DNA of 38,674 nt from a virus: IMG/VR virus record IMGVR_UViG_3300042519_003660, positions 1 to 38,674 of that record, one strand, 5' to 3'. Below, piece after piece: positions 1 to 38,674 of this stretch (the first letter of the stretch is position 1; the number at the start of each line of letters is the position of its first letter). The notes beneath the pieces were generated by a model. That model was not told where the DNA came from. It did not search any database and saw only the letters and a list, made by a program, of their open reading frames with translations. A program made the translations under genes and the position numbers.

Positions 1-1729
1 AATAACTAACATTTTGACCTCCTTGTAAATCATAAACAGTTGATTGAATTAAGTAGTCTCCAATATACGGTAAAATATGAGGAATTTTAACTATATTTGC
101 AAGTGCACTTCTCCAATTAAATACATAGCCTTGAGGACCAGTAATATTCCATTCAAGTTCATAACCGTTACGGTATCTGATATTGCCTATTGTAAAATGA
201 CCATCTGTAAAATCGCCAAATTTAGAGCCATCTAGATCAGATAACATAAAATCTGGAATATATGCTTCAAGTGTAATTGGGCAACCTACTTTTCCATCAA
301 TATCATCGCCAGTTACGGTTGGATTAGTTTGTCCGTGTAATTCAAAATCATATCGGTTTATATCATCATAATAATCAGCAATTGCCGTAATAAAATCTGG
401 CATTTCTGAGATTGTGTATTTTTGCCTATTTTCGTATGGCACAATTGCAGTCTGATTAAATGTAATTTCAGGAAATTCTGAGGTTCCGTTAAGTTTAGGA
501 TACAGTGGTTTAATATCTCTAATTAATAGTAATTGAGATTTAGAGGATGGATGATTAATTACAGTATTATAGTCATCATTTATTTGTAATTCAGTAATTG
601 ATGCAGAATCTGACCAACTTCTAATATTAAATTTACTAAAATATATGAATTCTCCAATAACGTCCTTAATTACAACATTTATTGGTAGAATTTCAGTTTT
701 TAATTTAGTTGAAAGTCGATTTAATTTATAAAATATTTCATCTACTGTAAAATCAGTGGTAAATTCAACTTCTGGAACTCCATCATCATCATAAACATCA
801 CTAGCAACTGAAAATTCGTAAACTAGTGCAAGAAATTCAGTCTTTTTAAACTTGCCACCTTTTTTAATTTGGCCATTTAAGTCAACTAGGTCTAACGAGT
901 CAATTGAACCAACTGTAAGTAGGTCAGTAACATCAACCATTGCATATTTTCCATAATAGCCAGACTTTGTATCTTGATCTTGCCAATATTCCTTTACTCT
1001 AAGTACATCACGGTAGCCTAAAATATTAATAATATTAATAAGTCCTTTATACGTACCAACGTATGGATAAATTTGATCACGGTTTACTAATAGTTGCTTT
1101 CTGGCTTGGTTGATTTGGGTCCAATCAGGTAAACCTTCTTTTAGGTCATAATCTTTTAGTAAAAGAGCATCTTCTCTATTAAATTTGATTCCGAAATTGG
1201 CTAACCAAATTCTAAAACGTTCATCTTCATCTTCGCCTTCACCATAAAAGTAAATAGAGGCAATTAATGTCTTACTTGAACCAATTTCATAGTGAATATT
1301 TAAGATTCGATTATAACTAACCTCCTCAGATGGACAAAATCCTACATTTAACTGTAAAGGATACGCTAGATCCAGATCAACAAATCCGTCTGGCGAAAGA
1401 TCATCATATGTTATATCAAGTCGAGTTTGTCTTTCTATGTAGGTTGGTGAGTCTGTGTGTGGATCCTCTTTTGCAATTGTAAATAAGAAAAAATTATCTG
1501 AGGATTCAGCAGTTTGCCAAGTAACTGTTAATTTGGAACCTGGTTCTAAAACTGGAAATTTATAAGTATCTCCAACTTTTTCAAGAATAAACAGGTTTGA
1601 AACATCATATAGTGCAGTTGATATTGGTAAAAAATAGTCAGAGCCTTCCCAAGCACCAGTATCGGCGTTTTGTGAAAAGTTATAAGATTCACCGTTTTTA
1701 TCAAAAAATACTAAATTATTAATGTCCAT
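1..1729 (-). CDS. Large virion/baseplate-like protein, 3' end cut by window edge
   Basis: I translated this by hand from the ATG at 1729-1727; the frame stays open to the left edge, giving about 576 residues with no stop, so the C-terminus is missing. The N-terminus reads MDINNLVFFDKNGESYNFSQ. Around residues 220-245 there is a stretch like YPYVGTYKGLINIINILGY, which loosely resembles the GT...G segment of P2 gpI-type baseplate proteins, but this is weak. The composition (beta-rich, many Asp/Asn/Tyr, late DIDGKVGCP and YRNGYELEWN segments) suits a tail or baseplate component. A late-promoter-like motif lies 25 bases upstream of the start, which supports a late structural role. I do not recognise the family; a virion protein is the best guess, function unknown. 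Confidence 0.75.
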   Translation of the reverse strand, partial: MDINNLVFFDKNGESYNFSQNADTGAWEGSDYFLPISTALYDVSNLFILEKVGDTYKFPVLEPGSKLTVTWQTAESSDNFFLFTIAKEDPHTDSPTYIERQTRLDITYDDLSPDGFVDLDLAYPLQLNVGFCPSEEVSYNRILNIHYEIGSSKTLIASIYFYGEGEDEDERFRIWLANFGIKFNREDALLLKDYDLKEGLPDWTQINQARKQLLVNRDQIYPYVGTYKGLINIINILGYRDVLRVKEYWQDQDTKSGYYGKYAMVDVTDLLTVGSIDSLDLVDLNGQIKKGGKFKKTEFLALVYEFSVASDVYDDDGVPEVEFTTDFTVDEIFYKLNRLSTKLKTEILPINVVIKDVIGEFIYFSKFNIRSWSDSASITELQINDDYNTVINHPSSKSQLLLIRDIKPLYPKLNGTSEFPEITFNQTAIVPYENRQKYTISEMPDFITAIADYYDDINRYDFELHGQTNPTVTGDDIDGKVGCPITLEAYIPDFMLSDLDGSKFGDFTDGHFTIGNIRYRNGYELEWNITGPQGYVFNWRSALANIVKIPHILPYIGDYLIQSTVYDLQGGQNVSY

Positions 1730-1753
1730 GAGTTATTACCTAGCTCTTTACCT

Positions 1754-1763
1754 TTATTTATTA
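1754..1763 (-). promoter_or_regulatory. Putative T4-type late promoter
   Basis: On the minus strand this reads TAATAAATAA, close to the T4 late promoter core TATAAATA recognised by gp55. It sits 25 bases before the start of the structural gene ending at the left edge. The same element recurs before the sheath, tail tube, the 121-residue repeat protein and the 13917 operon. Confidence 0.55.
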
Positions 1764-1810
1764 AGGGTATTAGTACTAGTGGATTTATAAATTGCTGGTA
1801 ACATATTGGT

Positions 1811-2230
1811 TTATATTGTATAGATCTCACTTTCGCCAGAATGGCTTAATGATACAAATTCAACTTTTTCGCCTTTGCCTATATGTTTATAAATCTTCTT
1901 GTATTCTTTTGCATATCCATTCTTTGCAATTTGTGTAAAATAGGCAAATGCATTGTTTGATTTTTCTTCATTAAAGTTTCTCCAGTACCTAAGTAGATCT
2001 AATAGAGCTGACTGGATACAGTCTTCTTTGTCTAGCGGATTACTAAACCTTAATTTTAAAATTGCTCTATTTGCTAGAATTATAAAATAGTTAATTGCAA
2101 TAGGGGATAATTCTCCAGCTGTGTGCTGATACCCGGTCACTTCATTAAGCATTCCATGCTTGCACCGGATAATTTCATTAGTGAAATCTCGGTTGTTAAT
2201 GTAATACTTACTTTCTTTAGCCTTTGCCAT
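1811..2230 (-). CDS. 55: Late-transcription sigma factor, T4 gp55-like
   Basis: This 139-residue protein matches T4 gp55, the small sigma factor that directs RNA polymerase to late promoters. Shared features are an N-terminal YINNRDFTNEI segment (T4 has YNYVNNKELLQAI), a central sigma-region-2-like helix with DKEDCIQSALLDLLRYWRNF, and NAFAYFTQIAKNGYAKEYKK (T4: [20 protein letters not shown]). It is shorter than T4 gp55 (about 185 residues) and lacks a recognisable copy of the T4 C-terminal SLDFLYE sliding-clamp-binding tail, ending in GESEIYTI. The gene lies 4 bases after the resolvase stop, so the two are probably cotranscribed. Late-promoter-like motifs elsewhere in the window are its expected targets. 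Confidence 0.85.
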   Translation of the reverse strand: MAKAKESKYYINNRDFTNEIIRCKHGMLNEVTGYQHTAGELSPIAINYFIILANRAILKLRFSNPLDKEDCIQSALLDLLRYWRNFNEEKSNNAFAYFTQIAKNGYAKEYKKIYKHIGKGEKVEFVSLSHSGESEIYTI

Positions 2231-2234
2231 TTGA

Positions 2235-2900
2235 TTAGGATTCTTTTAGTGATGTGTAGATCTTAAGAACGGCTAAATATGAATCAATCATGTCCATAAA
2301 TGGCGAACCTACTACGTCTTTTTTAATAATTTGATCATTATATTGAATTAAAACTTTGTGTAAACTACTGTCTTTTGCAAGAAGTGGGGTTTCCATAAAC
2401 TGTTTGTAAACATCAATTTTACCAGCATTACCCTTTGCGCCAATTGCATTTTTAAGTTCGCCTGGTGAAAATATGAAAAGACTTTCTTGCTTATTATTTA
2501 ATAAGTCATCTAGTACCTTTTTTCTAAGCATACCAGTTGACTGAGCTATATCTAATAGGGCATTACCTTGAGCTCCATACGCAATACCTTCGATTGAAAT
2601 GATTCGATCTGGTTCAGGTTTAATAACTTCTTTTACTCGATTTATTAGGGTATCAACTAATAGTGAATAGTTTGCTAATTTAGCACGTTCTACACCAGAG
2701 TAAGTATCGTATTTAAAGTTCTTTGGGGGTAAAAATATAAATTCCAGACCAGGAAATTGAAGTTGAGTATCTTCAAGTAATTTTCGATGGGCTTTAGTAG
2801 TATTAGTATTAACGCACGCAATCCAGTGCAGACTTTTAAAGTCTTTGCAAATGCAGACAGCTGGAAACTGTATTGAAAAGTCTATACCTATTACTACCAA
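2235..2900 (-). CDS. RuvC-like Holliday junction resolvase (RNase H fold)
   Basis: A 221-residue protein with the acidic residues of RuvC-type resolvases: Asp7 in IGIDFS, Glu104 in ISIEGIAYG, and Asp203/Asp206 in FMDMIDSYLA. The segment SPGELKNAIGAKGNAGK (about 145-161) matches the Lys/Gly-rich region before the last acidic motif in RuvC. It probably cleaves branched DNA during recombination or packaging, the job of endonuclease VII (gp49) in T4. The start is TTG at 2900; the nearby ATG at 2907 is out of frame and a stop lies just upstream in frame. It is the first gene of a minus-strand pair with gp55, divergent from the exonuclease gene. Confidence 0.75.
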   Translation of the reverse strand: MVVIGIDFSIQFPAVCICKDFKSLHWIACVNTNTTKAHRKLLEDTQLQFPGLEFIFLPPKNFKYDTYSGVERAKLANYSLLVDTLINRVKEVIKPEPDRIISIEGIAYGAQGNALLDIAQSTGMLRKKVLDDLLNNKQESLFIFSPGELKNAIGAKGNAGKIDVYKQFMETPLLAKDSSLHKVLIQYNDQIIKKDVVGSPFMDMIDSYLAVLKIYTSLKES

Positions 2901-2959
2901 GGTTCATATTAATCATTTTAAATATTCTACTAAGAACTATTTTTTAGTTTTCTTTAAAA

Positions 2960-2970
2960 CCTTTGTAAAA
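2960..2970 (+). repeat. CCTTTGTAAAA element, first of two copies
   Basis: The 11-mer CCTTTGTAAAA occurs here in the divergent intergenic region 2901-3139 and again at 25630-25640 before uvsX. Both copies are followed two bases later by TACT. The TTTG could be a Bacteroidota -33 element, but I cannot identify a convincing -7 partner here. The rest of 2901-3139 shows only weak hairpins and a putative promoter at 3108. Confidence 0.3.
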
Positions 2971-3107
2971 TGTACTGTAGAATAAGGGTGTTGGGTGGGT
3001 GTAGCAACAGATACTCTGATACTTAGTCTACTTATTTTATTAATATAAAGAATTAAGTAAACTTTAGCCCTTAGCTTCTAATTAAAGGCTACTTTTTATC
3101 TTTATTA

Positions 3108-3116
3108 GTATAATTA
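3108..3116 (+). promoter_or_regulatory. Putative early promoter element GTATAATTA
   Basis: GTATAATTA preceded by a T-rich tract lies 23 bases before the exonuclease start. The identical nonamer precedes the S1-domain gene at 9965, and close variants precede gp32, the polymerase and the gp42-like gene. It resembles a -10 box; there is no clear -35. Confidence 0.35.
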
Positions 3117-3139
3117 CCCTAACTTATAACACTAAAGTC

Positions 3140-3883
3140 ATGTTCGATCCACATCAATTAGAAAAAATGCTGTTTTTTGATATAGAAACAGCCGGTACTG
3201 TCAATCATGCTGATTCTCTTTCACCTAAAATGCAAGAATTATGGTCAGCTAAAGCAGAAATCCTTAAAAATCAGTTAGGGGCTAAATACCCAGATAATAA
3301 AGACAAGTCAGATGAAGAACTTTTTCAAATGAAATCAGCTCTACATGCTGAATTTGGTAGAGTTGTTTGTGTTTCATTCGGCAAAATGAAATTTGTAGAT
3401 GGCGCGCCAACTGCTCAAATTGTTTCCTATTCCGGAGATGACGAAGCTGAAATCTTACGTCAGTCATTTAAACTAATGTCAGCTCTTTCAAAAACCGGCG
3501 TAAAGATTGCTGGTCATAATGTTAAAAGATTTGATGTTCCATTCCTATGTAAACGTGCATTTATTCTCAATATCGAGCCAGCGACCCCTCTTCAAGTATG
3601 GGATAAAAAACCTTGGGAAACTTCAATTATTGATACTTCAGAACTTTGGTCATTTGGTGCATGGCAAGAAGGTTTCACATCTCTTGATCTGTTAGCGACT
3701 GTTCTTGGAATAGATTCCCCCAAAGATGCAATGAAAGGCGATCAAGTGCATGAGAATTATTGGGCCGGAAATGTTGAAGGAATTAAAGAATACTGCCAAA
3801 AAGACGTTATTACGCTAATTCAAGTGGCATTAAAGCTTTCTAACCTAAACCAAATTGAAAAATCGGATATAATAATAAAGTAA
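3140..3883 (+). CDS. DEDDy-type 3'-5' exonuclease (PolB-exo-like)
   Basis: A 247-residue exonuclease of the DnaQ/RNase H-like superfamily. Exo I is FFDIET (Asp14, Glu16), Exo II is [12 protein letters not shown] (about 125-136) and Exo III is YCQKDV (about 218-223) with the Tyr typical of DEDDy enzymes. The overall pattern fits stand-alone proteins related to the exonuclease domain of family B polymerases. It would remove nucleotides from DNA 3' ends in proofreading, repair or recombination. The phage polymerase at 23025 has its own exonuclease motifs, so this one is an extra activity. It leads a plus-strand pair with groEL (16-base gap) behind a putative early promoter. Confidence 0.85.
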
Positions 3884-3899
3884 AATAATCAAATAACAA

Positions 3900-5480
3900 G
3901 TGAAACAAACTAAATTTAAAGCAGAAGCTAGACAGCATTTAGCAGCCGGCATCAACGCATTAGCAGATGCTGTAAAAGTTACGTTAGGGCCACGCGGCCG
4001 TAATGTAGTTATTGCTCGTGACAATGGCGTTGCAATAACAAAAGACGGAGTAACCGTTGCTCGTGAAGTTCAACTCGAAAATTATATGGAAGATGTTGGA
4101 GCCCAAATGGTAAAGCAAGTTGCAAACAAAGTTGCGCTAGAAGCAGGTGATGGTACAACTACTGCAACTGTCCTGGCCCATGCAATCTTTACTGAAGGTA
4201 ATCGACTTGTAGAAATCGGCGCTCATCCAATGGACCTTAAGAAAGGTATTGAAATCGGTATGAAAGCAATTATTGAGAACCTAAAATCTCAAAGTATACC
4301 AGTTGAAGATTTTGAAAAAATCAAACAGGTAGCAACTATTTCAGCAAATAATGACGAGGAAATTGGCGAAATTATTGCAGATGCAATGAAAGTAGTTGGA
4401 TTTGACGGGATTATTACAGCAGGCGAAAGTAAAACTGGCGAAACCTTTGTTGAAATCGTTGAAGGTATGTTATTTGGAAATGGCTACTTATCTCCATATT
4501 TCATAAATAACCAAGAGAAGAATACAGTTGAATTTGAAAAACCCATTATCTTATTGTACGATGGTAAAATTTCAAATCTTGCAGACTTAATTCAATATTT
4601 GGAATTCTCAAATAAACAGCGCCGTCCACTACTTATTATTAGTGATAGCGTTGATGGAGAAGCCCTAAATACAATGTTGGTTAATAAATTACAGGGTACC
4701 CTACGAGTAGCTGCAGTTAGAGCTCCAGGTTTTGGAGAAAATCGCCGTGCTAAATTACAGGATATTGCAACCTTAACTGGTGGAACTCTTGTTTCTGAAA
4801 TGGATGGAGTTACTCTTAAAGAAAGTATTGCTGCCAATTACGTTGGAAGTTGCGATAAAGTAACAATTACGTCTGATACAACCACAATTATTGGAGGTCA
4901 TGGAGACGCAGCAGCAATTGCAATATTAACTACTGATTTAAAACAGCAAATTGAAGCTTGCGAAAGTGAATCGCCAAAGATTTTACTAAAAGAACGTCTT
5001 TCTAAATTTGAAGGCGGTGTTGCAATTATTAAAATTGGAGCTACTTCTGAAATTGAAGCTCGCGAAAAATCTGACCGTATTGATGATGCGCTTGGAGCAA
5101 CTCGTTCTGCAATCGCAGAAGGTATTGTTGTAGGTGGAGGTCTTGCCCTACTTAAAGCAATTGATCAAATTACAATTCATTCGCCTAACCGCGATATTGA
5201 ATTGGGAATTGAAATAATTAAAAAAGCCTGTGCTCAACCATTTAAAACAATCCTTGAAAATGCTGGAGTTAATCCGGATATTGTTTGGGACAAAATTAAA
5301 AATGGAGCTCCTGGTTACAATGCAAAAACTGAAGAGTATGTAGATATGTTTGAGGCTGGAATTATTGACCCAGTTAAAGTTACTCGTACTGCTCTAGAAA
5401 ATGCAGTTTCAATTGCCGGCTTATTAATCACAACTGATTGCCTAATGGTACAAATTCCACAAGACAAACTACCTATCTAA
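3900..5480 (+). CDS. groEL: Chaperonin GroEL (phage-encoded)
   Basis: A full-length group I chaperonin subunit of 526 residues (E. coli GroEL has 548). Diagnostic segments are [18 protein letters not shown] (about 21-38), the nucleotide-binding [11 protein letters not shown] (83-93), the equatorial [12 protein letters not shown] with the Asp equivalent to catalytic Asp398, and [11 protein letters not shown]. The C-terminus ends in [13 protein letters not shown] and lacks the GGM repeat tail found in many bacterial GroELs. The start is GTG; the next in-frame ATG would delete the equatorial N-terminus. A GroES-like gene lies at 18058, so the phage carries both halves of the folding machine. T4 itself encodes only the cochaperonin gp31 for folding gp23 and uses host GroEL. 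Confidence 0.97.
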
Positions 5481-5506
5481 TAATTTTAAATTACAATTAC
5501 AGATCG

Positions 5507-5545
5507 GCGCTTGTTGAGTAACCCTCACAAGCGCTGTTCTATTTA
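5507..5545 (+). terminator. Rho-independent terminator after groEL
   Basis: GCGCTTGTTGAG pairs with CTCACAAGCGC (one bulged T) around a 5-base loop, followed by TGTTCTATTT. It lies 26 bases after the groEL stop. Confidence 0.75.
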
Positions 5546-5557
5546 GAGAGAATGATA

Positions 5558-5569
5558 GATAAAATAAAG
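5558..5569 (+). promoter_or_regulatory. Possible variant late promoter
   Basis: GATAAAATAAAG resembles the window's late motif (AATAAATAAC) with one extra A, and a similar variant precedes the 216-residue acidic gene. It ends 11 bases before the TTG start of the 1454-residue gene, immediately after the groEL terminator. Confidence 0.3.
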
Positions 5570-5580
5570 AACCTAATTCA

Positions 5581-8500
5581 TTGAACGTCACATTTAAAAG
5601 CCTAATTAATGATATTAAGTGCGGAAAGCTTGCATCGCCTGTTTTTACTGATGCTGACCTAGCTAATGTAAAAGCCTGTTTACCTGAACCAGTTGCCCCA
5701 GTTGCAAAAGAGGTTAAAATTCCAATGCCAGCAGATAATGGCAATTGTATTAACCAAGGAGTTGAAGACGTGAAGGCTATTTTAATTAATCAAATGGCAA
5801 AGCAGGCAACTACTATTGAAATTGCCGTAGTTAAAGGTCGAGTACAAGAAGCACTTGACCATTATACAGTTATTTCAGAGTATTACAAAGAACGACTAGA
5901 CTTTTTTAATTCTACAATATCTAACGTTGAACCATTAACTTCCCAATTCTTATATTGGACTGATGAATATACCCGAACACTAGCTATTGAAAATCAAATT
6001 TGGAATGAGTATATTAATAACTATAACAATTATGGTAATTATTATTATGCATTTAGTATAATTCGTAATTTAAGTGACTCAACCTTTAAAACATTTACAA
6101 CATATGATTCGAATAAGATATTAACATATCTTATTTCAGAAGACGCCTATAATATTCTAATAAGTGGTTCAGCTTATAAACTATATTATGAAGCTCGTAA
6201 AAATAGAATTGTTGCAGAAGAAAATCAAAGTGTTGCTAAACAAGGAGCAACCAATGCTCTATCCGAAAAAATTAGCTCACTACCTCCACTTGGATCTGCA
6301 TCGACTACTTCTCAAACCCTCAGTTCTTTATGTAAAAAAATAAGCGGCCAATTTATTCCATATTTTGATAATGATCAAATTACTGCTAGTATTAATATTC
6401 CTGCATTTACAGCAGCCTTTGGAGTTAGATTAATTGATTTAGATATAACTACGATAAATGTACCGCAAATAAAACAAGATGGCAGTTCTGAATCAATTGA
6501 TCGATATATTCCAGTTAAAGAAAATACGCATTTAACTAATAAACCATTTAACAATACTCTTGCAACATTTTGTTCAAGTATCCCAATTGATTCTGTAAAT
6601 TCCAATCCATTTTCAAATTATGACTATATTCCTGGAGCACTATATAATAAAGTATCAAACGGTTATCCTGGACTATATCGTAAATTTGCAAATCCAATTC
6701 AATATTTTTATACATTAGCAGAAAGGGGTCTTTCAGTTGATCCAAATAAAATTGACCCAATTTTTAAAGGAATTGAAAATGCACCTGTTTCAATAAAGGA
6801 AGGAGATACTCAATTTTATATTAAAAGCCAAGCGGCCTATGAAAAATTTTATGAAAAACTAAACTCAACCCTTGAAATAAAAAAGAAGACAGAAATTGAA
6901 AAGGTTTTCCCAAATCAAATAAAACCAACAGTTGATCAATTAAAAGTTATTGCAAAAAGAGAAGTTGCGGATTTTTTTAGAAGAACTACTGATGTTCAGC
7001 TTAAATTAGCTAGGCCTACTTCGTATAGAGCTCAAACTTCCAGCATTTATTCAAATGGAAATTTTAAATACAGTCCAGTTGATTCAGTTTTACCAGAAAA
7101 ATTAGCCTATTATACTAAAGCCTATTCTGAAATACTTGAAAAAATAAAAGAGTGTAATACTGAAATTGGATTATTAGAGGTAAAGATAAAGGAAAATTCA
7201 ATGGATCCAGATGTTCTAGCAAAAAGAATTGCGGATGTTGCATGTTTTAAGGGGCCATCAGCAATCACGATTCCAACTAAAGACTGTGAAGCCGAAACAC
7301 TGAAAAAACTTGGACAAGATCCACTATTCATTAGAACGCTAGGCGGAAATGATGCAAGTTTACCAGATATGACAAATAGTTGTTATTGGAGAGAATTTAC
7401 AAAATCATTAAATAAAGTAAGCCTTTTACCTATTCCTGACTTAACTGCTCCATTATTTAGATATTATCCAATTAACAATATTATTCCAACCCCATTAGGT
7501 ATTGCATTAATACCAATACCTCAAAAATGGAGAACCTTATTTACACTATCTACCCCAGTTGGCACACTTGTTACTTTCCTAACAATGCCAATTGCAATAG
7601 TTGGAATACCATTACCTAGCATTTATATCCTATATTTTGCACCAGACGGTAATAAGTATATGTTACTTGCTCCCAATATTCCATTAGTATACATGACGCC
7701 TACTTCGATAAAATATGGATTTGAAATTGATCAAACTGCTGCCTCTGAAAATCCACTAGGCCTTGACCCAGCTAATCCATTTAAGGGGCAATTAATTAAA
7801 GGTTCATTAGTTAATCCATTAGCTATTTCTGGAAATGCATCAAAAGCGGTTAGGCTTACTGCACTTGCTGCAACTTTAGCACTTGGCAAAAATCCTAATA
7901 TTACAACAAGGGACGGAACCCCAATTGGTGAAGTTGATCCAATTACTTATATAGCATCATACGCTGGCGAGTTAGAAAAAATGATGAACTTTCTAGATTT
8001 AGATTTGTCAAATGATTTTGATAAACAAATTGCAGATTTTAAAAGAAGTATGAATCTTCAATTTAATAAATTAGGAGAAATTCAACTAACTGCAGTTACT
8101 AAACTAAAGGATAAAACCAGAAAGGACCGTGAGTCCCAAGTAATGGGTGCCGAGGGTGAATCAGACTTAAAAAAGAAGCGTGAATCTAAAAAAGCGGCAA
8201 GGTCATTAGACCCAATTACCTTATCTTCTAAAATCTCAGGAGTATTGGATGATTTTGATAAATATATTGATAAAATCAAATTAGGAACAATTTCCTTTCC
8301 TGATAGCCCAACTAAACTTAACCCAAAATTACCATCTGCGATTAGTGGATTACAACCAACTATTGAAAAAGCCGCAAAGGGTTTATTAGGTGCAGATATT
8401 GACGCCACTAATTTTATTGCAAAAATAAAAAGAATGGCCTCTCAAGTTGATCCAACTAAATTAAAGAGTAAGAAATCTTTTAACTTAAATAAAGCAGATG

Positions 8501-9945
8501 ACGTTAGAGAATTTAAAAAAGCAATCAAAGAATATTCAAATAAAGCATTAGATTATTTACAAGGAAATGCAAATCCAGCAGATGAAGATATTGATCCAAA
8601 CTTAAGTGATGTTGAGAAAGGTAAGATTAAAAAAGCTGCAAAATTAAGAAAAGAACGTCTTCAAAAAGCCTTGACATTTACTACACTTTCAGTTGCTGCT
8701 CCTAATTTAAAACTATTTGATCCAGCTGCTCCGTGCTGCCCAGCGGCTCAACCTCCACTTGAGGTAGTTTCACCACAAGTTCTTGCCGCTCTTGGAGTTT
8801 TTAATGCACTACTTGATGCTCTTTTATCCGGCTTAACTATTGATGTATTAAAAAGTTTATTAGGAGAGTCTCTTGAAGAAATTGGAATTTCTGCTGTGAC
8901 CACCTTATTTAATTCATTGCTTGGATTACTTCCACCAATTATTTTACCGGAAAAACCAGACATTGTATCAATTTCACAAGCAATAATATTACCAGTATTA
9001 ACTGCATTAACTGTTCCACAATCTCCAAATCCGTTAGGTGTACCGTTTCCAATTCAAATAGTAATACCATTAGATATTGTAATTAAACCGTTACTTAAAT
9101 TAGCAATTGCATACTTACTTGAATTAATACTTAGGATGTTATCTGATGCTGGTGATATGTTAACTGCCAATCAAGGACCAAACTCAAGTTCGCTAAAAGA
9201 GATTCTTAGACAGATTCCATGTGGAAATTCTGAATTTGCAAAAGTTTCTACTACTACATCTTCAAAATATGTTTCAATAACATTGCCTAATGGATTTAAT
9301 ATAAAGCTTCCAAAAATTCCAATGTTACCGCTTGATATTGTTAGTTATTTTGCACTACTTACCTCAACTGACCTAGTTGAATTAATTAAAGGCCTATTAA
9401 ATACTGCAATTGATGGAATTTTAGAACCATTAAAAACAATAGTTGGCCCAATTTTATCACTAACTAAAAGTTTAAAAGATTTAAGTTTTACCGTAGTTGA
9501 TTCAGCCAATCCATATATTCTTCCAATTAAATTAGCAATAATGGCAATTCAGTTAAAAATACCAAATTCAAGTAAACTTAAATTAGCAAATTTAGATGCA
9601 ATTAATTTATTAAAAGCTGCATATATTCCAGTTATTACTTTTGCTGAGCCAGTAGTTAAAGAATTAGCATATTTAGTTTCAATACTTGCATGTTCGTTTG
9701 GTAATAAGCCAGGAGTTCAAGTTGCTAGGATTGCGTCAAGCCCATTTTTTAATCAAGATGACCTTCCACCATGGGAAAGACTAACTCATAAAAATCCATT
9801 ATTTGCAATATTCTTAGATGAACTTGCATGGAGAGGAAGTATAACTTCAACTGGTACTCTACTGTTCCAATCAAAAATGCCAGGACTCTATCCGACCGCA
9901 TGGTCACCTAGTATTTTTATTGACCCAGGAATGCATACTTCATAA
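5581..9945 (+). CDS. Giant protein of unknown function, probably virion-associated
   Basis: At 1454 residues this is the longest gene here and I do not recognise it. The N-terminal half is Tyr/Asn-rich and mixed helical. Residues about 650-710 are hydrophobic and Pro-rich (PIAIVGIPLPSIYILYF). Residues about 810-1060 are highly charged with coiled-coil character. The C-terminal third is again strongly hydrophobic (about 1113-1187, 1255-1298 and 1342-1373). A CCPAA pair of cysteines lies near 1050. The C-terminus ends GLYPTAWSPSIFIDPGMHTS. The likely start is TTG at 5581; the next in-frame Met is about residue 49. It sits between a terminator and the S1-domain gene, alone in its unit. Size, hydrophobic blocks and a variant late promoter suggest a virion, tail-lumen or membrane-acting protein; this is inference. 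Confidence 0.85.
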   Translation: MNVTFKSLINDIKCGKLASPVFTDADLANVKACLPEPVAPVAKEVKIPMPADNGNCINQGVEDVKAILINQMAKQATTIEIAVVKGRVQEALDHYTVISEYYKERLDFFNSTISNVEPLTSQFLYWTDEYTRTLAIENQIWNEYINNYNNYGNYYYAFSIIRNLSDSTFKTFTTYDSNKILTYLISEDAYNILISGSAYKLYYEARKNRIVAEENQSVAKQGATNALSEKISSLPPLGSASTTSQTLSSLCKKISGQFIPYFDNDQITASINIPAFTAAFGVRLIDLDITTINVPQIKQDGSSESIDRYIPVKENTHLTNKPFNNTLATFCSSIPIDSVNSNPFSNYDYIPGALYNKVSNGYPGLYRKFANPIQYFYTLAERGLSVDPNKIDPIFKGIENAPVSIKEGDTQFYIKSQAAYEKFYEKLNSTLEIKKKTEIEKVFPNQIKPTVDQLKVIAKREVADFFRRTTDVQLKLARPTSYRAQTSSIYSNGNFKYSPVDSVLPEKLAYYTKAYSEILEKIKECNTEIGLLEVKIKENSMDPDVLAKRIADVACFKGPSAITIPTKDCEAETLKKLGQDPLFIRTLGGNDASLPDMTNSCYWREFTKSLNKVSLLPIPDLTAPLFRYYPINNIIPTPLGIALIPIPQKWRTLFTLSTPVGTLVTFLTMPIAIVGIPLPSIYILYFAPDGNKYMLLAPNIPLVYMTPTSIKYGFEIDQTAASENPLGLDPANPFKGQLIKGSLVNPLAISGNASKAVRLTALAATLALGKNPNITTRDGTPIGEVDPITYIASYAGELEKMMNFLDLDLSNDFDKQIADFKRSMNLQFNKLGEIQLTAVTKLKDKTRKDRESQVMGAEGESDLKKKRESKKAARSLDPITLSSKISGVLDDFDKYIDKIKLGTISFPDSPTKLNPKLPSAISGLQPTIEKAAKGLLGADIDATNFIAKIKRMASQVDPTKLKSKKSFNLNKADDVREFKKAIKEYSNKALDYLQGNANPADEDIDPNLSDVEKGKIKKAAKLRKERLQKALTFTTLSVAAPNLKLFDPAAPCCPAAQPPLEVVSPQVLAALGVFNALLDALLSGLTIDVLKSLLGESLEEIGISAVTTLFNSLLGLLPPIILPEKPDIVSISQAIILPVLTALTVPQSPNPLGVPFPIQIVIPLDIVIKPLLKLAIAYLLELILRMLSDAGDMLTANQGPNSSSLKEILRQIPCGNSEFAKVSTTTSSKYVSITLPNGFNIKLPKIPMLPLDIVSYFALLTSTDLVELIKGLLNTAIDGILEPLKTIVGPILSLTKSLKDLSFTVVDSANPYILPIKLAIMAIQLKIPNSSKLKLANLDAINLLKAAYIPVITFAEPVVKELAYLVSILACSFGNKPGVQVARIASSPFFNQDDLPPWERLTHKNPLFAIFLDELAWRGSITSTGTLLFQSKMPGLYPTAWSPSIFIDPGMHTS

Positions 9946-9964
9946 AACTACTGACTTTTTTTAT

Positions 9965-9973
9965 GTATAATTA
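9965..9973 (+). promoter_or_regulatory. Putative early promoter element GTATAATTA
   Basis: Identical to the nonamer at 3108, again after a T-run (GACTTTTTTTAT) and 25 bases before the S1-domain start codon. Confidence 0.35.
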
Positions 9974-9998
9974 AATAGCAACGTTTAAACAATAACAT

Positions 9999-11186
9999 AT
10001 GCAAAAAGACAACACCCGAGAATTAATTGATTTTGAACAACTATTCAGTCAAGGGAATTCTAAATTTAATCGAACCATTAAATTGACACCAGAAGATCAA
10101 CGTTCTGGTCTTAAAATTTTCTGTAAAGAGCCCTATGCTCAAGAATTGTATGACATGTACTTTTCATCAAATTCAAAAACCTCATTTGTACCATCAAATA
10201 AAGATTTTGAACTCGGTAAGGTCTGTACGGTTACTGCTAAGAAAATTGACTTTGATGAGAAAATGATTGAAGTTCAAGATAATGCATCTTTATCTACAAT
10301 CTTTGTTCCATTTAGAGAATTTAGCTCCGAACCTTCATTATTAGTACACAATGAAGTTAATCACAGTTTTAAAGTTATTATTTACAAAAATGATAATGGC
10401 GATTTCTTAGGTTCAGAAAAACGTTGTGCTGCTCTTTCTCATCGTGAAGATTTAGAAGACTATTTAAAAACAGAAAAATGGTTCTATGTCAAAGTTACTA
10501 ACCTTGTTAAAGGCGGATACCTTGCACTCTATAAAGGAACAGTTAAATGCTTTTTACCAGGTTCGCATGCTGCCGCTAACGTAATTAGAGACTTTAATGA
10601 ATATTTGAATAAAGAAATTCCAGTAATGATTGAGAATTACGATTCAACTAATGATCTATTCATCGTTTCATATAAGAAATATATTAAACAGACGTTACCT
10701 CAAAAAGTACATGAACTTAATATTGGAGAAAAATACACAGGTATTTTAACCAATAAGCCATATGACTTTGGAATGTTTGTTGAATTCCAAAACTATTTTA
10801 CCGGACTACTTCATAAAACTGAATTTGAAAATTATGAAGAGGTTAGTAAACAATATCGTTCTGGAGATACTATTGAATTTTATGTTAAGGACGTTATAAT
10901 TAAAAAAGGCGAACCTCGTATAATCCTAACCGATTCATATGATAAAATTGGTCAAGAACAACTTCAATGGCAAGATCTTAAAAACAAAATTGAAGGCCAA
11001 ACTTTAACCTATTCATTAGACAAATCTGATTTCTCAATTACCATCATAATGCCGGACGGCGAAAATACTTTTAAGAGTGATGTAAATCACCTAAAAGGTA
11101 GAACTAAAATTTCAGACTCAGGTCAAATAAAAGTTCACAAAGTTGATGCAATTCGTAAACAATTAAGATACGATTTTATCCAATAG
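9999..11186 (+). CDS. S1-domain RNA-binding protein (ribosomal protein S1-like)
   Basis: A 395-residue protein with two clear S1 (OB-fold) RNA-binding domains and a probable degenerate third. The clearest, about 237-310, reads GEKYTGILTNKPYDFGMFVE, then TGLLHKTEF, then the GDTIEFYVKDV strand. The one before it, about 158-228, has KVTNLVKGGYLALYKGTVKC followed by FLPGS, the pattern of S1 repeats with KGG and FLP motifs. The degenerate copy is about 70-130 (GKVCTVTAKKIDF). It may bind mRNA and act at the host ribosome, where S1 helps recruit messages; most genes here lack Shine-Dalgarno sequences. It could instead be a general RNA chaperone or decay factor. It has its own promoter-like element and a terminator, so it is monocistronic. 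Confidence 0.8.
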   Translation: MQKDNTRELIDFEQLFSQGNSKFNRTIKLTPEDQRSGLKIFCKEPYAQELYDMYFSSNSKTSFVPSNKDFELGKVCTVTAKKIDFDEKMIEVQDNASLSTIFVPFREFSSEPSLLVHNEVNHSFKVIIYKNDNGDFLGSEKRCAALSHREDLEDYLKTEKWFYVKVTNLVKGGYLALYKGTVKCFLPGSHAAANVIRDFNEYLNKEIPVMIENYDSTNDLFIVSYKKYIKQTLPQKVHELNIGEKYTGILTNKPYDFGMFVEFQNYFTGLLHKTEFENYEEVSKQYRSGDTIEFYVKDVIIKKGEPRIILTDSYDKIGQEQLQWQDLKNKIEGQTLTYSLDKSDFSITIIMPDGENTFKSDVNHLKGRTKISDSGQIKVHKVDAIRKQLRYDFIQ

Positions 11187-11192
11187 TTAACC

Positions 11193-11230
11193 CTACCTCA
11201 GTAAACCGCTGGGGTAGAGTTGTCTTTTTT
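11193..11230 (+). terminator. Rho-independent terminator after the S1-domain gene
   Basis: CTACCTCAG pairs with CTGGGGTAG (one G-U pair), followed by AGTTGTC and TTTTTT. Confidence 0.85.
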
Positions 11231-11261
11231 CAATAGATTAACTTAAAAATAAACAATAAAA

Positions 11262-13835
11262 ATGATAGACAATTCAGTATTAGAAACAGAAACCGAGGTT
11301 AAAATGACGTATACCCGAGAAGAAGCAAATGCGTCATCATTAGAGTATTTTAATGGAGATGATTTAGCAGCCAGTGTATGGATTAACAAATACGCATTAA
11401 AAGATTCAGACGGTAATCTTTACGAAAAGAATCCAGAAATGATGCATCGTCGAATTGCATCAGAATTAGCAAGAGTTGAAAAGAAATATAAAAATCCATT
11501 AAGCGAAGAATATATCTTTTCACTATTAGACAAGTTTAAATATATTATTCCACAAGGTTCACCAATGAGCGGTATTGGAAATAATAATCAAACAGTATCA
11601 TTGTCTAACTGTTTTGTTATTGGCGTTAATGGATCATCTGACTCATATGGTGCAATCTTAAAAGTAGATCAAGAGCAAGTTCAATTAATGAAACGCCGTG
11701 GAGGTGTAGGTCATGATTTATCTGATATTCGACCTGCAGGTTTGCCAGTTAAGAATTCAGCCCTAACTTCTACTGGTATTATTCCATTTATGGAAAGATA
11801 TTCAAACTCAACGCGTGAAGTTGCTCAAGGTGGCCGTCGTGGAGCATTAATGTTATCATGCTCAGTTAGACACCCAGAAGCAGAAGCATTTGTTGATGCT
11901 AAACTTGATAGTACTAAAGTTACTGGTGCAAATATCTCTCTTAAAATGCACGATGATTTTATGAAAGCGGTTAAAGCAGGTAAACCGTATACTCAGCAAT
12001 ATCCAATTTTTTCTGACTCTCCAAAAGTAACCAAAGTAATTGATCCAAAACTTCTGTGGAATAAAGTTATTCATAATGCTTGGAAATCAGCAGAGCCAGG
12101 AATTCTTTATTGGGATCAAATAATTAGAGAATCATTTGCTGACCGTTATGCTGATTTAGGATATAAAACAGTTTCAACTAATCCATGTGGAGAAATTCCA
12201 TTATGTCCAGACGATTCATGTAGATTATTAGCAATTAACCTATATTCATATGTAGTTAATCCATTTACTAAAAATGCAAAATTTGATTTTGACTTATTTA
12301 AAGAACACGCTCAAATTGCACTACGTATGATGGATGATATTATTGATCTTGAAATTGAAAAAATTGATACAATTATTTCTAAAATTGACAGTGATCCTGA
12401 ATCTACTGACGTTAAACGTACTGAACTTGAACTATGGCTTCGTATTCGAACCAAATGTATGGAAGGCCGCCGTACTGGTGTCGGTATTACTGCTGAAGGC
12501 GATATGCTTGCAGCATTAGGTTTACGTTATGGAACTAAAAAAGCAACTGACTTTGCAGTTGAAGTTGCTAGAACTTATGCACTTGAAGTTTTTCGTTCAT
12601 CTAATACCCTAGCAAAAGAGCGTGGAGCATTTAAAATATGGGACGCAGCTAGAGAAGAAGGCCATCCATTCCTAGAAAGAATTAAAGAATACGATGCTGA
12701 ACTATATTCAGATCTTATGAAATACGGCAGACGTAATATTGCGCTATTGACAATTGCACCAACTGGTACAGTTTCGTTAATGTCTCAAACTACTTCAGGT
12801 ATTGAGCCTGCCTTTATGGTATCTTATAAACGCCGAAAGAAAATTAATCCAAATGATAAAAATTCCAAATCTGACTTTATTGATTCAGTTGGGGATCATT
12901 GGGAAGAATATCACGTATTTCATCACGGCTTTAAAAAATGGATTGAGATTGAAGGATACAAATACATTCCAAATGGTGAATCAGACATTATCGAAAAGCT
13001 CTCAGATGACACCATACAGTTACTAACTGAAAAGTCTCCATACCATAAAGCAATGGCAAATGATGTTGACTGGGTAGAAAAAGTTAGAATGCAAGGAAAG
13101 ATTCAACAATGGGTTGACCATTCAATTTCGGTTACCGTGAATCTTCCAGAACACGTTACTGAAGAATTGGTTAATCAAGTTTATATGACTGCTTGGGAAG
13201 AAGGCTGTAAAGGCTGTACCATTTATCGAGACGGTTCTAGATCCGGTGTATTAGTTTCAAAGGACGATAAGAAAAAACAGGAATTATTTAGCGATTCACA
13301 GGCTCCAAAAAGACCACTATCATTAGAAGGTTCAGTTACTACCTTTATGAATAGCGGAGAACGTTGGGTTGGACTTATTGGACTTCTAAACGGGAAACCA
13401 TATGAGGTATTTACTGGTCAACATGAAAATTTTCCAATTCCAACTTATGTTGAAACCGTTAAAATTGTTAGAACTAAAAAAGAAGGAAAATCTTCATATG
13501 ACGTAGTCTATGTTGATAAACTTGGAGAAACAATTAAAATCCCTAACTTAAATCATGCATTTGACGAAAAGTATCATGATATGGCAAAAACTATCTCTGC
13601 TGTATTACGACATGGCATGCCATTACCATATGTTATTGAATTATTGGATTCTTTAAACCTAGACGGTGACCTAATTACTACCTGGAAAGCTGGAGTTAAA
13701 CGAATGCTTAAAAAGTTTGTAAAAGACGGCACTACTGTTTCTGGCAAAACCTGTAAATCTTGTGGATCAGATGCACTTGTTTATACAGAAGGTTGCCTAT
13801 CTTGTAAGAACTGCGGTGATTCTAAGTGCGGTTAA
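11262..13835 (+). CDS. nrdJ: Class II (B12-dependent) ribonucleotide reductase
   Basis: An 857-residue adenosylcobalamin-type ribonucleotide reductase that makes deoxynucleotides for replication. Active-site motifs are STNPCGEIPL (about 305-314, with the Asn, thiyl Cys and Glu), SLSNCFVIG (about 117) and DDSCRLLAINL (about 320) for the redox cysteines, and the phosphate-binding APTGTVSLM (about 499). The C-terminus is a Cys-rich zinc-ribbon-like tail (CKSCG, then CLSCKNCG and a final KCG), typical of class II enzymes and used to re-reduce the active site. No N-terminal ATP-cone is evident. Start ATG at 11262; an in-frame ATG at 11304 is the alternative. T4 uses class I NrdAB, so this is a replacement. 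The host or medium must supply B12. Confidence 0.93.
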   Translation: MIDNSVLETETEVKMTYTREEANASSLEYFNGDDLAASVWINKYALKDSDGNLYEKNPEMMHRRIASELARVEKKYKNPLSEEYIFSLLDKFKYIIPQGSPMSGIGNNNQTVSLSNCFVIGVNGSSDSYGAILKVDQEQVQLMKRRGGVGHDLSDIRPAGLPVKNSALTSTGIIPFMERYSNSTREVAQGGRRGALMLSCSVRHPEAEAFVDAKLDSTKVTGANISLKMHDDFMKAVKAGKPYTQQYPIFSDSPKVTKVIDPKLLWNKVIHNAWKSAEPGILYWDQIIRESFADRYADLGYKTVSTNPCGEIPLCPDDSCRLLAINLYSYVVNPFTKNAKFDFDLFKEHAQIALRMMDDIIDLEIEKIDTIISKIDSDPESTDVKRTELELWLRIRTKCMEGRRTGVGITAEGDMLAALGLRYGTKKATDFAVEVARTYALEVFRSSNTLAKERGAFKIWDAAREEGHPFLERIKEYDAELYSDLMKYGRRNIALLTIAPTGTVSLMSQTTSGIEPAFMVSYKRRKKINPNDKNSKSDFIDSVGDHWEEYHVFHHGFKKWIEIEGYKYIPNGESDIIEKLSDDTIQLLTEKSPYHKAMANDVDWVEKVRMQGKIQQWVDHSISVTVNLPEHVTEELVNQVYMTAWEEGCKGCTIYRDGSRSGVLVSKDDKKKQELFSDSQAPKRPLSLEGSVTTFMNSGERWVGLIGLLNGKPYEVFTGQHENFPIPTYVETVKIVRTKKEGKSSYDVVYVDKLGETIKIPNLNHAFDEKYHDMAKTISAVLRHGMPLPYVIELLDSLNLDGDLITTWKAGVKRMLKKFVKDGTTVSGKTCKSCGSDALVYTEGCLSCKNCGDSKCG

Positions 13836-13861
13836 TCTACAGTAACTACTGAATATGAAAA

Positions 13862-13886
13862 GGGAGGCAGTTGTCTCCCTTTTTTT
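13862..13886 (+). terminator. Rho-independent terminator after nrdJ
   Basis: GGGAGG pairs with TCTCCC (last pair G-U) around CAGTTG, followed by a run of seven T. It abuts the late promoter that drives the next operon. Confidence 0.88.
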
Positions 13887-13887
13887 G

Positions 13888-13897
13888 TATAAATAAC
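13888..13897 (+). promoter_or_regulatory. T4-type late promoter TATAAATAAC
   Basis: This contains the exact T4 late promoter octamer TATAAATA. It lies directly after a terminator and 19 bases before an ATG, the expected geometry. Confidence 0.75.
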
Positions 13898-13916
13898 CAT
13901 AACAATTACTATATTT

Positions 13917-14501
13917 ATGGAAATCCTAAACTTTAACCAATTTAAGCTATTATTAGAAGCAGATGAACCTACTCCTATTCCACCACCAGTTGAGCCACCT
14001 TCGTCTACTGAGACTGAGGCTGCTCCATTGCCTGATGAAAATGCACCAGCTCCAGTAAGTTCACCGGATCCAACAACATCAATGACGCCACCTTCAACTG
14101 ATCCATTTGCAACTGCTGAATTACCACCAGACCCAAATGCACCAGCTCCAACCGCTGGTCAAACTGGCGATATTAATATTGTATTGGTAGATGATGATAA
14201 AAAATGGCATTCTAACTATACTGGAGGCGGAGGAGTTAAACGTTATAAAGAATATCAACTTAAGCAAGCTGATTTAGATAAATGGATCACCGATAGCCAA
14301 TTAGATTCAAAGAAAACTGATATAGTTGATGCCCTTAGGGGTAAAGGATTTTTAGATAAAGAAGTTTATGATAAACTAAAATCTGCAATGGCTGCTAAAA
14401 AACTAGGTATTGACAAAGGTGATATTGATATAGAGTTTGATTCTAAATTATCACCTTCAACCAATAAATTAGACGTAAATTTTATTAAATCTAAAAAATG
14501 A
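13917..14501 (+). CDS. Pro/Ala-rich protein with capsid-targeting-like leader
   Basis: A 194-residue protein I do not recognise. The N-terminus MEILNFNQFKLLLEADEP matches the T4 internal-protein leader (MKTYQEFIAEA) in layout: aromatic, x, Gln, Phe, hydrophobics and Glu followed by Ala, with LLE-A fitting the gp21 protease rule (L/I)-x-E. Residues 16-85 are a Pro/Ala/Glu/Ser-rich, probably disordered, linker. The C-terminal half (about 90-194) is charged and helical, with GGGGVKRYKEYQL. It is transcribed from an exact late promoter and overlaps the metalloprotease start by 4 bases, so the pair should be made in fixed ratio late in infection. An internal head protein or protease partner/inhibitor is possible; both are inference. 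Confidence 0.85.
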   Translation: MEILNFNQFKLLLEADEPTPIPPPVEPPSSTETEAAPLPDENAPAPVSSPDPTTSMTPPSTDPFATAELPPDPNAPAPTAGQTGDINIVLVDDDKKWHSNYTGGGGVKRYKEYQLKQADLDKWITDSQLDSKKTDIVDALRGKGFLDKEVYDKLKSAMAAKKLGIDKGDIDIEFDSKLSPSTNKLDVNFIKSKK

Positions 14502-15223
14502 TAAAAAGGTTTTCGCAATTTATATTTGAATCAAAATATGATTCACTTGCCTCAGTTTTTGCTAAAGACTTATTTGGTGTAATTAAGAAAACTGCTGGTT
14601 CCAAGCTTGGTAAAGAAATATCTAAAGAATTTGAATATGATAATCCACTTGAATTTACTCTATCAATTAAACTAGCTAGAGTTAAAGAATTTGAGCCAGC
14701 TAAATCTAAATATTTTAGTAGACTTCCTTGGGAGGTAATTAATTTTGAAAATAAAGGTTTTGCAATAGATGCAAATTCATTTATCCCAAAGGAAAACGAG
14801 CCTGAATCACCTGAAATTGAAATAATTCTCTATATTAGCCCAGAGGCAGAGCCTCAATGTTATCCGGAATTAAATTATAAGTTAATTGACAATATACGAC
14901 ATGAACTTGAGCACCTTTTACAAAAAGGCATAAATAAAAAGACTGGACATATTGTTAATACCCCAAAAGCAGTCAGAACCCGTGCTCAAAATAATTATAA
15001 CTACTTTTTATTATCTGACGAAATTCCAGCAATGGTTGCCGGTATGTATGCATCAGCTAAAAAGAAGCGAATACCTCTTGACCAGGAATTTACAGAATAT
15101 TTACAGCCATTCATTGAGACTAATGTAATTTCTCAATCTGAAGCTGACAAGGTTATGAAAACTTGGATAGATTTTGCTAAAAAAGTATACCCAGTAGCTA
15201 AATTTTCAAACAAATATCACTAA
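14498..15223 (+). CDS. Probable zinc metalloprotease with capsid-targeting-like leader
   Basis: A 241-residue protein whose N-terminus MIKRFSQFIFES is nearly the T4 capsid-targeting pattern MKTYQEFIAEA, with IFE-S as a plausible cut site. The core has IRHELEHLLQKG (His135, Glu136, His139), an HExxH zinc-binding motif. It is followed by SDEIPAMVAG, where Glu175 could be the third ligand, 36 residues downstream as in gluzincins. I see no signal peptide or membrane segment. The ATG overlaps the stop of the preceding gene (ATGA), and both follow a late promoter. I infer a protease packaged in the head and delivered with the DNA, or one acting in head maturation. It does not resemble the serine protease gp21. 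The family assignment rests on motifs only. Confidence 0.75.
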   Translation: MIKRFSQFIFESKYDSLASVFAKDLFGVIKKTAGSKLGKEISKEFEYDNPLEFTLSIKLARVKEFEPAKSKYFSRLPWEVINFENKGFAIDANSFIPKENEPESPEIEIILYISPEAEPQCYPELNYKLIDNIRHELEHLLQKGINKKTGHIVNTPKAVRTRAQNNYNYFLLSDEIPAMVAGMYASAKKKRIPLDQEFTEYLQPFIETNVISQSEADKVMKTWIDFAKKVYPVAKFSNKYH

Positions 15224-15245
15224 TATTTAAAACCGGGTGGATTTC

Positions 15246-15273
15246 TCAAATATAAGATACAAAAAATATTTGA
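15246..15273 (+). repeat. Inverted repeat before the Hc1-like gene
   Basis: TCAAATAT (15246-15253) and ATATTTGA (15266-15273) form a perfect 8-base inverted repeat with a 12-base spacer, ending 4 bases before the start codon. It could be an operator or an RNA hairpin at the start; AT-rich chance is possible. Confidence 0.35.
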
Positions 15274-15277
15274 AATT

Positions 15278-15469
15278 ATGACAACACCTACATGGTTAAC
15301 ATCGCTAAAGGAACAAGTTTCTCAATTAGAAGCAGAAGCTGGAAAATTCTACGAAAAAGGAAATAAATCAGCTGGAACTAGAACTCGTAAAGTTCTTCAA
15401 GACATTAAAGCTCTTTGTCAAGAAGGCCGAACTCACGTTCAAGAATCTAAAGTTGATACTAAAGCCTAA
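15278..15469 (+). CDS. Histone H1-like (Hc1-type) DNA-binding protein
   Basis: A 63-residue helical protein with the signature of Hc1-like proteins common in Bacteroidota: FYEKGNKSAGTRTRKVLQDI at about 24-43, then a helix ending HVQESK. Chlamydial Hc1 and its relatives bind and compact DNA; the phage version may coat phage or host DNA, or pack in the capsid. It carries only the short conserved domain and lacks the long Lys/Ala tail of full-length Hc1. It has its own terminator and an inverted repeat at its start, so it is probably a separate unit just before gp32. This family is also the best single clue that the host is a member of Bacteroidota. Confidence 0.8.
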   Translation: MTTPTWLTSLKEQVSQLEAEAGKFYEKGNKSAGTRTRKVLQDIKALCQEGRTHVQESKVDTKA

Positions 15470-15498
15470 TTTTTATTAGACAAAAAGTTCACATTTAA

Positions 15499-15529
15499 GG
15501 ACGGGTTTTACAACTCGTCCTTTTTTTTT
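15499..15529 (+). terminator. Rho-independent terminator after the Hc1-like gene
   Basis: GGACGGGT pairs with ACTCGTCC (one G-U) around a 6-base loop, followed by nine T. Confidence 0.9.
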
Positions 15530-15551
15530 CAAAACTCTTCACATTTCTTTA

Positions 15552-15560
15552 GTACAATTC
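15552..15560 (+). promoter_or_regulatory. Putative early promoter element before gp32
   Basis: GTACAATTC after a T-rich tract (ATTTCTTTA) is a two-mismatch variant of GTATAATTA at 3108 and 9965, 28 bases before the gp32 start. Confidence 0.25.
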
Positions 15561-15588
15561 TATTAAATTATTAAACATTATAAACAAT

Positions 15589-16641
15589 ATGGAAGATCTA
15601 TTCAATCTTAATCTCGATGATTTCTCAGGTAAATCATCATCCGCTGGTCGCAAAGTCGACGACAACATGTACAATCCCGGTCCAGACCAAGGTCAAAACG
15701 GTATTTACAAATCAGTTATTCGTTTTATCCCTTGGGTAACCGATCCAACTAAGAGCCGCTATAAAAAATATGCAGCTAAATTAATAAACCCTTTAACCAA
15801 CGAAAAGTTGTATGTAGATTGTCCATCAACGACAGGAGCATCATCAATTCTTTGGACGCTTGATCTTGAATTAAAGCGATTAAAAAATGAAGAGCCTACT
15901 ATTGTTGAAGAGATTCAAAAGTATTTTAATCGTTACTACAATTACTATTCTTGCGTTTATATCAAGAAGGATCCACAATTTCCTACAATGGAAGGTAAAA
16001 TCAAAATATATTCGTATGGATATACAATTGATAACCTAATCCAACAAGAAATTAATCCTGAGCAGGAATTAGTTACTACTCAAAAAATCAATCCATTCTC
16101 ACTTACTACTGGTAAAGATTTTGTTTTGGTTATTAAGCGTAAGACTAAAGCATGGAGAGATTTTAGTGCTAGTAAATTCATGAATGAAGTTAGCCCATTA
16201 ATTATCTCAACTCAAGGTAAAGAAATTCCAGTTTCTACTGAACCTAAGGTTATGCAGTTTGTAAGTGAATACTTTAAAAAGAATTCACCAGATATGAGTC
16301 AATATTTCTTAAAGGAATGGACTGATGTTGAATACGAAAAAGTTGCTGACTATATTAAAGCAATTATTCCTTACAAACAAATCATTGACAATTTAGTTGC
16401 AAATACTAAAGATGAAAGAATGAAAAAACATTTTAAATTATCTGCGCCAGTGGCTAGAACACAAGCACCACTTGGAGAAGATATTGAATTCACTCCAGCT
16501 CCAGCAGTAAAAAATGTAAGTTCATCAATTAATTTAGATGATGACTTTGAAATCTCTGCTCCAGCACCTGAAGTTAAACCTACCGCTAAAGCAGCTGCCC
16601 CAAAAGCAGATGATTTAGACGATTTATTTGCATCTTTATAA
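15589..16641 (+). CDS. 32: Single-stranded DNA-binding protein, T4 gp32-like
   Basis: A 350-residue homologue of T4 gp32 that coats ssDNA and organises replication and recombination. The core starts GIYKSVIRFIPW (T4: GQAVIRFLPS), continues with CVYIKKDPQFPTMEGKIKIY (T4: ILVVKDPAAPENEGKVFKY), and has NPFSLTTGKDFVLVIKRK and FSASKFMNE. The C-terminus is Ala/Pro-rich ending in an acidic ADDLDDLFASL tail, like the T4 DTDLDDLLNDL tail that binds partner proteins. Only two cysteines are present, so the zinc-binding His-Cys3 module of T4 gp32 is absent. It is followed by a small unknown gene and the FEN nuclease, a grouping close to the T4 32-59-33-rnh region. Confidence 0.92.
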   Translation: MEDLFNLNLDDFSGKSSSAGRKVDDNMYNPGPDQGQNGIYKSVIRFIPWVTDPTKSRYKKYAAKLINPLTNEKLYVDCPSTTGASSILWTLDLELKRLKNEEPTIVEEIQKYFNRYYNYYSCVYIKKDPQFPTMEGKIKIYSYGYTIDNLIQQEINPEQELVTTQKINPFSLTTGKDFVLVIKRKTKAWRDFSASKFMNEVSPLIISTQGKEIPVSTEPKVMQFVSEYFKKNSPDMSQYFLKEWTDVEYEKVADYIKAIIPYKQIIDNLVANTKDERMKKHFKLSAPVARTQAPLGEDIEFTPAPAVKNVSSSINLDDDFEISAPAPEVKPTAKAAAPKADDLDDLFASL

Positions 16642-16660
16642 AAAATAATTAAACTACAAA

Positions 16661-16939
16661 ATGGCAAAATCAAAAACACCACCAGTAGTTGAAGCTCCTC
16701 AGGTTGACGCAAATCAACCTGAGGCTGCTCCAATAGCTACTCTACTTTCTTCAATTAGTTATAGTAATCTTGAAGATTATGAAAACTTTTTGGTAAATTT
16801 AACTCCAGAACATGCAGTACTTATTCTAATAGCCTCAGCTAATCATTGCCAAGCTAAAGGAATATTTACACTAGAAGAATCTGAGCTTATTGTAAAAGCA
16901 ATAAAGAAACTACAAGTTCCTAAACAACCCACTAATTAA
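16661..16939 (+). CDS. Small protein of unknown function between gp32 and rnh
   Basis: A 92-residue protein with a Pro/Ala-rich N-terminus (to about 30) and a helical remainder (LEDYENFLVNLTPEHAVLIL, then ESELIVKAIKKL). I do not recognise it. In T4 this place holds genes 59 (helicase loader) and 33 (late coactivator), but I see no convincing similarity to either; position alone suggests a replication or late-transcription accessory. A strong 11-base-pair hairpin lies inside codons 13-22. Confidence 0.75.
   Translation: MAKSKTPPVVEAPQVDANQPEAAPIATLLSSISYSNLEDYENFLVNLTPEHAVLILIASANHCQAKGIFTLEESELIVKAIKKLQVPKQPTN
16697..16724 (+). repeat. Perfect 11-bp inverted repeat inside a coding region
   Basis: CCTCAGGTTGA, loop CGCAAA, TCAACCTGAGG. 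It is unusually GC-rich for this genome and starts 36 bases into the 92-residue gene just downstream of gp32. No T-run follows, so it is not a standard terminator; it could attenuate translation or be a protein-binding RNA hairpin. Confidence 0.7.
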
Positions 16940-16945
16940 AATAAA

Positions 16946-18058
16946 ATGAATCTAATCATAGACGGAAATGCTTTTTTAAACGTGGCAGTAAGTATTGTTA
17001 AAAACATTCTTGCAAACGATAAGAGAATTGGTGAAAAGTATTACGTTGCTGATTTATTAAACGATGATAAATTTATTCTTAAACAGGGTAGTAAAGATTC
17101 GTTTAAATCATTTTCAACAAATTATTTTGGAAGTATTCTTGCTCCATTTAAAGAAAATATCCAATCTGTATTTTTTGTATTTGACTCTAAGAGTTGGAGA
17201 AAAAAATATATTAAGGAGCATTTTGAAACACATGGAGAAGGAGACTTTAATTATAAAGGTCAAAGAAAATATGATGACAAAATTTATCTATTTTTTGAAT
17301 ACTTTCAAAATGAAATACTCAATATAATCTCAGATGAATATGGAGTTGTAGTCAATCGAGTACCTGGAGCAGAAGGCGATGACTTAATTGCTTACATTTG
17401 CGAAAATCTAAATGAGGACATTTGTATATGGTCGGTAGATAAAGACCTAACTCAATTACTTGAAAGTAATAAGCGTAAAGTTATCTTAATTATGCCAAAG
17501 CAAATGACCAAGTATAAAAAGATCTATACTACTGCTGATTTTGGTAAAGACGAAACTCCAGCAGAAGTTAATCTATTTGATTTTGATATTGAGGCAATTG
17601 ACAACTCAGCTGTTATTAATATAATAAATGACTTAACTCAAAAAGACTACCAGCACTTAACTATTGATCCAACCCTAGATATTTTAACAAAGTGTTTAGC
17701 TGGTGATAGTTCAGATAATATTCCAAGAGTTCATCCAAAAATGACTGCTTCTAAAGTATCTAAAATAATAGAGTACGTTAGAGAATCATATGAGTGGTCT
17801 GATGTTAAAGACCTAATCGATTCAGGTGATTCTGGGTTCCTTGATGTAATGCGTGAAATAACATGTGATACTCTAAAGATAAAGGAACCTGGTGAATGGC
17901 AGACGATCGAGAATAACATCCATCGTAATAAGACATTAGTAAGATTAAGTACAAAGCTTTTTCCAACTGATGTATTGGATGCAATAAAAGCAAGCGTGGA
18001 CTTAACCGTGCGCCGTAAATTCAATTATTACAAATTTAAAAAAAATTATAAATACTAA
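16946..18058 (+). CDS. rnh: RNase H / FEN-type 5'-3' nuclease, T4 rnh-like
   Basis: A 370-residue member of the FEN-1/5' nuclease family that removes RNA primers from lagging-strand fragments. Metal-binding acidic clusters are IIDGNAF (Asp6), FVFDSKSWRKKYIKEH (about 74-89, with the basic arch residues), PGAEGDDLIAYI (about 141-152), WSVDKDLTQLLE (about 162-173) and AGDSSDNIPRV (about 252-262, the helix-hairpin-helix start). T4 RNase H has 305 residues; this one is longer, with an insert before the GDSSDN motif. It follows the 92-residue gene by 6 bases and overlaps the GroES-like gene by one base (TAATG), so translation is coupled. Confidence 0.92.
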   Translation: MNLIIDGNAFLNVAVSIVKNILANDKRIGEKYYVADLLNDDKFILKQGSKDSFKSFSTNYFGSILAPFKENIQSVFFVFDSKSWRKKYIKEHFETHGEGDFNYKGQRKYDDKIYLFFEYFQNEILNIISDEYGVVVNRVPGAEGDDLIAYICENLNEDICIWSVDKDLTQLLESNKRKVILIMPKQMTKYKKIYTTADFGKDETPAEVNLFDFDIEAIDNSAVINIINDLTQKDYQHLTIDPTLDILTKCLAGDSSDNIPRVHPKMTASKVSKIIEYVRESYEWSDVKDLIDSGDSGFLDVMREITCDTLKIKEPGEWQTIENNIHRNKTLVRLSTKLFPTDVLDAIKASVDLTVRRKFNYYKFKKNYKY

Positions 18059-18390
18059 TGAGCATTGATATAACAAAAGGCTTTATGCCACTATTTGAAA
18101 GACTTCTAATTTTACCAGATACAGTAGAGAAAAAAACTGAAACTGGTATTATTTTATCAGTTGATGCACGCAAGCGCCCAAATACAGGAACAGTAATTGC
18201 AGTTGGCCACTCTGTTCCAGATAATTCAAAATGTCCAGTTAAAGCTGGAGATAAAGTTTTATATCAAAGATATTCAGGGCTTGATGTAACTTGGGATGGT
18301 ATCGGATATCATTTGGTAATAGCTAACGATCTTTTAGCCATAATAAATAAAGATCAAGATACACAATTTGAACTTAAAGAAAATGCTTAA
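18058..18390 (+). CDS. 31: GroES-like cochaperonin (T4 gp31 counterpart)
   Basis: A 110-residue cochaperonin, closer to bacterial GroES than T4 gp31 is. It has PLFERLLILP (GroES: PLHDRVIVKR), a mobile loop KKTETGIILSVDARKRP (about 25-41) with the hydrophobic IIL tripeptide that docks on GroEL, TGTVIAVG, VKAGDKVLYQRYSG, and DLLAII near the C-terminus (GroES: DILAIV). It would cap the phage GroEL at 3900 or the host GroEL to fold capsid protein. A 15-residue extension follows the core. The 3' end of the gene contains a late-promoter-like motif at 18341 and overlaps the start of the HAD gene by 8 bases. Confidence 0.9.
   Translation: MSIDITKGFMPLFERLLILPDTVEKKTETGIILSVDARKRPNTGTVIAVGHSVPDNSKCPVKAGDKVLYQRYSGLDVTWDGIGYHLVIANDLLAIINKDQDTQFELKENA
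18341..18352 (+). promoter_or_regulatory. Putative late promoter inside the GroES-like gene
   Basis: TAATAAATAAAG, identical to the minus-strand motif at 1752-1763. It lies 30 bases before the ATG of the HAD gene that carries a capsid-targeting-like leader, so that gene may be switched on late, independently of the upstream operon. It also encodes part of the GroES-like C-terminus, so chance is possible. Confidence 0.45.
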
Positions 18391-18955
18391 AAAATTTAAA
18401 CAATTTATCTTTGAAAAAAGAGGCGGAAAATACACAATTTTCTGTGATTTAGACGGTGTCCTAGTAGACTTTAACCGAGGCTTTACTGAAATTTCAGAAA
18501 ATCCTGAAAAACTTTCACCACATGCATATGAAGAGCTCCACGGTAAAAATTCAATTTGGCCAATCCTAGATAAATTAGGAGAAGATTTTTGGGCAGATTT
18601 ACCTTGGACGCAAGACGGTAGAGAATTATGGGACTATTTAAAACAATATGATCCAATTATCCTATCTGCTCCGAGTAGAAGTGCTGAATGTTTAGCAGGT
18701 AAAGCAAAATGGATTAAACTACATCTGCATATTGATGAAGAACCTGTTACTAAACCTGAAGATTTTACAAGTAAAACCAGAATAATTTTAGATCAAGACA
18801 AATGGAAATATGCCAGAGATAAATTTGACATTTTAATTGATGATTTTGATACTAAGCTAAATAAATGGACTGACGCTGGCGGAACTGGTATTTTACATAA
18901 TGACTCAACCGACTCAATTAGAGTTCTTGAAGGTATTATGGAACCTGAAGACTAA
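18383..18955 (+). CDS. HAD-family 5'-deoxyribonucleotidase-like protein with capsid-targeting-like leader
   Basis: A 190-residue HAD phosphatase of the 5'(3')-deoxyribonucleotidase type. Motif I is IFCDLDGVLVDF (Asp22, Asp24), motif II is IILSAPSR, and motif III is RIILDQDKWKYARDKF followed by DILIDDF with the metal-binding Asp pair. It would dephosphorylate nucleotides. Before the catalytic domain is MLKKFKQFIFEKRGG, the same leader as MIKRFSQFIFES of the metalloprotease gene; typical HAD nucleotidases begin a few residues before motif I, so this is an added leader. I chose ATG 18383 over an upstream TTG at 18368 because it gives the leader and the common 8-base overlap. It may be packaged, or a soluble enzyme with an unrelated N-terminus. 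Confidence 0.85.
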   Translation: MLKKFKQFIFEKRGGKYTIFCDLDGVLVDFNRGFTEISENPEKLSPHAYEELHGKNSIWPILDKLGEDFWADLPWTQDGRELWDYLKQYDPIILSAPSRSAECLAGKAKWIKLHLHIDEEPVTKPEDFTSKTRIILDQDKWKYARDKFDILIDDFDTKLNKWTDAGGTGILHNDSTDSIRVLEGIMEPED

Positions 18956-19010
18956 GTTCTTGGACTTAAACCAAGTGGTGGAATCTGACATATCCTGTCG
19001 GCCCTAAACA

Positions 19011-19038
19011 AAAAAGGACCTCAATTGAGGTCCTTTTT
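19011..19038. terminator. Bidirectional terminator between convergent genes
   Basis: AAAAAGGACCTC, loop AATT, GAGGTCCTTTTT: a perfect symmetric stem with T-runs on both strands, ending the plus-strand HAD gene and the minus-strand sheath operon. The preceding bases 18959-19005 contain two weak hairpins (CTTGG/CCAAG and GACA/TGTC) of unknown meaning. Confidence 0.93.
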
Positions 19039-19058
19039 ATTTGTATTAAACTTTTTAA

Positions 19059-19346
19059 TTAATCAGCAAAATAGTCACTAGGTCCGTGAGGTTTACCACC
19101 ACTTGGTTTACTCATACTGTGACTCATATTTGACATACTGTCAATAGCGGTTTTAGCGCTACTGTGACTATCATAATCTTTCCACATTGTACCTTTACCG
19201 AATAAAGATTCACAATCTTCATATTCACTACCGTCTGCTTTCATCTTAGGTGTTTTAGCAAATATTCTAAAGGAATCACCTACTGGTTTTACCATATATT
19301 GAACATCGTCATTAAAATTTTCAAATAGAGATATGTATCTTTTCAT
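19059..19346 (-). CDS. Small protein with capsid-targeting-like leader, downstream of the sheath
   Basis: A 95-residue protein starting MKRYISLFENFNDD, a variant of the shared leader with LFE-N as possible cut site. The middle (VKPVGDSFRIFAKTPKM, then YEDCESLFGKG) looks like a small folded domain; the C-terminus is Ser/Met/Gly-rich (SMSNMSHSMSKPSGG). I do not recognise it. It follows the sheath gene by 19 bases on the same strand and shares its promoter and terminator, so it should be expressed late with tail genes. Head-internal or tail-associated roles are both possible. Confidence 0.8.
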   Translation of the reverse strand: MKRYISLFENFNDDVQYMVKPVGDSFRIFAKTPKMKADGSEYEDCESLFGKGTMWKDYDSHSSAKTAIDSMSNMSHSMSKPSGGKPHGPSDYFAD

Positions 19347-19365
19347 AGTTTTTGTATTTTGTTAA

Positions 19366-22300
19366 TTAGAATGAAGGCGTAAATCCAGTAGAAGCAGAAG
19401 CTAATTGGCCTCCAGCTCTTGTGATTGTAATACGGTTGATGAACTTTTGAATACCTCTTGGGAAATCAACAATAATATCAATTACACCAGCGTTATTTTC
19501 AAGAACCTCAGAACCATTATTTGAATCATCAAATATTACATCAAATGTTGCAATACCTCTAGCGTCTTGAACTGCTTCTAAGTAGTTTTTAACTAATGTT
19601 TTAACTCTTAGTCTAGTAGTTGGATCGTTAAATTCAAATAGGTAATTCAATAAGATTCTTTCAATATCTTTTTCAATTGTTACCAATGCCTCTCTAACGT
19701 GGATGTTATTAAGTGCAGATTTTACTCTTTGATAACCTGTGTTATTTGAGAAAATCATTACTCCGAAACCTCTACGTCTAACGATCATATTAAAACCTAC
19801 TGGTTCTAAATAATCTCTATCGTCATTAGTTAAATCATATTCTAGTCCAGTTACTTCTGGCTCAGTAATAATACCGCGCTTACCTGCAACAATTGAGAAA
19901 GTATTTCCGCCTGTATATTTTTTCATATATGTATTTGCAATATATGCAGCAGGTGGAATTGATTTACTTCGACCGTTGTCAAATATTACTAAGTTAGGCA
20001 TAAAGTATGCAGCGTAAGATGCAATTGCAATACCATTCTTATCTCCACTTGCAAATCCAAATGTAAATTGAGGATTTGAAGATAGATTACCACCGGTTGA
20101 AATATACTCAGTTGATACTAAGTTAGTATTAAAATCAATAAAGCTTGGGTCGATTGATTTTTCATATTGAGCAAAAGATGGAGCATTACAGATAGCTAGT
20201 GCTTTTCCGTGATTTGCTGCAAGTTGTGCAAGTTGCTGTTTAGAAGCAGGTGCAATTTGACCTTCAAATGAATCGATAATATATCGGAAATTTAAGGTCT
20301 CATTATCTGCAATAGTTGATGCAATATTAGTATTCTCAAACATATAATCAAGGATCTTATCTTGACGAGCAGAGGTTCCATTAGGATATAAACCAACTTC
20401 ATCAAGTGATATTGCAGGTACATAAAAACCTCTAAGGTCCGTTACATAATTTTTAATTCCTTTATACGTTTTTAATATTGAACCAGTAAGATCAATACCA
20501 GTTATATTTGCATCTAGTGGAGAATCTACTGTGATTGTATACTCTAACGTATTAGTAGGAGCTCCTATATAAGTAACACTTACTTTTTTTGCATAAACAG
20601 TTTTAATCCTTAATAAACGTTCACGAATAACTGGGTCACCGTCACCGTCTGTAAGTATTCCAGCTTTAATATATTGACCAGTTTTAATAAAGTTTTCAAT
20701 TTTACTTCTCTTAACTGCATCATATACTGCATTTCCATTTGCTATTTCTTTCTTTGCTGGATTTCCATAAAGAGTTGGAGTTAGTGTAAATACTAATCGG
20801 TTAGGAGCAAAATAACTAAAACCTGATCTAAAATAGTCAGTATCAGTTAAGTCAAAGTCAAAGTTAAATTCAGTAACTTCAGCTGACTTAATATGCAAAT
20901 ATTGATTAGATCCGCTAGTGATTGTTGCTGCATCAACTTGATTAGTATAAGTTAAATCGCTATATGCATAAAACTCAATATAACTAATTTTAGCTAAGCC
21001 ATTCATAACCGTTTTAACTACTCCATCAGTTGATAAGTATGCAGTAGATCCTGTAAGTAAAGTATCTCCAGTTTTAATAAATCCATTTGCCCATGCATTA
21101 TATAGTGGGCTATTGATTGTTGCAATAATATAATTATTGTTAGAACCAACTGGGTTAACTGTGTACATTTCACCAAGGCTAAGTGCCGCACCCGGTAAAA
21201 TCTCAAAGTTATCAGGCGCGGTTGTTGAAATATTAAAATAATATTCGTAACCAGCAGTTTTTCTGTAACTTAATACATCAATTAATTTAACTGGTGCAAT
21301 AGATAAATCAGGATTACCGCTATCTACTGAATAAACAGCTGAATCCATTTCGTCAAAGCCGTAACCTACTAAATCCAATCGTTGTGATTCAATACTTTCG
21401 GATGCGCTACCGCTATCAAATACTGGATTGTTTGCTAAATCAATCATATCAATTTTCTTATAGTCAAGAGCACAATAAACTCCAGATTGAGAAAATTTAT
21501 TATTAAACAAATAGTCTAATGATGCTGGCGATCCGGCTAGGTCTGTAAATTCTGGAATAATTGCTCCAATTGTACGGTTAACTACTGTAACTTCTTTTAA
21601 CGATAAAAAATCGTTCATTTTTGCTAAAATGATACCGCTTTCATTAAAATACTGTTGATAAATTGGGTCTTTTGACAATCTAATAGAATCTGACCAGTCT
21701 CCTTCAACTACTGAAAGTTCTACAAAATAGTCAGCAACATAATCATCAGGGTGTAAGAAATCAGGAACTTCAACCTTATCACCAAGTAATTTATAATATT
21801 CTTTAACTTTAATGTCATAACCAGTAGTATCAGCTATTCTAGCCCATGAGGTAACTGGCTTCTTAGATAAGTTAACTAAACTTAATAATTTGTTAGCATC
21901 TCTATCAACTGTTCCAGTTGCTGGAAAAGAATCGCCTAGTGCTAAGTTTTTATATTTGTTAACAGCGTCAACATCAGCAAACCATAATTTTTGAGTATTA
22001 TAGAAATCAGCTATGCTGCTTTGATACGAACTAGCAGACCATGTTGAGTTATTTGAAGCTGCTTCTGTATTAAATGTTGTAAAATATGCAACATCTGAAT
22101 CAGCAATTGGCAATAAATTTAGTGCATAAACTGGGCCATTTCTTAGTGCTACCTGAATAGTTCTGTGGAAATAATTACCATTTTTTTCTAATTTAGAGTC
22201 AATATCGCCATAGACTGCCGATAAAGTACGTAAGTCATTAACTAGTACTACTGAATTGATCGGTCCTTTTTTACTTGAGCCAATTACCAATCTTCCAGTT

Positions 22301-22392
22301 GAAAGAGGTAATGAAAGGTTAGTGCTCTCATCAATTTCTACTGTGTAGACACCGCTTGACTTGTATCTGTTCAGATTTAATTTTTCTGCCAT
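19366..22392 (-). CDS. 18: Contractile tail sheath protein, T4 gp18-like
   Basis: A 1008-residue sheath subunit that polymerises around the tail tube and contracts on infection. The N-terminus has the sheath pattern YKSSGVYTVEIDESTN, then GRLVIGSSKKGPINSVVLV and VYGDIDSKLEKNG. The conserved C-terminal domain carries GFNMIVRRRGFGVMIFSNNT, NNIHVREALVTIEKDIERIL, TFDVIFDDSNN and VIDIIVDFPRGIQKFINRIT. T4 gp18 has 659 residues, so about 350 extra residues lie in the middle (roughly 200-650) and are probably additional surface domains. A late promoter precedes it. Separation from the tube gene by about 13 kb, with the replication genes between, differs from the T4 18-19 pair. Confidence 0.93.
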   Translation of the reverse strand: MAEKLNLNRYKSSGVYTVEIDESTNLSLPLSTGRLVIGSSKKGPINSVVLVNDLRTLSAVYGDIDSKLEKNGNYFHRTIQVALRNGPVYALNLLPIADSDVAYFTTFNTEAASNNSTWSASSYQSSIADFYNTQKLWFADVDAVNKYKNLALGDSFPATGTVDRDANKLLSLVNLSKKPVTSWARIADTTGYDIKVKEYYKLLGDKVEVPDFLHPDDYVADYFVELSVVEGDWSDSIRLSKDPIYQQYFNESGIILAKMNDFLSLKEVTVVNRTIGAIIPEFTDLAGSPASLDYLFNNKFSQSGVYCALDYKKIDMIDLANNPVFDSGSASESIESQRLDLVGYGFDEMDSAVYSVDSGNPDLSIAPVKLIDVLSYRKTAGYEYYFNISTTAPDNFEILPGAALSLGEMYTVNPVGSNNNYIIATINSPLYNAWANGFIKTGDTLLTGSTAYLSTDGVVKTVMNGLAKISYIEFYAYSDLTYTNQVDAATITSGSNQYLHIKSAEVTEFNFDFDLTDTDYFRSGFSYFAPNRLVFTLTPTLYGNPAKKEIANGNAVYDAVKRSKIENFIKTGQYIKAGILTDGDGDPVIRERLLRIKTVYAKKVSVTYIGAPTNTLEYTITVDSPLDANITGIDLTGSILKTYKGIKNYVTDLRGFYVPAISLDEVGLYPNGTSARQDKILDYMFENTNIASTIADNETLNFRYIIDSFEGQIAPASKQQLAQLAANHGKALAICNAPSFAQYEKSIDPSFIDFNTNLVSTEYISTGGNLSSNPQFTFGFASGDKNGIAIASYAAYFMPNLVIFDNGRSKSIPPAAYIANTYMKKYTGGNTFSIVAGKRGIITEPEVTGLEYDLTNDDRDYLEPVGFNMIVRRRGFGVMIFSNNTGYQRVKSALNNIHVREALVTIEKDIERILLNYLFEFNDPTTRLRVKTLVKNYLEAVQDARGIATFDVIFDDSNNGSEVLENNAGVIDIIVDFPRGIQKFINRITITRAGGQLASASTGFTPSF

Positions 22393-22414
22393 CGCTTTTG
22401 CGTATTATTTTGAA

Positions 22415-22428
22415 GTTATTTATTTATC
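22415..22428 (-). promoter_or_regulatory. Late promoter for the tail sheath operon
   Basis: On the minus strand GATAAATAAATAAC, 22 bases before the sheath ATG. Confidence 0.6.
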
Positions 22429-22477
22429 GCATTCGTCCCAAATTCATAAATTTAAAAACGGTCTACGAGTTGATAAA

Positions 22478-22487
22478 GTTATTTATC
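22478..22487 (-). promoter_or_regulatory. Second late-promoter-like motif upstream of the sheath
   Basis: On the minus strand GATAAATAAC, 85 bases before the sheath ATG. It also forms part of an inverted repeat GATAAA-GTTA-TTTATC on the plus strand (22472-22487), so it may be an operator instead. Confidence 0.35.
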
Positions 22488-22500
22488 AGCAATATTGTAT

Positions 22501-22526
22501 CCAAAGTTAAACTTTTTTCACTTTGG
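22501..22526 (+). repeat. Inverted repeat in the divergent sheath/dUTPase region
   Basis: CCAAAGT (22501-22507) and ACTTTGG (22520-22526) with a 12-base T-rich loop. There is no T-run after the stem, so it is unlikely to be a terminator; it is probably in the dUTPase leader. Confidence 0.4.
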
Positions 22527-22566
22527 GGGTAAAAGAACAAGTAATACTATATAAAACATACATTTA

Positions 22567-23004
22567 ATGAAAATTTCAAGAATTCGGGACGTTAAGATCC
22601 CAACCAGAGGAACCCCTAAATCTGCAGGTATAGATTTTTTTGTTCCAAATGATTATCCAGAATTAATATTACTTCCTGGAAACTCTGCACTAATTCCAAC
22701 TGGTATTAAAGCAGATATTCCTACTGGGTATATGTTAACTGCCTTTAACAAGTCAGGAGTTGCAACTAAGCAGTTATTAATTAAAGGTGCTGAAGTCTGC
22801 GATGAAGATTATCAAGGAGAAATTCATATCCATGTGATTAATGTTGGAACTACTGACCAACTCATAACTCCAGGTCAAAAATTGATCCAGTTTGTACTTG
22901 TTCCGGTATTTTATGATATAATTGAGGAAGTTTTATTTGACCAGCTTTATTCTGAGACAACTGAACGTGGAGAAGGCGGATTTGGTTCAACTGGAACTCA
23001 TTAA
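22567..23004 (+). CDS. dut: dUTPase
   Basis: A 145-residue trimeric-type dUTP pyrophosphatase with all five motifs: SAGIDFF (about 19-25), NKSGVA (61-66), AEVCDEDYQGEI (75-86), GQKLIQFV (about 103-110) and the C-terminal RGEGGFGSTG (about 134-143). It converts dUTP to dUMP, keeping uracil out of DNA and supplying dUMP. It is the first gene of the plus-strand replication block and lies 20 bases before the polymerase gene. T4 uses the unrelated all-alpha gp56 (dCTPase-dUTPase), so this is a different enzyme and does not obviously remove dCTP. Confidence 0.95.
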   Translation: MKISRIRDVKIPTRGTPKSAGIDFFVPNDYPELILLPGNSALIPTGIKADIPTGYMLTAFNKSGVATKQLLIKGAEVCDEDYQGEIHIHVINVGTTDQLITPGQKLIQFVLVPVFYDIIEEVLFDQLYSETTERGEGGFGSTGTH

Positions 23005-23010
23005 TCTTTG

Positions 23011-23019
23011 GTATATTAA
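23011..23019 (+). promoter_or_regulatory. Possible promoter element before the polymerase gene
   Basis: CTTTGGTATATTAATTA resembles the GTATAATTA element, but lies only 5 bases before the start codon, which would make a nearly leaderless transcript. Weak. Confidence 0.2.
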
Positions 23020-23024
23020 TTAAT

Positions 23025-24407
23025 ATGATTGTAAGCACAGAATTTCACACAGAAGACTCGACTCTAGTCATTTCTTATTATAAACCAGATGGTACAATCG
23101 GCTTTATGAAAAAGCCTATACTTCCACACGATCTTTATAATTGGAACTTAACCCCAACCCCAACTGAACACAGAAACTGGGATGGAAAGTTCCTAAAAAA
23201 AGTTCAAGGTAAATGGTTAAGTAAATTTAGGCTTGAGGAATTAACCCAAACTAGGTTAGATGAAACTGAACTTGCTTCAATCTATTCAGATGACAGTCCA
23301 AAAAAATATTATTTAGATATTGAGATTCAGTTAACTTCACAAGAGTTTCCTGATCCGGCAAAAGCCGCAATGCCAGTTAATTTAATTACTTTTGTTAATG
23401 AGGACAATGTTTGTTTTGTAATGTCAACCATGAAGAAATTGGAAGAGTCTCCAATTTTACAAATGCAAGATGAAGTGAATGACTACTTTAAAGCACACGG
23501 TCAAACATTTACCCTTAAATATCTTTTCTTTGAAACTGAAGAAGAGTTAATGAAAACGTTTTTCCATAAAGTTCTTCCAAAAATTCCATTCTTAACTGGT
23601 TGGAATGTTATTGGATTTGACTGGATTTATCTAATTAATCGTTGTAAAAAATTGGATATTGATCCAATGCAAACTATGCCGTCTAAAACCTTAATTGGTA
23701 AATCAAAAATGCCAATTCATTTAGGTCTTTTAGATTACATGGAAGTATTTATGAATACTAAACCCTATAAAGTTGTTGAGAATTATAAATTAGATTATAT
23801 TGCTAACCTAGTATTAGGAACAACTAAACTCCATAGTGAATATGCAACCATGATGGAAGCTCAACAAGATATTGAAAACTTTATCAAGTATAATATTATT
23901 GATACAATTCTTATTAAACTAATTGAAGATAAGCTTGGACTACTTGATGTTGCATTTGCAATTTCAAAATTTGCAAAGGTCGATGTTTCAAAAGTATTCT
24001 CAGCAGTATTCATTACTGAATCATTAATGTGTCGTGAGTTTTTAGATAGAGGCCGTTATATGGCAAATGATCGAAGAGACTTAGAAGAAGATGCAACGTA
24101 TGATGGAGCGTATGTTGCAAAGCCTGAGCCTGGATATTACAAATATGTTTCGTGTTTTGACTTTGCCTCAATGTATCCAAACATTCAAATTCAATTTAAT
24201 ATTTCGCCAGATGCGTATTTGGGAAAAATTAAACCTGGTGTTGAACTACAACCTGACCAAATATTAACAAAAAACGATACAGTCTTCACAAATAAAATGG
24301 ATTCAGCTGCTCGAACAATTCTTACTAAACTGTATAATGGTCGAGTAGACACAAAGAATCAAATGAAAAAATTAGAAGAACAATTGTCAAGTGAAAAAGT
24401 GGCTTAA
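23025..24407 (+). CDS. 43A: Family B DNA polymerase, N-terminal half only (split gp43)
   Basis: A 460-residue protein matching the N-terminal and exonuclease regions and the start of the palm of T4 gp43 (898 residues). Exo I is YYLDIEIQ (Asp about 98), Exo II GWNVIGFDWIYL (about 192), Exo III YNIIDTILI (about 290). Motif A is CFDFASMYPNIQIQFNISPD (T4: VFDLTSLYPSIIRQVNISPE). The chain stops at NGRVDTKNQMKKLEEQLSSE and then VA, in the region matching the T4 fingers helices, before motif B (KxxxNSxYG) and motif C (DTDS). Neither motif occurs in any reading frame product here. Naturally split gp43A/gp43B polymerases are known in T4-like Aeromonas phages, so a second subunit elsewhere is expected. 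The ending shows no intein residues. Confidence 0.9.
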   Translation: MIVSTEFHTEDSTLVISYYKPDGTIGFMKKPILPHDLYNWNLTPTPTEHRNWDGKFLKKVQGKWLSKFRLEELTQTRLDETELASIYSDDSPKKYYLDIEIQLTSQEFPDPAKAAMPVNLITFVNEDNVCFVMSTMKKLEESPILQMQDEVNDYFKAHGQTFTLKYLFFETEEELMKTFFHKVLPKIPFLTGWNVIGFDWIYLINRCKKLDIDPMQTMPSKTLIGKSKMPIHLGLLDYMEVFMNTKPYKVVENYKLDYIANLVLGTTKLHSEYATMMEAQQDIENFIKYNIIDTILIKLIEDKLGLLDVAFAISKFAKVDVSKVFSAVFITESLMCREFLDRGRYMANDRRDLEEDATYDGAYVAKPEPGYYKYVSCFDFASMYPNIQIQFNISPDAYLGKIKPGVELQPDQILTKNDTVFTNKMDSAARTILTKLYNGRVDTKNQMKKLEEQLSSEKVA

Positions 24408-24426
24408 AAAAATAAAAAACCTAATT

Positions 24427-25059
24427 ATGAATAACTACGATATTGATACCTTAGTTGCAATAAAAAGCAGCTTCCAATCAAACGACTTTCAATGGATAAA
24501 AACCAATGATAAAACTAAACTAGGAAAAGTAGTCCAAGTTAGAGATGTTTTGCCGGCTAGAAATGGCAGATTCATGGCAATACTATCAGACGGTACTCAA
24601 CTTGATACTGACCGAGTTTCTTCTGACCTAATGATGATCACTGAAGATCAACAGCCAATGTCAATGGCTGAAATTCAGTCAATCAATTACATTCCTTCAT
24701 TAAATGAAGATTTTAAAGTAACTGAAGAAATTCCAGCCGAATTTAGGGCTGAAATTATTGCACCAAAACCAATAGCTCCACCTCCATCTCAACCGGCTCA
24801 ACTTAAGGTCTCTACTGATCCAGGTGACTTATTTGGTATGTTTTCACTAGAAGACACCGATTTAGCTCTTTCAGTTAAAATTAAATTACCTAGTAAAAAT
24901 TTATTAAAGATGATGTATTCAAACTCTAAGAATAAAGAAGAGTTTTTGACAAAATTGTCTGACTATATAAATAACAATGTAACGGCGGACTCAATTAAAA
25001 AGACTATGAAGAAAATGTTGAGTACAACACCTACTAAAAAATCTACAGCTAATGCATAA
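24427..25059 (+). CDS. Protein of unknown function after the split polymerase
   Basis: I chose ATG 24427 (210 residues) over GTG 24391, which would overlap the polymerase gene; the A-rich leader before the ATG matches other starts here. The N-terminal part (GKVVQVRDVLPARNGRFMAI, then LSDGTQLDTDRV) looks like a small beta-barrel. A Pro-rich linker (about 110-130) leads to a helical, Lys-rich C-terminus ending KKMLSTTPTKKSTANA. It bears no polymerase motifs, so it is not the missing half of gp43. It overlaps the next gene by 8 bases. Function unknown; position suggests a replication accessory. Confidence 0.75.
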   Translation: MNNYDIDTLVAIKSSFQSNDFQWIKTNDKTKLGKVVQVRDVLPARNGRFMAILSDGTQLDTDRVSSDLMMITEDQQPMSMAEIQSINYIPSLNEDFKVTEEIPAEFRAEIIAPKPIAPPPSQPAQLKVSTDPGDLFGMFSLEDTDLALSVKIKLPSKNLLKMMYSNSKNKEEFLTKLSDYINNNVTADSIKKTMKKMLSTTPTKKSTANA

Positions 25060-25615
25060 TCAAATATCTAATGAAACTCCTAGCAAAATAGGAAACTTTA
25101 ACATATTGGCTTTAACCAAAGATCAACACTCAACTCATTACCTATCGTGCGAGCTAGACTATATTTGTTTAATACCATTTGAACGTAATTCAAATGATGG
25201 GCTCAAGTCTATTTTTCTTTTAGACTCGCCTAATCTAATGAATAAACAGAATGCTAGCACTCTTATAATTGATGTAGTTAATCCAGATTTAGATAAGACT
25301 CCATACGATTCAGTATGTAGAGCACTACTTGAAGAGGCTGGACTTAACCTTGACGATACAGGTCTCACCGAAAATAGTATATTTTATCTTGGAGATATTT
25401 CAATGAATGTTCCAATGACTTTAAGTATGCACTGTTATGGAATTGACCTAACTAACCTTCCAAATATTTTGTTTACTCGAAACCTCTCAAAGGATCATTT
25501 TACAAAAGAAAACTCTACTATTACAAAGGTAGGTTTTCACCAAATTGTAAATGGAGATTATTCAGACGCAACCGTCTTATCTGGAGCATTTTTGTTAGTT
25601 TCATATTTTAACTAA
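25052..25615 (+). CDS. Nudix-like protein with degenerate Nudix box
   Basis: A 187-residue protein. Around residues 75-103, the stretch DKTPYDSVCRALLEEAGL aligns with the second half of the Nudix box (REUxEExGU), keeping the two catalytic Glu and Gly. The first Gly and Glu of the box (Gx5Ex7RE) are not conserved and the RE is RA. It also has a late beta-rich part ending SDATVLSGAFLLVSYFN. It may be an active hydrolase with altered metal ligands, or a binding-only Nudix fold. It lies between the polymerase block and uvsX, with an inverted repeat just after its stop. Confidence 0.6.
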   Translation: MHNQISNETPSKIGNFNILALTKDQHSTHYLSCELDYICLIPFERNSNDGLKSIFLLDSPNLMNKQNASTLIIDVVNPDLDKTPYDSVCRALLEEAGLNLDDTGLTENSIFYLGDISMNVPMTLSMHCYGIDLTNLPNILFTRNLSKDHFTKENSTITKVGFHQIVNGDYSDATVLSGAFLLVSYFN

Positions 25616-25620
25616 ACCCA

Positions 25621-25650
25621 TTTTAGTATCCTTTGTAAAAGATACTAAAA
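25621..25650 (+). repeat. Perfect 10-bp inverted repeat upstream of uvsX
   Basis: TTTTAGTATC (25621-25630), spacer CTTTGTAAAA, GATACTAAAA (25641-25650), ending 16 bases before the uvsX ATG. The loop holds the CCTTTGTAAAA element also found at 2960. TTTG (25633-25636) and TAATTTTA (25654-25661), 17 bases apart, resemble a Bacteroidota -33/-7 promoter (TTTG / TAnnTTTG). Operator, terminator or RNA hairpin are all possible. Confidence 0.6.
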
Positions 25651-25666
25651 TATTAATTTTATACAC

Positions 25667-26857
25667 ATGGCAAAATCAACAATGGACGCATTCGCCAAGT
25701 TTAACGACTTGCTCGAGAAAAAAGTCAAATCAAAAATTGAAATCAGAGGCTTCTCTGATATTGAAGAGTACATTCCAACTGGAAATTACTTATTAAATGC
25801 ACAAATGTCAGGATCCTTATTTGGAGGTTATCCTAATACTCGAAGTATTGGAATTGCTGGAGATTCAGGTTCAGGTAAAACATTCCTATGTTTAAATGCA
25901 GTTCGTGAATTACAAAAAATGGATTACATGGTAATTTATATTGACACTGAAGGTGCAATTGATTCAAGTGACTATGTTAAATTTGGAGTAGACTTAAGTA
26001 AATTAAAATATTTACGTATGGGTCTTATTAGCGAAGTTAAATTTTATGTGCATGACTTAATTGAAACAATTAAGGAGAATCCAGGACTTAAGATTGCACT
26101 ATTTGTAGATTCAGTAGGCATGCTTGATACTGATAAAAGTCAACGTGATATGGATGCAGGTAAAAACGCTGCAGATATGGGACTTCGTGCAAAAGAAATG
26201 AGGTCACTATTCAAATCATTAACTTTGGATCTTTCAAATTATAAAGTTCCATTTATTTTTACAAACCACACATATGCCTCAATGGATCAATATACGCCAA
26301 AGGGTATGTCAGGCGGTGGAGGTCCAGAATTCTCTGCATCAATTATCTTAATGTTGAGTAAAGGAACTCTTCGTGATGAAGCTAAAACCACTACTGGAAT
26401 TATTGTTCGTTCTAAAACTAAAAAGAATCGTTTAGCTCGACCTATTGATATTGAATTCCATATTTCATTCCATAAAGGTATGAATCAATTTGTAGGCCTT
26501 GAACAATATGTTAATTGGGAATCATGTGGAGTAGGTAGAGGTAATAAGTTAACTGAAAAGGAATTCTCTAAACTAAAACCAGACGAATCTGAATTATGTT
26601 CAAAATTTGAAGTAGCTGGAGAGACTTTCTATTTTCTACCAAAAAAACTTGGAAAAACCTATATCATTAAGCATAATGGTGATGCTGTTCCAGTTAAAGA
26701 ATTTTTCTCAGCTAGGTTATTTACTCATGAAGTATTAACGCAGTTAGACGAAACTACAATTAAGCCTACGTTTAAATTCCCTGAAACACAAGATGGAATA
26801 GACGAAATGGAAATAGACGAATTAGAAGATTTAACTGATTCTGATAATGACCTTTAA
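25667..26857 (+). CDS. uvsX: UvsX recombinase (RecA-like)
   Basis: A 396-residue RecA-family strand-exchange ATPase. Walker A is GDSGSGKT (65-72), IYIDTEGAID follows (about 90-99), Walker B is KIALFVDSVGML (about 142-153), and the DNA-binding loop region includes FTNHTYASMDQYTPKGMSGG. It coats ssDNA and drives recombination-dependent replication with gp32, gp41 and gp46/47, all in this window. The C-terminus is acidic (EMEIDELEDLTDSDNDL), as in T4 UvsX. The stop overlaps the next ATG by 11 bases. Confidence 0.95.
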   Translation: MAKSTMDAFAKFNDLLEKKVKSKIEIRGFSDIEEYIPTGNYLLNAQMSGSLFGGYPNTRSIGIAGDSGSGKTFLCLNAVRELQKMDYMVIYIDTEGAIDSSDYVKFGVDLSKLKYLRMGLISEVKFYVHDLIETIKENPGLKIALFVDSVGMLDTDKSQRDMDAGKNAADMGLRAKEMRSLFKSLTLDLSNYKVPFIFTNHTYASMDQYTPKGMSGGGGPEFSASIILMLSKGTLRDEAKTTTGIIVRSKTKKNRLARPIDIEFHISFHKGMNQFVGLEQYVNWESCGVGRGNKLTEKEFSKLKPDESELCSKFEVAGETFYFLPKKLGKTYIIKHNGDAVPVKEFFSARLFTHEVLTQLDETTIKPTFKFPETQDGIDEMEIDELEDLTDSDNDL

Positions 26858-27185
26858 ATTACAGCCAAATATTCCTCTTAAATACTTACTAGAGTCGCAT
26901 ACAGCCTTGCCTAGCTATCCAACTAGGCAAGACTTTGTATTCGATATCCTGTCATACATTGTCAAAGTTACTCAAGTCAAATCTAAAGAATTTGACCTAG
27001 AAGATATTAAGTTTTCAACAAAGACTCTAAAATATGTATTTGGAGATAAACTAACTGCTGAATTTTTAGAAAAACTAAAACTATTAATGAAAGACTTAAT
27101 AGAAGACAATATCCTAATTAAGAAAGGTGAATTTATAATAATTGACCAATCTGAATTTTTAAAATTTTATATAATTTCGAATTAA
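26847..27185 (+). CDS. Small protein between uvsX and the helicase gene
   Basis: A 112-residue protein rich in Lys, Leu and Phe: KYLLESHTALPSYPTRQDFV, then LKLLMKDLIEDNILIKKGEF. The last part looks like a winged-helix end (helix, then beta-hairpin with GEFIIID). I do not recognise it. It starts within uvsX and ends 6 bases before the helicase gene, so it is translationally linked to both. In T4, gene 40 lies between uvsX and 41; a helicase-associated or mediator role is a guess from position. Confidence 0.75.
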   Translation: MTFKLQPNIPLKYLLESHTALPSYPTRQDFVFDILSYIVKVTQVKSKEFDLEDIKFSTKTLKYVFGDKLTAEFLEKLKLLMKDLIEDNILIKKGEFIIIDQSEFLKFYIISN

Positions 27186-27191
27186 AAAAAT

Positions 27192-28727
27192 ATGATGATA
27201 GATTTCAAAGAGAACATTGAGCTTCTCGAAAAAATAATTTTTAACTTTGTTCTAACCGAAGACGATAATGATGTAATCATTAAACCTAAGAACTTTGACT
27301 CATTAGACAAGCGAGAAGTTATTCCATTAATTAAAGCTCATTACTTTAACGATGATACCCTACAAAGACTATATCGTGAAGCTAAAAAATGGTTCATTGA
27401 ATATTCTAAAATTCCAACTCGAAATGAATTACGCCAAATTGCAAATCTTTCAAATCTAGATATTTCAGAACAAAAATTTAATTCACTATTTGAAGTAGAC
27501 TTATCTAGTTATAATTATGAGTTTCTTTTTAAATACACAAAAGCTTTTATTTTCTATAAAAACTTAAATGCATCAGTAATTGATGTATTGTCGTATTTAA
27601 AGACAACCGATATTAATCCGGAGAATGTTGAATTAATTACAAATGATGTTAGAGAAAAATTTAATAGCAAATTAAACGTTTCATTTACTAGCGCTGAATC
27701 CGGCCTAAACTTTTTTACCTCAATTGATCACGTTCAACTTTCAAAAATTGGAAATCCAACAGGCTTCCCATTCTTTGATAAAACCTTAGGCGGCGGTTGG
27801 AATCCAAAAACGTTAGTAGTTTTTCAAGGAAGGCCTAAAGTAGGTAAATCAATGGTTCTTTCAAATATTGCAGCCAGAGCATTTATGGCAGGTTGTCATG
27901 TAGGAATTGGAACGCTTGAATTGTCTGATCGTAAATACATGAAGAGGCTTGGTTCAAGCATATTAAGCATTCCGTTTAAGGACTATGATTCAATGCTAGA
28001 TAATAATCAAGTGTCTGAAGTTACTAGTAAAATACAAAAGCTTAAGTTAGATATGCCTCAGCTTGGCCAATTAATCGTTAAGGAATTTCCTACTGGAACT
28101 GCCTCAGCAATTGATGTAGAAAATTACTTTTTAAAAGTTCAACAAAATTCTGGAATTAAATTTACCGTAATTGTAGTTGACTATATTAACTTAATGAGAC
28201 CTCTTCGTGAGCAAGGCAATACTTATGAAAAGATCAAGGTTATTTCTGAAGAACTTAGAGCAGTTGCAATCCGAAATGAATGGTGTATTATTACAGCAAC
28301 GCAAATTAAACGAGATGCAGTTGATGATCAGGACTTAAGTATGTCAGATATTGCTGAATCATTTGGTCTAGTACACACAGTAGATTCTCTATTTGGATTA
28401 ATTCGTGGACCTATGGAAAAGCGTATGAAAATTAAGTTAATTGCAAATAGAGATGGTGGCTATACTGAAAGTTTTAAAATGTATAGAATGAGTTATGAGT
28501 TTGCTAAACTAACTGAAGAATACGATCCAGCTAGCGAATTTTATTCAGATGACGATGATACTCAGTCTCTTGAAAATCAAATGAGAACTCAATATCAAAC
28601 TGCTCATACGAATACTACAACTTTACCTCAAAATTTAATACCAATGGATGTTGCACTAGCCATGCCAGTACCAGTCCAAGCCCATCGAACTTCTGCGGAT
28701 TATGATGATCTGCTAAATTCGATATAA
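27192..28727 (+). CDS. 41: Replicative DNA helicase, T4 gp41/DnaB-like
   Basis: A 511-residue hexameric RecA-fold helicase that unwinds DNA 5' to 3' at the fork. The N-terminal domain (to about 170) is helical; then GFPFFDKTLGGGWNPKTLVV precedes Walker A GRPKVGKS (about 213-220). Later come GTLELSDRKYMKR, Walker B VIVVDYINLMRP (about 325-336), and TATQIKRDAVDDQDLSMSDI with the sensor region. The C-terminal 60 residues are polar and probably disordered. ATG occurs twice in tandem (27192 and 27195). No primase domain is fused and no separate primase gene (gp61) is in the window. Confidence 0.93.
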   Translation: MMIDFKENIELLEKIIFNFVLTEDDNDVIIKPKNFDSLDKREVIPLIKAHYFNDDTLQRLYREAKKWFIEYSKIPTRNELRQIANLSNLDISEQKFNSLFEVDLSSYNYEFLFKYTKAFIFYKNLNASVIDVLSYLKTTDINPENVELITNDVREKFNSKLNVSFTSAESGLNFFTSIDHVQLSKIGNPTGFPFFDKTLGGGWNPKTLVVFQGRPKVGKSMVLSNIAARAFMAGCHVGIGTLELSDRKYMKRLGSSILSIPFKDYDSMLDNNQVSEVTSKIQKLKLDMPQLGQLIVKEFPTGTASAIDVENYFLKVQQNSGIKFTVIVVDYINLMRPLREQGNTYEKIKVISEELRAVAIRNEWCIITATQIKRDAVDDQDLSMSDIAESFGLVHTVDSLFGLIRGPMEKRMKIKLIANRDGGYTESFKMYRMSYEFAKLTEEYDPASEFYSDDDDTQSLENQMRTQYQTAHTNTTTLPQNLIPMDVALAMPVPVQAHRTSADYDDLLNSI

Positions 28728-28743
28728 AAATACAAATACACAA

Positions 28744-29415
28744 ATGGCACCAAGAAAACACCCAGACGATTTTTCAGATCTAGATAATGATTTAACCGTT
28801 GAACAAGACGATACCTTAGAATTTGACAACGAAGACGACATTATTGAAGAGGATGGATTAATTGAAGGAGACTATGACGAAGACGAATTAGAACGCCGTA
28901 AACTTGCCTATTCTGACCTAAAAAGAAATGATAAGATTTTTGGAAATACTTATAATTTAGGATACGAACATAATGATGAAGACGATAATAATTCGCCAAC
29001 TTCAGGTTCAGCTATTAAGTTAGAAAGTGGTTCAGCTGCGCATTCAATGTCTGACCCAGACCGATATTCTGATCACGTAGACTATACTATTGTACAAAGA
29101 GACATATATAACTTTATCAAAGGTTGCTCTGAACTGCAGGAGATCCTAGGCGATGAGCCTGAAAAGCAGAAATTTACAAAAGTACAAATTAACCAAATAT
29201 TTGGTATAATTTTAAATGGGTTGAGTACTGGAACAAATACAACCGTATTCATTAGCCCAATCCAAGTACTTGAATCAATTTCTTCAACTCTTAATATGGA
29301 ATATAAAAAAATATTCGATATGTTAACTTATGAAAATAAGGAACTTTTGTTAGTTGAATTAAATAGTAAATACGGATTTTTAGATAGCATGGGTAAGAAC
29401 TATAAAATATTTTAA
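28744..29415 (+). CDS. Acidic protein of unknown function before gp47
   Basis: A 223-residue protein. Residues 8-55 are extremely acidic (DDFSDLDNDLTVEQDD, then EFDNEDDIIEEDGLIEGDYD) and probably disordered. The C-terminal half (about 115-223) is helical: YNFIKGCSELQEILGD, then KFTKVQINQIFGIIL and MEYKKIFDMLTYENKELLL. I do not recognise it. The acidic tail suggests binding to a basic or DNA-binding partner, or DNA mimicry; both are inference. It lies between the helicase and gp47 genes with a one-base gap to gp47. Confidence 0.78.
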   Translation: MAPRKHPDDFSDLDNDLTVEQDDTLEFDNEDDIIEEDGLIEGDYDEDELERRKLAYSDLKRNDKIFGNTYNLGYEHNDEDDNNSPTSGSAIKLESGSAAHSMSDPDRYSDHVDYTIVQRDIYNFIKGCSELQEILGDEPEKQKFTKVQINQIFGIILNGLSTGTNTTVFISPIQVLESISSTLNMEYKKIFDMLTYENKELLLVELNSKYGFLDSMGKNYKIF

Positions 29416-29416
29416 A

Positions 29417-30529
29417 ATGAAGCTTACAAATATTCGAAAAATAACACTAGTTGGTGATTTACATTTAGGAATAAAAAATAATTCAATAGAATGGATTCAA
29501 ATACAAAAGGATTTTCTATTGGACTTTTTAATTAATAAAGTAGATGAAGATTTTGATGAAGACCGAGATGTGTTATTTTTAGAAGGCGACGTATTTCATT
29601 CGCGTGAATCAATTAATGTTCGAGTACACGATGAAGCCTTAACTATTTTTAAAAAGCTTTCTGAGAAATTTAAAAGAGGTATCTATATCATTATTGGAAA
29701 CCATGACGTCTATTATAAAGATAGAAACGTTGTTCACTCTTTAAAAGCAATTTCACATATTGCTGATAATATTCATGTATTTGAAAATCCTGAAATTATT
29801 ACAATTAACGGTTCCCATAACTTTTTAATGTTACCTTGGGTTGAAGACACTAATCGTTTAAACCAAATAATAACTGACCACAAAGATTTATGTGAATATA
29901 TTATTTGTCATGCAGACATTAAGGGTCTTAGCTTTAATAAATGGACAAAGGTTGAACATGGAATTGAAGTAGATATGTTATCTTCTTATAAACGTGTTTA
30001 TGCTGGCCATATTCATCATCGTCAAGAATTTAAAAATGTTCTCTATACTGGAACACCATACCAAATGGATAGAGGAGATCGTGATAATACTAAAGGTTTT
30101 TATCAATTAGATGTGTCTTCTCAAAAATTAACTGAGAAATTTATTGAAAATACTCAATCTCCAGTCTATAAGAAATTTGATATATTTGAACTATTGGAAA
30201 TGCCAGCAAATGACGTAATTGAAAAATTAAATAATTCATTTGTTGATATTATGATTAGTGTAAATTTTGTTAATAAATTCTCAGTAACTAGATTTTTGGA
30301 ACTTATTTCAAAATCAACTCATAGAAAAGTTGAATTTTTTACATATGTCGATCAGGTAACAGATGAGTCTACCTCAACTGACTTTAATCCAGAAGATCAA
30401 TTTAATGTTATTGATATATTTAAAAGCTACATAAAGACAAAAGACTATTCACAAACTTTTAAAACTGAATTAGCTCAAAAATTTATAGAAATTCATAATT
30501 TAGTAAAACAACAATCAGCCGATGAGTAA
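29417..30529 (+). CDS. 47: Recombination nuclease subunit gp47 (Mre11/SbcD-like)
   Basis: A 370-residue metallophosphoesterase, the nuclease half of the gp46-gp47 complex that resects DNA ends. Metal-binding motifs are GDLHLG (13-18), EGDVFHSR (56-63), GNHD (94-97), CHAD (164-167) and AGHIHH (196-201). It overlaps the next gene by 8 bases and is separated from its partner gp46 only by the SET-domain gene. In T4 the two are also close neighbours. Confidence 0.95.
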   Translation: MKLTNIRKITLVGDLHLGIKNNSIEWIQIQKDFLLDFLINKVDEDFDEDRDVLFLEGDVFHSRESINVRVHDEALTIFKKLSEKFKRGIYIIIGNHDVYYKDRNVVHSLKAISHIADNIHVFENPEIITINGSHNFLMLPWVEDTNRLNQIITDHKDLCEYIICHADIKGLSFNKWTKVEHGIEVDMLSSYKRVYAGHIHHRQEFKNVLYTGTPYQMDRGDRDNTKGFYQLDVSSQKLTEKFIENTQSPVYKKFDIFELLEMPANDVIEKLNNSFVDIMISVNFVNKFSVTRFLELISKSTHRKVEFFTYVDQVTDESTSTDFNPEDQFNVIDIFKSYIKTKDYSQTFKTELAQKFIEIHNLVKQQSADE

Positions 30530-31016
30530 CCCAAGCATCCTATCTAGTTTATATGTAAAGCCTATAAATTCTAAAGAATTTGGCGTATTTAGTAGTGCTC
30601 AAATTTATAGAAATTCAACCATTGAGTTTTGTGCATGGATTCCAATAAGCCAAAAAACTCAACTTTTACTTAAAAACCACGATCAAGTATTAGATAACCG
30701 GCTGTTTGTTAATCCAGACGGTCTTAATAAAGAGCGCGAGATTGCTGAAAAACTGGCAGATCTTAATTTACAGGAGAGGCTAGATCGCGGTCTTATTTCA
30801 GCAGAGCAATTTAAAGCAATTGTATATGATGTAATCAATCCAAATAAAATGTTGCATATCGATTCTCATGCAATCCTATTAGGCTTTGGCTCAATTTACA
30901 GAAAATCCACGTCTCCTAATATCAATTGGGATTATGATTCTGAGAAAAAACTATATAAATTCTATACAGTACAAGATATTGACCCAGATCAAGAACTTAC
31001 CTATTTTTTAAATTAA
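30522..31016 (+). CDS. SET-domain protein (possible lysine methyltransferase)
   Basis: A 164-residue protein with both ends of a SET domain. The start is KPINSKEFGVFSSAQIYRNS (14-32; compare G-x-GVFA...I..G). The end is HAILLGFGSIYRKSTSPNIN (about 116-135) then FYTVQDIDPDQELTYF (about 147-162; compare NHS..PN and RDI..GEEL...Y). The SAM-site NHS is changed to RKS, so activity is uncertain. Between them is a helical insert. SET enzymes methylate lysines using SAM; substrates could be the Hc1-like protein at 15278 or a host protein, which is only a hypothesis. It is embedded between gp47 and gp46 with overlaps on both sides. Confidence 0.7.
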   Translation: MSNPSILSSLYVKPINSKEFGVFSSAQIYRNSTIEFCAWIPISQKTQLLLKNHDQVLDNRLFVNPDGLNKEREIAEKLADLNLQERLDRGLISAEQFKAIVYDVINPNKMLHIDSHAILLGFGSIYRKSTSPNINWDYDSEKKLYKFYTVQDIDPDQELTYFLN

Positions 31017-32677
31017 TGAAGATACACGAATTTTCCTTTAGAAATATTTGCTCATACGGCAATAAATTACAGACTTTTAAATTTACTGATGAGCCTAGAT
31101 TAATTTTGGTTCAGGGTAAAAACGGCAGTGGTAAATCATCAATTTCTGATGCATTGACTGTTGCAATTTATGGAAAATCAGCAATTCGTAAAACTAAAGA
31201 AATCCCAAACCGAATTAATAAGAATGCTTATACCCAAATTAAATTTACAACAGGGAATGGTAGACTTATTGATATAGAGCGTGGTCTTGAACCCAATTTC
31301 TCAAAGCTTTCAATTGATGGAGCTGAATATAATTTGCCAGATAAACGAAGAGTAGACGATTTTATTGAAGAGGAATTAACTAAATTACCATTTAATGTAT
31401 TCTCAAACACAATCAGCTTATCAGTAAATGACTTTAAAAGTTTTGTTAAATTAAGCCCAGCAGATAAACGTCAAATTATTGATAAGATTTTTGGACTAGA
31501 TATTGTTAATGACATGTCTAAAATATCTAAAGAAGATACTAAACGCGTTAAAGGCGAAATTACTCCACTTGAATCGTCAATTGCAAGTAACCAAAGATTA
31601 TTAGAATCATCAGTTAATCAACTTGAAAATTTAAAAAATGAAATTCAAGCAACTAATACTGCTAGAATTGAAGAGCTTAATATTGAATTAAAAAAATTAG
31701 TTGATTTAAAAGAGTCTGCTAGAATTGAAGCAGGTAGTTTTACAACAGAGCTTTCAAAAATACAAACAATGGTTAGAACATCACGTGATGAATTAACTAC
31801 AATTAGAGCAAATATTTCAGAAATACAAAAGAAGCTTGATCTTTACAATAAAAATAAATGTCCTCATTGTTTATCTGATTTAACTGATGAAATTCATAGT
31901 CAAATCAAGGACAAATTATTAAAATTAAAAGAATCGCAAGAGTCCTCTATTCCTGATATTTCTCAAACAATTAAGAGTAATGAATTTGACTTATCGTCAA
32001 TAGAGTCAAACCAAAATAAAGCAAAGGATAGATTTTATAAAATTGACGCTCAAGTCTCTACAGTAAAAAGAGAAATCCAACAATTATCTCAACAAGGTAA
32101 ACAGACGTCAGATAAACATCTAGTTGAAGTAATAAAAAATATTGAAACTGAAATCGGTACAGCTGGTAATAGTCTAGCTATTCAAACTGAAAAATTAAAA
32201 GTTTCGCAAGAAATGGAAATGATCCTATCTGATAATGGTATGAAGCGTATGCTAATGAGTCAAATTATTCCATTATTAAATAAAAAGATCTTAAAAACAG
32301 CAAAGGTGCTTGAATTCAAATTTGCATTTGAGTTTGATTTAGAATTTAATCCAATCATTACTCATTTAGGTATGCAAGTTTCGCCAGACTCATTATCTTC
32401 TGGAGAACAAAAGAAAATGAATTTAATTGTACTTTTATGTATTCTTGAACTAATTAAACTAAAGCATAATAAAGTAAATCTTCTTTTCTTAGACGAAGTA
32501 TTTTCGTCATTAGACGTTGACTCAATATTTAGAGTAGTTGATCTACTTAAAACGTTTTCAAAGAAATATAATATGACAGTATTTGTAATTTCACATGACC
32601 CATTGCCAGAAGAATACTTTGATACTAAAATCCAAGTTGAAAATACTGATCATTTCTCAGACCTAACCATCATTTAA
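31016..32677 (+). CDS. 46: Recombination ATPase subunit gp46 (Rad50/SbcC-like)
   Basis: A 553-residue SMC-like ATPase that works with gp47. The N-terminus has FSFRNICSYG and Walker A GKNGSGKS (34-41). The coiled-coil arms (about 185-380) are joined by a zinc hook KCPHCLSD (Cys282, Cys285). The C-terminal lobe has the ABC signature LSSGEQKKMN (about 460), Walker B LLFLDEVFSSLD (about 489-500) and the H-loop VISHD. It starts on the stop of the SET gene (TAATG). Confidence 0.95.
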   Translation: MKIHEFSFRNICSYGNKLQTFKFTDEPRLILVQGKNGSGKSSISDALTVAIYGKSAIRKTKEIPNRINKNAYTQIKFTTGNGRLIDIERGLEPNFSKLSIDGAEYNLPDKRRVDDFIEEELTKLPFNVFSNTISLSVNDFKSFVKLSPADKRQIIDKIFGLDIVNDMSKISKEDTKRVKGEITPLESSIASNQRLLESSVNQLENLKNEIQATNTARIEELNIELKKLVDLKESARIEAGSFTTELSKIQTMVRTSRDELTTIRANISEIQKKLDLYNKNKCPHCLSDLTDEIHSQIKDKLLKLKESQESSIPDISQTIKSNEFDLSSIESNQNKAKDRFYKIDAQVSTVKREIQQLSQQGKQTSDKHLVEVIKNIETEIGTAGNSLAIQTEKLKVSQEMEMILSDNGMKRMLMSQIIPLLNKKILKTAKVLEFKFAFEFDLEFNPIITHLGMQVSPDSLSSGEQKKMNLIVLLCILELIKLKHNKVNLLFLDEVFSSLDVDSIFRVVDLLKTFSKKYNMTVFVISHDPLPEEYFDTKIQVENTDHFSDLTII

Positions 32678-32688
32678 TACATAAACCC

Positions 32689-32793
32689 ATGAAAAAATCT
32701 AAAAAATCTAAATTCAAAGACATTGCAGTTATTACAATAATACTCATATGGTTTGCTGGACTCATACTGCTAATGGCAAAAGGGCTTAACTAA
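32689..32793 (+). CDS. Small single-pass membrane protein
   Basis: A 34-residue open reading frame: MKKSKKSKFKDIAV then a hydrophobic stretch (ITIILIWFAGLILLMA, about 15-30) and KGLN. Lys-rich cytoplasmic end and one membrane helix suggest an inner-membrane microprotein with the N-terminus inside. It starts 11 bases after gp46 with an A-rich leader and its stop lies in the stem of a terminator. Small phage membrane proteins include holin-like, antiholin-like and superinfection-exclusion proteins; T4 imm lies near 42/43, but no similarity can be judged at this length. Confidence 0.6.
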   Translation: MKKSKKSKFKDIAVITIILIWFAGLILLMAKGLN

Positions 32794-32806
32794 GTTAACC
32801 CTTTTT
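32778..32806 (+). terminator. Rho-independent terminator ending the gp47-gp46 operon
   Basis: AAAAGGG(C)TTAAC pairs with GTTAACCCTTTTT, a near-perfect stem with one bulged C and T-run. It overlaps the end of the small membrane protein gene. Confidence 0.82.
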
Positions 32807-32816
32807 CATTTTCATA

Positions 32817-32825
32817 GTATATTAA
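32817..32825 (+). promoter_or_regulatory. Putative early promoter before the gp42-like gene
   Basis: GTATATTAA after TTTTCATTTTCATA, directly downstream of a terminator and 40 bases before the ATG. It is similar to GTATAATTA at 3108 and 9965. Confidence 0.35.
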
Positions 32826-32865
32826 TAAGATCTAACGGTGAGTTTGATTAAAATTAACAAACAAT

Positions 32866-33750
32866 ATGATAATATTTAAAGGTTTAACATTTGCTGATGC
32901 ATATCGTGATTCTATTAAGTTTTTATTAACTTATGGACTTGTTAATAATGCACGAGGCACGACTAGTAAAGAATTACTAGATGTTGCTCTAGTTATTGAA
33001 GACCCAACTCAGTGTCTTTACGAAAATTCAGTTAGAGGTTCTCAGCAGAAATATATTGCGGCTGAGTTTTTATGGTATTATGCAGGCCGTAATGATTCAG
33101 CATTTATTTCAAAATGGGCAAAGTTCTGGGAAGAAATTCAAAATATCGATGGAACTGTCAATTCAGCATATGGAAACCTAATATTTACTGAAAAAAATGA
33201 GCACGCAATTAGTCAATACCAATGGGCAATTCAAAGCTTAGCAACTGATCAGAATACCAGACAGGCCGTACTACACTTTAATAAACCAAAACACCAATAT
33301 TCTTCAAATAAAGATTTTGTTTGTACAATGTATGCAAATTTACATATCAGACAAAATAAACTTTATATGAGTGTATTTATGAGAAGTAATGATGCAATCT
33401 GGGGTACTGCAACCGACGTAGCCTTCTTTTGTTCATTACAAATGCAAATCTTATCTCATCTAAAGCATTTTTATCCAGATCTTGAATTAGGGACCTATAC
33501 TCATGTTGCAAATTCATATCACGTCTATGATAGACACTATGACCTTGCTTCAAGAATGCTAGCTGAACCATTTACCTCAATAACACTACCGCCAATCGTA
33601 TCAGACTTAATTGAAATAGATGGCAGTCAAACCTCTGATTTTAAAACCTTATTTAATGCAATCACCTCAGAGTCCAATGATATTATCCTATTCCAAGATG
33701 GAGAAGATATTTTTAAATGGATATATGATAAAACTTTTCAATCTAAATAA
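32866..33750 (+). CDS. 42: Thymidylate-synthase-fold enzyme, probably dCMP hydroxymethylase (gp42-like)
   Basis: A 294-residue member of the thymidylate synthase fold. The catalytic Cys is in DFVCTMYANL (Cys153) and the phosphate/substrate site is MRSNDAIWGTATDVAFF (172-188). In ThyA the last polar residue of this motif is Asn177 (RSxDxxxGxPFN); here it is Asp184, as in T4 gp42 (MRSNDVVFGFRNDYAW). Asn-to-Asp at this place is the known determinant that switches the family from dUMP to dCMP. YTHVANSYHVYDRHYDL is the next conserved region. It would make 5-hydroxymethyl-dCMP (or 5-methyl-dCMP) for modified phage DNA. It is cotranscribed with dCMP deaminase, 2 bases downstream. A dUMP methylase is the alternative. 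Confidence 0.85.
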   Translation: MIIFKGLTFADAYRDSIKFLLTYGLVNNARGTTSKELLDVALVIEDPTQCLYENSVRGSQQKYIAAEFLWYYAGRNDSAFISKWAKFWEEIQNIDGTVNSAYGNLIFTEKNEHAISQYQWAIQSLATDQNTRQAVLHFNKPKHQYSSNKDFVCTMYANLHIRQNKLYMSVFMRSNDAIWGTATDVAFFCSLQMQILSHLKHFYPDLELGTYTHVANSYHVYDRHYDLASRMLAEPFTSITLPPIVSDLIEIDGSQTSDFKTLFNAITSESNDIILFQDGEDIFKWIYDKTFQSK

Positions 33751-33752
33751 GA

Positions 33753-34208
33753 ATGTATCAAAAGCAACATAAAATAGATATAGCCTACATTAAAATGGCC
33801 CAAGTTTGGGCAGAGCTATCTCATGCAACTAGAAAAAAAGTTGGTGCATTAATTGTAAAAAATAATACAATCATATCAGATGGGTTTAATGGAACTCCTT
33901 CTGGTTTTGAAAATGAATGTGAAGAAGCTATTAATAATGAAGATGGTTCTTTTAAAGAATATAAAACTAAATGGTATGTTTTACATGCCGAATCCAATGC
34001 ATTAGCAAAAGTCGCTAAATCTACCCAAAGTAGTGATGGTGCAACCTTATATATTACCTATTCCCCATGTACTGACTGTAGCAAATTAATTCTACAATCA
34101 GGTATTAAACGAGTTGTATATCTTGAAGAATATCGAGATATAAATGGCTTAGATTTTTTACGTCGTGCTGGAATTGAGGTTAAAAAAATCGACCATGATT
34201 CAATATGA
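33753..34208 (+). CDS. cd: dCMP deaminase
   Basis: A 151-residue zinc-dependent deoxycytidylate deaminase that converts dCMP to dUMP. Zinc and catalytic residues are HAE (78-80) and PCTDC (105-109). GFNGTPSGFEN (44-54) is the substrate-loop signature of the family. T4 Cd has 193 residues. It shares a substrate with the enzyme encoded just before it, so the pair may set the balance between modified cytosine and thymine precursors. It overlaps the next ATG by 4 bases. Confidence 0.95.
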   Translation: MYQKQHKIDIAYIKMAQVWAELSHATRKKVGALIVKNNTIISDGFNGTPSGFENECEEAINNEDGSFKEYKTKWYVLHAESNALAKVAKSTQSSDGATLYITYSPCTDCSKLILQSGIKRVVYLEEYRDINGLDFLRRAGIEVKKIDHDSI

Positions 34209-34606
34209 TAGATTCAGTAGATCGTACTCTCGAAATAATTTTCGTAAAGGATCAAAAACAATTCATTCAAATTTTTATTAAAAAACAAAAATGTGATTAC
34301 TTACTAAACGTAAATAAAATCATTAAAGAAAAATTTGATCAGGACATTCTAGTTCCTAACAAAATACAGTCATTCTTAATTAATTACGAAATTAAGAAAT
34401 TAATAGATAAGGCTATTAACGTAAGAAATCGAAAATATAATCGAATAATTTATGTTAATGCTGGACTAAGTGCAAGTAACATTAACAATACAGTTAAGTT
34501 CTTAAATACTGCATACACAACAATCGACTTTGTTCCACATCTAATTGATTCAGAATTAGAGATTGGGGACCTTGCTGGAGTAGACACAATAAAAAAGGGG
34601 CAATAA
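34205..34606 (+). CDS. Protein of unknown function at the end of the nucleotide operon
   Basis: A 133-residue Ile/Lys/Asn-rich protein. It begins MIDSVDRTLEIIFVKDQKQF and contains a Lys-rich middle and NRIIYVNAGLSASNINNTVK near residue 90. I see no catalytic motif I can name. It starts on the stop of the deaminase gene (ATGA), so it is translationally coupled, and its stop lies inside the loop of the shared terminator. Confidence 0.7.
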   Translation: MIDSVDRTLEIIFVKDQKQFIQIFIKKQKCDYLLNVNKIIKEKFDQDILVPNKIQSFLINYEIKKLIDKAINVRNRKYNRIIYVNAGLSASNINNTVKFLNTAYTTIDFVPHLIDSELEIGDLAGVDTIKKGQ

Positions 34607-34615
34607 ATCCCCTTT
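34594..34615. terminator. Terminator between convergent operons
   Basis: AAAGGGG, loop, CCCCTTT. The T-run is better on the minus strand (CCCCTTTTTT), so it mainly ends the capsid/tube cluster, with CTTTCTAATTT on the plus side. Confidence 0.8.
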
Positions 34616-34638
34616 CTAATTTAATATACTTTTAAAAC

Positions 34639-34992
34639 TTAGGATTTAGTTGTTTCTACTGTTCCTGAATAAATTAATGACTCTTCTGGTTTAGTTTTGT
34701 CATTTACTGCAATAATATCAAAATCTCCAGCTTTATCAGCCTTTGGAGAAACCATAATAGTTGCTCCCGATTTAATATTTGAATTAGTTGAACTAATTAC
34801 ATTAAACGATTTTGCTGAATCTGTTGTAAATTCTGAATCGGCATTTGCGGTAACTTCAAAATCTCCAGCGTCAGTTGATGATACTTTAAGATTATATGAA
34901 TTGCTGGGTTTAGCCGTATCCTCAACTTTAGGAGAATCTACAGCCTTTTCTTCTTCAGAAACCCATTGTTCAAATAATTTAATTAATCTCAT
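34639..34992 (-). CDS. Small protein with capsid-targeting-like leader
   Basis: A 117-residue protein starting MRLIKLFEQWVSEEEK, similar to the shared leader (LFE or WVSE as possible cut sites). The rest is Ser/Thr/Ala/Asp-rich and repetitive: TDAGDFEVTANAD (about 43-55) and KAGDFDIIAVND (about 86-97) look like two copies of a short beta-motif. I do not recognise it. It follows the acidic 216-residue gene by 3 bases and is last in the capsid/tube cluster. A minor head or core protein is plausible. Confidence 0.8.
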   Translation of the reverse strand: MRLIKLFEQWVSEEEKAVDSPKVEDTAKPSNSYNLKVSSTDAGDFEVTANADSEFTTDSAKSFNVISSTNSNIKSGATIMVSPKADKAGDFDIIAVNDKTKPEESLIYSGTVETTKS

Positions 34993-34995
34993 TAA

Positions 34996-35646
34996 TTATG
35001 CTTCGTTTTCTTCTTCAGTAGGTTCTTCACCTTCTGGATTTTCTTCTTCTTCTTCTTCCTCTTCTTCAGCAGGAGCGCACATCTTTTTAATAGCTGCACA
35101 TAGAATATCGCAAACTTCTTCTTTTTCAAGTTCCATTTTTTCAGCGATTTCATCAATCATTTCTTCAAGATCATCTCCGAAATCTGCCATTAGCATTTCT
35201 ACTTGTTCTTGATCTACTTCAACTTCTTCTTCCATTTCTGGAGTTGTTTCTTCCATTTCTGGAGTTTCTTCTTCAGCTTCAGCAAACATATTAAAACCTT
35301 CGTTTTCATTAACGAATTGTTCAAAGCGTTTGATAGTACCTTCTTCAACAGCATTAACTGTTGCAATTGTTTGTTTTGCGTACATTGGATTAAATGGTTT
35401 TTTCTTTGCAGTTCTTGAAATTAAATCACGGGTTACTGCTTTCCACGTTGGGTCATAATTATGATTGAAATTTCCACCTTCGAAATCGGCATTTCTGTCA
35501 ACTACTCGTTGGTATCCTTCAAGTGATTTTCTTTTTGATTTATCAAAGTCTTCCTTTGAATTTGGACCACCGAAACCTGGTTTCTTTAGGTCCATATAAT
35601 TATCCATTGAAGGATTGTCTCGGCGTTTTACATTAAATATGTCCAT
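34996..35646 (-). CDS. Acidic protein with internal capsid-targeting-like motif, possible prohead core
   Basis: A 216-residue protein with two parts. Residues 1-100 are basic/Asn-rich (MDIFNVKRRDNPSMD, then TWKAVTRDLISRTAKKKPF). At 105-114 is IKRFEQFVNE, which matches the N-terminal leaders of other genes here but is internal. The rest is Glu-rich (EEETPEMEETTPEMEEEVEV), with a helix EDDLEEMIDEIAEKMELEKEEV-like region near 158-180 and a poly-Glu tail near the end. The acidic half resembles T4 gp67-type core proteins in composition only. It could be a scaffold fused to another domain, or a polyprotein cut at the internal motif. It lies directly after the tail tube gene, where T4 has genes 20-67-68 in order. 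Confidence 0.75.
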   Translation of the reverse strand: MDIFNVKRRDNPSMDNYMDLKKPGFGGPNSKEDFDKSKRKSLEGYQRVVDRNADFEGGNFNHNYDPTWKAVTRDLISRTAKKKPFNPMYAKQTIATVNAVEEGTIKRFEQFVNENEGFNMFAEAEEETPEMEETTPEMEEEVEVDQEQVEMLMADFGDDLEEMIDEIAEKMELEKEEVCDILCAAIKKMCAPAEEEEEEEEENPEGEEPTEEENEA

Positions 35647-35658
35647 TATATAGTAACA

Positions 35659-35670
35659 GTTATTTTATTG
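35659..35670 (-). promoter_or_regulatory. Possible variant late promoter
   Basis: On the minus strand CAATAAAATAAC, the late motif with an extra A, 12 bases before the start of the acidic protein and overlapping the tail tube stop codon. Weak. Confidence 0.25.
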
Positions 35671-36252
35671 ACCAATTCGGGTTTCTTTATAAGTATCTGC
35701 TGTAAATTGTGCAGTTAACTTATAAATTGAATTATCTGCTGTATAGTCAAGAACAGTTTCAGTCATTTTGGTTGGACCAAGAAATACTGGGCCAAATACA
35801 AAATCTCTATAAATTACACCAGCTCTATTAAACATTGTTACTTGAATGCTTGCATCTGCGTAATCAGCTTTTAGACCTTGACGACCAGTTAATGGATCGT
35901 ATATTAAATCTCCCCATGATCTTAGAGCATTGTAGATATACATATCATTATTATTATTTAAGTTAACCTCAAATTCAATTGTAAACTGATGATATGTTTG
36001 AGCCGGTTTAGCTGGAGCATAAGTTCTTTGCGAGAATTTATAGTTTTGAGTAACTACTGCTGAACCTGAACCTGAAAATTCAGGTAGAGTTGATACTTTA
36101 AGCACGTGCTCAAGCATTAAATTATTTCCAAATCCGATTTTACCCGATACCAATGGTGGTGGAGTAATAATCACCTCAAACTGGTTAAGGTACAAGGGTT
36201 CATATTTAGCTGGACCTGCTGTTGAATTTTTAAAATGTGGTAGACCTGCCAT
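35665..36252 (-). CDS. 19: Tail tube protein, T4 gp19-like
   Basis: A 195-residue tail tube subunit. The segment YLNQFEVIITPPP at the N-terminus, HVLKVSTLPEFS, YAPAKPAQTYHQFTIEFEVN, MYIYNALRSWGDLIYDPLTG, MFNRAGVIYRDFVFGPVFLG and the C-terminal LTAQFTADTYKE are the standard pattern of gp19-family tubes. T4 gp19 has 163 residues. Its hexamers stack inside the sheath encoded at 19366-22392. A late promoter overlaps the end of the preceding gene and drives it. Confidence 0.93.
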   Translation of the reverse strand: MAGLPHFKNSTAGPAKYEPLYLNQFEVIITPPPLVSGKIGFGNNLMLEHVLKVSTLPEFSGSGSAVVTQNYKFSQRTYAPAKPAQTYHQFTIEFEVNLNNNNDMYIYNALRSWGDLIYDPLTGRQGLKADYADASIQVTMFNRAGVIYRDFVFGPVFLGPTKMTETVLDYTADNSIYKLTAQFTADTYKETRIGQ

Positions 36253-36270
36253 TTTATCTCGTATTTTTTA

Positions 36271-36282
36271 GTTATTTATTAT
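36271..36282 (-). promoter_or_regulatory. Late promoter for the tail tube gene
   Basis: On the minus strand ATAATAAATAAC, 18 bases before the tube ATG. The preceding gene's stop codon TAA lies inside the motif. Confidence 0.6.
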
Positions 36283-37318
36283 CAACCGAAGCACTTTGTT
36301 TACCAGGTTGCTTTTGTTTTTCAACAGGTTCACGTGAGTCGATTTCTTTTTGTATTTGTTTCTGTAAAGACTTAATCTCAGAGGTTGTTTTAGTTCCTAA
36401 TGTAATATTAGTTGCTTTAATAACATCTGCAATATCAAGTTCAGGTTTTTCTTTTGAATAGACTGAATTTGGATCTGGTGTAAAACTTAATTCAATTGAA
36501 GGTAGTATCTGAGCAAGTAAATTACCTCCAAACTTAAATTCAATTTCATCAAACTCTGCAAACTCAAGACGCGTTGTTTTTGATAATAATCCAGAAGAAG
36601 TTACTTCTGCCCAAATCTTTGTTCTGTTATCAATTTGTTCACCAGCTACTTGTTTAGTTAGGTTATTTGAAACTTTATATAAAAACTTAATGCCTGACGA
36701 ATAAGCTCCTCGACCTTCTTGACCTTCTAAGAATCTTAAGTTATCTCCATATACTGTAACTGTATATGCAGATGACTCAGTTTTTTGTGGTGCAATGGTA
36801 GTAGTTGTAATAGCAAGTTCCTGATCATTTGTCGTCACCTTAGGTTCATTACTAGTTTCTTTATTAGTATCAATAATCTCAGCAGGTTTCTCATCATCTG
36901 CTTTAATCGGGTCCTCTTCTTTTGACCCAGCTCCTAACTGCTTAGGGGCAGATGGGCCGGCTCCTAGTTGCTTAGCTGCTTCTGGCCCAGCTCCTAGTTG
37001 TTTAGAGGCAGCAGGTCCAGCATTAAGATATAACTCGTCAACTTTTTCCTTTTTATCATCAGACTTACTAGTTAATTTAGAGTCAATAACTTTATTAATC
37101 TCAACAATTAAGTCGTTTAGAAGTGATCCAGACGTATACTTGGTATAGACTGGAGCTGCAAATGCTGACACATATTGTAAATCAGGATAAACGTCAGTTT
37201 GATGTAACTCAATTGACTGTTTATTTTGATCCCACTTTGGCTGTTGACCATTGCCAGGATTATCCCAAGTTATTTTAAAACTTGCTACTGATTCAGCTAT
37301 TACTCCTTGTGCGCTCAA
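36272..37318 (-). CDS. Virion-associated protein of unknown function with tandem repeat
   Basis: A 348-residue protein I do not recognise. The N-terminal domain (1-95) has FKITWDNPGNGQQPKWDQNK and is followed by three tandem 10-residue units (about 100-130; GPEAAKQLGA). A Thr/Glu/Lys-rich linker comes next, then a beta-rich domain (about 185-300; YTVTVYGDNLRFLEGQEGRG) and a helical Lys/Gln-rich tail. It lies between a 101-residue gene (3 bases away) and the tube gene in the capsid/tail cluster, so a head or tail completion role is likely. The late promoter of the tube gene overlaps its stop. Confidence 0.8.
   Translation of the reverse strand: MSAQGVIAESVASFKITWDNPGNGQQPKWDQNKQSIELHQTDVYPDLQYVSAFAAPVYTKYTSGSLLNDLIVEINKVIDSKLTSKSDDKKEKVDELYLNAGPAASKQLGAGPEAAKQLGAGPSAPKQLGAGSKEEDPIKADDEKPAEIIDTNKETSNEPKVTTNDQELAITTTTIAPQKTESSAYTVTVYGDNLRFLEGQEGRGAYSSGIKFLYKVSNNLTKQVAGEQIDNRTKIWAEVTSSGLLSKTTRLEFAEFDEIEFKFGGNLLAQILPSIELSFTPDPNSVYSKEKPELDIADVIKATNITLGTKTTSEIKSLQKQIQKEIDSREPVEKQKQPGKQSASVDNK
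36927..37016 (-). repeat. Three tandem 30-bp repeats in the 348-residue gene
   Basis: Three imperfect 30-base units (36927-36956, 36957-36986, 36987-37016), each with a CTCCTA(A/G) core, encode AGP(A/E/S)A(S/A/P)KQLG-type decapeptides. A flexible spacer, prone to unit gain and loss, is the simplest reading. Confidence 0.85.
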
Positions 37319-37321
37319 TTA

Positions 37322-37627
37322 TTAACCTACTTCTTTTTCACCTTGGAATTCTTTTCCACGGTTTGATTTTTTGGTTGATGGATCAACTGGTTTATAGTTA
37401 GCCCAAATCTCATTGTAAATTCTACAAGATGCTCCCATAAAATTAACAATCCCAACGTATTTCTTACGATCTTCACCTTTCATTTTGGAAATCTTCTTTC
37501 CAATACTACGAGCATCATCTAAGTCCAATTGTTCATCATCAGTTTTTCCAACTAAATCCTTGATTGAATTTTCTTGAACAACGAACGACTGAAAGGACGT
37601 GACCTTATGTTTGTTTTGATCTGACAT
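37322..37627 (-). CDS. Small protein with capsid-targeting-like leader
   Basis: A 101-residue protein whose N-terminal region HKVTSFQSFVVQENSIKDL contains the shared leader pattern (F-Q-S-F-V-V-x-E), here 8 residues further in than in the other genes. The rest is charged and helical: DARSIGKKISKMKGEDRKKY, then GIVNFMGASCRIYNEIWANY. I do not recognise it. It lies 19 bases after the 121-residue repeat gene and 3 bases before the 348-residue gene, in the capsid cluster. Confidence 0.8.
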   Translation of the reverse strand: MSDQNKHKVTSFQSFVVQENSIKDLVGKTDDEQLDLDDARSIGKKISKMKGEDRKKYVGIVNFMGASCRIYNEIWANYKPVDPSTKKSNRGKEFQGEKEVG

Positions 37628-37646
37628 TTCAGAATGGGTTTTTTAA

Positions 37647-38012
37647 TTACTTAGGCATTTTAGCCATGTTAGGCTCAACTTTCTTACTGATAGCTTTACC
37701 TTTAATTATCAATTTAGACATTTTAGGGTCTACTGATTTTTTAGGTGAAGAGCCTTTAGTTGTAGGTAATTTAGAAACTTTTGTATCTACTGATTTTCCA
37801 ATCATTTTACCTTTTCCTTTAGGAAGAGTAGCCATTTCAGGTTTTACTGATTTGCTAATACCTTTACCTTTACCTTTTGGAAGTTCAGACATTGCCTGTT
37901 TTACAGTTGTGTTAGACTTTGAACCTTTACCGTTAGGTAATTCAGCCATTTCTTGGTTGATTGCTTTCTTTTCTAAAAGAAATTGTGAGTAGTTTAAAAC
38001 AGAATTGCTCAT
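37647..38012 (-). CDS. Basic repeat protein with capsid-targeting-like leader
   Basis: A 121-residue protein starting MSNSVLNYSQFLLEKKA, with the shared leader ending LLE. The rest is about six imperfect 18-20-residue repeats of the form SVKPEMATLPKGKGKMIGK, very rich in Lys, Gly and Ser and strongly basic. No hydrophobic core is evident, so it is probably disordered and DNA- or polyanion-binding, like T4 internal proteins. It is the first gene after the major capsid protein and has its own late promoter, suggesting a head-internal protein. The repeat period is too long and too basic for a coiled coil. Confidence 0.85.
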   Translation of the reverse strand: MSNSVLNYSQFLLEKKAINQEMAELPNGKGSKSNTTVKQAMSELPKGKGKGISKSVKPEMATLPKGKGKMIGKSVDTKVSKLPTTKGSSPKKSVDPKMSKLIIKGKAISKKVEPNMAKMPK

Positions 38013-38044
38013 TTGTTTGTATTATTTTTTAAGTACTTTAGAAT

Positions 38045-38056
38045 GTTATTTATTAG
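38045..38056 (-). promoter_or_regulatory. Late promoter after the capsid gene
   Basis: On the minus strand CTAATAAATAAC, 32 bases before the ATG of the repeat protein and just after the capsid-gene terminator. Confidence 0.6.
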
Positions 38057-38076
38057 TGACCCGTCCTTAAAAAAGA

Positions 38077-38103
38077 AAAAGGCTCCCTTGTGAGGAGCCT
38101 TTT
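38077..38103 (-). terminator. Terminator after the major capsid gene
   Basis: On the minus strand AAAAGGCTCC, loop TCACAAG, GGAGCC then TTTTTCTTTTTT. The stem is perfect and GC-rich. Confidence 0.92.
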
Positions 38104-38130
38104 CCGTATTAAGCTTATTAATTCTTATTA

Positions 38131-38674
38131 TTAGTAAGAAGAAGCAGGGCGAGTTGAACCAGTCAATACTCCTAGACCTGTTACAGCCAAAGTAATGTAT
38201 TGAGTTTCTGGGTGCCATCCAGCTTCAGTGATAGCATAACGAGATTTCATACCAATTTTTGGAGAGAAAGTTCCCTCTGCAATTGTTTGAAGAGACTCTG
38301 CCATGATATATGGAAGGAATTTAACACCTGGTTCTTCATCAGCTCCTTTACGACCGATGTGGATACGGTTATCGCTGAATTTCAAGTTAGGATCAACGTA
38401 GATGGTTAAACCATGTACTTTACCTGCAGGGTACAATTGACCAGCAGTAGATGGAAGATCATTATTGAATGGAGCGAAAGAGTAACCAGCTACATCTGCT
38501 AAAGCAGAAGCAACACGACCGTTAGTAACGATGTATGTACCTGCACCGAAACGACCTCTATGATAAATCAAGTTAGCCATTTCAAGAATTTTAGTTACAA
38601 CACGACGTTGTAGAGTTGAGATGTTCTCAAATCCAGTTGTTCCAACAGTTAGGTCCAAAGTAGTGATACCTGCA
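38131..38674 (-). CDS. 23: Major capsid protein, T4 gp23-like (N-terminus cut by window edge)
   Basis: The frame is open to the right edge, giving the last 180 residues of the capsid protein. It aligns with the T4 gp23 C-terminus: RGRFGAGTYIVTNGRVASAL (T4: RGRGNFIVCSPNVASML), GLTIYVDPNLKFSDNRIHIG, then GRKGADEEPGVKFLPYIMAE (T4: GYKGSDGAIDAGFFFAPYVP) and FSPKIGMKSRYAI (T4: FQPKIGFKTRYGI). It forms the head shell and in T4 needs gp31 and GroEL to fold, matching the chaperonin genes here. The TTG near 38658 is an internal Leu codon, not the start. Confidence 0.93.
   Translation of the reverse strand, partial: AGITTLDLTVGTTGFENISTLQRRVVTKILEMANLIYHRGRFGAGTYIVTNGRVASALADVAGYSFAPFNNDLPSTAGQLYPAGKVHGLTIYVDPNLKFSDNRIHIGRKGADEEPGVKFLPYIMAESLQTIAEGTFSPKIGMKSRYAITEAGWHPETQYITLAVTGLGVLTGSTRPASSY

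Follow-up and report, generated by a model that had tools for sequence, protein, structure and literature searches.

Why should a set of unrelated proteins in one phage begin with the same short segment? The question is raised by a 38,674-nucleotide fragment of a T4-like jumbo phage (the window, meaning the whole stretch analysed), in which an earlier note had described a shared leader on seven proteins, and inside an eighth, and had compared it with the capsid-targeting sequence of T4. The best reading of this system is T4-type capsid targeting, greatly enlarged. With a probability of roughly 0.8, the leader is a T4-type capsid-targeting and processing segment carried by approximately 2% to 10% of the genes of this phage lineage. 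To judge from sequence, the tag very probably serves to have cargo enclosed in the capsid and delivered to the next cell.

All seven N-terminal segments and the internal eighth copy exist as reported (Table 1), but the formula proposed for them, F/Y-x-Q/S-F-I/L/V-x-E, is exact in only three of the seven (the genes at 14498, 18383 and 38012), the rest being looser. A strict pattern built on the T4 positions, [FY]xx[FW][ILVM]xE near the N-terminus, covers four, one of which (34992) has W in place of F at position 7. Two more are variants with one or two additional residues ahead of the Glu (37627 and 13917), and the 13917 form is seen again in homologs from four relatives, G002, G005, G006 and G007. 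The last segment, at 19346, lies outside the strict motif. It may, doubtfully, be a degenerate FENF form; this form is rare at N-termini, yet exceeds its internal rate, and the 19346 gene has no homolog in the genomes compared.

Table 1. Leader segments and associated features in the window
Feature	Coordinates	Strand	Remarks
Leader variant FNQFKLLLE	13932..13958	+	residues 6-14 of 194-residue gene 13917-14501
Leader FSQFIFE	14510..14530	+	residues 5-11 of 241-residue HExxH gene 14498-15223
Leader FKQFIFE	18395..18415	+	residues 5-11 of HAD 5'-deoxynucleotidase-like gene 18383-18955
95-residue gene with YISLFENF, doubtful leader	19059..19346	-	
Leader FEQWVSE	34954..34974	-	residues 7-13 of 117-residue gene 34639-34992
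Internal motif FEQFVNE	35305..35325	-	residues 108-114 of 216-residue gene 34996-35646
Leader variant FQSFVVQE	37571..37594	-	residues 12-19 of 101-residue gene 37322-37627
Leader YSQFLLE	37971..37991	-	residues 8-14 of 121-residue Lys-rich repeat gene 37647-38012
gp23-like major capsid gene, 3' part	38131..38658	-	Pfam Gp23, E 3.5e-20

The earlier note had allowed that such a motif might occur at chance level across all proteins of the phage. This objection fails because a scan of N-termini over whole genomes finds enrichment above chance, which holds in six genomes besides the window and is stronger in the relatives than in the window itself. Among the 43 ORFs of the window, four carry the strict motif, against a mean of 0.06 and a maximum of 1 in 200 shuffles, and seven match a loose pattern (shuffled mean 0.68, maximum 4). 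One loose match, FAKFNDLLE in UvsX (25667), is judged probably accidental and has no late-type motif upstream. Five relatives have strict leaders on 6 to 19 proteins apiece and a 462-kb phage has them on 21 of its 657 proteins; 56 sequence clusters contain one. When the spacing is left flexible, 25, 23, 33 and 23 proteins match in G002, G005, G006 and G007, respectively, versus shuffled means of 1.9 to 2.7. The relatives PTm1, pT24, PAU and MaF61 have zero or one strict protein each; T4 and P-SSM2 have 4 each, against shuffled maxima of 4 and 3, respectively. The Phi-N-E element alone is no more than mildly enriched at N-termini. Residue shuffles and internal positions together rule out an origin in chance or composition.

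According to excerpts of PMC9026906, targeting by the T4 IPIII leader depends mainly on residues 4 and 7 and processing on residues 8 and 10. The analogy with T4 extends to these positions: those equivalent to 4, 7, 8 and 10 are the ones kept here, where an aromatic residue, F, an aliphatic residue and Glu stand as they do in IPII and IPIII. As on the gp21-processed T4 proteins (IPI-III and Alt), the segment is N-terminal, spans about ten residues and precedes otherwise unrelated proteins in a lineage with a PF03420 protease. T4 has a handful of leader genes, whereas each relative examined has 6 to 21 strict ones. The T4 internal proteins are basic, whereas mature cargo here is slightly acidic or neutral on average and includes enzymes. 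Also unlike T4, the spacing to the Glu varies and the protease is fused to a repeat scaffold.

A protease like gp21, for which the earlier note had proposed a search, was found in 14 of 14 relatives searched, four of them near-identical 270-kb phages. It belongs to family S77 (PF03420), with His and Ser aligned among the 11 of 21 loci that gave a frame under the selection rule (10 were dropped). In the relatives, protease and scaffold form one fusion protein, whose scaffold part repeats a 14-residue unit with the leader's pattern, YxxY[ILV]xE. The repeats keep their 14-residue register at 60 of 80 capsid loci, representing 47 distinct scaffolds and 279 distinct units. The repeat stretch is predicted to be helical, and because the model of the protease-scaffold ORF has a mean pLDDT of 47, nothing beyond "helical" can be said of its structure. 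A profile made from the scaffold repeats ranks IPII and IPIII as the top two among 255 T4 proteins. At threshold 6, the scaffold-trained profile matches 12 proteins in G002 and 21 in LR756500; internal positions predict 4.3 and 10, respectively, and one shuffle of each gave 7 and 9. Leaders favour F or W at positions occupied by Y in the scaffold, and the scaffold-only profile, which separates leaders only modestly, was too weak to serve as a stand-alone leader finder. Protease and scaffold genes were not found within the window, and megablast of positions 13001-38000 against phage records matched nothing. To judge from gene order in the relatives, the protease-scaffold gene should lie past the window's right end; the window's own phage presumably has both elements, as its relatives do.

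The segment could instead be a recognition site for the prohead protease and nothing else, trimming proteins that reach the head through other contacts. A putative cut-site consensus, (I/L/V)xE, is indeed common to leaders, to scaffold repeats and to the capsid protein, in which [ILV]xE falls between residues 51 and 56 in all but one of 67 sequences. However, the aromatic pair is absent from that site in all 66 of these capsid proteins but present in leaders, in scaffold repeats and in the internal copy. The pair also persists when the cut site moves or disappears: VanY homologs in G006 and G007 retain it with the cut site three residues further on, and NUDIX homologs in the same two phages retain it without a cut site. 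That targeting and processing map to different residues in T4 likewise argues against a site for cleavage only, which is accordingly an unlikely account.

The proteins that bear the leader are, as the earlier note had recognised, otherwise unrelated to one another and include enzymes. The 18383-18955 product matches PHROG 2643 (E 1.9e-23). G002, G005, G006, G007, G008 and LR756500 together have 89 strict leader proteins, of which 40 were compared with Pfam and eight matched above a curated cut-off; domains among leader proteins are lysozyme, VanY, CHAP, NUDIX, nucleotidase, leucine-rich repeat (LRR), AAA and polynucleotide phosphatase. The 241-residue protein conserves its HExxH motif (H135, E136 and H139 in 9 of 9 sequences) and has a single, weak profile match (E 0.069). 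Its AlphaFold2 model (mean pLDDT 82.4) has no Foldseek match at E<=0.001. In VIA-align, HExxH-domain, oligopeptidase, lethal-factor and IrrE chains reach Z of approximately 3 to 4.4; unrelated rows reach 5.1, above these metallopeptidase-type rows, and no fold was assigned.

The lysozyme, VanY and CHAP domains are wall hydrolases, as would suit a leader that directs proteins to another part of the virion, such as tail or baseplate, or to the membrane or wall of the host cell. Such a destination is very unlikely: NUDIX, nucleotidase, LRR, AAA and polynucleotide phosphatase cargo has no wall function, the motif resembles the likely substrates of the capsid protease, and in the cultured Sphingomonas phage PAU a leader marks annotated internal capsid proteins. 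PAU resembles the window clade in having a shared leader on many proteins, a PF03420 protease and a gp23 capsid, and differs in the leader sequence itself, MKT[LI][ST][KQ]LYE, often followed by KLNE, on 20 of 297 proteins. Four of the five PAU genes annotated "internal capsid protein" bear it (P 7e-5), and, from its published mature length, the mature PAU capsid protein would begin no more than one residue away from an LxE site. These two observations, though indirect, come closest to experimental evidence on virion location and cleavage. No 14-residue repeats were seen in the PAU protease and neighbouring core genes.

Capsid signals at N-termini are described in other phages. In the available portions of PMC5694885, head proteins of the giant phages SPN3US and phiKZ have N-terminal propeptides that the prohead protease removes and that are proposed to have a targeting role; the present leaders would be alike in these respects. 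Several of those propeptides are far longer (over 100 residues; one has 20). By the strict motif, phiKZ has 1 of 368 proteins, and the PF03420 profile was unmatched in it. In P1, DarB has an N-terminal capsid localisation signal that takes a reporter into the capsid (passages of PMC9024508). The likeness is one of description only, and the P1 signal is described for one large protein.

The late-type motif ATAAATA is enriched before leader genes in four relatives (G002, G005, G006 and G007). With the window included, it lies within 80 nt upstream of 35 of 66 leader genes compared with 172 of 1146 others, in genomes that share recurring orthologs and whose own k-mer count led to the choice of the motif. 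Enrichment is not significant in the window alone (2 of 4 leader genes, p 0.09), in G008 (1 of 6) or in LR756500 (5 of 21), and the capsid gene has no ATAAATA within 80 nt upstream in three of three cases.

Positions F5, F8, E11 and S12 of the 241-residue protein do not vary among all 9 aligned sequences, nor do F5, Q7, F8 and E11 of the 18383 product among all 10 rows, in which two genes each account for two rows. All 15 distinct orthologs of the 117-residue protein have [FY]EQW[VLI]xE, one of them behind an upstream extension, and the 121-residue protein has Yxx[FY][IL]xE in 36 of 37 distinct homologs. The internal copy of the 216-residue protein is present in all 35 readable orthologs (37 distinct, two truncated before the site). 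Of 38 distinct homologs of the 101-residue protein, 28 have a loose form of the pattern by residue 60; among the remaining 10 are some with a longer N-terminus. The leader positions are retained down to approximately 35-45% protein identity. The identical-codon fraction among leaders is near the genome expectation (0.518 versus 0.529 in G002, 0.561 versus 0.509 in G005, 0.538 versus 0.513 in G006, 0.541 versus 0.511 in G007 and 0.820 versus 0.816 in LR756500), which points to constraint at the protein level and disfavours a DNA-level signal or recent leader duplication. A functionless relic of repeated gene duplication or leader shuffling, or a conserved DNA signal, is therefore scarcely credible, although some leader genes are duplicates (the leucine-rich repeat paralogs of LR756500) and codon identity slightly exceeds expectation in G005, G006 and G007.

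Under T4-type targeting, cargo proteins would be made late, and the aromatic pair of the leader would bind the prohead core. This core would be built by the protease-scaffold fusion, its scaffold part consisting of tandem 14-residue units that read aromatic-x-x-aromatic-aliphatic-x-Glu. Because scaffold units share this pattern with the leader, the core probably takes up the leader as though it were a stray repeat of the scaffold, and cleavage of the leader would follow the same rule. During head maturation, the protease would cut after the Glu of (I/L/V)xE, and mature cargo would be retained there until it accompanies the DNA into the next host. We infer packaging, cleavage, ejection and binding to the repeats from sequence comparison.

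A more specific version, offered tentatively and with rather less than even odds, is that the leader is a detached scaffold unit, so that cargo bearing one such repeat would polymerise into the core as if it were scaffold. If so, one protease would dismantle the scaffold and free the cargo with the same cut, and any gene could become cargo by gaining about ten residues. Each phage lineage (the window clade, PAU, perhaps pT24 and Lak) would have its own leader dialect, dictated by the core it builds, with the T4 leader as a surviving instance of scaffold mimicry. Scaffold repeats with the pattern of the signal offer a direct, testable explanation of how the prohead core is located by the ten-residue signal of T4. 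The leader also provides a means to predict head cargo from sequence alone: in uncultured jumbo phages it singles out, among the hypothetical proteins, a set of predicted head cargo that includes several enzymes.

The window is part of the genome of a T4-like jumbo phage. Its right end holds a piece of a gp23-like capsid gene (Pfam Gp23, E 3.5e-20), and reading of the translations named tail sheath, tail tube, SSB, UvsX, helicase, and GroEL- and GroES-like genes, the last two being phage-encoded and widely separated. Among the best listed matches of capsid and sheath are metagenomic huge phages, Lak phages, Tenacibaculum phages, Flavobacterium phage MaF61 and PAU; near relatives, with capsid identity of 95-99%, include 270-kb records. 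Judging by the accessible part of PMC12619734, the lineage may belong to the mostly Bacteroidota 'moraphages'. A family-B DNA polymerase-like ORF of 460 aa (by reading) ends after its DFASMYPN block and is followed by a gene that reads unlike the remainder of a polymerase, so the polymerase gene may be split.

An earlier note on this DNA had proposed that unrelated proteins share a short N-terminal leader, and a genome-wide scan bears this out, with four leaders in the window against a shuffled maximum of one. ORFs of at least 50 aa were searched for [FY]xx[FW][ILVM]xE, the motif in T4 positions, beginning at residues 2-20; expectation was taken from internal positions and from the mean and maximum of 200 shuffles. 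The T4 matches are ipII, ipIII, gp61.1 and gp61.4. The first two indicate that the scan recovers the known case, and the others are further matches without clear meaning.

Leader counts under strict and flexible spacing (G-numbers, relative phage genomes; LR756500, a 462-kb phage)
Genome	Strict leaders/ORFs	Internal expectation	Shuffle mean	Shuffle max	Flexible leaders	Flexible shuffle max
Window	4/43	0.16	0.06	1		
G002	18/335	1.3	0.64	3	25	9
G005	12/221	0.82	0.34	2	23	5
G006	19/320	1.11	0.42	3	33	8
G007	13/298	1.11	0.37	2	23	6
G008	6/251	0.97	0.41	4	14	8
LR756500	21/657	1.87	1.36	4	28	15
T4	4/255	1.03	0.55	4		
P-SSM2	4/317	0.59	0.42	3		
PTm1	1/313					
MaF61	1/198					
phiKZ	1/368					
PAU	0/297					
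pT24	0/287					
Lak (60 kb scanned)	0/61					

The leader is kept as its proteins diverge. Yxx[FY][IL]xE is retained in 36 of 37 distinct homologs of the 121-residue gene (identity as low as 43%) and [FY]EQWxxE in 15/15 of the 117-residue gene (as low as 34%); both Phe and the Glu persist in 9/9 rows for the 241-residue gene and 10/10 for the HAD gene, and the 101-residue gene is less strict (28 of 38 homologs). Within one genome, matching leader residues share codons at near the genome-expected rate, so the peptide is the main target of selection. The copy previously noticed inside the 216-residue protein, FEQFVNE at residues 108-114, is conserved in 35/35 readable orthologs, at a conserved joint where an N-domain meets a variable acidic tail. 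A cut there would free the tail, an acidic segment comparable to T4 core protein gp67. In L104 and L253, a protein of 517 or 518 residues carries a motif copy near its C-terminus, GFADFIKEQNN.

The proteins behind the leader are diverse and include enzymes, as had been suggested. Clustering at E 1e-4 with the first 20 residues removed yielded 56 clusters with a strict leader, 39 from the window clade and 17 from LR756500. The six genomes other than the window have 89 strict leader proteins; 40 of these were searched against Pfam, and eight passed the curated cut-off; matches were to phage lysozyme (1e-9), VanY (1.4e-12), NUDIX (9e-15), AAA_5 (2e-9), CHAP (9.5e-8), LRR (1e-33), DUF2201 metallopeptidase/VWA (9e-34) and polynucleotide 3ʹ-phosphatase (2e-21). 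Two leader proteins end in a phage lysozyme domain (by Pfam for the L100 one) and, by eye only, show an annexin-like repeat after the leader. One LR756500 cluster of five leader proteins has a leucine-rich repeat by Pfam (one searched) and two more relatives without a strict leader. In the window, the HAD gene is a 5ʹ-deoxynucleotidase by PHROG (1.9e-23), its Pfam matches falling under the cut-off. The HExxH of the 241-residue gene is conserved in 9/9 sequences, and structure comparison (Foldseek, VIA-align) gave its product no assignable fold; PHROG and Pfam searches gave the remaining window leader genes no convincing family.

Positions of the features discussed (L-numbers, sequence stretches from other phages)
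Feature	Sequence	Position
GroEL-like gene (named from translation)	window	3900-5480
GroES-like gene (named from translation)	window	18058-18390
Leader gene, 194 aa	window	13917
Leader gene, 241 aa, HExxH	window	14498
Leader gene, HAD	window	18383
Polymerase-like ORF	window	23025-24407
216-residue gene	window	34996-35646 (-)
348-residue ORF	window	36272-37318
Lysozyme leader protein	L100	969-1814
Lysozyme leader protein	L263	11610-12434
C-terminal motif copy	L104	3375-4931
C-terminal motif copy	L253	7535-9088
Conserved scaffold-start Met	L021	7005-8843
Conserved scaffold-start Met	L007	7501-8784
Conserved scaffold-start Met	L044	7518-8795
Leucine-rich repeat cluster	L187, L196, L202, L203 (LR756500)	
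PAU leader	L164-L174	
pT24 leader hint	L211-L222	
Lak-A1 leader hint	L232-L234	

Counting k-mers ahead of leader genes yielded ATAAATAA, which resembles the T4 late promoter core. Across the window, G002, G005, G006 and G007, ATAAATA lies at most 80 nt upstream of 35/66 leader genes versus 172/1146 others (p = 0.09, 0.0008, 0.0055, 0.0005 and 0.0003, respectively); enrichment was not significant in G008 (1/6) or LR756500 (5/21). Where text strings located the genes, it precedes tail tube in 5/5 genomes and sheath in 2/2; it precedes 0/28 early-type genes, 0/3 capsid genes and 0/3 copies of the 216-residue gene.

The gp21-like protease that the leader was expected to accompany is present in 14/14 relatives searched, with no S77 match within the 38,674-nt window. 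At five relative loci, a protease-scaffold or scaffold frame lies immediately upstream of the capsid gene, and by that gene order the window's equivalent would fall past its right end. The HP and SSR/STR blocks of T4 gp21, presumably the sites of the catalytic His and Ser, aligned in 11/11 sequences compared, and a match to PHROG 207 'head maturation protease' is seen in 3/3. At 11 relative loci, an open frame of 658-680 residues runs on from the protease into a repeat region, and 60 of 80 capsid loci have a frame in which four or more copies of the motif keep a 14-residue register. The 47 distinct repeat scaffolds hold 279 distinct units, with Y/F at position 1 in 265, Y at 4 in 257, L/V/I at 5 in 276 and E at 7 in 248; the protease-scaffold ORF has the highest motif count (8) of all called ORFs in G006, G007 and G008. 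The LR756500 scaffold is a degenerate version, and no such repeats were seen in PTm1, pT24, PAU or Lak. Repeats and leader dialect are both present in six genomes and both absent in four; the Lak leader scan covers 60 kb and the P-SSM2 scaffold stands outside the comparison. The window clade is, however, one lineage, and T4 has leaders yet a gp22 without 14-residue repeats.

At three loci, the scaffold part begins with a conserved in-frame Met (MANEFVTKxEMNQYS or a near match). In L007 and L044 no ATG precedes it in the protease-scaffold frame, so the protease there must begin at another codon. The scaffold alone may be made from this internal start, an arrangement like that of lambda C/Nu3.

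Cutting alone would not account for the leader's aromatic pair. In 66 of the 67 capsid proteins of full length (52 distinct), an [ILV]xE triplet begins somewhere in residues 51-56 and is immediately followed by a segment that varies in length; the lone exception is MNE, and the propeptide has earlier xE triplets as well. The aromatic pair is absent from all these sites, which leaves its presence in leaders and repeats unexplained by cutting alone. In PAU, N-terminal sequencing gave the mature capsid protein a length of 520 out of 585 residues (PMC5646251), which sets the cut no more than one residue away from LME64. The window's 348-residue ORF, between the 101-residue gene and tail tube, has in its longest form a TTG start and the N-terminus MSAQGVIAES, a potential cleavage site lacking the aromatic pair.

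Other phages appear to use other leaders. PAU core genes, by eye, begin MKT[LI][ST][KQ]LYE, often followed by KLNE, and an unguided N-terminal pattern count agrees (L[YF]E within the first 16 residues in 22/297). A shared leader of MKTLSKLYEAKLNEA type is seen on 20 PAU genes. Under the fixed pattern ^M[KR].{1,6}L[YF]E, and with annotation read over 1-216,999, these 20 of 297 proteins include four of the five 'internal capsid protein' genes (gp70, gp142, gp154, gp199, gp270; hypergeometric P 7e-5), labels that are depositors' notes given without stated basis. All four were already in the unguided list; the leader is absent from gp70 and from both proteins noted as 'internal capsid vertex'. In pT24 ([IV]SxY[LI]xE) and Lak-A1 (MNKxIKxLxESLFDD), a few genes each hint at further leaders.

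Published targeting-sequence work was found for T4, P1 and SPN3US in the accessible parts of PMC3012670, PMC9026906, PMC9024508 and PMC5694885; among the open-literature matches listed (subscription papers being outside scope), none was a targeting-sequence paper on these phages or tied a leader to scaffold repeats. As far as PMC9026906 was accessible, targeting in T4 depends mainly on residues 4 and 7, distinct from processing at 8 and 10. The sequences here show the same split, the aromatic pair occurring in scaffold and leaders and xE in every likely target of the protease. A T4-type targeting leader is the simplest account, with a probability of roughly four in five. A scaffold-trained profile places ipII and ipIII at ranks 1 and 2 of 255 T4 proteins and separates the window clade's own leaders only modestly. 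A step beyond targeting, tentative and somewhat doubtful, is that the leader would work by imitating one repeat of the scaffold.
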